Source: Megaustenia siamemsis (lineage: Eukaryota > Mollusca > Gastropoda > Stylommatophora > Ariophantidae). From it: a stretch of 64,000 nt of DNA. The notes under the pieces are model-generated. The model was not told the DNA's origin, searched no databases, and saw only the letters and a program-made list of their open reading frames with translations. The position numbers and the translations under genes are program-made. How positions within the stretch are numbered: the first letter of the stretch is position 1; the number at the start of each line of letters is the position of its first letter. Location: NCBI GenBank assembly GCA_032433765.1, contig JAVIAB010000101.1:59836092-59900091 (forward strand), given 5' to 3'. Shown in pieces: positions 1-64,000 of the stretch.

Positions 1-150
1 TACTGAGCCGAAACGTCGCTCTGTTTTTGTCCTGTTCCTCTCCTATGTAAACGTGTTAACACCTTACTTTTTTCCAATTTTTAAAATTGTAGTTCTTACT
101 ATCAACTTCACAGCAGCTTCGCATTGTTGTGGATATTGATGCATTTTATT
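1..150 (+). mobile_element. End of a Penelope-like element, cut by the window edge
   Basis: The first bases contain ctgagccgaaacgtc, the 3' half of the hammerhead-type motif seen whole at 41293. The following stretch, with cagcagcttcgcatt near 115, matches the order of the Penelope end at 49680-49850 read on the minus strand. Too short to say whether it was part of a full element. Confidence 0.5.
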
Positions 151-536
151 TTTGTTTTCATTTATCATCTGCATTACATTGATTAATTTGGCCAACAAGC
201 ATTGTGTATACAGATAATGTTACAGGCTTGCTTGAGGAGTTAGAGATCACAAGTGGAGTCTTCCAGATTATGTGTTTATTATTACAGCTCTGTAAATAGT
301 AAACTATTAGCATCGACCGATGCAAACTTGAACGTGTGATTAATCATTTCTTTAATTTCTCTTATTAACGAAAGTTCTCAACTTACAAACTGTAAGCCCT
401 TCACTCTTCCTTTAGTCTAAGGGAAAAAAATGTTTTAATGATGAAAAATATCATTCTAAAAATATAAAAGTATCGTTAATATTAACCATTTAACTACAAA
501 TGCATATTATAAACTGAAGTGAAGAATAATATTGGA
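151..536. other. No feature seen
   Basis: AT-rich sequence without ORF, repeat or splice-like signal that I could support; presumably intron or flank of the micro-exon gene. Confidence 0.5.
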
Positions 537-550
537 TAATATATCCATTC

Positions 551-813
551 GGGAGCTGCGATAGCTCAGTGGTTTGTGAACTGAACTACAAAAGACAAGA
601 GGTAGGGTTCGATCCCAACCGACGGCTTCCCGGTTCACCCATCCTTTAATGGGTATCGGATTTTCTCTGGGAAGGTAAATCGGTACGGGCGTAATACCGA
701 CCACATTAACCCAAAAAAACATGTCCCGAAAGTCTGTCAATGTCTGGTCACTAACACCATATTCCCTATACGCCACTTGGCGTGAGGGGGGTAATTTACT
801 TTTTTTTTTTTAC
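551..813 (+). mobile_element. tRNA-derived SINE (family 1), copy with perfect target duplication
   Basis: The head has an A-box-like tagctcagtgg and a B box ggttcgatccc, followed by a conserved body with gcgtaataccgaccacatta, a 3' region near ctatacgccacttggcgtga, and a T-rich end. The 14-bp taatatatccattc occurs directly before (537-550) and after (814-827), a perfect target site duplication. Other copies are at 5930, 21117, 32545 and, partial, 38454. RNA polymerase III would be expected to transcribe such an element. Confidence 0.88.
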
Positions 814-984
814 TAATATATCCATTCATACATTTGGAAGCAATCATGTACAATGGACAAACAAAAGATCACAGATTTCGTCGACACCAAAAGAAGAGCA
901 GTAATGCCCCAATTACATTCTAAAAGATACCGATGTAGTAGGAAACTTATACCTAACACAATAACAACAATATATTTTTGTCAC

Positions 985-1505
985 TCTTACTAGTTTATTC
1001 ATTCTCTCATTCACTCAATCACTAACACTCTATCTTCAATACTCTCATTCACTCAGTCAATAACATTCGCACTAACTCATTATCTTCCATACTCTCATTC
1101 ACTTAATCACTAATACACTAATTCCATAGCCTCATGCTCTCATACACTCAATCAATAACACTGTCGCTAACTCACTATCTTCTATACTCTCATGCTCTCA
1201 TTCACTCAATCACTAACTCACTATCTTCCATACTCTCGTTCACTCAATCACTAACGCTCTCACTAAGTCACTATCTCACATACTCTCATTCACTCAATCA
1301 CTAACAATCTCGCTAACACACTATCTTCCATACTCTCATGCACTCAATTATTAACGCTCTCACTAACTCACTATATTTCATACTCTAATTAACTCAATCA
1401 CTAACACTATTGCTAACTCACTATATCTTAAACTCTTATTCACTCAAACACTAACTCTCCCGCTAACTCACTATTTTCCACTCTCTCATTCACTCATTCA
1501 CTAAA
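985..1505. repeat. Degenerate tandem repeat (cactcaatcactaac-like)
   Basis: About nine imperfect copies of a unit near 55-60 bp containing ctctcattcactcaatcac, ctaactcactatcttcc and variants. No coding potential. Confidence 0.8.
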
Positions 1506-1625
1506 TTCACGACCCAGTCGGGCCCACATCCCTTAGTGTGTCAAGAAACTAAAGGGCCGAACAATTTCCTTGAAGGGTTGCTGCTGGTGATCAGATTATC
1601 TCCTGATGCAAAATTATGCATTAAT
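1505..1625 (+). repeat. Interspersed repeat R1, copy 1
   Basis: Contains tcaagaaactaaagggccga and, about 40 bp on, tgatcagattatctcctgat. Related sequences lie at 12215-12350 (plus) and 38384-38445 (minus). Family unknown. Confidence 0.5.
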
Positions 1626-1905
1626 GTTTCCTATTTTAAACTACATAAACAATGTGTTATATGCGGATGACAAGTCTTAATACCAGAGACAAAGAATGAA
1701 CTAGACGAAACGATAGATATAATAGAGAAGAAAGCAACAAGAAAGGTCTCAGTCTGAACTGTAAGAAAATTGACTTAACGGTCATATCTAAGAAACAATC
1801 AACACAATTGTGCAGCATAAAAAAAAACAACAGGAAAACTCTTATACAAGTGCAATGAAATAATGGTCATCTGTGTCTTTCTTTCTCTCTCACATTATCC
1901 CCACC

Positions 1906-1941
<36 letters not shown>

Positions 1942-2320
1942 CTCTCTACCTGTCACAGCTGACAGATTCGACAACGTCTAAAAATGCAACATCTTTAATA
2001 TAGGCTATATTTATCTAATATATTATCCAATCAATTACCCACCCTCCCCCCCCCACCTCCCATTTGTCAGCCCTATTTCTTTACCCAGCCCTAATAAAAA
2101 GAACGCGTGACAAAACCAAGTTGTTTGACGTTTCTTAACAGAAGTAAGAAAATAGCAACGTTGTCTCCGTCTGATGTGGGACTACTCATTACCTCTACAG
2201 ATTGCTCTATTATTTTCATAAAAACTTCCTAAGATTTCTTTAAACAACTGAAGCACCGCACACTTTTCTCAACTCCTTCTTCAAATGTTAGTAATTTAAC
2301 TTCATTGTTACACTATTTAC
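1626..2320. other. Non-coding stretch with CT microsatellite
   Basis: A (TCTC)n tract at about 1876-1957 is the only recognisable structure. Confidence 0.6.
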
Positions 2321-2402
2321 GATGCACTGTAGATAGAAGATTGTGGAGGGATTGATCGTCTACGCCAACCGGCAGGGTACATGATGATGATGATGATGAT
2401 TA
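2321..2402 (+). mobile_element. 3' end of an RTE-type LINE
   Basis: The sequence attgtggagggattgatcg, then tacgccaaccggca and a (GAT)n tail match the 3' ends of the RTE copies at 23690 and 63728. Confidence 0.6.
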
Positions 2403-2437
2403 CACTATTGTTAAGATCATCTGTTGTCTTACTACGC

Positions 2438-2502
<65 letters not shown>

Positions 2503-2520
2503 TAGAGAGAGAGAGAGAGA
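2438..2520. repeat. (TA)n(TG)n(AG)n compound microsatellite
   Basis: A pure dinucleotide tract that changes from TA to TG to AG. It directly precedes an RTE fragment. Confidence 0.95.
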
Positions 2521-2968
2521 AATTAGTTCCTAAATGTTATGTGGAGCCTGTTTTAACATCTGGATGTGGATCATGGACAATAGCAGAACAGACAAGAACA
2601 TAACTGGAATCTGTAAAAATATGGATTTACAGAAGAATGTTGAGAATACCATGGGCATCTAAGAGGAGAAATGAACACGTTCTGAAAACGCCAAAGCAAA
2701 GAGAGTGCTAATTTCCAATATTAGGAAGAAACAATCATCATTTTTTTGGACAAGCAATGAGAAGGGAACAGCTGGAATGTATTGTAACAAACGGAGGAAT
2801 TGAAGGACGAAGAGATGGAGTTAAGCAAAGAGAAAAGATAAAAGACAGCTTCAGTGAAATGCTTGACATAAGGTGAACAACAGAAATGATAAATAACTGT
2901 CGAGATCGAAAGTTGTGGAGAGACATGATCGCCTACGCCAGTAGGCCCGGTAATTGATGATGACATAT
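2521..2968 (+). mobile_element. RTE-B LINE fragment (C-terminal reverse transcriptase end)
   Basis: Decayed reading frame whose translation resembles the C-terminal region of RTE/BovB elements (a C-S-W-T-I block followed by an aromatic-rich W-I-Y-R-R-M-L-R block). It ends in tacgccagtaggcccggtaa and a GAT-rich tail. Several stops and frame breaks. Better copies are at 53720 and 54890. Confidence 0.75.
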
Positions 2969-2973
<5 letters not shown>

Positions 2974-3028
<55 letters not shown>

Positions 3029-3034
3029 ATTTAT
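2974..3034. repeat. (TA)n microsatellite
   Basis: Near-pure TA tract with a few T interruptions, directly after the RTE fragment. Confidence 0.95.
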
Positions 3035-3039
3035 ATCCA

Positions 3040-3800
3040 TCTATTATCTTTGTGACCCAAACTCGACACATTGGGCAATGATTCTAGACTCGTTGTGTCC
3101 AACAATCTTTGTGATTATCATATCTTGCACATGATCCGATTAGTATCTTGCCACACGACCCTTTTCTGTGCGAGTTGTTCAAGGCGAGGGAGTTGATACC
3201 TGCTGTTTTTACCCTTCGCTTGTGTGTTTCTTTCTTTGTTTCTCTAGGTCGACTTCTTTTTCTTTTACCCTCAGGACCCCATTTGAGGACCTACTTTGAT
3301 GTTCTATTGTTCGTCACTTCTCATCACATTGAAAACATATGACCACCTTTTTATTTCTGTGTTCTATATATTTTCGGAAGCTTAGTCATTTCTATTATTT
3401 CTGCGCTAGTCTTAAATTCATTCCTTGGTGTGCGAACTATTTTCCTGAGGCATTTGTTTTCCAGTGTGTCCATTTTTGTTTCAACTTCTGTAATTGTTTT
3501 CCAGCTCTCGCATTTGTCAGAAATTTTGGATTACGCATTAGATTTGAAATTCTTGAGCTTTGTTTTATACTGGATACACACAAGGTACAATTCACTTCAA
3601 TATCATATCATTATTTAAGAAAGATGAAATAATCCGTATTTACATATAAATACGTAAGGACTTAAGCGAAGTCTGGACTGTTTGATATAATGATACAGTA
3701 GAAAAGTCAAACTTTAACAATTATTATAATGCACCGCAATATATTGTGGAAACTGAAAACAAGGAATGTCGAAAAGCATGTACATTTTTGTAGGAAATAG
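3040..3800. other. No gene recognised
   Basis: Two overlapping short plus-strand open frames (3148-3342 and 3339-3632) are present, but they are T-rich, resemble no family and look like chance frames. Confidence 0.5.
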
Positions 3801-3885
3801 TGAAGAACATTCAGAAACAGTGGAAGTGATTGAGATATGTGGAGATACATGATCACGTACGCCAAACGTAGAGGTCCTCGTCTTG
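3800..3885 (+). mobile_element. Probable RTE 3'-end scrap
   Basis: The segment gatatgtggagatacatgat, followed by cacgtacgccaa, is similar to RTE-B and RTE-C 3' ends but has no GAT tail. Confidence 0.35.
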
Positions 3886-4123
3886 GGTGATGTTAAGTGT
3901 AATGATGGTGAATTCGATTTTGATACATTTGAGTTATCCCTCCGTCATTTTGTCATATTCAGATTGCAAGCAGGAAATATAAACATCAAGACTTTACAAA
4001 CTGGTTTCTATCCAGGTCAATACAATAACTTTAGTAGACAGTCTATGGACAATTTGTTCATATTATTTAGAACGCGCTCTCCATTTGATTATATCATTTT
4101 ATTTCTTCATAAAACACACTTAC

Positions 4124-4159
4124 CGCATGCGCCACTAATCTGTGATTGAATATTGTAAT
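4124..4159 (-). CDS. Micro-exon 23 (36 nt), ITIFNHRLVAHA
   Basis: The donor is GTAAGTGTG and the acceptor tttcatgttttttag. A nearer AG would give 16 nt. It is the last exon seen; no stop codon follows in the remaining 4.1 kb. Confidence 0.45.
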
Positions 4160-4199
4160 CTAAAAAACATGAAACGTAATTAGAATATTAGATTAGTGA

Positions 4200-5040
4200 G
4201 AATATGCATTGAGTCAAAGTCTGGGCTCATGCTTAGAAAAGTTAATTGCGTCAAAGTCTGGGCTCATGTTTAGAAAAGTTAATTGCGTCAAAGTCTGGGC
4301 TCATGTTTAGAAAAGTTAATTGCGTCAAAGTCTGGGCTCATGTTTAGAAAAGTTAATTGCGTCAAAGTCTGGGCTCATGTTTAGAAAAGTTAATTGCGTC
4401 AAAGTCTGGGCTCATGTTTAGAAAAGTAAATTGTGTCACAGTCTGGGCTCATGTTTAGAAAAGTTAATTGCGTCAAAGTCTGGGCTCATGTTTAGAAAAG
4501 TTAATTGCGTCAAAGTCTGGGCTCATGTTTAGAAAAGTTCATAGCGTTAAAATCTGGGTTCATGATTAGAAAAGTTCATAGCGTCAAAGTCTGAGCTCAT
4601 GATTAGAAAAGTTCATAGCGTCAAAATCTGGATTCATGATTAGAAAAGTTCATAGCGTCAAAGTCTGAGCTCATGATTAGAAAAGTTCATAGCGTCAAAA
4701 TCTGGGTTCATGATTAGAAAAATTCATAGCGTCAAAGTCTGAGCTCATGATTAGAAAAGTTCATAGCGTCAAAATCTGGGTTCATGCGTATACAATTTCA
4801 TTGCGTAAAAGTCTGGGCTCATGGTTGTAAATATTCATTGCGTCAAAGTTTGGGCTCATAATTAGAAAAGTTCATTGCGTCAAAGTCTGAGCTCATGGTT
4901 AGAAAAGTTCATTGCGTCAAAGTCTGGGCTCATGATTAGAAAAGTTCATTGCGTCAAAATCTTAGGGATCATGCGAAGAAAATTTCATTGCGTTAAAGTC
5001 TGGGCTCATATTTAGAAATGTCCTTTGCGTCAAAGTCAGA
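4200..5040. repeat. 37-bp minisatellite, about 22 copies
   Basis: The unit carries gcgtcaaagtctgggctcat and gtttagaaaagttaatt; spacing between successive matches is exactly 37 bp. The first part is nearly uniform; from about 4540 two variants (gggttcatg and gagctcatg) alternate, making a 74-bp higher-order unit. The final copies decay into the RTE region. Confidence 0.95.
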
Positions 5041-5140
5041 CCACAGGTTAGAAGAGGAGTACCAGCTGCAGAGACTGTTCTTTTTTTACCATATGCCGGA
5101 AGTAACATTTTGCAATTCTTAGTTTTAGCCATGGTGTTAT

Positions 5141-5588
5141 TTCTTTTCTCAATATTCATTTATGGTGCAGAAACATGGACATTAGACAAGAAAACAGAAC
5201 ATAGAATTGAAGCCTTTGAAATGTGGATATATAGAAGAATAGGTAGAATTGAATGGAAGGAAAAGAAAACAAACGACGAAGTCTTAAAACAACTAAAAAT
5301 GAAAAGAGAACTACTAAACACATTTCAAACAAGACAAATGCGATTTTTGGGTGATGTTAAAAGACACACCAACCTATTAAAGGTAATCCTGGAATGGAAA
5401 ATACAAGGTAAAGGAGGCAGAGGCAGAGGCAGAGGCAGACCAAGACTAACATGGACGAGTAACATCAAAAGATGGACAAATCAGCCTATGACAACCTACA
5501 CCATCAAAGCAAGAGACAGAGCAGAATGGCGCTCCATCGCAGCCAACCTTCGTTGCGGAGAGGGCAGTCGATGATGATGATGATGATG
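5141..5588 (+). mobile_element. RTE-A LINE, 5'-truncated C-terminal copy (nested)
   Basis: An open frame of about 150 codons encodes the RTE C-terminal region: the ETWTLDKKTE block, the FEMWIYRRIGR block, KEKKTN, then a basic RGRGRGRPRLTW stretch and a tail rich in GATGATG. It lies in the opposite direction to a second RTE-A copy that flanks it on both sides, with tgttat at both junctions (5135-5140 and 5590-5595), as expected for insertion into that copy. 5' truncation is typical of target-primed reverse transcription. Not autonomous. Confidence 0.85.
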
Positions 5589-5590
5589 TT

Positions 5591-6486
5591 GTTATCTGTT
5601 TTGATGTTAGTATGTTCTTCATGGCATTAAAATTACTTTATGTCATTCCTATTCTTTTGTTTATTTCAGTTTTCCATTTTCCATCACTGGTTATAGTATG
5701 CCCATGGTAGCTGTAGTTCTGAACTGTCTCCTTGTCTATTCCTTCAATTTTGATATCCATTTGTGGGTTTTGAGTATTTATTTTGTTTATGATCATAGTT
5801 TTAGTCTTTTGATATTCATATCAAGTCAATAATTTTTGCTTATCATGTTTATTTCATTTTAAAAAAATTGTTGTAGATCTTTGGGGTTTTCTGCTAGTAT
5901 GCAGTATCATCAGCATATCTTTTAAAAAAAATGAAAGTAAAGTACCCCAGTCACGCCAAGTGGCGTTAGGTAATATGGTGTTAGTGACCATACATTTTAC
6001 AGACCTTCGGCACATGATGTTTGGGGTAATGTGGTCGGTATTAAGCCCGTGCCGCTTTACTTTCACAGAAAAAAAATCTGGTATCCATTAAAGGCTGGAT
6101 GAACAGGAAGCCGTCGATTGAGAACGAACTCTACCACTTGTCCTTTGTAGTCCAGTTCACTAACCACTGAGCAATCGCGGCTTATGTTATTGATTATATT
6201 TCCATTAATTTGTAGGCCTGGCATCTCTATGATGATTTTAAAGATTTGCTCAGTGTATAGAATGAACAAGATTGGTGATAGGATGCATCCCTGTCTTACT
6301 CCTCTTTTTATATCAATGGGTGTAGAGTTCTCTTTGTTATATTTTATTATTGCAATTTGCTCCCAGTATAGATTACATATTAGTCGTATGTCCATGTCAT
6401 CTAGATGTATCTCTTTTAGACATTCTATAAGTTTCTTGTGGTGTACTCTATCAACAGTTTTGGTGTAGTCTATGAAGTAGACACAT
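5591..6486 (-). mobile_element. RTE-A LINE, reverse transcriptase part, interrupted by a SINE
   Basis: Minus-strand sequence parallel to the long copy at 57035-59150. It includes the DIKRGVRQGCILSP block before the catalytic box. A family-1 SINE lies inside at 5930-6182. The remnant of its 3' side continues at about 5080-5140, beyond the nested plus-strand copy. Frames are broken. Confidence 0.8.
5930..6182 (-). mobile_element. tRNA-derived SINE (family 1) in an RTE copy
   Basis: Read on the minus strand it has the tRNA-like head with cagtggttagtgaactgg, the body and the tail of the copy at 551. The B box is degraded. The host RTE reading resumes on the other side, which dates the SINE as younger than the LINE. 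Confidence 0.85.
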
Positions 6487-6785
6487 TACCTCCTTGATTT
6501 ACACATTGCAGTAATAAGACTTTTTTTTCCAGAGCACGAGTCTAACTTCGAACAAATGTAAACAAACATCACGTGACATTCTGTCAATGTGTGACTGCAG
6601 ACGGCTGCAGGTGAGAAATAGTATAATCGAAGATTGGTCAGGTTATTGATATTACTTCGGTGGTATGTGCAGTCGAGGACAATAGACGAAGTACAGCAGA
6701 TTCACCCCATGATATCATAACACTGAATATCGTCTTTTTTATGTAGAATATCATATTCACATTCATTCTATATACAATTACTTAC

Positions 6786-6815
6786 TGGCAGTTTCGTATT
6801 CATCAAAGTGTTCAC
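6786..6815 (-). CDS. Micro-exon 22 (30 nt), VNTLMNTKLP
   Basis: The donor is GTAAGTAATTG; the acceptor atatcttctaag ends in AAG instead of the usual YAG. Hydrophobic at 1, 4, 5 and 9. It is very similar in form to exon 10. Confidence 0.65.
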
Positions 6816-7156
6816 CTTAGAAGATATCGATTAGTTATGAACAACAATACAAGTTAAAAAGCAAAGACTATTAGTCATTGTAATTAGCAACCATTCTTTC
6901 TTCAATACATCACAGTTACAATCCAAGTCTATCCAAATCTAGCGTTGTCTAAAATATCAAATGGCTTTGTTCTAATGGTCTAATTGAACCCACTTTATCA
7001 AACATTCGTCAATGAAGAGCTCTCTTGCATATATACAGCCATTTAAGCATCTGATGTGAATTATGCACAAACGGATAATGAACATGATGTTGAATTTCTT
7101 TAAAATCCCGATAGCGTTTCATTATTTGTGGAAGAGGATACTCTGAGTCTACTTAC

Positions 7157-7195
7157 ATTTGCTCGTTCGTACTCCAGGCATCTAATGGCAGTGGT
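7157..7195 (-). CDS. Possible micro-exon 21 (39 nt), TTAIRCLEYERAN
   Basis: The donor GTAAGTAGACTC is good. The acceptor gggaccactcag is weak, and an alternative AG would give 25 nt. The frame is open. It holds the only cysteine in the series, and its pattern fits poorly. Confidence 0.35.
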
Positions 7196-7671
7196 CTGAG
7201 TGGTCCCGTACAAATATACGAGTTTACTTGTCTACGTAAAGTGTATATCCTCGATTATCGAAAACAGTGTTGATGTGCGCAACTATTTCAAAGATTAACA
7301 CGTTTCTCTCTCGTGGAAATTATTTAATCAAAAGTCGCATTCAAATATTCTTCATATATAACGTCTTGAGTATAGCACAGTATAAACATTTACAGTTATG
7401 TTTCTATAAATGAAAAATGTGCAAAGTAACACATATACCAATGATAAAGAGTCATTGTATCTGCAGAATCAAACAATAAATAATAAACCTAATGTCAAAC
7501 CGAGATGGGAGTGGCATGACAAACTAGCCATAAAGAAGGTTACACACATTGTCATGTAAGAAACAGTAGCAAATTGTATCAAACTCATAAACGAAGGAGG
7601 CTTGTTTTCTGTATACAATTAAATAATTGTCTTATATCACTTCACGACAAAAAAAAAAACATATTAATTAC

Positions 7672-7692
7672 TTCTCTTAAAAAATTTGCAAT
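7672..7692 (-). CDS. Micro-exon 20 (21 nt), IANFLRE
   Basis: The acceptor is aattatcttctttttcag, one of the best here; the donor GTAATTAATATG is non-consensus. The peptide matches exons 6 and 15 in pattern. Without that match I would rate it lower. Confidence 0.58.
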
Positions 7693-8479
7693 CTGAAAAA
7701 GAAGATAATTAAGTTCAGAGAAAACAAATTAAAGCCTCGCTATTTTTACTCTATAAATTAATTGATAGCAACAAGTTTAATACATCATCAGCAGCAGCAG
7801 CATCATTTAGTTTGTCTCCAATGACAGCACCCATGCCGTTTTCTCTATTGGTTTGCTCATCTTGGGTTTCAGAGCAATGTACGAAGGTAGTTTTCGTTCC
7901 ATTTCTACTTGGCCATTTTTTGTCCAGCGTGCTGCAGGCGACAGGCCGCGAAATATTCGGTCCCGCCCTTGCCTTGGCACGAGATGTCCTCTGTTTTCAA
8001 CAACGAAATTGTCACCAGTTTGTTCGCGGTCGGATCCAGTGTTTTTCTCCACAGAAGTTGATGCCTGACTTCATTTATTGGTACAGCAATTTTTGGGGCA
8101 CGCTTACTGACCATGACGTCTATACTGGGAGTTGCTCGAAGCGCATTGAGATTATACTGACAATGACGGCCGTTACGTCATGGCGAAGGTGTAAAGTTAG
8201 AGCTGTGCGCCATTTATACAATTATTGCAGCACGTTCAATAAAGTGCATGAACGTCAAAACGCGCCGTTTGTACAGAACGCAAAACGTTCTATAGAACAG
8301 TATGAACGATCAGAATAAAAACTTTATTGGCTGCTGGAACTGTGGCTGAATTGATACGGGAATTCTGCCCTACATTAAAGCCATTCCGTTCAAAAGTCTA
8401 AAGTTTCGCTTGGCAGTAAGCATAGAATCTGATGATAGTAATCATTGCCTGTACATTTCGCATACCAAAAGATATACTC
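7693..8479. other. Region with unrecognised open frames
   Basis: Overlapping frames on both strands (plus 7812-8318, minus 7807-8052) have a higher GC content than their surroundings, which hints at an old transposon, but I recognise no domain. Confidence 0.3.
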
Positions 8480-8745
8480 AAATGACAAGTGGCAGATGGC
8501 AAAAGAATTAGGGGCGCCCAAAACTTCGATTTGTAGACGATTGTAAGCGTGACGTGAATACTCTGAACATAAACCTTGCAGGCTGGGAAGAAACAGCTGC
8601 AGACAGCAATCTTGAGAAACACAATCTAAAGCTGCAACTATAAAAAGAAACAGACAGATTCATAGAAAAGAAACAGGAGAATACGCGGCGATTGAAAAGA
8701 AAAGAAAAAAACATTTCTAGTGGCGATGAAGAATTCACAGTCAAC
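8480..8745 (+). mobile_element. LINE C-terminal fragment
   Basis: The translation includes GRPKLRFVDDCKRDV and LNINLAGWEETAAD, a block common at the C-terminus of metazoan non-LTR retrotransposons (a basic GRP motif, then a conserved W). Stops interrupt it. Same general type as 36530. Confidence 0.6.
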
Positions 8746-8759
8746 AATGACTGACGGAG

Positions 8760-9162
8760 GCTAATAACAGTTGATATCTTCTAGCAACTATCAAAGAGGT
8801 GGAGTCGTAGCCTGTAACAACTTTCTGCTGTTTCCACATACGAGGTATTCCCAATTGGGAGTTGAGATGAAGTGGGGGTGGTGTGGGCTCATCAATATTT
8901 CATCTTGTCCAAAGTTGTCCCTGAAACACTAGCCGGGGAAGGAGGTATGTTGCTTCTCCTAGTGATGGGGAATGCGCTTATGCTACATTCCCCGGCACAA
9001 CGCAACTAAACAATTCAATATGTTGACTTTTATTTTCTATTTAATAAGTGGTTTTTATGTCCAGTTCTTCACTACTGATTTTATTGTTCAGGCTCTTTCC
9101 TGTGATGTGTCTACCACATCGTTTTGTTATAGTGGCTATTTTTATATGATTCTGATTATTCG
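8760..9162. other. No feature seen
   Basis: No supported coding or repeat structure. Confidence 0.5.
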
Positions 9163-9681
9163 ACAAAAAGTAATTTTAATGTCATGAAGGACATACTAAC
9201 ATCAAAACATATAACACCAGAGCTAAAACTAAGAATAGCAAAATGTTACATCTTCTCAATATTCCTATATGGTGCTGAAACATGGACATTAGACAAGAAA
9301 ACAGAACAGAGAATTGAAGCCTTTGAAATGTGGATATATAGAAGAATAGGTAGAATTGGATGGAAGGAAAAGAAAACAAACGACGAAGTCTTAAAACAAC
9401 TAAAAATGAAAAGAGAACTTCTGAACACAATTAGAACAACACAAATGCGATTCTTAGGCCATGTTATAAGACACAACAGCCTACTGAAAGTAATCCTGTA
9501 GGGGAAAATATAGGGTAAAAGAGGCAGAGGCAGACCAAGATTAACATGGACGAGTAACATCAAAAGATGGACAAATAAACCGATGACAACCTGCACCATC
9601 AAAGCAAGAGATAGAGCAGAATGGCGCTCCATGGTAGCCAACCTTCGTTGCGGAGACGGCACTCAATGATGTTGATGATTA
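9163..9681 (+). mobile_element. RTE-A LINE, 5'-truncated copy
   Basis: Begins at the NVMKDIL block and runs through the ETWTLDKKTEQ and MWIYRRIGRIGWKEKK blocks to the end, with a short GAT-rich tail. Two in-frame TAG codons (about 9499 and 9511) interrupt a frame that is otherwise open to the natural end. Confidence 0.85.
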
Positions 9682-10878
9682 TTCTAGAGACTAGCGCCCA
9701 CGTCTTGCTTTTGTTATCACAAAGTTGGAATGAAGATGTTGTAGAATGCCCGCTTGTTCCCTCTATGGATCTGTTAGTTCAGAGTTGCACAGAAGCGGTA
9801 ACATGCATGTGATCATTTCACAAACTTTTTTGTTGATTCAATGGTTTTATTTTTTTTTTCTTAATGCTCATTGAAAGTGCAGATTTATTGAGTTTCTCTT
9901 TGTCTGTGGTAAAGCTATTTCAGGTTTTGTTTGTTTATAAGTCTTCTATTTTTACGTGTGTTAATGTCAGATCGTCTGAGAGTAAAAGCTCATTAATTAT
10001 TTCTGTCTAAAACGATAAGACACGATAAGACACGATAAGACACGATAAGACATTCAAACAAAAAACATCCATAACTATGTCGGTGGATGACCATTCTTCG
10101 TAGGATGCCCATTATTGACCCTAATTATCCGACTTTCTGTAACATGCTGCTTCATGACATTACTTCTGCATGTAATTGAATCTCTCTTTGATTACATTCA
10201 CTATTCGTCTTTAATGATATCTGTTGCGACTGGGTGCAGCATCTCCTAGCTGCTCTTGAACTTTCTAGAGTTGTTTAGATCTGCAACTATCATCATGTTG
10301 TCGCTTGTGTGTGTTCTAAAGCAGTTCTAAATCAAGTTCTCAGTCTTAGCGTGTTTTGTGCGAGGACATTGTTTGTTGTTCTTTAGAAAGTTACAAATTA
10401 CACCAAGATTTTAGTGGCTTCTTTTTCTCTTCCATGAGCATTAATCGACTAAACAAAGAACAATTTAAATAGTAGGATAACAACAAAATTTAACTTGACA
10501 TTTATATTTTATCAGAAAGTAAAACTGCTTTCTAAATAGATGATTTTATGTAGAAAAAAACAGTACAAATTAGGAAATCTGTTTTGTACTTTCACCATAT
10601 ATCTCTAAATTATCACCTTTCATATTTCAACACATTGTTATGTGTTTAAGTTATTCTTTATGGACAGTCTTCATAGACATTTGATTAAACATTTGATTGA
10701 TCATCCAGATATTCATCGTTCAAAGTGTTCGCTTTGACTTCATCCAGCTATTTCAATATAAAACCATTGACATAGATCGATTGAAAAAAGAAAAAATACA
10801 AGTGTATTACAACGTTTACAATATTATGATTTCATGTTTACGAGTATATTCTCTTCTCTTCTAGACCTCATTACTTAC
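9682..10878. other. Intron sequence with a short 10-bp repeat
   Basis: Four copies of cacgataaga at about 10012-10051. Nothing else recognised. Confidence 0.5.
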
Positions 10879-10908
10879 TGCCAGAATTCCAGTTAGCGCG
10901 TCAGCAAA
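10879..10908 (-). CDS. Micro-exon 19 (30 nt), FADALTGILA
   Basis: The acceptor is caatgttttcttag and the donor GTAAGTAATGAGG. Hydrophobic residues at 1, 5, 8 and 9. Confidence 0.75.
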
Positions 10909-12214
10909 CTAAGAAAACATTGAGTGGACTTTTGGAAAGGCAACAAATGTAACACACATTTAATTATAAATATGAATACACATTTGGTCACCGAGCTGAG
11001 ACAAGAAATAATATTCCCAAGTCAAAATAATCGTAATGGAGGTCGGCGCGAGACGCTTTGCGGCTACATCTCTTTAGGATCTTTTAACGCTGGCTGGAAT
11101 GAAGGGTAGACCGCGTTATGAGAACAATTAAGGCTATTACTGAATCAGATCAAAGCATCGTATTGGCTATGAAAGCACGTATCAAATAATCCACGAGTAA
11201 TCAAAGGCCCGGATCACACGATGATTAAAGTACTACAGTTACAACCTTCGGGAAGTCGTACACCCTTGATTACGCTTCAATGTTTGCTAGGCACCGATTA
11301 TTTAAAGTTAACGGGCATTCCAGCCAGACATACTAGCATCTGATGCAACAATAGTTCAAATGTCGCGATGTCTCGAACACGACCTGAGAAGCGGATTTAT
11401 TTTTAACTGAGTGAGAGAGCAACCTTGCAGTGAAACGTATTTGAAACAATAGATTACCGTAGTACAAATTACCGCATCAAATTTAAATTCTTCAAAATTT
11501 TACATTTGTTCAGTGTTAAGACATTACCCACATCCATGTACTTTCCTGATAGCTACTACCAGTGACCCCTAAGTGTTTAAATTGTTTCTATTGTTGTAGA
11601 ATTTGTTTTTCAATTTTGGTAGATGCGATCTTATAATGCGAACAAAAATTCTCAAAATTTCAACAAAGTGGTTGTCTTTTTATACTTTTTTTTTCCTTTT
11701 GACCAGGCAAATTCCCTTAGTCGTCGGCGACTGCAACCAATTCTTTGTAACTCCGGAAATTCAGGGAAAAAAAGCTTTGCAGTAGCCGAGCGTACTGACG
11801 ACTTTACAGCGTTCGTCTGATTAGAGAAAGTTGCAGATCCGGTCCAAGCTGTCTATTCCGGGACATAAATCAACTTGATACAGAAAACCCGAGTTTCCTC
11901 TGTGTGTAAGTCGTAAACACACGCCTGTTTGTCAAAAGTTCAAATAAAATGATACTTTTAGTGTTCCTAATGTTACAATTAATTGGCAGTATTTTGTACT
12001 ACAGGATGTATAGAAACCGCACCACAAATAGGTATCCTAGTTTAAGGGTTTAATTAAAAGCGGCATCGCAGAAACATGACGTCACTGAAATTCCAGCTGG
12101 GCATGGACATTAGACTCTATGAGAGGCTTTTGTGTAAGCAGCTTCTGGTCTATCATCTGAGCAGAATAGAGTGACTTTCAGGTTGAAATAAAGTAGGAGG
12201 CTCACGAGTGAAAA
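10909..12214. other. Intron sequence, possible tRNA-like repeat
   Basis: At 11783-11860 gtagccgagcgtactgac and a degraded cagatccggtcc look like faint A and B boxes, so a decayed SINE is possible. Otherwise nothing. Confidence 0.3.
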
Positions 12215-12350
12215 TTATGATCTCAGAGGGCCTACCCGTCTACAGTATCAAGAAAGTTAAAGGGCAGGAACAATTGATTCACGTGGGTGGGGTTAATGAC
12301 TGCTTCTGATGATCAGATTGCCTGAAGATGAGATGCTCTGTAACAAAATT
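12215..12350 (+). repeat. Interspersed repeat R1, copy 2
   Basis: Contains tcaagaaagttaaagggcag and tctgatgatcagattgcctg in the same order as the copy at 1505. Confidence 0.5.
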
Positions 12351-12361
12351 AGAGTTTCCAT

Positions 12362-12890
12362 TCATAGTAATCATCACATTACTGCTTGAGTATGTGATCA
12401 TACCTCTCCACAACTCTCAATCACGTCAGTTTTGAATCATATTTTGTTATTGACATTCTGTTAAGTCATTCTCTGAAGTAATCTGATATATTTTCTCTCT
12501 GCTTATCTCTATATATTCATCACTCAATTTTCCAACTTTCCTCAATATACTCCAGCTGTTCCATTCTCATTATATGGCCAAAAAATGATGATTGTTTCTT
12601 CCTAATATTCAAAATTATCTCTCTTTTTGCTTTTGTCTTTTTTCAATACTCTACTGAGCTGTCAATGGTATTTTCAATATTCGTCTTTAAAATCACCATT
12701 CTACAGCCTCCAGTAATTTTCTTGTTTGTTGTCATATTGCTTGTAATTCACATCTATAAGTTAAAACTTGCACTACGTAACATTTAAGAACTTCTTTTCT
12801 TGCCTCCAATGTCATAATAATAGCAATATTAATTTTTTTGTAATTCTATCAAGCGACACATAACATGCGGCAGAAATAGACCGAATATAC
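12362..12890 (-). mobile_element. RTE-B LINE fragment
   Basis: Minus-strand counterpart of the copy at 53720, recognisable from the 3' end (ctctccacaactctcaatca on the plus strand) through the block before the conserved ESW region. Heavily decayed. Confidence 0.7.
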
Positions 12891-12972
12891 AATACAATTT
12901 GTTAGATCGTCCGATAACTGTCAACTGGCCCCACGGCTATTGAACAAATAAAAACACTAGAGGCAACACGGA

Positions 12973-13473
12973 CACTCATCATTATCATCATCGAGTGCCG
13001 TTTCCGCAACGAAGGTTGGCTAACATGGAGCGCCATTTTGCTCTGTCTCTTGCTTTGATGGTGCAGGTTGCCATCGGTTGATTTGTCCATCTTTTGATGT
13101 TACTCGTCCATGTTAGTCTTGGTCTGCCTCTGCCTCTTTTACCTTGTATTTTCTCCTCCAGGATTACTTTTAGTAGAATGTTGTGTCTTTTATCATGCCC
13201 TAAAAATCGCCTTTGGCTTGTTTGAATTGTGCTTAGTAGTTCTCTTTTCATTTTTAGTTGTTTTAAAACTTCATCGTTTGTTTTCTTTTCCTTCCATCCA
13301 ACTGTACCTATTATTCTATATATCCACATTTCGAAGCTTCAATTATTTGTCCTGTTTTCTTGTCTAATGTCCATGTTTCTGCACCATATAGGAATATTGA
13401 GAAGATGTAACATTTTGCTATTCTTAGTTTTAGCCCTGGTATTATTTGTTTTGATGTTAGTATGTTCTTCGGA
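12973..13473 (-). mobile_element. RTE-A LINE, 5'-truncated copy
   Basis: The tail (catcattatcatcatc on the plus strand) lies at the low end. The frame 12988-13329 encodes the MWIYRIIGTVGWKEKK and RGRPRLTW blocks. Upstream parts are in other frames. Confidence 0.82.
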
Positions 13474-13924
13474 CACGGACACTATACAACACAATCATCA
13501 TCAGCAATTAACAACGGCAAACACATAACAGTACACAGATGCCCGTTTCTGTCAGAAAGCATAATACCACTTGTTATATTTGCCATATATGTGTAACTGT
13601 ATTCACACACACTGTACATTCATACCTTTTGTTTTCCAGCATTATAATATCGAGAGTACTGCATGCCGACACATGTGAGCTCTATTGATGAGTATCAACG
13701 GCGTCCACAAGAAACACTCTAACATCATTTTCTGTGTTCAGATTCTCCCACATTGACGTGATACTGATTTGTTGATTCATTATGTGTAGTATCTTTTATT
13801 ATAGATTCGTTCTTTTCAAAATGTTTATCTATTCTCTAGTCAACCCTTTCCCAATGTTCTCGTATCTTCTACTGTAAAAAAAAAAAACACAAATATGCAT
13901 CCATTCTCACCATAAATGACTGCC
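13474..13924. other. No feature seen
   Basis: No supported structure besides a short A run near 13876. Confidence 0.5.
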
Positions 13925-14280
13925 GACTCCGCATGGAAGATTTGATTTAATGCAATGCCATTTCGCTCTATCTCTTGATTTTATGGTGCAGGTTGTCATA
14001 GGCGATAGTAACCATCTTTTGATGTTACTCGCCTATGTTAGTCTTCGTCTGCCTTTGCCTCTTTTACCTTGTATTTTCCTTTGCAGGATTACTTTTAGTA
14101 GGTGTCTTTTACATGCCGCCAAAAATCTAATGTGGCTTGTCTGAATTGTGCTTAGCAGTCTCATTTTCATTTAGCTTTTTTTTAAAAGAAAAAAAAAACT
14201 TCATTTTTTTTCCACAAAAATCTTCCATTTCCTTTATAAATCCACATTACAAAGGTTTCAAATTTGTGTTCCGTTTTCTA
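13925..14280 (-). mobile_element. RTE-A LINE fragment, decayed
   Basis: Follows the copy at 12973 base by base over the C-terminal part (for example ttgatgttactcgcctatgt), but has lost the tail and contains A/T-rich insertions at 14170-14215. Confidence 0.7.
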
Positions 14281-14954
14281 TAAAACCGTATTAAACATAG
14301 TTTATCGGAACTAAACTACAGCTACAAGAAAGGAGAGTTATGACTTCCGTGTTCTTTGTTTGACACTATGGGAACCGTTGTTATAACCATCGACCGTGCG
14401 TTTGTATCGTGGTGCAGTTCGTTTCCTTCTTTGATATTAAGAACATGAAGATCAGCCAAACAACATGTGAGAAGCCTTGATTTATGACGTTTAATTCACC
14501 ATCGCAATATCCTAAGCTTGTTTGTTCACACATATACATCGATGTGTTGATTCAAGAATATCTGGCAGGCGTTTGTTTCTGCTTTTGCGTTGATTTTTTG
14601 GACAAACTGAGGACCTCCACATTTTCTCTTCCACGACATATGTTGATTATTTTACTTACGCCTTGTGCAAACAACAAATCCAAGTTCTGAAATACAAAAG
14701 TGATGTTTTAATTAATTTTGTCCCCTCAACAAAGCCATCTACGATTTGTTGACCTATTGACAATGTATAAAGTGACTGTCATATTTGACTGTCACTCGTT
14801 TTATGTCGAACTCTTTAATCGTATACTTGATCTTGTATCCGTATTCCCAAGTTAGACGCTTTAGATGTGATGTCTTATCTGGCCATTGTTGAGCAGAATA
14901 GATGACAAAGTGCAAATGTTATGGAAACGACGAAACAAAAAGTGAACAAAGTGT
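14281..14954. other. Intron sequence around micro-exon 18
   Basis: Nothing recognised besides the exon at 14660-14686. Confidence 0.5.
14660..14686 (-). CDS. Micro-exon 18 (27 nt), NLDLLFAQG
   Basis: The acceptor is acttttgtatttcag and the donor GTAAGTAAAATAATC. The next intron is 3,751 bp and carries two RTE fragments. Confidence 0.7.
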
Positions 14955-15242
14955 TATCATCATCAAGTATCGGGCCTGCTGGCGTTGGTGATCATGTCTC
15001 TCCACAACATTCGATCACGACAGTCATTTATCATTTCTGTTGTTGACCTTCTGCCAAGCCATTCTCTTAAGCTGTCTGGCATTTTTTTTCTCTTTGCTTC
15101 CCTCTATCTCTTCGACCCTCATTTACCCAGTTGTTACAATATATTCCAATTGTTCTCTTCTCATTACATGGCCAGAAAATGATGAATGTTTCTTCCTAAT
15201 ATTGGAAATTACTTTTCTTTTTGTTTTGACCTCTTAAAGGGT
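14955..15242 (-). mobile_element. RTE-B LINE 3' fragment
   Basis: Begins with the tail (catcatcaagtatcgggcct on the plus strand) and carries the same C-terminal region as 31882 and 54890. Truncated. Confidence 0.75.
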
Positions 15243-15796
15243 TATAGTATGAAAAAAAAGTATAACATAAAGTGTGTGCAATATTTTCTTCTATAGTCAA
15301 TGGACAGTATAATCACACTTTCTTTACGGTTCACACATACTTTAAACTCATGTTTTATATTCTCCAGAATTATAATATCGACATACGTTATTTCACCTAC
15401 TTCTATAACGCTACTGGTACACATAACTTACCACTGACGTGGTTACACTGTTAACATTATAGACAAACTGGGAATACACGACGTTAAATATTGCATGAAT
15501 ACATTAGAACACCTATTCTGTTAAATACATAACACATTTATTCAGTATATTTAAACACAAGTACGATGAGTTAATGGAGAGTTCCAGAATTTGGTAGATT
15601 GATTCTTGTGTGTTGAGCATGTCTGATTTCAAAAAGTAGAAGTGAACGTCATTTGCTGAAAACTGCACACATTGAGCTTGACTAAGTTGCGTCCACTTTA
15701 GAACCATGTCATCTGCTATGATATGAACCGTCTAAATACGACTACCACGGGATAATCGGAACGCTATATACATTATCATATTTTGATATAATATTG
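15243..15796. other. Intron sequence around micro-exon 17
   Basis: A 21-nt window at 15345 with GTATGT donor and a GAG acceptor was considered as an exon and not accepted. Nothing else. Confidence 0.4.
15432..15467 (-). CDS. Micro-exon 17 (36 nt), FVYNVNSVTTSV
   Basis: The donor is GTAAGTTATG and the chosen acceptor cgtgtattcccag. A nearer AG would give 16 nt, which breaks the phase. The 36-nt reading is open and hydrophobic at 1, 5 and 8. Confidence 0.5.
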
Positions 15797-16392
15797 TGTA
15801 ACAATTCTAACTACCTAGGACATACTATAACCAATGATGGAAAATGCAAAACTGAAATTAAAAAAAAGAATGGGTATGGCAATTAGTAATTTTAATACCA
15901 TGAAATTATACTAACAACAAAACAAATATCAGCAGGGCTGAAACTAAGAATGACAAAATGTTACATCTTCTCAATATTCCTGTATGGTGCAGAAACATGG
16001 ACATTAGACAAGAAAACAGAACAGACAATTGAAGCCTTTGAAATGTGGATTTATAGAAAAATATGTAGAATTGGATGGAAACAAAAGATAACAAACGATG
16101 AAGTTTTAAAACAACTAAAATAAAAAGAGAGCTGCTGAACACAATTAAGACAAGACACATTACATTTTTGGGGCATGTTAAAAGACACAACATCCTACCA
16201 AAAGTAATATTGGAAGGAAAAATACAAGACAAAAGAGGCAGAGGCAGAGGCAGACCAAGACTAACATGGACGAGTAACATCAAAAGATAGACAAGTCATT
16301 CTATGTCAGCCTGCACCACCAAAGCAAGAAACAGAGTAGAATGGCGATCCATGGTAGCCAACCTTCGTTGCGGAGAGGGCACACAATGCTGA
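15797..16392 (+). mobile_element. RTE-A LINE, 5'-truncated copy
   Basis: Starts at the YNYLGHTI block (octaactacctagg-like), includes ETWTLDKKTEQ and ends with a short GAT-like tail. Frame breaks near 15870 and 16120. Confidence 0.8.
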
Positions 16393-16894
16393 TGATGAAC
16401 AATTCTTAATAAATACAAGAGGCGTAAACGCTTCTAGTACGCCCGTGTGGTCCTGAGCAACAGTCGTATGGTATATTGTAATTGTCTGAGGTGGTCCTAG
16501 AATTGAAAGTTGTATGTAGAAGGTGAGCGTTGTATCCTCACCTTCAAGGATCTGGCCTGGGTAGACGGGTTGATATCAATGAAAATTATATATTTGGTAA
16601 TTTACTAGTTTAGTGGGTCATATTAAGTATGTCTTATGACAGTATCGTCCCCTAACACTTTATTTTCTTGCTCTAGAATATTTCATGAGATGAACCCTGG
16701 GTTAGGTTTATGGATTGCCTACAACTAACCATAAATCTAACCCTAAAACTTGACAACAAATTAAAATATGTGTACACGTAATAGAGACAAATGATAATTC
16801 AAGTATGCCCCGTCAGTGAGGGTAGATCATTCGTTTGGCAGAAATAATTTGAGAAACTAAACTCGTAAATTACCTATATAGATGACTTGGTGCA
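16393..16894. other. Intron sequence with a small hairpin
   Basis: gaaggtgag and ctcaccttc form a perfect 9-bp inverted pair near 16519-16547. No gene recognised. Confidence 0.4.
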
Positions 16895-17456
16895 TACGTC
16901 ATGACTACGAGTAGCATGACAATGGAGGTGATGGCAGTGACCAAGGCATTCAAATGGTTAGAGTCACAAGGCTACATCCACGCATGTATACTGAGTGATT
17001 CGATGAGCATGACAAAATAAGTGGAGCCAGGCTATATACGCATGCAATGGGTAGAGTCAATGCAGAAGTCCAAAATACGTAAGGTCACCTTTAGCTATGT
17101 CCCTGGACATGCGTGAGTATAGGGAAATAAAAGAGCGGACAGGTTGGCTAGCTGCGCTGTCGTTGAGGACGGGCAACCAATGGATCGGGCGGACATCATC
17201 AATGCCCTCCGAGATGTGGGAAAAGCACATGAATCGACAAACACAGATTCACGTCACTTTTTGGATGATGGAGATGGAATTTAAGATGGGCACAGCCAGA
17301 AATGAGAAACTTAGTGGACGTGTAAGAGGACATATCAACCAACACAGAATTGTAGTCGGCAGTCGCTGGACACTGTGGGACTTGCTGAGGACGAGATCTG
17401 AGCACCTATGGACATGTTCGAAGTGCAATGATGATGACCCGTAAATAACTCAAGTA
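16895..17456 (+). mobile_element. RNase H LINE, C-terminal fragment
   Basis: Parallel to 39600-40169: the MTMEVMAVTKAFKWLES block, the VPGHA block and the C-terminal HLWTCSKCNDDDP. Contains stops. Followed by a TA-rich tract, as at the end of the large copy. Confidence 0.8.
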
Positions 17457-17574
17457 CCTATATTATATATGCATATATATATATATATATACACATATGG
17501 CCTGTGGAGTCTTGTTGGACAGTTGGTACCATGGAATCATGATAAGTCAGCAGTTTGATAAAGCATTAGTGTCT

Positions 17575-17860
17575 CATACTGGGTGTTGCTTTACTAAAAT
17601 CCTTTCCCGTGGCTGAATTTTCCAATCATGGACAGAATGATCCATCCACAGAACGAGCAATGTGTGCACGCGGTACCTGGCCTTGTCTCCTTTCTGTTTC
17701 GCCTTTTGTTTTCTGAATTTGACATCAGCACTGTCTCGATAGTTGATGTGCCATTTTTTTTATGTTTGCTCTCCATGTGCTACGACCCGCAGCTACGTTT
17801 TCCCAGTTCCTTTGTTTTATAGAAAATTCCCCCCAAGGAAGCCCTGCAAACACCCTTATA
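17575..17860 (-). mobile_element. LINE C-terminal fragment with C2H2-like finger
   Basis: The frame 17594-17776 ends in CTHCSFCGW and an IGKFSH block, like the zinc finger that closes some metazoan LINE ORFs. The copy at 23105 (plus) shares the preceding K-N-x-T-S block and an upstream tgtttgcag-gcttccttg segment. Confidence 0.6.
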
Positions 17861-17999
17861 TCTCAGCACTGATCTCTTTCTGTCCTTAAGTTCGATTTTT
17901 GTTCAATGGGAGTTTGGCTCTTTTAAGACATTAGAGTTAGTTACTTTCCAATCATTTGTTCATTATATTAAAATCGTTGTTTCTTTATTTCCATTTTTT

Positions 18000-18020
18000 T
18001 TTTTTTTTTTTTTTTTTTTT
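18000..18020. repeat. Poly-T tract
   Basis: A run of more than 25 T covering about 17993-18020, directly before a tRNA-like SINE head. Confidence 0.95.
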
Positions 18021-18021
18021 A

Positions 18022-18290
18022 AGGGAGATTGGTTAATCTCGAAGCAGGACGCCAGTTTCGATACAGAAAGGGTGTGAGTTCAAATCTCGTCTGAATCATT
18101 AACGATTTCTATCTGTGATTTATATTTGTGATGTCTCTCTGTGGCAACCACCCCTGTTCTCAACACCGAGATCCGGCTTGAAAGGTCAACCAATCATCGG
18201 CAAAGAAGAATATGAGTACCTCCGAACACGGAGTTATTGCCGCTGTGGCGAGGGATCGTTGTGCACACGGCTGTCATGAATTAAGAACGA
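18022..18290 (+). mobile_element. tRNA-derived SINE (family 2), probable
   Basis: ggttaatctcgaagcagg looks like an A box region and gagttcaaatctc is a good B box 40 bp later, followed by a structured body. No target duplication found. Confidence 0.55.
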
Positions 18291-18293
18291 ATT

Positions 18294-18422
18294 AACACTT
18301 ACAATTCAATTACTTATTTCTTGGGACTTCGCCATTAACACTTACAATTCAATTACTTATCTCTTGGGACTTCGCCATTAACACTTACAATTCAATTACT
18401 TATCTCTAGGGACTTCGCCAGG
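18294..18422. repeat. 43-bp tandem repeat, three copies
   Basis: Unit attaacacttacaattcaat plus tacttatctcttgggacttcgcc, three nearly identical copies, so the duplication is recent. Confidence 0.95.
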
Positions 18423-18489
18423 GTGAAAGCTGGCGAACGCAAACAAAACAAAAAAATAATAAAATGTAGTTGTAGATCACGTTACTTAC

Positions 18490-18519
18490 TGTCACTGTTT
18501 CCTTGATAGCATTGAGTAT
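18490..18519 (-). CDS. Micro-exon 16 (30 nt), ILNAIKETVT
   Basis: The acceptor is cgatgtgttctcag and the donor GTAAGTAACGTGATC, nearly identical to the donor of exon 10. Hydrophobic at 1, 5 and 9. Confidence 0.75.
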
Positions 18520-18769
18520 CTGAGAACACATCGACATTTATTTCAGAAAAAGCACAATTTCTAGTAAAAATACCAAACGTATACTCTTTTTTCCTTATTC
18601 TCATCCTATCTTACTTCCTACTATCAGTTTCGAATAATAACATATTACACTTCTTGTTTTTCTCGAAATTGGTTCCATTATATTCTGATGCTGCCTTTAT
18701 GGAATATCTTCATTCTTGTAACGCTATCTTTTTGTGTCCACCACAATATTTTTGCTGACATTTTGCCGA

Positions 18770-18950
18770 TCTTTCTTTCTTTATTTTTTTTTCTTTCTTT
18801 CTTTCTTTTTTTTTTTTTCTTTCTTTCTTTCTTTCTTTCTTTCTTTATTTCTTTCTTTCTGTATTTCTTTCTTGCTTTATTTATTTCTTTCTTTCTTTAT
18901 TTCTTTCTTTCTTTCTTTCTTTATTTCTTTCTGTATTTCTTTCTTTCTTC
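18770..18950. repeat. (TTTC)n microsatellite
   Basis: Imperfect TTTC array. The two long open frames across it are products of the repeat. Confidence 0.95.
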
Positions 18951-18959
18951 ATCTCCTTT

Positions 18960-19150
18960 TGTACCCGTTCAGATGTCGAGGGATATCTCCAGTTCTCATT
19001 CTTGTGGATATTCTTTCAGACTGATTGTGGCCAATGCAACATTCTGCGAATAGCACTCTAGCTGCTGATGATGGTAATAAATTTTGCGACATTCTTTCTA
19101 GATGTGCAAACCATTTCAATCATTGTTTCTTTATGTAGCTTATGATTGAT
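18960..19150 (-). mobile_element. LINE C-terminal scrap, possible
   Basis: Minus-strand translation gives LKWFAHLERM followed by SSAARVLFAE, similar to the fragment at 26790. Weak, but both blocks are in order. Confidence 0.4.
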
Positions 19151-19329
19151 TCAATGCCTACTCTTTCTCATATAACATCATTCCTGATTCGTTCTCTTTT
19201 TTAACATTTTCTGATCCAGCCCATATATTTGTCATTTCTGCTCACCGCAGACTGCTTACTCGAACAGTTATTCATGTTTTACTTATTCCACTCCAAAGAA
19301 AATATAGTCACGTTACCTTTGATGCCCCG

Positions 19330-19636
19330 AATCATATTTTCTTATTAAAATAGAATACTATGTTTATGGAGGGTTTAATTCTCACATAGGATTTGGTGTA
19401 ATCTCACATGTAGAATACTGGACAATATGACTACATAAATAGTTCTACAGGATTGTTCCCCCCTCCCCCCGGTACACAGACACGAGAAGAGCAATGTAGT
19501 CCACGCCCACCTCCCTGGAAGAGAAACTATATGTGGCAATCGATTCGCTTAAACAGACAGCTGACTTGATGAGAGAGTCTGGAATCCTACTCTGATTGTG
19601 TCTTCATCACACAGAGAGAGAGAAAGACATGCAGAA
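19330..19636. other. No feature seen
   Basis: Nothing supported. Confidence 0.5.
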
Positions 19637-19895
19637 CGAATGTGAATAGATAGATGGATGGATGGGTGGATGAATGAACTGATGGATGGATCGATGGATA
19701 GATGGATGGATGGATGCTGGGTGGGTGGGTGGATGAATGGACTTATGGATGGTCTGAAGGATGGATCGATGGATAGATGTATGGACTAATGGATGGATCG
19801 AATGGATAGATGGATGAATGGATTGATGGGTGGGTGGATGAATGAATGTGTGGATGGATGGGTGCACTTATAGATGGATCTATGTATAGATGGAT
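19637..19895. repeat. (GGAT)n minisatellite
   Basis: Imperfect tggatgga array with gggtgggtgg variants. A minus-strand open frame of isoleucine-, histidine- and proline-rich repeats is a by-product. Confidence 0.95.
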
Positions 19896-20009
19896 AGATA
19901 ACAAAAGCATTCAAAAATACTGGATGTAGCCGCTGAACTTTACGGTTTTGTCTAAACTACAACAATAGAGTAGATGAACAGGGAACATTCAATGCTGCGA
20001 TAATGCTCC

Positions 20010-20130
20010 TAGGGAACAAGTGCTGGGGTGTAGTAAACACTCATACAAAGTGTGTTGACATTTTTACAAGAAAGGACAATACAAGGTATATTGACGTTTC
20101 GGTCTAGATAAGGTCTTCTTCAGAAAAGAT
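20010..20130 (-). mobile_element. Penelope-type end with hammerhead-like motif, decayed
   Basis: Read on the minus strand, ctgaagaagacc is followed by gaccgaaacgtc, the arrangement of the Penelope hammerhead region. The CTGATGA box has a substitution and the stem II partners no longer pair well. The copy at 21540 is related. Confidence 0.5.
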
Positions 20131-20994
20131 GGACAACAAAAACGAGCAGACAAATGAAATGAAGATAACCTATACTACATGTTATGAAGTCACCAAAACT
20201 AATAAATAAAACAAATGAAAAAATGAGAAAAAAATACGTATGGACAATATAGTATAGTACATGTTATGAAATAAGCAAAATATCAACAGCCGATCAAAAG
20301 GAAAGGAATTATACTATACATTTTAAAAAAAGTTAAACAGCTGCTGTATAAGAATAGCGTCGTTACGAGTCCACAGACGGGCAGGTAGTAGTTATGTATG
20401 TGAATCTATCTGATCTCGGTGGGGACTTCTTCGTTATGTCTAAGCATCAACGATTAATTGCATTTGACTGTCATCGTATTTTGTATCGTGTCTTGAGAAC
20501 AAACTGCATTGGTTCTTTTTTCTACCCAGTCCCTGGTAGTTTTATACAAATTCACTTTATCACGAAGGTTCGTTTCTTATTTTTGTGTTAATTAGAGTGC
20601 ACGTTTCTGTTATGTGAGAATCATAATCACTGCATATCAATCACTCCCATAAGTGATCCGATCTTCTTTAAGAAATACGGAGGAAAACGCTGCATAGTGC
20701 ATACGAGATCTGTTTCACAATCTGAGAAATTGTTCGGATTCCGAAACTAGGCAGGTTTCAAAGTAGCCTAACAAGCGTAACATCATCTTTTGAGTTAAAA
20801 TATTGCAGGGTGTTACATATGCCAGGAGAGAGAGGGGAATATCAGAATTGTGTCATGCAATATGCTTATGTGCAATACTGGAGATATCAGAAGCTCGCAT
20901 ATATTATATGTAAAATATACAAATAATGATATAGAGTTGCTAAATTAATAAACAGTCAAAGCAAACTATGACATTTCTGACAAAACGCCGTCAC
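20131..20994. other. No gene recognised
   Basis: A short direct repeat (actacatgttatgaa and tagtacatgttatgaa) occurs at about 20174 and 20255. The 65-codon frame at 20394 matches nothing. Confidence 0.4.
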
Positions 20995-21008
20995 ATGTAT
21001 AAGAAACA

Positions 21009-21373
21009 TGGTGTCCGGTTAGCGCAATCGATAGGCGGTTGGCTTACCACGGCAACAGCCGGGGTTCGTACCCTGGCGAGGACACCTGGGTTTTACTAAT
21101 TCCCTAAAAATTAGTAGGAGCCGCGATAGCTCAGTGGTTAGTGAACTGGACTACTACGGACAAGGGGTAGGGTTCGATCCCAACCGACGGCTCCGGGTTC
21201 ACCCAGCCTTAAATGGGTACCGGATTTTTTCTGGGAAAGTAAAAGCAGCACGGGCGTAATACCGACCACATTACCCCAAAAATCATGAGCTGAAGGTCTG
21301 TAAAATATAGGGTCACTAACACCATATTTCCCTATACGCCACTCGGCGTGACGGGGGGTACTTTTACTTTTTT
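21009..21373 (+). mobile_element. Double-headed tRNA-derived SINE
   Basis: A first tRNA-like head (21011-21087: ggttagcgcaatcgatagg as A box, ggggttcgtaccc as B box, ends gtgtcc and ggacac complementary) is followed by a 30-bp linker and a complete family-1 SINE (21117-21373). The whole 365-bp block is bounded by the 14-bp atgtataagaaaca at 20995-21008 and 21374-21387. So both heads moved as one unit. The first head is a tRNA-like sequence and not a plausible functional tRNA gene because its T stem pairs badly. Confidence 0.82.
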
Positions 21374-21539
21374 ATGTATAAGAAACAAGCTATATAAATG
21401 AAACACATAAATACAAGGCATAAAACACAACCTGATCTAAACAATGGCCGGAGAAGACGGTGGTCAGGATGTTCGTAGAGGCCGATTATAAGATTAGGGA
21501 ACGAGCAAATAAATGTAATGTTGCTATAAACTGGTAGCA

Positions 21540-21665
21540 AGGAGTCAGTAGTGGGGTGTGAAATATACTACTTCATTGTATGGGGACAGCTTTACATGAA
21601 AGGAATACAACAAAATACTAATGTCTGGACCTACATGCGACCTTCTTCAGACGACAACGATAACA
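21540..21665 (-). mobile_element. Penelope-type end with hammerhead-like motif, decayed
   Basis: On the minus strand ctgaagaaggtcgcatg is followed by taggtccagacatt; similar flanks to 20010 (gtggggtgtgaaatatacta against ctggggtgtagtaaacac). The GAAA box is lost. Confidence 0.4.
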
Positions 21666-21763
21666 AACGATGAGACACTGATAAATGTTACTACATCTAG
21701 AATGATAAGGACTGGTAAGTGAAAGAGAAGTGGACAGAGGGATAAGATACGAGATGGTGATAT

Positions 21764-21795
<32 letters not shown>

Positions 21796-22272
21796 AAGAG
21801 AGTTGTGCTACATGATGTAGTATAGGTTGCAATAAATGTAGAAATATAAGAGTAATAGTAAAAGATCATTCTATATAACATTAGACTTAACTGGTAGAAT
21901 TCCTCACGCTCACACTGGTTATAAGATTAATAGACAGTAGGGCAGATAGAATTGAACTGAACCAAAAGGAGACAACCTGTGAAAAATTATAAGTGGGTCG
22001 CATGAGGAATGATGAAAGAATGTATCCCATAGGGTACAATAAAAATGATAAAAAAGAGGAAAAGGGAGAGAAGATATAGGAGTAATGTAGTAGAAGTAAG
22101 ACGAGTGACGATGAGCGATAACAGACAAGAAATACGTACCGGCAGTATATACACATGGAGATAAGGCACATGCATCAGATATATAAATGTTTAAATACAA
22201 AATATGTAAACATTTGATATGTGTTCTTGTAACCGCATATATTATAAATAGCTTCTATTTCATCTGACTTAC
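21666..22272. other. No gene recognised; (GA)n tract
   Basis: An AG microsatellite at about 21764-21790. The minus-strand open frames at 21618-22200 are low in complexity and match nothing known. Confidence 0.4.
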
Positions 22273-22293
22273 CTCTTCTACCAATTGTTCGAC
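22273..22293 (-). CDS. Micro-exon 15 (21 nt), VEQLVEE
   Basis: The acceptor carries a long T run (gttttttttttaaattgtag) and the donor is GTAAGTCAG. The peptide is one heptad with hydrophobic residues at 1, 4 and 5. Confidence 0.72.
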
Positions 22294-22655
22294 CTACAAT
22301 TTAAAAAAAAACAGAGATGATAGTTTAGAAAATGTATTTCTCTACACATTACAGGGTAATTGTTATTTTAAAATGATGGTTCTCGAGAAATGCTAGTAAC
22401 AAAATATTAGTTAAGTAATAATGTTCTAGTACACATTTATCATTCATTCAACAACTAAACGGATTTAAACTTCAGGTCCGTCCAAAGATGGTGGTGTGGT
22501 TTCTTTGGCTCAGGGTGAACCCACGTCGACTGGATTTGGCCAGTGTATAACGTGGACACAGGTTCTACACCATGTGACTGAGCGAGTGCACGTGAGTCTA
22601 GACCATCCACAGCAACGACGTTCAGCGACTATATCAATCATGACTACAGTACGTC
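22294..22655. other. No feature seen
   Basis: The frame 22496-22720 overlaps the end of the next LINE fragment; I see no independent gene. Confidence 0.4.
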
Positions 22656-23045
22656 TTCAAATGCCTGGACTCCTTGTTGTCGATGTCCTGTGCCCTTCCC
22701 GCATCTTTGGAGGGCATTGATGACCTTTCCGATCCATTGGTTGACCGTTTTCAAAGACAGCGCAGCTAGCCAACCTGTTCGCTCTGTCATTTCCCTGTAC
22801 TCCCGCATGTCCACGGAGTTAGACAAATGGGATCCTAAGTATGCTTGACTTCTACAATGACTCTACCCAGTGCATGCATACAGAGCCCACCTCCACTTTT
22901 CATGCTCGTGGAATCTCTTAGTATGCAGGCGAAGGTGTAGTCTTGTAAATCTAACCAGGGGAATGCATTAGACACTCCCATCACCTCCATCTTCATGCTA
23001 CTCATAGTCTTAACGTGTGCACCACTCTCTTCTTTGATTATTCTG
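22656..23045 (-). mobile_element. RNase H LINE fragment
   Basis: Minus-strand copy of the RNase H region, with the RADRLASCA-like block, the VPGHA-like region degraded, and the block around MTMEVM. Several substitutions and stops. Confidence 0.7.
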
Positions 23046-23104
23046 CTTGTTCATTGTTGTTAAGGTAAACAAAGTTAAATGTTATTCACGGACGTTCACA
23101 CCTT

Positions 23105-23405
23105 TCATGTTATTCTCTTTACACATATGCATATGCACATTTATATGTGGGTGTTTGCAGAGCTTCCTTGAGAGAATTCGCTGTCAGCGAAAATAAAGTG
23201 TGAGGAAATGGCAGGAGATAGTAGCGCATGGAAAACAAAACAAAACAAAAAAAAACAGCACATCAAATTTCGAGGCAGCGTTGATATCAAATTCAGAGAT
23301 TAATAGACACAGGAGACGAGGCCAGACACCACGAATACATATATCAATTCTGCAGTCGAATCTTGCTAATATAGACAGATTCAGCCACGACAAAAGTTGT
23401 TAAGT
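23105..23405 (+). mobile_element. LINE C-terminal fragment (finger type)
   Basis: The frame 23200-23403 contains KKNSTSNFEAALISNSE and ends with IDRFSHDKS, aligned with 17575. The zinc-binding cysteines are not preserved. Confidence 0.5.
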
Positions 23406-23689
23406 AAAAACAACAACCTGCATAATGTTCTAATATTTTACCAAACTACTGACTATCATGACTGCTTGCTACCAACAGTTTCCCAGGACGCCAAAGGTCA
23501 TACACGTATGTCTACTATCATGCATTATCCCGTAGTTTACCTTTTTCACTCGTTCTGCCCGGGCATTATCTCCAGCCTACAAGTAAACCAAGGGACAGTT
23601 TTATACATTAATTTTCACTTCTCTTTTTTTCCAAATACATTTAACATAGATTTTATTGTATTTTTAAAACGTGATAATTAAAACTAGAT

Positions 23690-24100
23690 AACGATATTTT
23701 AGACAATTCTGACCTCTGGAAGCGAATCAGGAACAAACAAATAAAAAGATGATTAGAGGCCACAGAGAAGTAATTTATCAGAACTATGTTGAAAGTTCCC
23801 TGGACAATAAAAAAGATCAATGAGGACGTTCTCAAAGAGGTCAATACAAAAAGGCAGATTCTATAAAAAAAATAAGAATTAAACTATTAATATTTTTTGA
23901 CACATCATGAGAAGAGGAAACCTGGAATACTTGGTTACAACTGGCAAAATACAGGGAAAGAGAGATAGAGTATGAAAAAGAGGGATTATACTAGATAGCT
24001 TCGTGTCATGGCATGGAAAATAGTCAACCGTAATTGATACGATGCATTGTGGAAACCCATGACCGCCTATACCAGCCGGTACGGCATAAGATGATAATGA
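23690..24100 (+). mobile_element. RTE-C LINE 3' fragment
   Basis: Contains acatcatgagaagagg, ggttacaactggcaaaatac and a 3' end with ccgcctataccagccggta and a GAT-rich tail, parallel to 63728-63950. Many stops. Confidence 0.7.
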
Positions 24101-24254
24101 TGAATGTTATTTTGTTAATTGTATGTCGTTATACGTTATTTCCAGTAGTCTTAAGTAGAATTAAAATCATAGTCAGACTACAATTAGACGAGAAACCCAA
24201 GTTTCATAAATCGATGAGTTCTCAAATACTAACAATGATTTTACGTACTGGGAT

Positions 24255-24365
24255 AAGGATTATGACTTTACCTTCGCGTTGTTTATATTTTCATCTACAA
24301 TTATGGGTTCTAGTGTCAGAATAGAGAACCGCCGAATTAAGTGTAATATTACTTAAGGTTCGTTA
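24255..24365 (+). repeat. Interspersed repeat R2, copy 1
   Basis: gactttaccttcgcgttgtt, ctacaattatgggttct and agaaccgccgaattaagtgt recur in the same order at 63095-63215. Not recognised. Confidence 0.5.
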
Positions 24366-24800
24366 CTATTGCGAATTGAAGTAATGCATGTGATGAAACT
24401 AGGACGCTACCTCATGCAGCACAAACATGCATGCAATGGCACAGTACGTACATGGCAAATCCCCATAATAAATAGAAACACGTGACTAGAAATGATTCCA
24501 CTCAAAACTAATTTTCTTCTCAGCAGTTCCCTGGAAATGCCCCCATGTATATCAATACTAATCTCTTGCTGTAGCGGTATGTTATTATCTCTATGTAGTG
24601 TTTAATCTGTTATATTTTATATTACAACTAACTATTCGTGTGTGTCTGTCATGTATGTTGTTTCGGAAAAAAATAGTTTGTAAATTTATAAAGTAGATGT
24701 AACTCCAACATCACTCATCATCACACACAACACATTATGTTTATTTTAACTGAACAACTACTTATCCAATTATATTCTACTTCTACGTCAAAACACTTAC

Positions 24801-24830
24801 TGTTACGTCATTACTCATTGCGTCTTTAAT
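24801..24830 (-). CDS. Micro-exon 14 (30 nt), IKDAMSNDVT
   Basis: The acceptor is ttcgttgctctcttag and the donor GTAAGTGTTTTG. Hydrophobic at 1, 5 and 9. Confidence 0.75.
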
Positions 24831-26080
24831 CTAAGAGAGCAACGAAAATTTAGTTTTGAAAACAAATTACAGATCCTGTCACATCATAGCAATTATTAGT
24901 ATTATTATTAGTAGTATAAGTATAATAATAATAATTAATATTAAGCATCTACCATATAAAAAAAAAAACGCAATGACACTCTTTTAAGCTTTCTATTAGA
25001 AACTAGTATCATTTTGTTGTATTTACATCCATCAAATGTCATCATGGAAGACAAACTGTTGCTCAGCCATTTCTGACATAAGGAAGTGGGTCATCAAGTT
25101 ATAGACGTAAATAACGTCAAACATTTTCTTCGTTACATGACGGAGATGACGAAACAGTCTATAATAGTTAAAGATAAGAACTTCAAATCAACCAAGTAAA
25201 GGCGAGAGCAATAACTAAAAGTGTAGTTAATCTAGAAATAATAAAAGCATGCTTCGAAGGGAAATCAATGGAGTAAGTAGAACATTACCAAATATTGTAT
25301 TGGAAATGGTTTAGATTAAGTCGAAGAAACACAAAACAGCGGAGGTAAGAACAACAAAGTCAACATTAACTATCAGAAATCCTGCAAAGATATTGATCAA
25401 AGATACCCCAGGTATCTCCGATTTTTACTTTACGTTTTTCCAGCTACTTCATTTGTGACCCGAGAACAAACCGATCACCTACACTTCCATCACTACTTTG
25501 ACAAACAAATATCCTATTGTTACAGTAATGTCAGTATTTTGCACAGTCGTTTCTGTTTCAAATAATAATACATGAATATTGTTACAGAGAGAAACTTCCG
25601 AGGTGATAATTGTGGGAATCATAAGAGGAAGCGGTATGTATTACAGCAGTCCCCGTACCCCATGGTGTTGGATCCTGCTTCGGACCATATATTGTTCTTT
25701 GTTTGTTTTTTTTGCTGTTGTTGTTTATTTGTAATTTTTTTCTGAGTGCTGTAATACATACATCTACCTCCTATGATTATCCCCTTTTCTGTTTCAAGTT
25801 GGACATAAATGTCTCTATTTCCTCAAATTAATTATCATATGCTTCTTCTACTGTTTGTAGAATGTCGAAATAATCACAGCCTACATTCTGCCGATTTACT
25901 TGCATAAAGATGATGTCTCATAGCCTTCCAACAATCAATCTCTTTCATAGCAGGCACTCATCAATATGGGCATTCAACATTTTAAGTGAACCCAATTCAT
26001 GAAGTTCATAAAATATTTTCTAGGCACAAAAGTTTAAACACTTGTTCACTTTTACGACCTTAAATAATTATGACACTTAC

Positions 26081-26101
26081 TTTCTTTATAGTTGTATATA
26101 T
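26081..26101 (-). CDS. Micro-exon 13 (21 nt), IYTTIKK
   Basis: The acceptor is taccttcaatctcag and the donor GTAAGTGTCATAATT. Isoleucines at positions 1 and 5 match the pattern. Confidence 0.68.
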
Positions 26102-26228
26102 CTGAGATTGAAGGTACACATTTTATTAAAGAAAATATGCAGATAAATTAGGAGCCACACAGTCACCTGTGATTTTCTTGTAGGCTGTTGACCTATTATC
26201 CATCATTCACATCCCTATGTTAATATAC

Positions 26229-26560
26229 ATTTGTCATAATAGGTAAAGTACGAGACTTGAACCGGTGTCTTAGTACGCAAGTTTACATCCATATGTGCTC
26301 GGCCGTCTATCCAGAAATGTTCGAAGATTTGTGTATAGTGTCGCCTCAAGCATCGAAACTCAGGTGCGAGGCGACATTTTTCACCTTCCCATGGTAATAC
26401 CCTGGTACCCATTTCTGCCAACGGCTGGGTCGACAGTGGTTTTTTTTTTTCCAACCACGAGTATAATTCACACTGCTCCCAGCGGGAATCGAACACGGGT
26501 TGTCTGAACGTCGAAGTCCAGTCGAGGTCATAATAAGATCCACAAAGGATATACCCGGAA
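26229..26560 (-). mobile_element. SINE-like element with two B-box-like sites
   Basis: On the minus strand cccgtgttcgattcccg (about 26480) is a good B box at the 5' side, and ccggttcaagtctcgtac (about 26250) a second near the 3' side. An internal A run and a gcgaggcgacattt segment lie between. No target duplication found. Confidence 0.45.
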
Positions 26561-26789
26561 TAGCAGTCAATATAGCGTATAATAGGTGTCGCAGTCTCAA
26601 CAACAACAAAATAAGTGATGTCTGCAACAAAGACAAATATATGTTATAAATAAACACATACACTATATGGGACAGTATAAGAAGTTGATGAGTTCGAATA
26701 CTTTGGTTGTATCCGATGAGCTTTAGAAATGATAAATGACAATGCTGTTTAATCTCATGTATTTCTTCCTCATATCATGTTCTACATTT

Positions 26790-27060
26790 TGTGGATAGGC
26801 GTCGCAGGCTTTTGTCAATGATGTGCTTTCTATCAAGGACACTTTCTACGACTTGGTACATAGTAATATTGTACTATTTTATTATGTCTTAAATTCCCTC
26901 TTTCCAAAATTCCTCTTGGCCTACCCCCATGTCTTTATTGTTTCATGTTGTTGTTATAAGCTCTAGATGCTGGTGCTGAGTGGTCCATGCTCATTAAATG
27001 TTCAAACCACTTTAATCTTTGTCGCTCTATGTATTCGATTAGTGAATGTTGTTTAACGCG
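26790..27060 (-). mobile_element. LINE C-terminal fragment
   Basis: Minus-strand translation has ERQRLKWFEHLMSMDHSAPAS followed by GRPRGILERG, a typical non-LTR C-terminal arrangement. The fragment at 32975 appears to be the same family. Confidence 0.55.
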
Positions 27061-27148
27061 TAATGTACATTTTAATTATAATTGTACCTAATGTAAGGGT
27101 TATGGTAAATTATTTGTTTTGAGATTGTATCTAAATCATATCACTTAC

Positions 27149-27172
27149 CGTTATTGTTAAATTAAACAGGTT
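27149..27172 (-). CDS. Micro-exon 12 (24 nt), NLFNLTIT
   Basis: The acceptor is cccttatttccctcag and the donor GTAAGTGATATGATT, close to the extended donor type. The next intron is 1,047 bp. Confidence 0.68.
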
Positions 27173-28673
27173 CTGAGGGAAATAAGGGTTTAATATAAGT
27201 GAATCGATACACTCAATTCTATGTGTCACTGGTTTTGGCAATTATAGTAACAACCCAGTAAGCTGAATAGATCGATTGTTTCTAGCTCTGTAATGGAAAT
27301 GTACTCTTCACAATTGTAGCTAATTGCATTGTTCTGTCAAGTCAGTTTTGATTACTAAAGGAAAAACGTCATATAGACGTCATTGGACAAATGCTTTTCG
27401 TATCAATCTGGGCAACACCCAGTCAATATATAAATACAAATAAGTACAGTCACTGGGACAAGGTGGTCTATAAATCGTGGGAACAGAGAGTTGTGAGTGA
27501 CCCTCTATGGAATAGAAGACCATACGACAAACAACAATGCCACATCCCTTAACAGAAGACCTGATGACAATGTCTACCCGTTGGAGTAGACTTAAAAAAG
27601 CAAGAGCCAGATATTCAGCTGAGATTGGGGCGATCTATTCTCGTGATTCACAAACGTTCAATCCACTGGAATGTAGTGAGAAATGTATTTGTCTATCGCA
27701 GAAGTGGTCCCAGGTCGGTGGGTGAAGTCAGCCAGAGAAACTTGGAAGCTGGAGAATTCGTCATCCAAGGATGAGTGAGAATGAGACTTTCAGCGATAGA
27801 AAGGAAGCTTAAGGTGTACTTGTCGGAAATGGTAATTAAGTATTGCAGAAGTTTACAATGATCAATGATATGATGTGGCTGATCAAAGTTCAGGTCTTTA
27901 CTGAGGGCGGTTCTTTCATCAAATAGGTTGTAATCATGTTACTACTCGTATATTTTAGTAATTGTTTTTAAGATGACCGGCGAGAATGGAAATGCAAGAA
28001 ATTCGAAGGATATCATCAAAAACAGAAAATCGACTGACAAAGAAAGCTCAATAACACAATTACCTTGCTTTTGTAGACATTCGCAGACGTGGTCGAAAGG
28101 TCATAGTCATAAATAGTGCTGCCAGAGAAAAGGATGCCAAAGGCAGATCTAGCAAGACGCTCATAATTAATTATAAAAGTGAAAATTATTTTTCCTAACA
28201 ATTCACATATTTTAAAACTCATTTCCATCATACATTCTCTCCTATCCCCCACCAACAACCCGACCATTTTTTCAAATTTCATCATTGTTCCGTGCTACTT
28301 TTAGCATCAAACATTCCATTTACCAGTTCCGTTAACATGCGACAATTTTCCTAATTCACACTGACTTGGCTTAACGGTTCAGCTAAACCATTTTAAATGT
28401 TCATAACTTGTATGGCATATTTAAAAGAGGAAGTGTGCCCTGTTTCTTTTTAACCCAAGTTGAAGACCCAATTTTAATAATTGATTCCTCGTCATTTCTC
28501 GTCCACACATCTGCAACATTCCACATTAAGCCATTGTTCTGTATAGCTCTACATGGAAACCGTCATTAACACACGTTTTGAACAAAACATTTCATGACCT
28601 ATTTTGGACACGTGAAAATTAAATTTAGCTATTTTCTATTGACATCTACGTCACTTTCATCACTATCACTTAC
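27173..28673. other. Intron sequence; one unexplained open frame
   Basis: Minus-strand frame 28016-28285 (89 codons) and plus-strand frame 27537-27725 match nothing I know. A pyrimidine-rich acceptor at about 28130 and a GTAATT donor at 28068 bound a 55-nt open piece, which does not fit the phase rule of the micro-exons. Confidence 0.35.
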
Positions 28674-28691
28674 CTCATGTATTTTTGCGAG
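28674..28691 (-). CDS. Micro-exon 11 (18 nt), LAKIHE
   Basis: The acceptor is aaatctgttatttcag and the donor GTAAGTGATAG. It ends just below a LINE C-terminal fragment starting near 28705. Confidence 0.65.
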
Positions 28692-28704
28692 CTGAAATAA
28701 CAGA

Positions 28705-28995
28705 TTTCACATTTAATTTGTTAGTCATGCCTCGTTCTGCTCAGACATCGTCTATTAGTATCACACTTTCTACAAAAAAGACCTATCTTTCGTTCGCTTG
28801 AAGTATTGTCTATATCTGCAATGCCATTTCCTGTATAAATATTACTGTCCGTTCTAATTCTCGCAGCGACCCATTTAGTTTTGGTTGGAGTATTGTACCT
28901 ATGGGCCAATGTATTTTACTCAGTCTAATATATACAGTGCAGTCTTGGAGTATGTGTTCAACAGTCTGAGGTGCCTGTCCACATGTACATGTAGT
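28705..28995 (-). mobile_element. LINE C-terminal fragment with Cys-His cluster
   Basis: Minus-strand translation contains CTCGQAPQTVEHILQDC, the C-x-C-x8-H-x4-C cluster found at the very end of many RNase H-type LINE ORFs, and further on RTVIFIQEMALQI. Stops occur between. It abuts the RNase H LINE at 29025 but is a different family. Confidence 0.6.
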
Positions 28996-29024
28996 TGAGG
29001 TGAAATCTTAAATGCTGTATATTA

Positions 29025-29815
29025 TGAGTTATTGAGTTATTTGCGGGTCATCATTATTGCACTCCGAACATGTCCATAGGTGCTCAGATCCCCTCCTCAG
29101 CAATTCCCTCAGTGTCCAGCGACCGGCGACTCCGGTTCTATGTTGGTTGATAAGTCTTCTTATGCGCCCACTAAGTTTCTCATTTCTGGCTGTGCCCATC
29201 CTAATTCCCATCTTTTTCATCCGAAGAAGTGACGTGGATCTGTGTTTGTCGAAGTCATGTGCTCTTCCTACATCTCGGAGGACATTGATGATGTCCGCCC
29301 GACTCATTGGTTGCCCGTCTTCAACGACAGCGCAGCTAGCCAACCTGTCGGCTCTTTCATTTCCCCGAACTCCCGCATGTCCAGGGACATAGACAAAGGT
29401 GACCTTACGTATTTTTGTGCAACGACTCTACCCATTGCATGCGTACAGAACCCGCCTCCACTTTTTTTAATCATGCTCATCGAATCACTCAGTATACCTG
29501 CGTGGGTGTAGTCTTGTGACTCTAACCATTTGAATGCCTTGGTCACTGCCATCGCCTCCATTGTCATGCTACTCGTGGTCATGACGTATGCACCACTGTC
29601 TTCGTTGACTATTCTGCCTGCCGAGCGTGATGTAAATGCCCATGCACTTCATTGGTGTCGTCTTTCAGATCCGTCTGTATATATGACTGCGTCTTTCTCA
29701 TCGGTTTTATCGCAGATGATACCGTTGACCTCAGCATTAACCACGACTGGGTTAAATGTTGTATATATGTGACTGTTAAGTCGATTGTGCCCTGTTCTTA
29801 GGCGTATAGTGATAA
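29025..29815 (-). mobile_element. RNase H LINE, C-terminal half
   Basis: Minus-strand frames 29029-29343 and 29304-29582 together cover the RNase H domain (MTMEAMAVTKAFKWLES, SDSMSM) and the C-terminal HLWTCSECNNDDPQITQ. The frame shift between them is near 29320. Next best copy after 38543. Confidence 0.85.
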
Positions 29816-29859
29816 CTTGTCAACATTAATTGATCTATTGATCAACTGATCATGGCAAC

Positions 29860-30010
29860 AATTGTGAGTGGCAGACTAAGGTGGTTGTGTCGTGTAAGAA
29901 TAATGGCAAATAATCGTATTCCCAAACCAATATTTGATAGCGAACTAAGGGACGGAAAGTGACAATAGGGCAGACAAGTACTGATATATAAAGATCATTC
30001 CAGGCCTTAC
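29860..30010 (+). mobile_element. LINE C-terminal scrap
   Basis: One frame reads GRLRWLCRVRIMANNRIPKP followed by a GRQ-like basic block, the common pattern R-L-R-W-x-G-H-V-x-R-M of non-LTR elements. Confidence 0.45.
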
Positions 30011-30769
30011 TTGAGTGAATTCTCTATCATATTTTGATGTGTAACATCCCAAGTGTTACCACTTGACAGACATTAGCCAATGACTGATGTAGTTGTTAAC
30101 AAACTTTCAACACGACCCAAGGTTACTTTCACATGCATCGTGCGCTTTTTTTATACTGCTTTGTAAACACACAATCGATATCAGTTCTCAGAAAATTTAG
30201 CCAAATAATAAAATGTCAATAACATTAGAGTCAAGGTTCTTCATTCATGCCATCTATGGGTCACGTTACTTACTTTCAGTTTGTTATTCATCCAATTGAT
30301 AATCTGTAAAAACATGGAGAATTTTCATAAACAAATTACAATGGTTATTTTGTATTGGAACTCCGTTAATCTTGATTTCTATTTCGAGAACACTCGTTCT
30401 GGAATAATGAGAAATTTATTCAATTGAGAAAATTGTTCGATTCAACAATATATTTGGCTTAAGAGAATTAAGTGAAAACATCTCCAAGAAGACGTATTAA
30501 CTGTTGCGCATTAAAGACATTACAAGAGGTCAACTTCATACAGAATCTGAAGTGCCATGTCATTATTACTTTAGATACTCTAAAAACAACCACTTAAAAT
30601 ATAATGTTATCTGTATTAAAATGCATGTATACTACCTTTTTATATGCAAATAATAACATTAATAAGATAAGCAGGATATTTATATATTTCATTTATGAAC
30701 GGAGTCAAGCACTGCTTATTTCTGTAATGACATGATGTGTTGAGAACACGCGTTTTTACAACATTATCT
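30011..30769. other. Intron sequence around micro-exon 10
   Basis: Nothing else recognised. Confidence 0.5.
30274..30303 (-). CDS. Micro-exon 10 (30 nt), IINWMNNKLK
   Basis: The acceptor is ccatgtttttacag and the donor GTAAGTAACGTGACC. Hydrophobic residues at 1, 5 and 9 match exons 4, 14, 16, 19 and 22. One of the best supported exons. Confidence 0.78.
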
Positions 30770-31252
30770 CTTGCAGTTTTTGCCTTGTGTTAATCATGCA
30801 TGTATTTGTCATTTTCTCTTGTTTTTGTCTTGTGCTAATCATGCATGTATATGTCAATGTCTCTTCCATTTGTTGCCTTGTGTTAATCATTCATGTATTT
30901 GTCATTGCATCTTGTAGTTTTTGCCTTGTGTTAAACGTGCATGTGTTTGTCATTGTCTCTTGACGTTTTTACCTTGTGTTAAACATACATGTGTTTGTCA
31001 TTGTATCTTGTAATTTTTGCCTTGTCTTAATCATGCATGTATTTTGCATTGTCTCGTGTAGTTTTTGCTATGTGTTAATCATGCAGGTATTTGTCATTGT
31101 ATCTTGCAGTTTTTACCTTGTGTTAAACATACATATGTTTGTCATAGTATCTTGCAATTTTTGCCTTGTGTTAATCATGTATGTATTGGGCATTGTCTCT
31201 TGTAGTTTTTGCCTTGTGTTAATCATGCAAGTATTTGTCATTGGCACATAAA
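30770..31252. repeat. 48-bp minisatellite, about ten copies
   Basis: The unit has ttttgccttgtgttaatcat then gcatgtatttgtcattgtct. Because 48 is divisible by three, a frame of 91 codons stays open (30976-31251), giving a 16-residue hydrophobic repeat. I see no start context or splice site that would make it coding. Confidence 0.95.
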
Positions 31253-31286
31253 TTAATGACCGTCATTTGGATATCCTATAACTCAC

Positions 31287-31307
31287 GTCTTGTATCATTG
31301 TTAATGC
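31287..31307 (-). CDS. Micro-exon 9 (21 nt), ALTMIQD
   Basis: The acceptor is atcttcaatttcag and the donor GTGAGTTATAGG. The next intron is only 983 bp and contains the 48-bp minisatellite. Confidence 0.65.
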
Positions 31308-31881
31308 CTGAAATTGAAGATATATAGTTTTAGTTTATAAACAGCGCTTCTCAAAACATTATTCTATTACACGTTCAACTAATACATAAACGCAATGTTT
31401 GTGTGAGCTGTTTATTTAAATCTACTGAGCACGACACTTGTCTTTACCTGTTAAGTTTGATTTTTACAGATTACATTTTTACTCTGCCAATTTCTACTTT
31501 GTGACCACAAAAGATTCACAACTTTAACATTCTTAAACTAAGAAACAAAAAATGCATTTTCAACGTTGTGGAATTTAATTTAACGATTAAATTGTAATAA
31601 TCCTTAATAATCTGCTTTTTAATTTTCTCAACCAAAAAGGTAATGTGTGCTCGCTTTAACCATAAAGGAATACAAGTAAATATGTTTAGGAAATATAACG
31701 TTCATGAATCCCTGCTGATGTTACTAGGACATTCAAAAAAGACCGTCTAAATATTGAACCTTCACAATTTAGAGCTTAGCTGCGCTAGTCGCTTCCATTA
31801 TGTTCTTTGTCTGGTTGGAACAAACGACCAAACGTATAGTATTTAGTCTCATTTCAGACTGACACTAGAAAGGAAGAAAAA
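31308..31881. other. Intron sequence
   Basis: No supported feature. Confidence 0.5.
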
Positions 31882-32330
31882 ACCTTCATCATCATCAAGT
31901 ACCGGGCCTACTGGCGTAGGTGATCATGTCTCTCCACAACTTTCGATCTCGACAGTTCTTTATAATTTCTGTTGTTGGCCTTCTGCCAAGCCATTCTCTT
32001 AAGCTGTCTAGTATTTTCTATATTTGCTTCCCTCTATCTCTTCGTCCCTCAATTTTTCCAGTTGTTACAATATATTCCAATTGCTCTCTTCTCATTACAT
32101 GGTCAAAAAATGATGATCGTTTCTTCCTAATTTTATAAATTAGCTCTCTTTTTGTTTTGGCCTCATTTAGAACATTTGCATTACTCTTCATAAGCTGTCC
32201 ATGGTATTCTCAACATTCTTCTGTAAAACCACATCTCTACAGTGATTTTCTTGTCTGTTGTTCTATTGTATTTGATTCACATTCATTTGTTAAGACTGGC
32301 TCTACATAACATTTAAAAGAAATCTGAAAA
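31882..32330 (-). mobile_element. RTE-B LINE fragment
   Basis: Tail catcatcatcaagtaccggg on the plus strand, then the C-terminal region up to the ESW block. Parallel to 14955 and 54890. Confidence 0.75.
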
Positions 32331-32344
32331 AAAACCTTAGCACA

Positions 32345-32410
32345 CAATAATAATAATTATGATTATGCACCGCGCCTGCTGATGTAGATGATCAAGTCTC
32401 TCCGCAAAGC
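32345..32410 (-). mobile_element. RTE-B LINE 3'-end scrap
   Basis: cgcctgctgatgtagatgat and aagtctctccgcaaa match the 3' end of RTE-B. A second independent insertion beside the longer fragment. Confidence 0.5.
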
Positions 32411-32544
32411 TATACTAATGTTTGTTGTATTAGTTTTATTGTTGACTTTATACAATACCACATTCTTAAACTATTTCGCAACATTTCTCTATGTTTCCCT
32501 CTATCTATTCTGCCATAATTTTGTTTTTTACGTGTCACACTTTT

Positions 32545-32802
32545 GGAGACGCGATAGTTCAGTGGTTAGTGAACTGGACTACACAGGACAGGAGGTCGAG
32601 TTCGATCCTTTAATCGACGGCTTCAGAGTTCACCCAGCCTGAAATTAGTGCCATGTTTTTTTTTTTCTGGAAAAACAAAGCGGTACGTGCGTTAAACTGA
32701 CACATTACCCCAAAAATCATGTGACGAAGGTCTATAAAAATTATGGTCGCTAACACCATATTTCATATATGCCACTTGGCGTGACGAGTCTCTTTTCTTC
32801 AC
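32545..32802 (+). mobile_element. tRNA-derived SINE (family 1)
   Basis: Head gcgatagttcagtggttagt, B box gagttcgatcc, full body. tttacgtgtcaca followed by a T run precedes (32527-32544) and follows (32803-32819) it, a target duplication of about 17 bp with one difference. Confidence 0.87.
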
Positions 32803-32974
32803 TTTACGTGTCACATTTTCAGTCGATTCTTTGACTTTCACGACAACAACATTGTGACGGTGCAGGTGATACGAACAGAAAAGTGGTCACGCCAAGACAC
32901 GTCGTGTTTAGGAAAGTCACCGAATGTCAGAATTATAATAGTTGGATTCTTGTACATTATCACTGGTTCAGGAC

Positions 32975-33240
32975 CCATGGGTTTGTTTCATTAATTGCAC
33001 ACTTTCTTCTATTTTCTTTCATCCCGTTCTACTGTTTGCCGATAAGTGTCACATGCTTATGTCAATGTGTTTTTTTTTTATTAAAGACACTTTCTGTGGT
33101 CTAGTACATAGTGATATTGCATTATTTCATTATGTCGTTAATTTTCATAAATCCGTCTTCTTCTTGGTCGACCTCATTGTCTTGGTTGTTCCAACTTCAC
33201 ACGACAGTGAAACAATCAAAAAGACATGTTAGGCTTGTTT
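32975..33240 (-). mobile_element. LINE C-terminal fragment
   Basis: Shares cactttctgtggtctagtac and surrounding sequence with 26790-27060 (cactttctacgacttggtac). Minus-strand translation includes a GRPRRRR block. Confidence 0.5.
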
Positions 33241-33284
33241 TTATGCTTCACGTAATAAGACATCAAGGATTTAATAATTTTATA

Positions 33285-33650
33285 CTTGCTCCTTCTGATG
33301 ATATAATCACCATCAATATCATGTGCCATGATGAATGTCGTAAGAGATCATGTCTTTCAACAATCCACAGTACATCATATCAATTATTGTGTTGACTGTT
33401 TTCCATATCATGACACCAAAATATCTAGTATTGTCTCTCTTTGTCGTCAGCGATCTTTCTTTACCTGACTTTTGCCAGTTGTAACTAAGTATCCCATCAT
33501 TCCTCTTCTCAAAATGTGCCCGAAAATATGTCCATGCTTTCTTCCTGATGTTTTTTTACGGAGCTCTCTTTGTGTGTTGGCCTCGTTGAGAATTTCCTCG
33601 TTTTTAGTTGCCCGGAGAACTCTCAACATACTTGTGAGAAATTCCGTCTA
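33285..33650 (-). mobile_element. RTE-C LINE fragment
   Basis: Minus-strand frame 33447-33629 reads MLRVLRATKNEEILNEANT, the block that follows the ESW region in RTE elements. The 3' side carries the same region as 61900. Confidence 0.7.
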
Positions 33651-35084
33651 TGTGACCTCTAATAGTCTTGTCCTTGCACTAATGAACTCTCTTACTCACT
33701 TCTCTTGACATAGATTTGTTGCACACGGCGTTTTTTATTTTCTAAAATGCATTTTTGGTCTGAACTATAATGTTTTTTTTTTTTTATGTATGTGGTACAT
33801 GTCGTATCTCATGTTATTATATTTGACGCATTGCAACAGTTTCACATTTCTTTTGTTTATTTTTATGATGCACGATGGTGATGATTATTTCTTTCATATG
33901 GCCATCATTTCTGTTTTTATTTTTCTGATGATACAATAGAAGTGGAAAATGTATGTGCACTGCAAAGATTTATTAGATGCAATAAAAGACAAATAATCTT
34001 ATAGCTTCGAGAATGCAACACATACAAGAATGAACACATGTTTCGACAGAAAGTTTTGTATTCTGTTTCCTATTTATTTTCCTTGCTTTGGAAGGCTCGT
34101 TTGATGATGCATTATCAATTCTAAATCATTTTACTCACTGTTCTTGACATGTTTATCTGAAGAGAATAAATGCAATCTTAGTTCTGACATCTTTCTGCAC
34201 ATAAGTACGAGCTTTCATGTATTCCTTTTGTTGTCTGCTAAAGTGGACTGCACAAGAACTCAGGCTTTGATCACAACTGATGCATATGGATTCTTCGTCA
34301 GTAATTATCAAATCAATTGTGTCAACCGAGTGACGTATACAGAGAAGGTCATGCTACTTTAGATCGCCGAAGTGACTCCCTCCTGCTGTCTATGTTGAAC
34401 AGCCTCAGTCAAACTAATCTGTTCCCATTCTTTTATGTCAAGGTCACTCGTTTTCTAAACCCCATCCTCTTCCCTTCCGCTTATTTAAATAATCTGTCAT
34501 TGTCGTTTCACAACTTTATATATTAAGTTATTCCTAACACACGTCACCAATAGCTTAGTTACTTACACACTTTACGTGAGTTTACAAGCTTATATATTTG
34601 TTTTCAAAGATTCCGTGATATGTTTAGCGGTGTTCACGTGGAGAGGAGATAGGCAAATATATACGTCTATGACGTAGACGCCAAGAAGACGCGAATGGAC
34701 ATAGGGACGGCTATGTAGTAAATACGGTCAACATGCATGATGACATATCAATCTGTATCCAGTCGAGTCACAACATTGCTTCTAGAAACATCTCCTTTCA
34801 GTGGCACAGTTATTCTAGTCCCATCTATCAATTTCTCATGTACTCGACACCAAAATATCGATCCTTTTCGACGAAAGCCAACAGACAATAAAACAAGCAG
34901 CCAGGAAATGGTTTTTTTTTAATGTTTTGTCAAGGTGAATGTATTGTCAAAGATGAGAAAGTAGAAGACAAAAAGTGGATAATATCTACAAAGATTTAAT
35001 AAAACATAAGGTTATGAAAAGGTTTCAGTAAAATCAACTTTTTAAACCCAGCAAACTGAAGTTCAGTTGCAATCTTCCTCTACT
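33651..35084. other. Intron sequence around micro-exon 8
   Basis: A GTAAGTAAC donor-like site near 34565 has no acceptable acceptor. No gene or repeat recognised. Confidence 0.45.
34139..34156 (-). CDS. Micro-exon 8 (18 nt), INMSRT
   Basis: The acceptor is atttattctcttcag and the donor GTGAGTAAAATG. The six-residue peptide begins with isoleucine like most of the others. Confidence 0.6.
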
Positions 35085-35262
35085 TCTTCATCTTTCCTTT
35101 CTGGCTTGCCTTTCAGTGTCGAGAGGAGATATAATTTGTGTTTTGTTGCTCTTCTGTTCGCCTCTGCTGCTGTTATAGTTCCTAGTGTTTGCAATATTCC
35201 GTCAATCCATATTTGTACAAGTTGAAGTCGAAGTGAGAATTTAAAGTTTCAAAAATCGTCTG
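35085..35262 (-). repeat. Interspersed repeat R3, copy 1
   Basis: Minus-strand translation gives QKSNKTQIISPLDTERQARK, clearly related to peptides encoded at 60060 and 61240 on the same strand. Probably the remains of a transposon ORF. Confidence 0.5.
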
Positions 35263-35264
35263 TG

Positions 35265-35885
35265 GAAAGTTATAAGAAGCGTTAGTTTCACTTTGAGAAA
35301 AACAAACGCTAGCAGTTGGACCTTGTTTGTGAAGATTCACTATTGATCGGTTCGTGAAGTAAACACCTGAGACAGATCCGAGAGAGAAAGATGGAGGGCT
35401 ACAATATCGTTTATTTGAATGAAACGATATTTAATGCTCACCATACCAGTGATAGAGATTAGGAATCATCTTGACAGAGAAATTAAAAGAAAAATAGTTA
35501 GCAGCAAAGGATAGCGCAATATAACAGCACATGAGGGCAGGAAGGATAATTGACTTGTCAATAAAGCCGAGCTTCATTTTAAAGCAAAGTCTACCACCTT
35601 GAATGAATTGACACATTTTCAAGATTGATTAGTGAGCATTATCCTGCCAAGCCTGGATAGACCGCCAGACGTGATTACATAGAATGCATTATATTCTAAT
35701 GTTGTAGAGGAGCAAGACAAAATTCAGGTCTAATAAATCACAATATATCCAATCAAGAAGTGGATTGCAAATAAAAAAAATGTCCCCTTTCACGATATTC
35801 AGTTGAAATTATAATTGTTGCAGCTTGTAAAAGAGAGAAAGAAGCCAAATATATTTGTCAATGACAGAATAGCTACATATAATGA
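35265..35885. other. No feature seen
   Basis: No supported structure. Confidence 0.5.
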
Positions 35886-35889
35886 TTAT

Positions 35890-36215
35890 GCTTCTCTTCG
35901 ACTACCAGCACCTGAATCCACAGTAACTTGTGTGGATCAAAGCAAAGGGGCAAACTGCATCATAGAACATCGCTTTTAAAACTGTGATGATAAAAACAGT
36001 ACGTCGTGCCCAGTTACATTCAAACATTGAATACTGCAAGAACATGTGAAGAACATGTGCTATAGGACGTAGAAGTGCCCTGGTAGCGAAATAGTGTTCA
36101 TCTAAATTAAAATTAAAATCAGAACTGATGCAGCCGAGATTTGACCCCACAACTTCTCTGTATAGAGGTCGGTGTCTTGCCTCGAGACCAGCCAGTCCCC
36201 CAAATTGAGTTGTTG
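35890..36215 (-). mobile_element. Possible tRNA-derived SINE
   Basis: On the minus strand ctggctggtctcgaggcaag and, 45 bp on, gtggggtcaaatctcgg look like A and B boxes. No matching copy in the window, no target duplication found. Confidence 0.4.
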
Positions 36216-36330
36216 AGTTTCGACATAATATGTTACTGAACTACAATGCATGAGATTCATTTATTTCATATAGTGACGAAATGTTCAATATTTCACTGCG
36301 ATCACTGTCTATCAACATCATATTACTTAC

Positions 36331-36351
36331 AATGTCTCTATCGTCTTGCAC
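36331..36351 (-). CDS. Micro-exon 7 (21 nt), VQDDRDI
   Basis: The acceptor is ttttttctcgttcag and the donor GTAAGTAATATGATG. Splice signals are excellent. The peptide is unusually charged for this gene. Confidence 0.7.
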
Positions 36352-36529
36352 CTGAACGAGAAAAAATGCAATTTATATTGTGAATAAAATATCAAATTGG
36401 CTACTTAAACATTTACTTCACTGTTACTACCGTTATACAACTGTCTTATGTTGTTGACGTTTTTTATTTTAGATTATTATTGACTATGTTGCATTTCCTA
36501 AATTTTTAAAGACTGAATGTCTTTTACAT

Positions 36530-37005
36530 GCGATGTCAACACGCATCAAATGGCAGGACAAAATAACCAACTTAACAGTCCTGCAACGTGCTAAGATCCC
36601 AACAATCATGTCGATGCACAGAAGCCGAAGGCTAAGATGGCTGGGGTTCGTCAAGCGAGTGGAAGAAAACCGCGTTCCTAAGCAAATAATATTTGGTCAA
36701 CTAATGCACGGAAAAAGACAAATCGACAGACCTAAACTACGATATAGAGATATCTGTAAATCATCTCTGAATGACATCACCATCTATGAAAATGACCAGG
36801 AACATCTGGCAGGTGATCACACATCATGGAGAGCATGTACAATGACTGATATAACATCATTTGAAACTGTGCTAAGGCAAAGCTTAGAAGAGAAAAGCCT
36901 CATGAAAAAGCATGGAAAACCATGTGGATCAGTGGGCCTGACTTGTTCATTCTGTTGCCGTGTGTGTTTGTCAAACATTAATAGAATTAGTCACCGGTGA
37001 AGCTG
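36530..37005 (+). mobile_element. LINE C-terminal fragment, open frame of 155 codons
   Basis: The frame 36533-37000 contains IKWQDKITNLTVLQRAKIP, SRRLRWLGFVKRVEENRVPK, a basic block ending in RPKLRYRDICK, and a closing C-x2-C plus SHR cluster like a degenerate C2H2 finger. This order is characteristic of the C-terminus of a widespread metazoan LINE type. 5'-truncated; the reverse transcriptase is absent. Confidence 0.8.
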
Positions 37006-37499
37006 TTCAACAAAACAAATCCTCACAAAAATACATAATCGCCTCCACTAGACCGTCTGACAAGACAAAAAGAGCCATATATTTCCTAAACTGTAGCAGT
37101 ATTAATTCTTAAATTGTAGATATTGTGTATGAAGTGTTATCAGAAGCATACTTGTTGTGTCTATTATCAAGTGCCACAAGCGCATTACCAAACTCATGTT
37201 CAACGCGGACATCACTTGTTCTTCATACTCTAAGACCAGCCGATTCATCTTCCTTACTTGTATCACATTCTGCCCAGTAACTCTTTCTTCGCTGTCTCAC
37301 TCTGTACCTTGCTTAAATTGCGACTTTTACAATAGAACGAATGTATAATAGATGGCTTATGGAGGTGTCACGTATCATTATTTTTTTCCAAAATACTTTT
37401 ACTGATTATGAAAATATGCCCTTCGCCCTTTAATTTGATGCCTAATACACATCAACTTTCAAGGTTAATTCAGTCCTATTATTTTGGCCATGGTACACG
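37006..37499. other. No feature seen
   Basis: The 63-codon frame at 37157 matches nothing. Confidence 0.4.
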
Positions 37500-37870
37500 G
37501 AGAACAACAAAAATGACGAAATTGAAGATACGAACTTCCATTAATATCAGAACGAAATGATGGAAGTGGCAGGACAAAAACAGTAACAACAAATTATTGA
37601 AAGTAGCAGTCAAATTACAGTGGATAAAGAGATACAGCGAAGACGATGGCGCTGAATAGGAAACACATTGCGGATGCCAACTGAAAGTATTACAGGACAT
37701 GCCCTTTATTGAAATCCCCAAAGAAAAAAGACAAAGAGAAAGAATAAACTGTTATGGGAGAAGACAGACGGAGGCAGAGAGTAAGATGACGAATGACAAG
37801 AAGCATAACGGCTTGAAAATTATCTCTTGAAGACCTATGTTCCACAGTAAGGAAGATAGAAGAAGCAATA
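37500..37870 (+). mobile_element. LINE C-terminal fragment, decayed
   Basis: Broken plus-strand translation has a RWRWIGNTLRMP-like block and an ALYWNPQRKK-like block, the same arrangement as at 40655-41560 on the other strand. Multiple stops. Confidence 0.55.
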
Positions 37871-38383
37871 TGTATGTGACTTGCACAAGCGAAAACAATG
37901 AAATAATCAGTGAAAGAGGTATTTTTTAGGGAAAACAAATCTCTAGCAAATCAAAGGGTAAAAAATTGGGGGCCAGTAAAACAAATGATTTGTGACCAAA
38001 TTGTCCATACGTACAAAAATAAAATATATTAAATATTACAAATTGAAAAGGTCCTCGAGTATACCTGTAAAATAGTTTGTTTGTAATACTTTATGACGGC
38101 GTTTGCCGAATCGTTGTAGTTTGTTTTTCTCTTTCTTTTAGTTTAGTTGCTACAAACCATTTTGTTTGTTTCACTTCAGTGCCAAGATAGTTCCTAGTGT
38201 CTGGCATATTTACAAGTCTACACACAGTACAACAGAGGTCGAGAGAAACAGCTGATGTTCGGAAAATATATATATACTCTCTCCTACTTTATTGAATATC
38301 TTTGCAAAAAATGGCGTATACGATATTATCTTTTTAGAAGACAATGAAAGTAAAAAGAATATTTATATAGAGCTCCGCAGCAG

Positions 38384-38445
38384 CAGACAAGCTGATCATC
38401 AGAAGTAGTCACTTCGGACAAATGGTTCGGCCTTTAGCTTCTTTG
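38384..38445 (-). repeat. Interspersed repeat R1, copy 3 (partial)
   Basis: Minus strand has aaagaagctaaaggccgaac and tctgatgatcagcttgtctg. Confidence 0.45.
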
Positions 38446-38453
38446 GAAGTTTA

Positions 38454-38513
38454 AGTAAAGAGCCTTGTCACGACAAGTGGCGTATAGGTAATCTATGTTA
38501 GTCACCATTAATG

Positions 38514-38515
<2 letters not shown>
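38454..38515 (-). mobile_element. SINE family 1, 3'-end fragment
   Basis: cacgacaagtggcgtatagg on the plus strand is the complement of the family-1 3' region. It ends in the (TA)n tract in front of the RNase H LINE. Confidence 0.65.

Positions 38516-38542
<27 letters not shown>
38516..38542. repeat. (TA)n tract before the LINE
   Basis: Pure TA dinucleotides between the SINE fragment and the truncated LINE 5' end. Confidence 0.9.
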
Positions 38543-38547
<5 letters not shown>

Positions 38548-40171
38548 CTCACCATTGTCACCAGTTCTATTTAACGTGTACACAATAACGATCACGGCCC
38601 AACAGCTGGATGGGAGGGGAAGAACTATGACTTTTGCTGATGATATTCTGGTATATCGACAGGGAAGAGACATACGGGGAATCGCCTCCACAATGCAAGA
38701 CGAACTCGATCGCATTTCAACCTGGTGTGGGGTTTCAGGTGCCTTGGTTAATCCTAATAAAGCATCAGTTTCATGGTTCTCCCTTAACAATCATATCGTT
38801 AATACAACCACACCGGTAGTACGAATGGGAGCTGATGAGGTGACCAGGGACAAGTTGATGACATACCTCGGAATTAAGTTTGATCGCAGCCTGTGTTTTC
38901 GGGACCACGTCGACCATGTGATAACAAAATCCTGCAAAAGGATTAGCCGCCTTGAAGGTCATGGCAGCTGCCAACATCGAGCAGAGGCTACTTATTCTTC
39001 TGTTCCAGGGATTAGTCCTCGCACCAATCGAGTATGCCCTGGCCATTCTTACTGTCAGTACGACTCAAATTGATAGGCTGGAGAAAATACAAAATGAAGC
39101 CATGCGCATTATCCTGGGATGTACGAGGGACACTCCCTGTGTATCAATGAGGTATCTTCTTGACTTTCCAACCATGGATGACAGAATTAAGATCTGGAGG
39201 GCACGAGCATACCTGAAGATTAGTACAAATACAGAGCATCCATTGCACCACGTGCTCAACACAGAGAAAGGTACCAGGCTAAAAAGAGGCAAATCATGGG
39301 TGGGCCGGGCAGAAGATGTCATCAAACAGGTCTGTGGGCTTACCAATATCAGCGTTGGTGAGGAGTGGATACCGGTGCCTACGTCATTCAAGGGAACTTT
39401 CTCATGTATTGTCACACTCGACAGGAAAAGTAGGGAACAGAACACGGTCGTGGTTAATGCTGAGGTCAACGGTCTCATCTGCGATAATACCGATGAGAAA
39501 GATGCAGTCATCTATACAGACGGATCTGTAAGACGACACGAAAGAAGTGCATGGGCATTTACAGCACGCTCAGCAGGCAGAATAGCCAAGGAAGACAGTG
39601 GTGCATACGCCATGACCACGAGTAGCATGACAATGGAGGTGATGGCAGTGACCAAGGCATTCAAATGGTTAGAGTCACAAGACTACATCCACGCATGTAT
39701 ACTGAGTGATTCGATGAGCATGATAAAAAAAGTGGAGGCGGGCTATGTACGCATGCAATGGGTAGAGTCGTTGCAGAAATCCAAAATACGTAAGGTCACC
39801 TTTGTCTATGTCCCTGGACATGCGGGAGTACGGGGAAATGAGAGAGTGGACAGGTTGGCTAGCTGCGCTGTCGTTGAGGACGGGCAACCGATGGATCGGG
39901 CGGACATCATCAATGCCCTTCGAGATGTTGGAAGAGCACAGGACTTCGACAAACACAGATCAATGTCACTTCTTCGGATGATGGAAATGGGAGTTAAGAT
40001 GGGCACGGCCAGAAATGAGAAACATGGTGGCCGTGTAAGAAGACTTATCAACCAACATAGAACTGGAGTCGTCAGTCGCTGGACACTGATGGAATTGCTG
40101 AGGAGGGGATCTGAGCACCTATGGACATGTTCGGAGTGCAATGATGATGACCCGCAAATAACTCAATAACT

Positions 40172-40175
<4 letters not shown>
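38543..40175 (+). mobile_element. RNase H-bearing LINE, 5'-truncated (largest copy)
   Basis: Begins inside the reverse transcriptase at the GSPLSPVLFNVY block, followed by the catalytic FADDIL box. A frame shift near 38953 leads into a 405-codon frame (38952-40169) with a connection region, an RNase H domain (YTDGS, MEVMAV, SDSMS and GNERVDRLA supply the D-E-D-D residues; VPGHAG is the usual neighbour) and a C-terminal HLWTCSECNDDDP cluster. LINEs of the I group, including Nimb, carry this domain order. Tail is an ACTCAAT repeat passing into (TA)n. Related copies: 16895, 22656, 29025, 53095. Confidence 0.88.

Positions 40176-40214
<39 letters not shown>
40176..40214. repeat. (TA)n tract after the LINE
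   Basis: Follows the LINE's own ACTCAAT tail. Confidence 0.9.
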
Positions 40215-40219
<5 letters not shown>

Positions 40220-40220
<1 letters not shown>

Positions 40221-40390
40221 CACAATTAAAACAAAATTGTCAACAACGAGAAACACTTTCTAAATGTAAATATATAAAGTAAACATAAAGTTATATGGAT
40301 CAGCTAAAGTAATAGAAAGACAAGACATAGTAAAACATTTCGGCAAAAGCCTTCATCGGCTATAACAAACAACATATACAAATTAAACGC
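40220..40390 (-). mobile_element. Penelope-type end with near-complete hammerhead motif
   Basis: Minus strand reads ccgatgaaggcttttgccgaaatg: stem II GGC/GCC with loop tttt and the GAAA box are intact, and the CTGATGA box has one change. Downstream sequence differs from 40947. Confidence 0.55.
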
Positions 40391-40654
40391 ATAAATCCAA
40401 GCCAGAAAACACCGCATAAATCTAAAAAAAAAATGTCTAAATGGCTACCAATCTAAGCTTAAATATTTAGGATTAATTGTTAGCGACGATCGCTAAAACC
40501 TGATATATCGACTAGACAAACACACACACACAACATCAGCTCTCAAAAGCCTTTATGAACAGTCAGAAATATAAACATTAGCTTTAAAATGAGGCTACTC
40601 ATGTATTGTTGATCACATGATTAACTTTCAATTTTTGAGAAGAAGCGCACAATT

Positions 40655-41560
40655 TAATAGTTTGGCCAGGTATCTCGATCGTATGGCCTTGTGAAAACTT
40701 TCTGCAAGGAACTGTGAAACGAAAAGGGGGGAATGAATGATAGTTTGATTGATTGATTATCATTTGGGGCCAATATGACGCATTGGGCAGAAGTCATAGT
40801 TGTCCATGTTTGACGATCAGCCGCAACCTGCTTTAATTTTTTATTGTTTCTGAGAGCCATATCTGTATTCTCTTTGATCGTGACTCTGAAAAGGGTCTCT
40901 TTTGGTTTTCCTCTCTTTCTTTTACCTGCTGGTTTCCACATAAGGGTTAAGTCATACAAATGCGAAGCTGCAGTAAAGCTGAATATAAGGAAAAATGAAA
41001 AAAATGGTTTTATTATCTCACTTTTACCGTCTTTTTACACATGTTAATCTACTATTCGATTCTTTCTCCTTTGTGTTTGCACACTGACCCCTGTGTGAAC
41101 TCCTCTGGTTCTGTGTACATTTACGCACTTTTTTGCACGTTTCTCGACGTTCACGACAGCCGCACTTGGTTACGATTTCATTTTGGATTTGACAGGATAG
41201 TTTTATTTATTTTGTTTTCTTTAACACATTTCGATTGTTTTTGTTTTGGTTGTTTCGTTATTAGTTTTGTGTGTGTGTGTTTTTGTTTGTTCCTGATGAA
41301 GGCCTATTGAGCCGAAACGTTGTTTAGTCTGTGTCGTCCACTTGTCACGTAAAGCTTCTTACATACCATTTTTTAATTTTTTTTTTATTTTTCCTTTTCA
41401 CATAAGGGCCTGGTGAGGTAGGTTTATAATTTCTCTTTCCATTCTGAGAACGTGGCCAAGGTGTTTCCAGCGCCGCTTTCTAACGTGGTTGGTTACACTG
41501 TTCTGTTTGGTTTCGTGACTTATTTATGTAATTGGTTTGAAGTCTAACCTTTGAGTGTTT
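40655..41560 (-). mobile_element. LINE C-terminal fragment, split by an insertion
   Basis: The upstream half (41560-41399) encodes RKRRWKHLGHVLRMERE and HQALM; the downstream half (40946-40655) continues WKPAGKRKRGKPKETLF and a DRQTW block. Removing the 452-bp insertion and one copy of the 10-bp duplication joins the frame without a gap. Confidence 0.8.
40947..41398 (+). mobile_element. Small Penelope-derived element with hammerhead ribozyme motif
   Basis: A 452-bp insertion flanked by cacataaggg at 40937-40946 and 41399-41408. It carries CTGATGA (41293-41299), a stem II GGC/GCC with a seven-base loop, then GAAA (41314-41317): the conserved core of a type I hammerhead ribozyme. It has no protein frame of its own. 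Its two ends are partly inverted relative to each other: aaatgcgaagctgcagtaaa at the left is the minus-strand version of the tail at 49690. Small non-autonomous hammerhead elements related to Penelope-like elements are known from animals. Stem III and the cleavage site could not be settled by eye. Confidence 0.7.
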
Positions 41561-41599
41561 AGCAGTCGTCGAAGACAATTGTTCACAACAGCGTTAAGT

Positions 41600-41890
41600 T
41601 TTTGGTCTAAAGCCTATCGTGTTTTCCAACTCGCGCACCCATGTATTAACACTCGAATCCTACAGATCGTGAGTGTGTGTAGTTACTGGGAAGGACAGAA
41701 TATTGGACAACATATAAAAGGATAATATAAAAGTTATCAAAATGGTATCGACTTCGCTATGTCCCATAGAATGATTGCATATAGACATTAATGAAGGAGG
41801 TAGATAAAGTCTGTCGGTTGTGCACCAATGACCCCCCGCGGTATGGGATGGGGAAGTGTAAATATTTCAAAGATAATTCTATGAGGCAGC
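41600..41890. other. No feature seen
   Basis: Nothing supported. Confidence 0.5.
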
Positions 41891-41892
41891 TC

Positions 41893-42060
41893 TGTGGTCT
41901 CATCATCATCAAGTTCACTGCCTGCTGACGTAGGTGATCGTGTCTCTTCACAACTGTTGATCTCGATAGTTAATTATCATTTCTGTTTTTGACCTTCTGC
42001 CAAGATATTCTCTTAAGCTGTCTGCTATCTTTTCTCTTCTACGGTCTTCTCTCTGTCGTC
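41893..42060 (-). mobile_element. RTE-B LINE 3' fragment
   Basis: Tail catcatcatcaagttcactg on the plus strand, then the RTE-B end up to ttaagctgtctgctatc. Truncated near the start of the minisatellite. Confidence 0.65.
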
Positions 42061-42129
42061 TAGTGATACGAAATCAGCCTCTGAACAGATAGAATTCCTT
42101 GTTCGAATCATGTATGAATCGGTGGGAAT

Positions 42130-42718
42130 GTTTCTTCGAAGCCGAGGTTTCTTCTTGGGAAGGTTGTATGATCAGATTTCTAAAAGCGAGGAAATAGCGG
42201 TTATATTCTTGGGAAAATTGTGTGATCAGATATCTAAAAGCGAGGAAATAGCGGTTATATTCTTGGGAAGGTTGTGTGATCAGATATCTAATTTGTGTGA
42301 TCAGATATCTAAAAGCGAGGAAATAGCGGTTATATTCTTGGGAAGGTTGTGTGATCAGATTTCTAAAAGCGAGGAAATAGCGGTTATATTCTTGGGAAGG
42401 TTGTGTGATCAGATTTCTAAAAGCGAGGAAATAGCGGTTATATTCTTGGGAAGGTTGTGTGATCAGATATCTAAAAGCGAGGAAATAGCGGTTATATTCT
42501 TGGGAAGGTTGTGTGATCAGATATCTAAAAGTGAGGAAATAGCGGTTATATTCTTGGGAAGGTTGTGTGATCAGATATCTAAAAGTGAGGAAATAGCTGT
42601 TATATTCTTGGGAAGGTTGTGTGATCAGATATCTAAAAGCGAGGAAATAGCGGTTATATTCTTGGGAAGGTTGTGTGATCAGATATCTATAAGCGAGGAA
42701 ATAGCTGTTATATTCTTG
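42130..42718. repeat. 54-bp minisatellite, about ten copies
   Basis: The unit has gatcagatatctaaaagcga followed by ggaaatagcggttatattct and tgggaaggttgtgt. Being divisible by three, it keeps 200-codon frames open on both strands. Near-identical copies indicate recent expansion. One copy contains an extra 18-bp duplication at 42291. Confidence 0.95.
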
Positions 42719-42739
42719 TATATACACTGGGCACGTTAA

Positions 42740-44021
42740 GGAATATTTGGTAGTTCAAAGTAAAAAAAAATGGTAAACAAAATGTAGCCGCTGTTCAGAG
42801 GGAAAAAAGTGTTTTGGGGGAAAAAAAACAAATCAAATAATGTAGAAAAAAGGCACCCATGTGTCGGACCGAAATACGAAGATATCGCAGCTTGCCTTAA
42901 ATTAGCGACAACACGCATTAACGCCATCATAACGGATAAACTTTGAAAAGTAACAAAATAAACAACCATCGATATACAAATAATTATTTAAATATATGTT
43001 AGTTCATGTCTATCACGTGGTATCATATTTTATCACATAATTTGACGTCACAGTCAAGCTCTACATAATTAAAGATGATGCAACTACAGACAACTGAAGT
43101 TATTAACGTCATTGTTGTTTTATAGTCTACCTTTGTATATGTTGGTTGTCTGTTTGTTTCTCAAGCCACAAACTGTCAAGGGTTTCTCTCTGTGGTAAAT
43201 TTTAACGCACGGCTGCTATTTTAACTTTAATGACCACATATAACAGCAAAACACAGTTCACAAACACTTTTTATGATTAATTGTTCACAATTAATTATAG
43301 TTGATATCACATTACGTACATAGTGAGATTCATATGTAATCTCAAAGAGAAATTAATTACTGTCAAAGTTAGTCATACATTTACAATTTAAAGATAAGTA
43401 ATTCTTAATTGTATTTTTGGAATAGAAAATTGTATAAATCAGCATTAATCTCAACAATCCGACATATATGTCAAACTTAGAGAAAGTCAAAGAAAAGAAA
43501 ACATTTCAAAAAATGATTACATGAGCTTTCAAAGCATTGAAACAAGCAAATATATAAACAAAGAAGACGATATAAGGAAGAGTGTTGGAGATAAAAGTAA
43601 CGATTTCTCAGTGTCAGTTTTAACAGCGATGTTGATGAACATTGATAATTGGTTATGGTCTTTTTATTTTTTATGTTATTATCTGTGTATCCTTGGGTTC
43701 GTGATCATATAGTGGCGTTAATGATTTACTTCGTGTGTGTTTCTTGTACTGTTAATATTATTATTATTAGGCACTCTTGCCTCATCCACGCCTCATCAGA
43801 ATATAAGTAGCTTTGTGGTCAAAGTTTTAACCAAACTTACCTAGTGATAATAAATGAATAAATTCCATTAGATTTTACGCTTAATATCTCTATATAATAT
43901 AATTAATCTAAATATTATAGATAGATAATATCAATATATCTGTTTTATGAGGTGGGAAAGAAATGGGAACGTGCATGTTGTTTCTGTAAACATATTTTAG
44001 CTTATAAATATCATTGCTTCT
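42740..44021. other. Intron sequence
   Basis: No supported gene or repeat; ATT tract at 43756-43770. Confidence 0.5.
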
Positions 44022-44450
44022 TCATCATCATCATTGAGCGCAGTCTCCACATCGAAGGTTGACTACCATGAAGCGCCATTCCGTTGGGTCCCTTGCTTTG
44101 TCAGTGCAGGTTGTCATAGGCTCACAATTCCACCTTTAGATGTTACTCGTCCAAGTTAGTCTTGGTCTGCCTCTGCCTCTTTTACCTTGTATTTTCCCCT
44201 CCAGGATTACTTTTAGTAGGCTATTGTGTCTTTTAACATGTCCAAAAAAACCCATTTGCCGTTTTGGAATTGTGCTTAGTAGTTATCTTTTAATTTTTAG
44301 TTGTTTTAATATTCATTGTTTGTCTACTTTCGTTTCATCTAATTCTACCTATCCTTCTATAAATTCACATTTCAAAGGTTTCAATTTTCTGTTATGTTTT
44401 CTTGTCTAATGTCCAAGTTTCTGCTCCCTACAGGAATATTGATAAGACAA
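44022..44450 (-). mobile_element. RTE-A LINE fragment
   Basis: Tail catcatcatcattgagcgca on the plus strand, then the C-terminal part to the ETWTLDKK region. Frames broken, several differences from 57035. Confidence 0.78.
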
Positions 44451-44817
44451 AACAAGCATGTAGTTATCCAACAATTATAAACACAATACAAGTATCAGGT
44501 AACAGCAAACGTCCACACACACTAGAACGGTAGTGTAATTAAACGCGACTAAAGATGTCTTCACCGCTCGCTATGAGCGGCTATTATTACATTATGATAA
44601 TGCCCTTGTTTTGTGGACTGTACGGCCTGTTTCAAAAACAACTAATTGACAAGTTATATCTTGTCTCTAGTTACCCCGACTGCTGACATGCATGCACACT
44701 TTTTTTTAATATTGATGAATTAATATTACATTATTAATTGACTAGACTTGAATGATGTGTAAACATTATTGATAATTTTTTTTCTCAATTATTTAAGTTA
44801 TAGATCTTATTATATAC

Positions 44818-44838
44818 CTGTTGAACTATTTCTGCTAT
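44818..44838 (-). CDS. Micro-exon 6 (21 nt), IAEIVQQ
   Basis: The acceptor is aatttataattcag; the donor GTATATAAT is weaker than the others. The peptide fits the shared pattern well (hydrophobic at 1, 4 and 5) and resembles the exons at 22273 and 7672. The next intron is the longest found, 8,466 bp, so an exon may be missed there. Confidence 0.65.
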
Positions 44839-45239
44839 CTGAATTATAAATTGAGATACATTTCCTTAAAACATTTTCCAACAAAAACATTTGTCATTTT
44901 AAAGTTTTAAATGGGCCACTGTTAGAGCACACATTATTTTTCAACTTAACGACAAATGCCAAAGCTGGACAAAAATCACCAAGGAAAACAGAAAAATATG
45001 ACATTATTTAAGGAGACTAGTTGTAAAATGAATACTGAACATATGAAGAAGAAACATAAATATTGGAAGCAAAATAAGGAAATGAGCAAGTTCTACACCA
45101 ACACTGGGATTAATGAATTAGGGATTGCCAATTTCTTTGGCCACGTAGAGCAATTACTATCAACTATTGTCAACTAGACAGTCACAAACAGGGGCAGAAT
45201 GACAAAAATGTAGTGCTGGAAGACGGTCCTAAGAGGTAT
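44839..45239. other. No gene recognised
   Basis: The lysine-rich 73-codon frame at 44956 matches nothing. Confidence 0.35.
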
Positions 45240-47150
45240 AAAGTGGGGTACATGCAGGAAACACACGCAAGATTTTATTTTAACCCAAACACATTGCGTT
45301 CATTGCAGGAAACACCCTTCAGATTTTACATCGTCCTAAACACATTGGGATTCTTGCATGAAACACACTTCAGAGTTTACTTTGCCCTAAACACATTGAG
45401 CTCTTTCCAGGAAACACACTTATAGATTTTACTTTGACCTAAACACATTGAGCTCCTTGCAGGAAACACACTTATAGATTTTACTTTGACCTGAACACAT
45501 TCAGCTCCTTGCAGGTAACACACTTCAGATTTTACTTTGACCTAAACACATTGAGCTCGTTGCAGGAAACACACTTATAGATTTTACTTTGACCTAAACA
45601 CATTGGGATTCTTGCAAGAAACACACTTCATATTTTACGTTGCCCTACACACATTGTGATTCTTGCACGAAATGCACTTTAGATTTTACTTCGAACTAAG
45701 CACATTCCGCCCCGAGCAGGGAACACACTTCAGACTTTACTTTGACCTAAACACATTGGGATTCCAGCAGGAACCACACACTTCAGATTTTACTTTGACC
45801 TATACACATTGAGCTCCTTGCAGGTAACACACTTCAGATTTTACTATGACCTAAACACATTGAGCTTCTTGCAGGTAACACACTTCAGATTTTACTTTGA
45901 CCTAAACCCATTGAGCTCCTTGCAGGTAACACACTTCAGATTTTACTTTGACCTAAACACATTGAGCTCCTTGCTGGAAACACACTTATAGATTTTACTT
46001 TGACCTAAACACATTGGGATTCCTGAAGGAAACATACACTTCAGATTGTACTTTGACCAAAACACATTGAACTCATTGCAGGAAACACACCTCAAAATTT
46101 TACTTTGACCTAAACACATTGAGCTCCTTGCAGGAAACACACTTAGAGATTTTACTTCGACCTAAACACATTGAGCTCCTTACAGGAAACGCACTTTAGA
46201 TTTTACTTTGACATAAATACATTAAGCTCCTTGCAGTAAACACACTTCAATTTTACATTGACCTAAACACATTGCGTTCCTTGTAGGAAACACTTCAAAT
46301 TTTACTCTGACCTAAACATAATGAGCTCCTTGCAGGAAACACACATCGGATTTTACTTTGACCTAAACACATTGAGCTCGTTGCAGGAAACACACTTAGA
46401 GATTTTACTTTGACCTAAACACATTGAGCTCGTTGCAGGAAACACACTTAGAGATTTTACTTTTACCTAAACACATTGAGCTCGTTGCAGGAAACACACT
46501 TAGAGATTTTACTTTGACCTAAACACATTGAGCTCGTTGCAGGAAACACACTTATAGATTTTACTTTGACCTAAACACATTGAGCTCGTTGCAGGAAACA
46601 CACTTAGAGATTTTACTTTGACCTAAACACATTCCGTGTGTTACCGGGGCTTCATTATGAGGGAAGTAGAGAATAGTGACACTGTGACCTTCCAGGCATG
46701 TCGTAAGAGGCGACTAAGGAGGTTGATCGATGGCTTGACAAGCTGTCATTGTAAAAAGTATTGTTATGGAAACAGAGCCATAGATTTTAGAAGTGGTGAT
46801 CTCTGCAATATGTGCCATTTTGGCATGCAAGGTTTCTGCTTTTGAGATTGTGGTTCTGCCCTATGTGCCGTCTTCGGCTCGAAAGGACAATAGATAGATA
46901 GATAGAAACACATTGAGCTCCTTTAAGGTAACACACTTTAGATTTTACTTTGACCTAAACACATTGAGCTCCTTGCACGAAACACACTTAGAGATTTTAC
47001 TTTGACCTAAACACAGTGGGATTCTTGCAGGAAACGCACTTCACATTTTACTTTGACCTAAGCACATTCCGCCCCGAGCATGGAACACACTTCAGATGTT
47101 GCTTTGACCTAAACACATTGAGCTACTTGTGGGCAACAGACTTCAAAGAG
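45240..47150. repeat. 51/52-bp minisatellite, about 31 copies
   Basis: The unit has gaaacacactt, agattttactttgacctaaa and cacattgagctc. Two subtypes (cttcag and cttagag or cttatag) are interspersed. A 272-bp element interrupts it at 46634-46905. Confidence 0.93.
46634..46905 (+). mobile_element. SINE-like insertion in the minisatellite
   Basis: Bounded by the 9-bp aaacacatt at 46625-46633 and 46906-46914, and ending in a (GATA)n tail. It includes gcatgtcgtaagaggcgact with a short GTCG/CGAC hairpin. No clear tRNA head, so the source of its promoter is unknown. The tail and duplication point to LINE-driven retroposition. Confidence 0.75.
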
Positions 47151-47305
47151 ACATCAACCATGACAAAATAATATATAGGAAACTTTTTATAATGTCCCGA
47201 CGGGCTGTGATGATTACAACCATCTGCAAAAGACAAGCACCCCAATGATTATGTTATTTTAAAGATACACATTGATGACATCTAGTCAGCTAATGAAAGT
47301 TATTA

Positions 47306-49418
47306 TAGCTCGTTTCAAATCACTTGCCCAACTTCAAAACGCTATTGCTCAGAAACCGTTTGTTAAATACTGTTGAAATTTTCCAAATGTTATTAGAATG
47401 CAAAAGACCCTTTAAATGTATATTTAACAAATATCTTGCAGCTGCAGTTTTCTTAAAGCGACGAATTTCTTTGATGTTTGTCAAAATATTAAATTGTGAA
47501 CCCCTAAATAATAGAAATTGTCGTAGTTGCTGGTCTATGATTAATTTTCACTAGGTAAAGGCGTGGCCGTAATGGGGAAATAACTGAATAAGGAAAAACA
47601 CCAGGAGGATTATTGTCTTCTCAGTTCGAGGACGGACGATAATATCAAGGTATATCTGTATGTCGAATTTTCATAGTTGTGTGGTCCTGAAAAGGACCGT
47701 TTGTTGAACTAATTTAAGGTAATATAGGGGCCAACATTGTGGGGGCTATATACTTTCATTCTGAATCAGACGAGTCTAAAAGATTAATAACTGTTTGGGG
47801 TTGAACATTCCACAAACCATCATTTTTCCAATATTCCTCTTCCTGTTTTAAGACGTGGTCTTCACATTTAGCCCAATAATCTTTGTCTATATTTAATAAA
47901 GCGAGATTAGCAAGAGTCTTTACATCGCATATTTTGAATGTTGTATTTTCATCTGCCACTTGTCCTTTTAATTTTGCCCAGATTAGTTCTATTGGATTTA
48001 AATGAGCATGGTAAGGTGGCAGCCTCAAAACTTATATGACCGTGCTCTTGGATAATCTTATCTATTTGAACAATCTTTGTCCTTTGTTTTTGCTTTACTA
48101 GAGATAGTAATTCAGGTTTTAAGTACATGTTATTAAATTGTATGTGCTCCTTTGTGAGCCATATCTTAATAGCATCTTTTGTAATGGATGACGTCGGGAT
48201 TTTATCTTCAAGTGCAACAATGTTGTGGTACGCTGTATTGTCCATTATTAGGCAAGATGGTCGATCTAGTGATGGGAGAACAGAATTTTCAATTCAATGT
48301 CTAAATATGTGACCTTTCATCTCAGAGCGATAATCCCGATTGTCTATGGATTTTGATAGAAAAATGAGCTCTGCATTCTGTATTAGTCCATGTTGTCGAC
48401 TACCTGCATGAGCAATTATCAAGCGCTATCCTTTGCTGTTAGGTATTAATCTCTTAATCTTTCCATCTGATGACTGCCATTCCCTTTGGTTAGTGTGGTG
48501 AGCATTGATCCATGTTTCATCCAAGTACACAATATCATAACCTTGCATGCGCACCTCTTTTACTTCACGTAAGTACTTGCTTCTCATGACTACTATATGT
48601 GGCTTCTCACAGATGATGTTTCGTCCATTGGAATACTTTCTGAATGTAAACCTGCAGCTCTCACATTCCTCCATAATGTAGACTTTGATATTTCAATACT
48701 GTTGTTCTTTTTCAGCGAAACTTTTAATTTTCTTATTGTAACAGTTTCATTCATACCCAACATTTTGCGAATTTCACTTCTAATAAGTTCACTGTCGAAA
48801 TTATCCAACATTTTTGCTCTTCCTTGTGATTTTGTATATTTTGAACATTGACGGTCACGTGCTTGAATCCAGCGATTAAATAACCGTTCAGATAAATCCA
48901 AAATGTGTCTTGTCCTATTCTCAGGGTTTTCTAAAGAATGAAATAATCTTCCTCGTTTAGCATCTTTGCAAAAATAGTCATACATTTTTATTGCGATGTT
49001 TTGTAAACTGCAGAATTTCATTTTAAGACTCATGATAAATGTTATTGTTCCACGTCTACACCTATGAATGAACGGAAATGGAACACACAATTTGTCGTGT
49101 TTTTTACAAGTGTCTAATTGTGTCAAACAAACCACGGGGAAAGCGTGCAAATTCGTCAATTCTAACGTGTATGGATTTGTACTCGCTATTTTTAGTTTAA
49201 AATACTGTAAACATTAAGTTTTGACTACATCAATGGGTCGTTATAAATTTATATAAATCAAATAAGCAACAATAATAACCAAATGTTTTTTTTTATGAAA
49301 TTAATTCCCTGTTGGGTTCTAATCATTATAACTTTACATGCAAATTTTGAATATCTTACAACAAGCGGTTAAAAAGCTATCGATTTGAAAAGTTGGGCAC
49401 GAGTTATGAAACAAGCTA
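47306..49418 (-). mobile_element. Tc1/mariner-superfamily transposon, DD82E-like, inactivated
   Basis: Imperfect terminal inverted repeats of about 55-60 bp: tagctcgtttcaaatcactt at the left and tagcttgtttcataactcgt read inwards from the right, both next to TA. The minus strand encodes a transposase in pieces: helix-turn-helix region (49159-48593), first aspartate in YLDETW, second in IMDNTAYH, glutamate in LNPIELIW. About 83 residues separate the last two, far more than in classic Tc1 (34) or mariner; this fits the DD82E group named Sailor. Breaks: frame shifts near 48650 and 48035, stop codons near 48426 and 48300. Confidence 0.82.
47756..49159 (-). pseudogene. DD82E-like transposase pseudogene
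   Basis: Four overlapping frames (49159-48593, 48674-48426, 48245-47949, 48028-47756) cover helix-turn-helix, catalytic core and the C-terminus. The conserved RLPPYHAHLNPIELIWAKLK stretch is in a different frame from the preceding EHGHIS, one base apart. Function when intact: cut and paste of the element at TA sites. As it stands no continuous protein can be made. Confidence 0.85.
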
Positions 49419-49679
49419 TAGCAACATCTGAATGTTATTAGTTTATCTTGTCATTGCCTTTGTTCACATCTATTAACCTGCATTTTTAAACTTAAGGGAT
49501 AATGTTAATACATTCTGTGTGTCTTTAAAAAAATGAAAATTATCACTTTCTAATTCTACATTATTCAATTTGCTTTTCGTTCTGTTGTTTTTTTTGTTCC
49601 AAATTTTTTTACCACAAACGGTCAATTATTTTATACGGGATGGGAGTGGTGGGGGGTGTAAGGCAAAGAAATGTAAATG
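49419..49679. other. No feature seen
   Basis: Nothing supported. Confidence 0.4.
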
Positions 49680-49850
49680 AATGCATAAAAATACGAAGCT
49701 GCAGTAAAGCTGAATGTGAGGGAAAAATTAAAAAATAAATACAGAAAAAAGAGTATGGTAAAAGCTTTACGTGATTAGTAGACGTCACATATTAGAACGA
49801 CATTTCGGCCTAATATAGGCCTTCAGCAAGAACGAACAAACAACACGCAC
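49680..49850 (-). mobile_element. Penelope-like element, 3' end with hammerhead relic
   Basis: Minus strand reads ctgaaggcctatattaggccgaaatg: stem II GGCC/GGCC and GAAA remain, the CTGATGA box has lost three bases. Then cacgtaaagcttttacc and cagctttactgcagcttcg, shared with 40947-41398 and the window start. Confidence 0.65.
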
Positions 49851-50184
49851 ACACAGATATGTAAGTAAATAAAACTAATCCTACATAGCTAACTAGTAGC
49901 GAAACATTCAAAACAAAATAATCGAAATTGGTTAAAGAAAAGAAAAATGACTTCTCTGTGTCCTGGACCGTGGTCAGAATGAGAAAGGAATGGTCACACG
50001 GGTGTAGCTGTAATTATAACATCTGGTCAGGTGAAGGGTTCTAAAAATACACGACAGGGGGGAACGCTGTCTAGGTTACGTCGATTGCAAAAAAACTGAC
50101 AATGTCTGAAAGTATCTAAGGGCACATAATTACATGTATACACACACACAGATGTACTAACAGATATGCAGATACTTATACATA

Positions 50185-50189
50185 TCAAC

Positions 50190-50243
<54 letters not shown>

Positions 50244-50287
50244 CAAATACATATATATACATACATAAATGCATATATATATATATA
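50185..50287. repeat. (TA)n tract, left part
   Basis: Mostly pure TA; continues on the far side of the pogo element at 51577-51626. Confidence 0.9.
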
Positions 50288-51576
50288 CAGTAAAGTCTCG
50301 ATTATCCGGAATGCTCGGAGAAGAACCCATTCTGGATAATTGAATTTTTCTGGATAATCGAGAGTAAGAAAACCAAACTCAAAATTTATGAAAAAACATG
50401 ATTGAAAAATTGCAATGCTCAGAAATATTTAAATTCGTGTGACATTCACTAGCTTTCTTTATCAACATGGGTCCTGATATTGGCATTCCTTTTCTTATTC
50501 TTTCTAAAAACCACACATAAAGGACGTCGTCGAGTTTTTCAAATTTTGGCCGTTTCATACTTCGTCTCTGGTGTATATTGTTGCTGCTTTCAGACTCCGA
50601 CGCAAACTTAAACAACTCATCTTTTTGATTTCGTATGTCATATAATGTTGAAGAGGCTATGCCAAATTCAGTCATCAAAACGTTGCGATTAACGCCTTTT
50701 TCAAGTCTACTAGCGATTTCAATCTTCTGGTTCAGTGTCAATACAGTTCGCTTGCGTTTACCTTTGCGGGAAATTGAGGTGTGGTTTGCACTCGCAGAGG
50801 CCATTATTTAACACAAAAATGTATTCCGTTAAAAAGTATGCACACATGCGTTTATAGCATATCATGTATAATTTATACTGATGGAACGAATTTCAGCTTG
50901 CACAAATGTCTGAGACAAACTAACGTCAAACTCTGTATCTTACTCTTTTTGAATTTCCAGTCGGTAATTTTTGAACCCCTCCCCCTTTCTTCTCACCCTC
51001 TCTATGTCACTGCACGCCGGCTGCTCAACCTTTGATTTATAATCATCAAAGTTATGGGCTCTTCAATTTTCACAAACAATACGTCTGCTTCTAATGTTCG
51101 GTCAGACTGTCAAACGCCATATTTTTGACAAATTCATGACCAACTTTAGATCTAAAGCAGGCTATGAGAAAATTAAGCAAATTTGTAAAATCATGTAGAT
51201 AAGTGTTTTTGGCACGACTAAGATTTCCCGACAAAAACATTTAGTCGGGGGAAAAAGTGAAGATATAGACTGTCTGTCGCTTTTACTTGGAATATTTGGA
51301 GACACAATGTCTGGATTGAATAAAATATGTTCGCTCCTATTTGAAGTATATTACTGTAAATACACTATTGTAAACGCAATATTGTGTAATGATAGAGCCT
51401 GTAGAAGTAAGCGCAGCGCACAAACCGTGTTGTAGCGTTTTCGATTTCCGGATAAAGGCATTTAATTTAACTGAACAAAACATGATTCAAGCTTTCTCCC
51501 TATAATAATAAAAAAAAAAAGTCCGTTAAATTGAGAATTCCGGATTATTGAGTACCGCATAATCGAGACTTTACTG
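50288..51576 (-). mobile_element. pogo/Tigger-type DNA transposon, internally deleted
   Basis: Both ends begin with cagtaaagtctcgattat (18 bp perfect, then CGG), flanked by TA on each side, the pogo target. Length 1,289 bp. Subterminal tctggataat repeats follow the left end. Only the N-terminal DNA-binding part of the transposase remains, so it depends on a full element elsewhere. Confidence 0.9.
50379..50804 (-). CDS. Truncated pogo-type transposase (DNA-binding part, 141 codons)
   Basis: Begins MASASANHTS, then a basic KGKRKRTVLTL stretch leading into a helix-turn-helix of the CENP-B N-terminal type (LNQKIEIASRLEKG and FGIASSTLYDIRNQK, about residues 23-60). The second DNA-binding helix bundle starts at RPKFEKLDDVLYVWFLERI but breaks off after GPMLIKKA; the DDE catalytic domain is missing. 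The start methionine is the first in frame. Pogo transposases of this sort are about 450-600 residues. Such a DNA-binding stub could still bind the element ends; expression is not shown. Confidence 0.8.
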   Translation of the reverse strand: MASASANHTSISRKGKRKRTVLTLNQKIEIASRLEKGVNRNVLMTEFGIASSTLYDIRNQKDELFKFASESESSNNIHQRRSMKRPKFEKLDDVLYVWFLERIRKGMPISGPMLIKKASECHTNLNISEHCNFSIMFFHKF

Positions 51577-51581
51577 TATAT

Positions 51582-51626
<45 letters not shown>
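51577..51626. repeat. (TA)n tract, right part
   Basis: Joins directly to the truncated coding end of the Penelope-like element. Confidence 0.9.
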
Positions 51627-51627
<1 letters not shown>

Positions 51628-51634
51628 GTATGCC

Positions 51635-52645
51635 CATACATTGAACACGATAATCGTCTACCAGACTCGCCAATATAAGTCATGTGGCATCGTTGGCATA
51701 TGATAACATAAATGATGTTACGGGACACACACGTGAAGCCATGCTTGATCTCGAAACGTCCATTAGAGAATAAGACCGAGTCATTAGGGAGCTCATACGC
51801 ACAGGTGATACAGTTCCAACCACAAGGGGCCGTGCCGAAGTGTTGATGGTCGGAGCGAGGGAGATGGCTCATAACCAGAATATCTCCCAAATTCGTGTGG
51901 CGCTTGAAGGCGATCATCGGAGGATCACTAAAAGGTAGAAGGGTAGTGGGATCAGAGAGGAGAATGGAACGGCAGCGGTTGAGTATCTTCACAGCAGCTA
52001 AGTTGTGAGGATGATATGTGAGGGTGAGTATAGTTCTCTCAGAAAGGGGGGGGGGGCGGTTGAAAGGAGTGAGTGCCTCGGGACGGGAGATAAGGTGGAC
52101 CCGCTTGAAGGCAGACTGGAGGATCGAGTCTGGATAAAGCCGGCGGCTGAAGAAACCTAACATAAGGTGAGCCTGTTGGGGGAAATCTTGGTCATCCTGG
52201 CAGATGCGACGGAGACTCAATAACTGTGAGAATGGAATTGAATCACAACAAGAAGGTGAATGTGATGAAGTATAGAGAAGATAACAATGGGCGTCTGTGG
52301 GGTTATAGAAAACCGAGGTGTAGAGGCCAGAAGTAGCCAAAGAAACAATAAGATCTAGGAAGGTAACAGAGGAAGTGGATATACAAGATGTGATCTTGAT
52401 AGCCTTGTGATAGCTACCAATGTAGTCGATAAACCTGGAGAGGCCATCCTCAGGTAGATCGGTAAGTCCGAAGCAGTCATCAATGTATCGGAGGTATATG
52501 ATGGGAAGGGGACCTTGATAAGAAGTGAGAATTTGGTGTTCAACGTAACCCATAAATAGGCAAGCATAGCTGGGGCCCATCTTGGTGCCCATGGCTAATC
52601 ATCTAACTTGGTCATAGAAGTTACCATTGAAATCAAAGATCATTT
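51635..52645 (-). mobile_element. Penelope-like element: reverse transcriptase plus start of GIY-YIG domain
   Basis: The 376-codon frame (52592-51462) contains MGTKMGPSYACLFMGYVE, the catalytic RYIDDCFG box, a conserved HPHNLAAVKIL and FKRHTNLGDIL region, a CGWNCITC cysteine cluster and IIYVIICQRCHMTYIGESG, the beginning of the GIY-YIG endonuclease domain. This order is diagnostic of Penelope-like elements. Upstream, FNGNFYDQVR is followed by a stop in frame near 52600, and homology ends near 52645, so the N-terminal part is lost. The last codons of the frame run into (TA)n, so the nuclease is cut. Confidence 0.88.
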
Positions 52646-52685
52646 CTTATATGCATCCACGCTGTGCCTAGATCATATTACTTAC

Positions 52686-52706
52686 CCTGCGTGCAAAATG
52701 TATTGT
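52686..52706 (-). CDS. Micro-exon 5 (21 nt), TIHFARR
   Basis: The acceptor is tttactcttcttcag and the donor GTAAGTAATATGATC. It sits just beside the broken 5' end of a Penelope-like element. The next intron is 7,847 bp and holds nested transposons and the 52-bp minisatellite. Confidence 0.7.
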
Positions 52707-53094
52707 CTGAAGAAGAGTAAATACGATTCCAGAGTTAGAAAGCATATAATGATATTCACAAATCATCTGTTCGCAGTTTTATTCGGTTGGGTGATTCACG
52801 TTTCTCCTTTTTGGATAGTCTCTTCTCTAATAAATTATATACTGAAGCACATTAATAATGCACCACTTGACAGATCCAGAAACAGGGTGCCAAATGTAAA
52901 TATGTAAGACTCTACTCCATACCGTCACCCCATACGTCCATAAACAAAGGAGAATTTGAATATGTTTTCGTCAGTGAATAGGTCAGCATTCCATTGTAGT
53001 CTAGTCCATCTTACGTGTTGTTCCGTGCTTTGCAGGCGGTGCTGACGATGTATTAAGTCTAGTTTTGTCCAACATAAGGTCGTATTGCAGTTAT
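52707..53094. other. No gene recognised
   Basis: The 99-codon plus-strand frame at 52608 overlaps micro-exon 5 antisense and matches nothing. Confidence 0.4.
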
Positions 53095-53285
53095 TGCTAA
53101 ACGTGTCTCGTTTCTGGCTGTGCCCATCTTAACTCCCAAATCTTTCATCCGAAGGATGATTGTTGAAGTCATGTGCCCTTCGAAGGAGGATATCGATAAC
53201 GACCGTCCTTAAGTATATAGCGCAGCTAGCCAACCTGTAGGCTCTTTCATTTCCTGTACCCCCGCATGTCCTGGGACATATTGTA
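53095..53285 (-). mobile_element. RNase H LINE fragment
   Basis: Minus strand has the segment between the VPGHAG-like block and the GTARNE block of 38543. Deletions shorten it. Confidence 0.65.
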
Positions 53286-53719
53286 GTAAGACCTCTACCT
53301 CTGAGTGGACGTATGGCTAACAGTCTACCTTTTATAGTTGTTGCCGTTTGACTTGCCGGGAGAGAACGATTCCTTACGTGACTGATTACAACATAACAAT
53401 CCTGTCGCAGGGGTAGTAACTCGTTTTCGGCAACTCTGAAATATTTCACTGACTATCCCAACAGTTCGCTAACATTCATTCAGACGGACTTAGTGCTATG
53501 GTGACATTTCATCCTTTTGTCCGTAACTTGGGATCTCATTTCGGTATCCAACACACCAATGGCTCGATAGCGATCCTTTTCAGCTAGTCGTAGCATTTCA
53601 ACTACATGTTCTGGCTGTTTTGTCTGACGATTCCTTTTATACTCGGTATGCAGCCACAACGTGTACACATATTCAGAATCATAGCTATTGAGAATCGTGT
53701 TGCATGTGTAACTGTCATT
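53286..53719. other. No gene recognised
   Basis: Minus frames at 53129-53449 and 53480-53746 look like chance frames outside the LINE fragment. Confidence 0.35.
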
Positions 53720-54192
53720 ATTTTCATGCAGTATGTACACAATCAAAGAGATCTTAAATGTTATGAAGAGCCAGTCTTAACATATGGATGCGAATCATGG
53801 GCAATAGGACAACAGACAAGAAAATCACTGGAGTCTGTAGAAATGTGGTTTTACAGAAGAATGTTGAGAGTACCAAGGACAGCTAAGAAGAGTAATGAAA
53901 ACATTCTGAAAGAGGTCAAAGCAAAATGAGAGCTAATTTCCAATATTAGGAAGAGAAAATCTTCATTTTTTTGGCCATGTAATGAGAAGAGAACAACTGG
54001 AATATATTGTTACAACTGGAAAATTTGAGGGACAAAGATATAGAGGGAATCAAAGAGAAAAAATAACAGACGGCTTAAGAGAATGGCTTGGCACAAGGTC
54101 AACAACAGAAATGATAAATAGCTGCTGAGATCGAAAATTGTGGAGGGACATGATCACCTACGCCAGTAGGCACGGTACTTGATGATGATGAG
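53720..54192 (+). mobile_element. RTE-B LINE, best copy of its C-terminal part
   Basis: The frame ending at 53929 encodes YGCESWAIGQQTRKSLESVE, then MWFYRRMLRVPRTAKKSNE, a close match in arrangement to BovB/RTE C-termini. After a TGA the 3' region continues to gcctactggc-like (minus) end and a GATGATGATG tail. 5'-truncated near gtatgtacacaatc. Confidence 0.82.
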
Positions 54193-54489
54193 GTACAAAA
54201 CCATGTTAGATGAGTCGTTCATTTTCCATTCCATCGCCATTATAATCCTACAAGCATTTAGAGACAAAAACGTACTTGAAAGCACCCAAATCTCTGCTCA
54301 GCTCGTGTATGATATCAAAGCTAACATATCGATGTTGCAATAACTGAAAATCGAATCTAGAACTAGAAAATAGAAAAAAAAAAACTGTATTCGAAAATAA
54401 ACATCTTCGGAGTCTTTTAAACATGTACTGTTAGTGTTTTATACTAAAAGAAAATATACATAAAAAACAAAACAATTAACAATATGTTA
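54193..54489. other. No feature seen
   Basis: Nothing supported. Confidence 0.4.
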
Positions 54490-54770
54490 GAATTTAGGAC
54501 AATACGATAGAAGTACATCGGCCATGTTCTCAGAAATGAATTAAAAAGACTCCAGCCACAGGCCTTCCTAAGTTAACCGTTTAGCAAAATAAAATAAGGA
54601 GGAACAAGAATCTTCGTAGAACAATCAATGAAACAGGCTCATCTATAGGCGCAGAACAAAGGGATTCGTACAGAGATAACAGGGAAAGGTCAAACAAGGA
54701 GATCTATGACTTCTACCATGTGTACAGTTATTGGGGACTGACAGATCAATCTAATTAATTCATAGTCACA
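54490..54770 (+). mobile_element. LINE C-terminal fragment, decayed
   Basis: One frame has KYIGHVLRNELKRLQPQA, another RRTINETGSSIGAEQRD; both are pieces of a known non-LTR C-terminal pattern, with frame shifts between. Confidence 0.5.
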
Positions 54771-54783
54771 TCACATTACTTAC

Positions 54784-54813
54784 TTCAAGAAGTTGGTTCA
54801 TTGTTTTCGCAAT
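54784..54813 (-). CDS. Micro-exon 4 (30 nt), IAKTMNQLLE
   Basis: The acceptor is tacatacttatcag and the donor GTAAGTAATGTGATG, one of the extended donors shared with exons 5, 7, 10 and 16. Hydrophobic residues stand at 1, 5, 8 and 9. The next intron is 2,077 bp. Confidence 0.75.
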
Positions 54814-54889
54814 CTGATAAGTATGTATAATTTTAGTTTTAAAATATGTAAAAGCACTTGTTTTAACATTATTATTAAATCATTATTAC

Positions 54890-55570
54890 ATCATCATCAT
54901 CATGAGCCATGCCTGCTGGCGTAGGTAATCATGTCTCTCCACAATATTCTATCTCGACTTTTACTTATAATTACTGTTGTTGATTTTCTGTCAAGTCATT
55001 TTCTTAAGCTGCCTGGCACCTTTTTCTCTTTGTTTCCATCTATCTCTTCGCCCATCAATGTTCTTACCTGCCACTATATAATCCAGCTGTTCCCTTTTCT
55101 TTACATATATACACAATTATGAATGTTTTTTTTCGAATACTGACAATTAGCTCTGTTTTTGCATTGGTCTTTTGCAGGACGCTTCCTTTAATCTTCTTAG
55201 CTGTCCATGATATTGTTAACATTCTTCTGCAAAACCTCATTTCTACAGACTCCAGTGATTTACTTATTTGTTGTTCTATTGTCCATGGTTAACATCCATA
55301 TGTTAAGGCTGGCACTACATAACATTTAAGATCTCATGTTCTGGTTTCTATTGTCAAAAATAAACTGCAGAGTATCTTATTCATGTTTTGGAAAGCTGCT
55401 TTCTCCTTAACTATTCTGCATATCACCTTTGTCGTATATGTACCATCTGAGGTTAACAATGTTCTCAGATATTTCAATTATTTAACCTATTTTAAAATTG
55501 TTCCACTTCACTTTATTGTGCATTGCGAAGATGTATGTCATAATCTTGGCTTTGATCCACCCCGCCCCGC
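54890..55570 (-). mobile_element. RTE-B LINE, longer copy
   Basis: Tail catcatcatcatcatgagcc on the plus strand, the C-terminal region, and beyond it a region whose minus translation has KVKWNNFKIG and SENIVNLRWYIYDKGDMQ, as found between the catalytic box and the ESW block in RTE. Stops throughout. Confidence 0.72.
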
Positions 55571-55800
55571 TGACAGTCACACAGAGCCCATTGTGTTTGT
55601 TGTCATCCATCTCTATTCTTGGCGAGATAGTCGATCTCATCTAATGAGTATGTCTATCAACTGTGTCTCTTTTATAAATGTTCTTTTCAATGTTTCTCTA
55701 GGTCTTCCTCTTTTCAGTAACCTGATGTTACCTATAGAAGATCTTGTTTTGAAATTATATTGTTTTCTTTACTCAGTATAGCTCTAACATATGCCCATAT
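55571..55800 (-). mobile_element. LINE C-terminal fragment (other family)
   Basis: Minus translation gives KRGRPRETLKRTFIKETQ, the basic GRP block of non-LTR C-termini. It abuts the RTE-B copy. Confidence 0.5.
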
Positions 55801-56254
55801 TCTCTTCGTAGTTTTGGAGGAGATCGTCGGCTGCGATGCCATATCTGTACATTAGACTTAAATTCAGTCCATTGTACACATAGTTTTCTTCCTAAGCATG
55901 TAAATAGATTAAGTTTTCTCTCAATCTCCTTTGTTTTTCCGCAGATTTCACGTGTATAGGTAAGTGTTAACTATATTTGAGTTGAAAATTGTAAGTTTAG
56001 TTGAATTGCTTGGTAGTTTCTCTAATGACATGTTATTAGAAAGAACACATCATTCGTTAGCGTAATGTTCAGGTTATTTGTGACTCAAAAGTGTTAATTC
56101 TGCGAAATCAAACAACAGACATAATGGTATAAAGTAGTAGCATGTTTTCCAACCACACAGATAGTACGACACCAATTTTGACATCGCCACTTGCTCCATG
56201 AAATGAGTTATTTGAAGGCAAGTATGTATGTGCCATTATTAACTTGAGCAGTTT
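55801..56254. other. No feature seen
   Basis: Possible continuation of the preceding LINE fragment to about 55960, too decayed to claim. Confidence 0.35.
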
Positions 56255-56335
56255 AATTATTTTCATGTAGTATGTACAAATCCAAAGAGATCTTAAATGT
56301 TATGTAGAGCCAGTTTTAACATATGGATATGACAT
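56255..56335 (+). mobile_element. RTE-B LINE scrap
   Basis: Contains aaagagatcttaaatgttat and gagccagttttaacatatgg, matching 53740-53790 almost base for base. Confidence 0.65.
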
Positions 56336-56992
56336 TATTAATTTGAGCAGTTATATGATTGAGCTTCAAATGAGTGACTGGACAGAAAGGGAGATAATCG
56401 ATCAATGAATGTAAGTTGTTATCTCGAATTTACAATGTTTGATGAAAGCTTGAATGATGGAATGAAAGAAAACGTCATCTGAACTATTACTGCTAATACG
56501 CCCTATAAAGAGCATAACGATTTATACTGTTGAATGTTTGTATGACTTTTCCTAGATGAATCCAGTTCTCCTTCACTGACACCAACTTCTCAGCAAAGAC
56601 AGTGATCTTCATTTTCATGAAGTATGGAGCTCTTCGATTCATTTTCCTCTCAGACCAAAGACGGAAGTCATAGTTCTAAAAGATGACTATTTGCTGCTAG
56701 TTCTTGTTATATCTTAGTCTCAAGGTTGAGCTTTCCCTAGTAATCGTTCTGTGTAGCGATTCTCTTGACCTCTTTTATCAGAATGACTTCCACATGAATT
56801 CTTGATGGAAAAGTCGTTCTTCGTCCATTCCCAGAACATGACTGAACTTTTCCCAACGTTCCCAATTTTCTATAAATATCTACACGTTTTCTTGAGCTTA
56901 AAAGTGATCTTCACTTTCATCAAGCATGGAGCATTGTGATGCTTGCAGAATAATGCTGGGCAGTGACAAGAGGCACCATATTGCCTCAATAA

Positions 56993-56997
<5 letters not shown>
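56336..56997. other. No gene recognised
   Basis: A weak internal duplication: gtgatcttcattttcatgaa near 56600 and gtgatcttcactttcatcaa near 56906. Confidence 0.4.

Positions 56998-57036
<39 letters not shown>
56998..57036. repeat. (TA)n tract
   Basis: Pure TA array at the 3' tail of the next LINE. Confidence 0.95.
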
Positions 57037-57038
<2 letters not shown>

Positions 57039-59150
57039 TCATCATCATTGAGTGCCGTCTCCGCAACGAAGGTTGGCTACCATGGAGCGCCATTTTGCTC
57101 TATCTCTTGCTTTGATGGTGCAGGTTGTCATCGGTTGATTTGTCCATCTTTTGATGTTACTCGTCCATGTTAATCTTGGTCTGCCTCTGCCTCTTTTACC
57201 TTGTATTTTCCCCTCCAGGATCACTTTCAGTAGGCTGTTGTGTCTTTTAACATGGCCTAAGAATCGCATTTGTCTTGTTCTAATTGTGTTCAGAAGTTCT
57301 CTTTTCATTTTTAGTTGTTTTAAGACTTTGTCATTTGTTTTCTTTTCCTTCCATCCAATTCTACCTATTCTTCTATATATCCACATTTCAAAGGCTTCAA
57401 TTCTCTGTTCTGTTTTCTTGTCTAATGTCCATGTTTCAGCACCATATAGGAATATTGAGAAGATGTAACATTTTGCTATTCTTAGTTTTAGCTCTGGTGT
57501 TATTTGTTTTGATGTTAGTATGTCCTTCATGACATTAAAATTACTTTTTGCCATTCCTATTCTTTTGTTTATTTCAGTTGTACATTTTCCATCACTGGTT
57601 ATAGTATGTCCAAGGTAGTTATAGTTCTGAACTGTCTCAAGGTCTATTCCTTCAATTTTGATATCCACTTGTGGGTTTTGGGTATTTTCTTTGTTTATGA
57701 TCATAGTTTTAGTCTTTTTGATATTCATATCTAGTCCATATTTTTTGCTTGTCGTGTTTATTTCATTAAGTAATTGTTGTAGGTCTTTAGGATTTTCTGC
57801 TAGTAGTACAGTATCGTCAGCATATCTTAGGTTATTTATTATCTTTCCATTAATATGTAGGCCTGGCATCTCTATGATGTTTTTAAAGATTTGCTCAGTG
57901 TATAGATTGAACAAGCTTGGTGATAGGATGCATCCTTGTCTTACTCCTCTTTTTATATCAATGGGTGTAGAGAACTCTTTGTTATATTTTATTATTGCTG
58001 TTTGCTCCCAGTATAGATTGCATATTAGTCGTATATCCATGTCATCTAGATGTATCTCTTTTAGGCATTATATAAGTTGTTTGTGGTGTACTCTATCAAA
58101 AGCTTTGGTGTAGTCTATGAAGCAGGCATATATTGGTTTGTTTACTTCTGTGTATTTTTCGATTAATGTTCTCATGCAGAATATGGCTTCTTTTGTCCCG
58201 CTATTTTTCCTAAATCCAAATTGCTGCTCATCTAATTCAGTATTGATTTTATTCTGAATCCTTCCTTGTATAACTTTTAGCAAGATTTTTGTAACATGGC
58301 TCATTAGGCTTATTGTTCTAAAGTCACTGCATTCAACTGCACCATTCTTTTTAGGCAATGCAATGAAAGTTGATGTTTTTAGTTCATTTGGTATGTATCC
58401 TGTGTGGTATATGTCGTTGCATATGTCTGTAATCACTTCAATGCCAACATCTTCAAGTGCCTGTATCATCTCTATCTGTATGCTTTCAGGTCCTGCTGCT
58501 TTTCCCCTTTTCATTGTTTTTATAGCTTTTTCCACCTCAGATTTTAAGATTTTATAGCCTGATGTACATTTTATAACTGGTTTGTTGTCCCTTTGATCAT
58601 GAAATAGTTCTGTTATATATTCCTGCCAACTATCTATGATATCCTTATTGTCTGTTAGCATTTTTCCTTTTTTGTCTGCAATGCATCCACCTTCTGTGGC
58701 TTTTTTATTTTTATTAGTCATTCTCTTTATTTCTGTGTGCATTCCTCTTAGGTCTTGTTTGCTTTCCATAGTTTCTATTTCTCTACATTTTTGGCTGAGC
58801 CAGTCTTCTTTTGCTTTTTTGCACATTTTGCGTATCTCATTATCTATTTTATTGTATTGGGCAGTGTTCTTCGCTTGTCTCCTTTCTTCCATTTTTTCTA
58901 AGATGGTGTTAGTTATCCATTTTTGTTTTTTGTTCGTTTCTCTTTTGGGTAAGGTGTCGCAGGCTTTTTGTATGCTTTTCTTTATGCATTGCCATTTGGT
59001 TGTTACTTTTTCATCAGGATTTTCTCTTCTGTATTGTTCAATTCCTTCCTCTAGCAGCTTCTGGTATGTGTTCTTTACTTGTATTGTATAGGTATCTTTA
59101 CTATCTTTTTGATTTAAAGCTGTTATGTCGAGTGGGTTTGTTGATGAATC
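57037..59150 (-). mobile_element. RTE-A LINE, longest and best preserved copy
   Basis: The minus strand is open from about 59135 to 57045 except for one TAA at 58068-58070. Domains in order: connector with lysine-rich helices (KMCKKAKEDWLSQKCREIE), reverse transcriptase (KRGKAAGPESIQIEMI, ALPKKNGAVECSDFRTISL, FGFRKNSGTKEAIF, DYTKAFDRVHHKQLI, RGVRQGCILSP, catalytic RYADDTVLL), then the C-terminal ETWTLDKKTEQRIEAFEMW region and RGRGRPRLTW. The apurinic-type endonuclease is absent: 5'-truncated. Tail is a short CATCATCATC (minus GAT) array next to (TA)n. The nearest related metazoan clade is RTE. Enzyme role: reverse transcription of its own RNA at the target. Confidence 0.93.
57045..58892 (-). 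pseudogene. RTE-A reverse transcriptase with one nonsense codon
   Basis: Two frames (58892-58068 and 58040-57045) are the same frame split by TAA at 58068-58070. The parallel RTE-A sequence at 6430 has GAA at this place, so a single G to T change separates this copy from an open frame of roughly 690 codons, still lacking its endonuclease. Confidence 0.9.
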
Positions 59151-59161
59151 AGATTTGTGTG

Positions 59162-59181
59162 TATATATATATATATATATA
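59162..59181. repeat. (TA)n tract at the 5' side of the LINE
   Basis: Second TA array, a few bases beyond the truncation point. Confidence 0.85.
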
Positions 59182-60059
59182 CGCTGAGTTGAACAGTCAT
59201 TACATTTTGATGGTAAATAAACAAATGTACACTATACGGGCAAAATATGATTTTTAAAAAATACATATTAAAAAAACATGTTATTTTGAGAATATCAATG
59301 AAATGAACAAGTAACTGCAATGTTTGTATACGTCAATTATTGATCTTTGAAAAAAATAAAGAGATGCACTAGAGATGTTATCACAATTGTTTTCTTCTCT
59401 TCTGCGACAATCTGACAGAAACCAACTTGCTTTGCTTTTAGACATATTTACATTTAACACTTTTGTTATTTACAACATCACCATTTGTGCATTATATTTC
59501 TTTCTTACTTGATTTCCACTCTCTGATACCTGATATAGACGTAACGATAATTTAGTTTGCAAATCAAGTTTCCCAAATTATTTATTTATCATTTGTTTGA
59601 TAAGTCTTGATTTCGTCAGTTATCACCATTTCCTGTACGTGTATTATGCTTCATGTTCTACATTTCAACTCATTTTTTGAATATTGTTCTTGTCCCAGAC
59701 ACTTTTTTTTCCCAGACTCGTTTTGAATGTATCTCCATTAGGGAGTTATCTCCCCTAGTCATTATTTCATACCCGTAACTACAATACACACAAGTTATGA
59801 ACAATGTTCAATAAAGAGTTTCAAAACTCATGCCCTAAAATCGTATCAAATATCTCCAAAACCATATGTAAGGACTACTATGATTACCATGACGTTATTT
59901 TTCTTTATCGTTCGCCAGCTTTTACCTCTGACGAATTTCCTTGAGACTAGGAACTGAATGTTGATTGTTAATCCATTTCTCCCTGGTAGCCGTGTTCATA
60001 TGTTGTTATCACTTTATAATTAAAGTAGTACAATCTAAACGGTTGCACTAAAGCGGCAA
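59182..60059. other. Intron sequence around micro-exon 3
   Basis: No other gene or repeat recognised. Confidence 0.45.
59509..59529 (-). CDS. Micro-exon 3 (21 nt), VSESGNQ
   Basis: The donor is GTAAGAAAG and the chosen acceptor cgtctatatcag. A second AG seven bases downstream would give a 14-nt exon that breaks the phase, so the upstream one is preferred. It lacks the hydrophobic residue at position 5. The next intron (4,695 bp) contains the longest RTE copy. Confidence 0.5.
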
Positions 60060-60165
60060 CTCCCTTTGATCTTTGTCGATTGTGTAATTCGTCTTTCTTC
60101 CTCAGTTGTCTTTCAGCGTTCAGGAGAAATTTAATTTGTGGTCGTTTCATCTTATTATAAAAAAA
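60060..60165 (-). repeat. Interspersed repeat R3, copy 2
   Basis: Minus translation KRPQIKFLLNAERQLRKKDE, related to the copies at 35085 and 61240. Confidence 0.5.
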
Positions 60166-60625
60166 AAAAACGTTGCAATACCTTAGTGGTTGAACATTTT
60201 TCCCATTACTTACACATATATTTCACTACATGCGCCATATATGTCAATTGATTACTGACTGTTTGATATCATAAATTGTTTTGAATCATTTAACATATCA
60301 TATTGCATGTGACGCATACACGTTTGGTAGTTTATGTTGCTTATGTAACAGTATAAAGATACGATTACTTACTGCAAATGTTTCATTCTGAAATAGATTA
60401 TTAATGGTCACTGTCATCAATTTGTTATTATAGGTAGAGGAATGAATATATAAAAGGCAGACATTAGAAGTTATCATTTAAGTACAAATTTATTCTTTCC
60501 AAAGAGTGCCTGGAACAAAGAGAACAACTTGTGGTGACTATAATAAACAAGTGCCTTCTATTCTCCAGAACAAGGTAAACCCTTTACACAGTAACAATGT
60601 ATCATTCATTTTCATCGCCTGTCTT
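60166..60625. other. Intron sequence around micro-exon 2
   Basis: Nothing else recognised. Confidence 0.45.
60373..60387 (-). CDS. Micro-exon 2 (15 nt), NETFA
   Basis: Shortest exon found. The acceptor is ataatctatttcag and the donor GTAAGTAATCG. The strong splice signals support it more than its five codons do. The next intron is 843 bp. Confidence 0.6.
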
Positions 60626-61745
60626 AATAAAGATAATTCCTTCTCATTGGATGGCTAAATAAAGATAATTCCTTCTCATTGGATGGCTAAATAAAGATAA
60701 TTCCTTCTCATTGGATGGCTAAATAAAGATAATTCCTTCTCATTGGATGGCTAAATAAAGATAAATCATTCTTAATGTTTGACTAAATAAAGATAAATCA
60801 TTCTTATTGTTTGATTAAATAAAGATAATTCTTACTCATTGTTTGACTAAATAAAGATAATTTATTCTCATTGGATGATTAAATAAAGATAATTCATTCT
60901 CAATGTATGACTAAATAAAGATAATTCCTTCTTATTGTATAACTAAAAAAAAGATAATTCATTCTCAATGTATGACTAAATAAAGATAATTCCTTCTCAA
61001 TGTATGACTAAATACACATAATTCATTCTCATTGTATGACTAAATAAAGATAGTACATTTTCATTGGATGACTAAAAAAAGATAATTCATTCTCATTGGT
61101 TGACTAATTATTTATATTTATAATGATAATATATATCTTTATAGATACTTTATTCTCATGTCATGACTTAATAAAGATAATCCATTCTGATTGGATGACT
61201 AAATAAAGATAATTCATTCTCATGTCATTACTAATTAAATAAACTTGTTTCTCATCCTTTTTTTCCATTTGCCTTTCAGCGCTGAAGGGAGATACAATTT
61301 GTGGTTTTTTGCTCTTTTTCTGTTGGCATCTCCTGATGTTATGTGTCATGTTTCCAAGTGTTTCTATCACTCCATCACAACATGTTTTATGTAATTGGCC
61401 CCTGGGGCTGATGTTCTCGGTATGGTTATTGAAGAGGCCGTATATTGTATTCTGATCTGTCTGCTTCATCATTTGGCCATGCCATTTTATCTGACGTTAC
61501 TGTGTGTATTCTATGGCGAGATTCACTCACATAACATGACTAAACAAAGATAATTCTTTCTGATCACATGACTGAATAAAGATAGTTCCATGTCATCACA
61601 TGACTAAATAAAGATAGTTTCTCGTTTGATATGACTAAATGATGAAAGCCGAATCTCATCTCATGAATATTAAATAGAGAGTTCCATTTCATCACATTTC
61701 TAAATAAAGACAGTTCCATCGCATCAGATGACTAAATAAAGATAA
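60626..61745. repeat. 32-bp minisatellite, about 25 copies, interrupted
   Basis: The unit is taaataaagataattccttc plus tcattggatggc; the first four copies are identical, later ones diverge. The array is interrupted at about 61238-61530 by an R3 copy and by a short AT-rich piece near 61105. Confidence 0.93.
61240..61475 (-). repeat. Interspersed repeat R3, copy 3 (longest)
   Basis: Open minus-strand frame 61472-61161; it contains DGVIETLGNMTHNIRR and KKSKKPQIVSPFSAERQMEK. The copy at 35085 shares both blocks in the same order, in two frames. Probably from a transposon protein; no domain recognised. Confidence 0.55.
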
Positions 61746-61899
61746 CTCTCTTTTCTTTAAAGGCATCAATATTCGGCCCTAATTTGGGTGTTTACACTAT
61801 TCTTTCAGTTCTTTATTATTTTTCTAACACTTTTATGTAAAAATGCACCACTGTCTGCTGTTATATTGATATGTTCGCCTATCGTATAATTGTACTAGA

Positions 61900-62112
61900 T
61901 GAAATAATCATCACCATCACCATTTGCCATACCGGATGGCGTAGACGATCATATCTTTTCACAATCTTTTATGCACAGTGCACTATATCAATTCTGTTGT
62001 TTTCTATGGCATGACAAAATGCTATCTAGTATCACTCTCTTTGTCGTTCACGATCTCTCTTTCCTGGTGTTTTGCCAGTTGTAACCAAGTATTATAACTT
62101 CCCTCTTCCTCT
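61900..62112 (-). mobile_element. RTE-C LINE 3' fragment
   Basis: Begins with a CATCACCATCACC tail on the plus strand and matches 33285-33500 (tttgccagttgtaac, agtatc). Confidence 0.65.
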
Positions 62113-63094
62113 GATGTAATATTAATAAGGTAATATTAAGTAAAGTATTAACCATTTTATAAATGCTTTGACTTTAGATTTTAGTCTTTGATCGGAATGA
62201 CTTCACAGCAGAGGTTATATTCCTATACTTGCCCCGGTGTCAACAATCAACAAAGTGTTTATCCCTTTCGTCCGTATTTATCGATTAAACATGTGTTTTA
62301 TTAAATTCCTTGTATTTACTACGTTCATACAAACTGTTCTATTGAACGTGTCGCATTAAACTAAACAAGAGGCACGCAGATCAAAACGAACTATACCGGG
62401 TCGTACCGCGGCAACATCAAAATTAGAATATTCTAGCACCATATAGTTAGAGAAGGATGAGAGAGTGAGTAAGGAATATAATAATTGTAATCGTATCAGA
62501 CTGAAGATACGCAAATAATAAAGTCTGCCAATGAAAAATATTGCCGATGTCTTGAGTTAATGATTAAGTACAATTTTGTCTCAGGTAAGGGTTTTCGTCA
62601 CTTAGGGTCTCACCAGTGTTAAGTGAACGCCTCGGAGTTAACAATAACGATCAAGAAGGAGTCAGAGAAATAACGAAGAAAAGAAGAACAGTGTCCCCAA
62701 GACACGGAAATAACGAATATAAAAAATAGAAGGGAAAAAGAGGTTGTCGCGGCACGATGACGGAAGAACGTTAACGGTCACAAACATTAATATGAACTTC
62801 CTTCATACTTACCCCTGTCGCTACTATATTCATGAAGTCAACCTGACAAGATAGTGGTTGTTACATTTTTTTTTTAAATCCCCAAATTCGAAAAAAAAAC
62901 AGTTTGCTTCTTCTATTCCATCTCTACGTTTATAATTTTCTAGTTTAACGACATGAATTAAAGTAATCTCCATTTAGTTGGCGTAACAATAAAATTATGG
63001 TGGTTCTAAATTAAAAAAAAAATTATCCGTGAAATATTCATCGCTAAAACAATTTATTTTATTTTTTGGATTAGGGTTTGGGTTAGGGTTTGGG
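62113..63094. other. Intron sequence around micro-exon 1
   Basis: Short ttagggtttgggttagggtt at 63073-63092 resembles telomere repeats but is only about 24 bp long. Nothing else recognised. Confidence 0.45.
62813..62842 (-). CDS. Micro-exon 1 (30 nt), VDFMNIVATG
   Basis: The acceptor is ctatcttgtcag and the donor GTAAGTATG. It is the most upstream exon seen. It differs slightly from the other 30-nt exons because its methionine is at position 4 instead of 5. The next intron is 2,425 bp and holds the 32-bp minisatellite. Confidence 0.7.
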
Positions 63095-63215
63095 TAAGGA
63101 AATATAGGACTTTACCCTCGCGTTGTTTGTTCTTTTTTTCTACAATTAGGGGTCTTCTAATAACAAATTACAGAACCGTCGAGTAAAGTGTCACTCAAGA
63201 GGACTTTACTCTTCC
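63095..63215 (+). repeat. Interspersed repeat R2, copy 2
   Basis: gactttaccctcgcgttgtt, tctacaattaggggtct and cagaaccgtcgagtaaagtg match 24255-24365 in order. Confidence 0.5.
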
Positions 63216-63654
63216 AAACTGGGAAAAATAAAAACACAATTATCCCGTTAAGCTCTGACTTTACCATTTACATCTTGTTAAGAAAGTCGGATTTCGATAG
63301 AGCTACAGCTATGTTGTGCCTTTTTTTATGGTAACTTCTCGCTGCATTATAAATGTTCTTGAATGTTTTTGAGCGTGTCACGTGATTTAAGTTGCGGTTT
63401 GCCAGGAGACCCCCCCCCCCCCCCCCGCTTAGTAAATACTTTGTATTCTATGATATTACAAATTGCTCAAACCACGAGTTTGGCATATTTGCGAACAACA
63501 ATTGTAATTCACAATTATAATACTCTCGGTATAATGCTTTAGAAATTCTTCCATATCAATCATATGTTGACGCCATCTCTATGTCTGTTCTTATGATTCT
63601 ACACAATCATTTTTTTGAGTTAAACTAACATGATGTCTTCTACTTATATCTAAT
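63216..63654. other. No gene recognised; poly-C run
   Basis: A run of 16 or so C at 63411-63426; otherwise nothing. Confidence 0.45.
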
Positions 63655-63727
63655 ATATAATGTATATAATTCCAGTTGTTCCGTTCTCATTACATGGTCA
63701 TAAAATTATGATTATTTCTTCCTAATA
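63655..63727 (-). mobile_element. RTE-B LINE scrap, opposite to the next element
   Basis: tccagttgttccgttctcat and ttatttcttcctaatatt match the minus-strand RTE-B region seen at 15131-15200. It meets a plus-strand RTE-C fragment directly. Confidence 0.6.
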
Positions 63728-63950
63728 TTTGATAACATCATGAGAAGAGAAAAGTTGGAATACTTGGTGATAACTGGCAAAATAGAAGAAAAGAGAGATC
63801 GGGGAAGACAAAGAGAGAAAATATTGGATATCTTGGTGTCATGGCATGGAAAACAGTCAACAACAGAACTTATACGATGAACAGTAGATAACAGATTGTG
63901 GGAGGACATGATCGCCTACGCCAACTGGCATAACACATGCCGATGATGAA
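63728..63950 (+). mobile_element. RTE-C LINE 3' fragment
   Basis: One frame reads through MRREKLEYLVITGKIEEKRD and a GRQREKILD block; the 3' end has tcgcctacgccaactggcat and a GAT-rich tail. Confidence 0.7.
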
Positions 63951-64000
63951 TATTGGATATTAGCTACATTTGTGTTTTAGTATCTTTCAAGGGTACCAAA

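Follow-up and report, generated by a model that had tools for sequence, protein, structure and literature searches.

A giant array of phase-0 micro-exons most likely occupies the minus strand of the window (the whole 64,000-nt stretch of DNA analysed) and extends over at least 283 kb. With a probability of roughly 85%, these segments are spliced to encode a long protein composed mostly of amphipathic-helix modules of 7 or 10 residues.

Within the window, 26 micro-exon segments were accepted on the minus strand (15–42 nt, all in phase 0, 225 codons). All lengths are multiples of three. Thus, each exon can be skipped without a frameshift, as stated in a previous sequence-only reading. That reading counted 23 exons with 197 codons; the micro-exon set is real but larger. 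Its ends, 4124 and 62842, are the exact ends of the strong exons 4124-4159 and 62813-62842, but the array continues past both. Its length range of 15–39 nt changes at the upper limit: no 39-nt exon was accepted in the window, and a 42-nt exon was added. It had listed coordinates for the two ends only, and the exon set was rebuilt from the sequence. The accepted set comprises 20 core exons and 60373-60387, 44818-44838, 33700-33741 (42 nt), 10879-10908, 6786-6815 and 387-416. The exons are, in window positions:

62813-62842, minus: micro-exon, 30 nt, VDFMNIVATG; acceptor/donor 7.9/10.4 bits; AG, GT and frame intact in the paralogue at window position -37015 (9/30 sites differ)
60373-60387, minus: micro-exon, 15 nt, NETFA; retrained matrix 23.0 bits; splice sites and frame intact in copy NKIVD
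59509-59529, minus: micro-exon, 21 nt, VSESGNQ; splice scan; copy VSESGYQ
54784-54813, minus: micro-exon Y, 30 nt, IAKTMNQLLE; 6/6 genomic copies retain splice sites and frame
52686-52706, minus: micro-exon, 21 nt, TIHFARR; 20.2 bits; copy AIHFARR
44818-44838, minus: micro-exon with weak sites, 21 nt, IAEIVQQ; 8.9 bits; copy IAEKAQQ keeps AG, GT and frame; weaker ground
36331-36351, minus: micro-exon, 21 nt, VQDDRDI; 17.7 bits; copy VQDDRAI
34139-34156, minus: micro-exon, 18 nt, INMSRT; 16.7 bits; copy identical
33700-33741, minus: micro-exon, 42 nt, KIKNAVCNKSMSRE; 18.6 bits; copy KIKNALCNKSMSRE
31287-31307, minus: micro-exon, 21 nt, ALTMIQD; splice scan and copy
30274-30303, minus: micro-exon, 30 nt, IINWMNNKLK; splice scan and copy
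28674-28691, minus: micro-exon, 18 nt, LAKIHE; copy with a 3-nt in-frame insertion
27149-27172, minus: micro-exon, 24 nt, NLFNLTIT; copy YYHLFNLTIT, 6 nt longer in frame; failed by the automatic rule
26081-26101, minus: micro-exon, 21 nt, IYTTIKK; splice scan and copy
24801-24830, minus: micro-exon, 30 nt, IKDAMSNDVT; splice scan and copy
23541-23576, minus: micro-exon with weak sites, 36 nt, AGDNARAERVKK; sites reach only 2.5 bits in leave-one-out scoring
22273-22293, minus: micro-exon, 21 nt, VEQLVEE; splice scan and copy
18490-18519, minus: micro-exon, 30 nt, ILNAIKETVT; splice scan and copy
16542-16556, minus: micro-exon, 15 nt, ARSLK; 20.1 bits; copy ARFLK
15432-15467, minus: micro-exon, 36 nt, FVYNVNSVTTSV; splice scan and copy
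14660-14686, minus: micro-exon, 27 nt, NLDLLFAQG; copy identical
10879-10908, minus: micro-exon X, 30 nt, FADALTGILA; same peptide in 6/6 genomic copies
7672-7692, minus: micro-exon, 21 nt, IANFLRE; splice scan and copy
6786-6815, minus: micro-exon, 30 nt, VNTLMNTKLP; retrained matrix 14.9 bits; copy VHTLMNTKLP
4124-4159, minus: micro-exon, 36 nt, ITIFNHRLVAHA; 16.8 bits; copy identical
387-416, minus: micro-exon with weak donor score, 30 nt, TKGRVKGLQF; 13.7 bits generic, 9.5 retrained; copy TKGRVGGLQF keeps AG, GT and frame

Three of these exons have weak sites. The copy of 23541-23576 is identical at 36/36 positions, compared with 48 mismatches in 489 flanking positions. The other two, 44818-44838 and 387-416, were added solely for their kept copy, a weaker ground of acceptance than for the others, as 45% of decoys likewise keep theirs.

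Thirteen further candidates in the window were compared with the tandem copy. Segment 53378-53401 passes the splice scan but was rejected because the GT is lost in its copy. The copy of 32634-32666 is out of frame, and the 39-nt candidate 7157-7195 loses both AG and GT. The copies of 54429-54443, 3735-3752, 43320-43340 and 15341-15361 keep everything, as do 45% of decoys, and these segments stay candidates outside the accepted set. The remaining six, including 38867-38890 and 41639-41659, are without a collinear copy.

An origin from a dispersed repeat was rejected, as 24 exons with 60-base flanks match nothing but themselves within the window. Scans of the window found neither a tRNA nor an Rfam family passing the gathering cut-off. 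The genome comprises 2.59 Gb. In the LINE search, the best animal-named protein matches were from Bradybaena (61%) and Elysia, a land snail and a sea slug; one other named match was a bacterial MAG, presumably contamination.

Extent of the locus and number of genes

After training on the window, a splice model was applied to the unseen flanks. It traces the array from -52.5 kb up to +230.8 kb or further (window positions), with the 5' end beyond the latter. At a cut-off of at least 16 bits, 38/41 minus-strand segments of the 5' flank have lengths in threes and no stop (plus strand, 1/4), as do 12/12 of the 3' flank to -53.6 kb (plus strand, 0/1); many members of this flank set duplicate exons found in the window. 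With a looser cut-off of 12 bits, 54/77 minus-strand and 9/34 plus-strand segments are open multiples of three in the 5' flank, and 21/34 and 2/13 in the 3' flank. The catalogue contains 98 candidates spread along ~275 kb, with more beyond. At the looser cut-off, minus-strand segments often lack a length in threes or an open frame and the plus strand is not empty; therefore, part of this catalogue is false.

The locus is a tandem duplication with a unit of 93–101 kb, and three related loci are present on the same contig. Exons X and Y occur in six copies each, in the order X-Y-X-Y, at these three loci. Inspection of 294 kb yielded 18 signal-like first-exon candidates (ATG to donor, phase 0), none of which has a counterpart in another copy. 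Above +100 kb, 15 signal-like first-exon candidates were found, five of them in phase 0. None of these, and none of the terminal-exon candidates found, was accepted.

Per locus, one giant gene is somewhat more probable than a string of 100-kb genes, because the X-Y-X-Y order is common to the three loci, the exons follow one another unbroken from copy to copy and no first exon shared between copies was found. The serious rival, with a smaller but considerable chance of being correct, is that distinct genes of ~100 kb stand in tandem and that every one has a promoter, a first exon and a last exon to itself. The duplication offset suits such genes, X-Y-X-Y could represent a duplicated gene pair, and a tapeworm micro-exon gene family is described in the cited excerpt as having grown by tandem duplication (PMC7653826). 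The continuous exon run and the 0/18 first-exon candidates with a counterpart argue against separate genes. So do tblastx comparisons in which the gaps of copy A, copy B and copy C were set against one another; the matches listed, at most 25 per comparison, are mostly intron blocks with stops and pieces of LINEs.

Constraint and splice signal

Twenty-four exons were picked before the copy was seen. AG, GT, frame and absence of stops are kept in 24/24 copies; the automatic rule scores 23/24, as it misreads the 6-nt in-frame insertion of the remaining exon. Decoys keep AG, GT and frame in 117/258 cases (54/122 minus, 63/136 plus; Fisher p = 4e-8 with 24/24 and 5e-7 with 23/24). Exon X has 2/150 mismatches, both synonymous, compared with 72/941 in the flanks (five comparisons; p = 0.002, which is optimistic because the copies share ancestry). 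The residues of exon Y vary and its divergence matches that of the flanks (12/150 and 80/840, p = 0.65). Over 32 exon pairs, pN/pS is 0.95 (bootstrap 0.62–1.51), which is not purifying overall, and changes at the three codon positions number 35/27/27. With a ratio near 1 and exon Y diverging as its flanks do, coding constraint is seen solely in the reading frame, the splice sites and certain exons that are fixed.

The same ratio and the divergence of exon Y at flank rate would be expected of a decaying remnant, in which once real micro-exon genes are now mostly pseudogenes. Some related copies are clearly dead (window positions 130508-130608, no GT; 163780-163821, stops). Nevertheless, decay is an improbable explanation of the locus as a whole, given the complete retention in the 24 pre-chosen exons compared with the decoys and the two synonymous changes in exon X.

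Among the 98 catalogued segments, 33 have 30 nt, 29 have 21 nt and 5 have 15 nt. A 21-nt segment is followed by a 30-nt segment 11 times, compared with 5.2 times in permutations (recent copies removed; p = 5e-4). The peptides of 23 window exons show the periodicity of an amphipathic helix (z = 6.0), in register with the exon start. It recurs in 23 segments above 138 kb (z = 7.7) and is missing in 18 plus-strand decoys; one small plus-strand decoy set is also somewhat periodic (6.1 compared with 11.0 for exons). In 11 consecutive pairs of 7 and 10 residues, positions 8 and 12 hold hydrophobic residues in 10/11, and positions 3, 7, 10 and 14 in 0/11. The first residue is hydrophobic in 17/26 accepted exons.

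Strong splice sites within long introns would also suit recursive splicing, and the micro-exons could be non-coding, either as intermediates of that process or as parts of a spliced long non-coding RNA. This is very improbable, as lengths in threes, the lack of in-frame stops, in-frame indels of +3 and +6 nt and a helical periodicity in frame 0 have no reason in non-coding exons.

The splice signal itself is strongly biased towards the minus strand. A generic splice matrix (donor of at least 8 bits, nearest acceptor of at least 6 bits, spacing 12–45 nt) finds 11 minus-strand segments, nine of them stop-free multiples of three, and two plus-strand segments, neither of this kind; 20 dinucleotide shuffles give a mean of 0.6 (sd 0.9). 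The hexamer GTAAGT, the donor of 18/26 accepted exons, occurs at 25 sites on the minus strand. Fifteen of these have a nearest acceptor of at least 5 bits, and 14/15 of the resulting segments are stop-free multiples of three (binomial at 1/3, p = 2e-6). On the plus strand there are nine sites, two with an acceptor and none yielding such a segment. The excess of multiples of three that had been noted with the nearest acceptor is therefore borne out. In a tabulated subset, 7/22 accepted exons are open in frame 0 only. Chance AG/GT pairs, picked by a reader seeking multiples of three, are practically negligible as an explanation: AG..GT pairs are common and candidates in the lowest score bin are equally frequent on both strands (10 and 10), but the plus-strand, shuffle and hexamer controls contradict it, as do the unseen flanks and the copies, which were not used in picking the segments. 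Thus, the giant minus-strand locus of frame-preserving micro-exons survives the strand, shuffle, unseen-flank and paralogue controls.

Predicted product and comparison with known systems

A search for protein homologues of the 208-residue joined peptide gave 175 word-sharing candidates, none with E ≤ 10, at low sensitivity to short divergent peptides. The joined peptides have no Pfam match above the cut-off, and the best match among PDB sequences has only E ≥ 0.18. No known family was recognised, as in the sequence-only reading. No long ORF marks the minus-strand array, and the predicted locus would be missed by ordinary gene finders.

The product may arise as follows. The segments would be transcribed and spliced, with strong donors allowing the spliceosome to use exons of only 15–42 nt. 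Modules might then be duplicated, lost or skipped in frame, and the hydrophobic face of the helix would suffer little, because each is in phase 0, mostly starts with a hydrophobic residue and spans about two to three helical turns. Least certain, the protein would evolve fast, be rich in helices and probably be extracellular, with an exposed face that differs among loci and among isoforms.

The sequence-only reading likened the locus to schistosome micro-exon genes (MEGs), which make variable secreted proteins; the likeness is one of architecture, and membership of that group, with variable splicing and secretion of the product, stays putative. In the excerpts cited, MEGs of Schistosoma and tapeworms have many consecutive short exons, mostly multiples of three, separated by long introns and skippable in frame (PMC10526429, PMC4671649, PMC7653826). 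Those of S. mansoni are described there with 10–20 short exons, mostly of 15 nt, introns of up to ~5 kb, a long 5' exon coding for a signal peptide, and proteins of ~10 kDa (PMC10526429, PMC4671649). A structural definition, as excerpted, asks for at least seven exons, half or more of them micro-exons (<70 nt, multiples of three), in runs of at least four (PMC7653826). The 26 predicted window exons (15–42 nt, multiples of three) fall within this definition, and the likeness holds to that extent. Consecutive short exons, long introns, frame-safe skipping and tandem expansion, as in a tapeworm, are shared with MEGs as excerpted. The S. mansoni pattern, however, is not found: here, 98 candidate segments lie over ~275 kb, mostly of 30 and 21 nt. 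Unlike flatworm MEGs, compared by published description, the peptides are amphipathic-helical. No signal-peptide exon candidate was accepted in the sequence covered, which stops short of the 5' end. Furthermore, the transposons look gastropod.

Bicycle genes of aphids, phylloxerids and coccids, in the excerpts cited, average ~17 exons, with tiny internal exons of one phase (almost all phase 2), evolve fast and encode helical saposin-like products; many members carry CYC motifs, and some are without cysteines or an obvious CYC (PMC9168663, PMC13041983). The present locus likewise has tiny internal exons sharing one phase, and its predicted products would be fast-evolving and helical. In contrast to the phase 2 of bicycle genes, all accepted exons here are multiples of three and stop-free in phase 0. 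The peptides are short repeats of 7 or 10 residues without the CYC motif, and cysteine is rare (9/885 residues in the catalogue, one in the 26 window peptides); since some members have no obvious CYC, its absence alone does not exclude bicycle membership. Collagens also have repeat-coding exons with lengths in threes, one repeat unit each, spread by exon duplication, their exons being 45–54 nt units of Gly-X-Y. The locus resembles them in having exons in threes that code for a repeat unit, but the Gly-X-Y repeat is not present.

Among the titles and abstract openings searched, no micro-exon gene in a mollusc genome is announced, which is weak evidence of absence. With slightly less than even odds, the array represents mollusc genes of more than 280 kb, with ~100 exchangeable micro-exons, many coding for two to three turns of one amphipathic helix, forming a combinatorial kit separate from both the MEGs of flatworms and the bicycle genes of aphids. 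In such a kit, the order, number and choice of exons would be freely varied by duplication and splicing. If the exons are spliced, the exon unit would coincide with a unit of protein structure (7 or 10 helix residues); therefore, duplication and skipping would edit the helix stepwise. Splicing as predicted would also mean that gene finding based on ORFs and homology can overlook a coding locus hundreds of kilobases long. Micro-exon genes would then have arisen one more time, separately from those of flatworms and sap-sucking insects and on a larger scale, and the question why proteins that evolve fast acquire such architectures again and again would become testable.

Predicted micro-exons on the minus strand of the window

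The minus strand of the window carries an array of short segments, each flanked by an acceptor and a donor, which have a length that is a multiple of three (3n) and are free of stops in phase 0. The sequence-only reading had given coordinates for the two outermost segments of its set only, and the exon set was rebuilt from the minus strand. The array itself was recovered independently, but the number of exons changes from the 23 proposed to 26.

A first scan was done with a generic metazoan splice matrix, whose frequencies are approximate. Short stop-free 3n segments are enriched on the minus strand at 12 of 12 threshold pairs and are not enriched on the plus strand. The simplest test dispenses with a donor matrix: the donor is a bare GTAAGT and the nearest acceptor of at least 5 bits is taken 12–45 nt upstream. 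In the window, 15 of 25 minus-strand hexamers have a qualifying acceptor; of these 15 segments, 14 are 3n, each of them stop-free. On the plus strand, two of nine hexamers have an acceptor and neither qualifies. The strand bias of GTAAGT (25 versus 9) has a p value of 0.009.

Retraining the matrix on 20 core exons recovered four additional segments, three of them directly open in phase 0. For 33700–33741, the acceptor called first enclosed a stop and an inner acceptor yields an open segment of 42 nt. Among window pairs spaced 12–45 nt with at least 18 bits, 22 are 3n and open and one is not, compared to a mean of 0.27 open segments after shuffling (training exons included). Exons 44818–44838 and 387–416 have weak sites and were admitted since the tandem copy of the locus keeps them. 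The core exon 23541–23576 has a leave-one-out site score of just 2.5 bits and is kept in the copy. The accepted set comprises 26 predicted exons with 675 nt (225 codons), separated by introns of 397 to 8,466 nt (median 1,933).

Extent of the array and its surroundings

The window corresponds to 59836092–59900091 of contig JAVIAB010000101.1 (genome of 2.59 Gb, 155 contigs). The matrix trained on the window was applied to flanking sequence unseen in training: 100 kb per side and a further 60 kb and 7 kb on the 5' side, which has the higher coordinates. With a cut-off of 16 bits, the segments on the minus strand that are 3n and open number 38 of 41 on the 5' side (as far as +224 kb) and 12 of 12 on the 3' side (as far as -53.6 kb), many of them being copies of window exons; the plus strand yields 1 of 4 and 0 of 1. 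When the cut-off is lowered to 12 bits, the 5' flank has 54 of 77 such segments on the minus strand and 9 of 34 on the plus strand, and the 3' flank has 21 of 34 and 2 of 13. The catalogue at this lower threshold holds 98 open 3n segments from -52.5 to 222.6 kb, a minority of which must be false. Two more strong minus-strand segments are located at 229–231 kb, so the 5' end of the array lies further on. Below -60 kb, the minus strand drops to 1 of 2 and the plus strand climbs to 4 of 5 at 16 bits or more.

Just past the 3' end of the array, the plus strand contains a few strong micro-exon-like segments (-93171 to -60487). One of these, at -88661 (KMKKNVICNKSMSKE), is similar to the window exon at 33700 (KIKNAVCNKSMSRE). 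These segments likely belong to a convergent, tail-to-tail relative. Near -72300 on the minus strand, a conventional-looking open segment of 43 codons follows a good acceptor close to the end of a LINE and is perhaps an exon of another gene.

The window also contains the following elements.
57048–59231, minus strand: LINE with an RVT_1 reverse transcriptase in two open pieces
38546–40166, plus strand: second LINE, with an RNase H domain; fragments near 29032–29648 (minus) and 17055–17441 (plus)
50382–50807, minus strand: start of a CENP-B_N / HTH_Tnp_Tc5 transposase (Pfam)
47759–48293, minus strand: piece resembling a DDE_3 transposase, below the Pfam cut-off
51465–52598, minus strand: ORF of 378 residues without a Pfam match
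4207–5037 and 45253–46633: intronic tandem repeat arrays of 37 nt and 52 nt, respectively

The end of the 378-residue ORF is reminiscent of a GIY-YIG (Penelope-type) element. One piece of the first LINE has a match of 93% identity over 60% of its length in a short public contig, where the fragment comprises 204 residues. The second LINE is inserted in one of the tandem copies and seems to be missing from the other, and the 37-nt array occurs in the tandem copy too. The LINE proteins of the window have their best matches on unnamed contigs. For one of these proteins, the closest animal-named matches among the best 120 of 5410 are Elysia chlorotica (41%) and E. marginata (50%). For the other, they are the stylommatophoran land snail Bradybaena similaris (61%) and then Elysia (46%) among the best 120 of 122; a further named match to this protein comes from a bacterial MAG and is presumably contamination. 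These matches point to a gastropod as the likeliest source.

Conservation of splice sites and frame between copies

The region from about -36 to 44 kb is collinear with a tandem copy at about 65 to 138 kb, and the two differ at 11.5% of 34,664 aligned columns (40 blocks). A search restricted to collinear positions found a copy of all 26 window exons (25 in the first search). AG, GT and frame are retained in 26 of 26; the automatic rule passes 25 and fails 27149–27172, whose copy has an in-frame 6-nt insertion read from the alignment. Because two exons entered the set on account of their copy, the fairer count is 24 of 24 (23 of 24 automatic). Among splice-like decoys of lower score taken from the window, 54 of 122 on the minus strand and 63 of 136 on the plus strand retain all of these features (Fisher, 4e-8 against the exons; 5e-7 with 23 of 24). 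The two length differences between exon copies are each divisible by three.

The 32 exon pairs of equal length differ at 89 of 858 sites, with a pN/pS of 0.95 (interval 0.62–1.51); this set is biased, as some pairs were found since both members score well, and omits two indel pairs. Together with the retained sites, this indicates that residues vary freely on average, whereas splice sites and frame are held. The ten residues of exon X (10879–10908) are identical in all six genomic copies; at the DNA level, 2 of 150 exon sites differ, both synonymously, compared to 72 of 941 in its flanks. Exon Y (54784–54813) has intact splice sites and frame in six of six copies and variable residues, and its divergence (12 of 150) matches that of its flanks (80 of 840). 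Two flank copies of the 42-nt exon are decayed: 130508–130608 has no GT and 163780–163821 contains stops. This is exon birth and death.

Predicted peptides, related loci and known architectures

Among the 98 catalogued segments, 33 have 30 nt and 29 have 21 nt. Among neighbouring exons, the order 21 nt then 30 nt occurs 21 times, compared to 9.8 in permutations (recent copies included). Without recent copies, the values are 6 versus 2.8 above 138 kb (p = 0.007), 5 versus 2.5 in the window (p = 0.03) and 11 versus 5.2 combined (p = 5e-4). Exons of 30 nt are more alike than decoys (p = 2e-4; 6e-4 without the first residue), as are those of 21 nt (p = 8e-4; 0.02). In 17 of 26 window exons, the peptide starts with V, I, L, M or F.

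Hydrophobicity follows a helical period of 100 degrees that is aligned with the start of each exon; z is 6.0 in the window (23 exons), 13 over all 98 segments, copies included, and 7.7 above 138 kb once recent copies are excluded (23 segments). No helix periodicity was found in 18 plus-strand decoys, and a second, less strict set of 21 decoys gives an intermediate value. In 11 consecutive pairs of seven and ten residues, hydrophobic residues occupy positions 8 and 12 in 10 pairs, and positions 3, 7, 10 and 14 in none. Permuting the exon order barely shifts the long-range helix moment (p = 0.03 to 0.24), which fits exchangeable modules. Searches with the joined peptides matched no protein homologue, family or known structure.

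DNA searches with X and Y found at least six places each, all on the minus strand of this contig. In gene direction, the order is X, Y, X, Y at 59.94–59.79, 59.42–59.21 and 66.15–65.92 Mb, and the array of the window's locus stops shortly past its second Y. Order and array end favour an internally duplicated single transcription unit at each locus; a duplicated gene pair could also account for X-Y-X-Y. Upstream, at 141–222 kb, more diverged relatives of the same exon types are present (likeness judged by eye).

The micro-exon genes (MEGs) of Schistosoma and tapeworms follow a structural rule which this locus shares at the level of predicted exons. They differ from it in scale and exon size. 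They also have a signal-peptide exon; such an exon was not found in the sequence analysed, beyond which the 5' end of the array lies. Accelerated evolution is reported for MEGs (PMC4350168). Aphid bicycle genes resemble the locus as predicted here in combining very small exons in a single phase with a helical product, but that phase is 2. The product of the locus would be a fast-evolving helical protein, the surface of which may be varied by module change. We read the locus as having converged, in a new lineage and on a new scale, on an architecture of a known kind.
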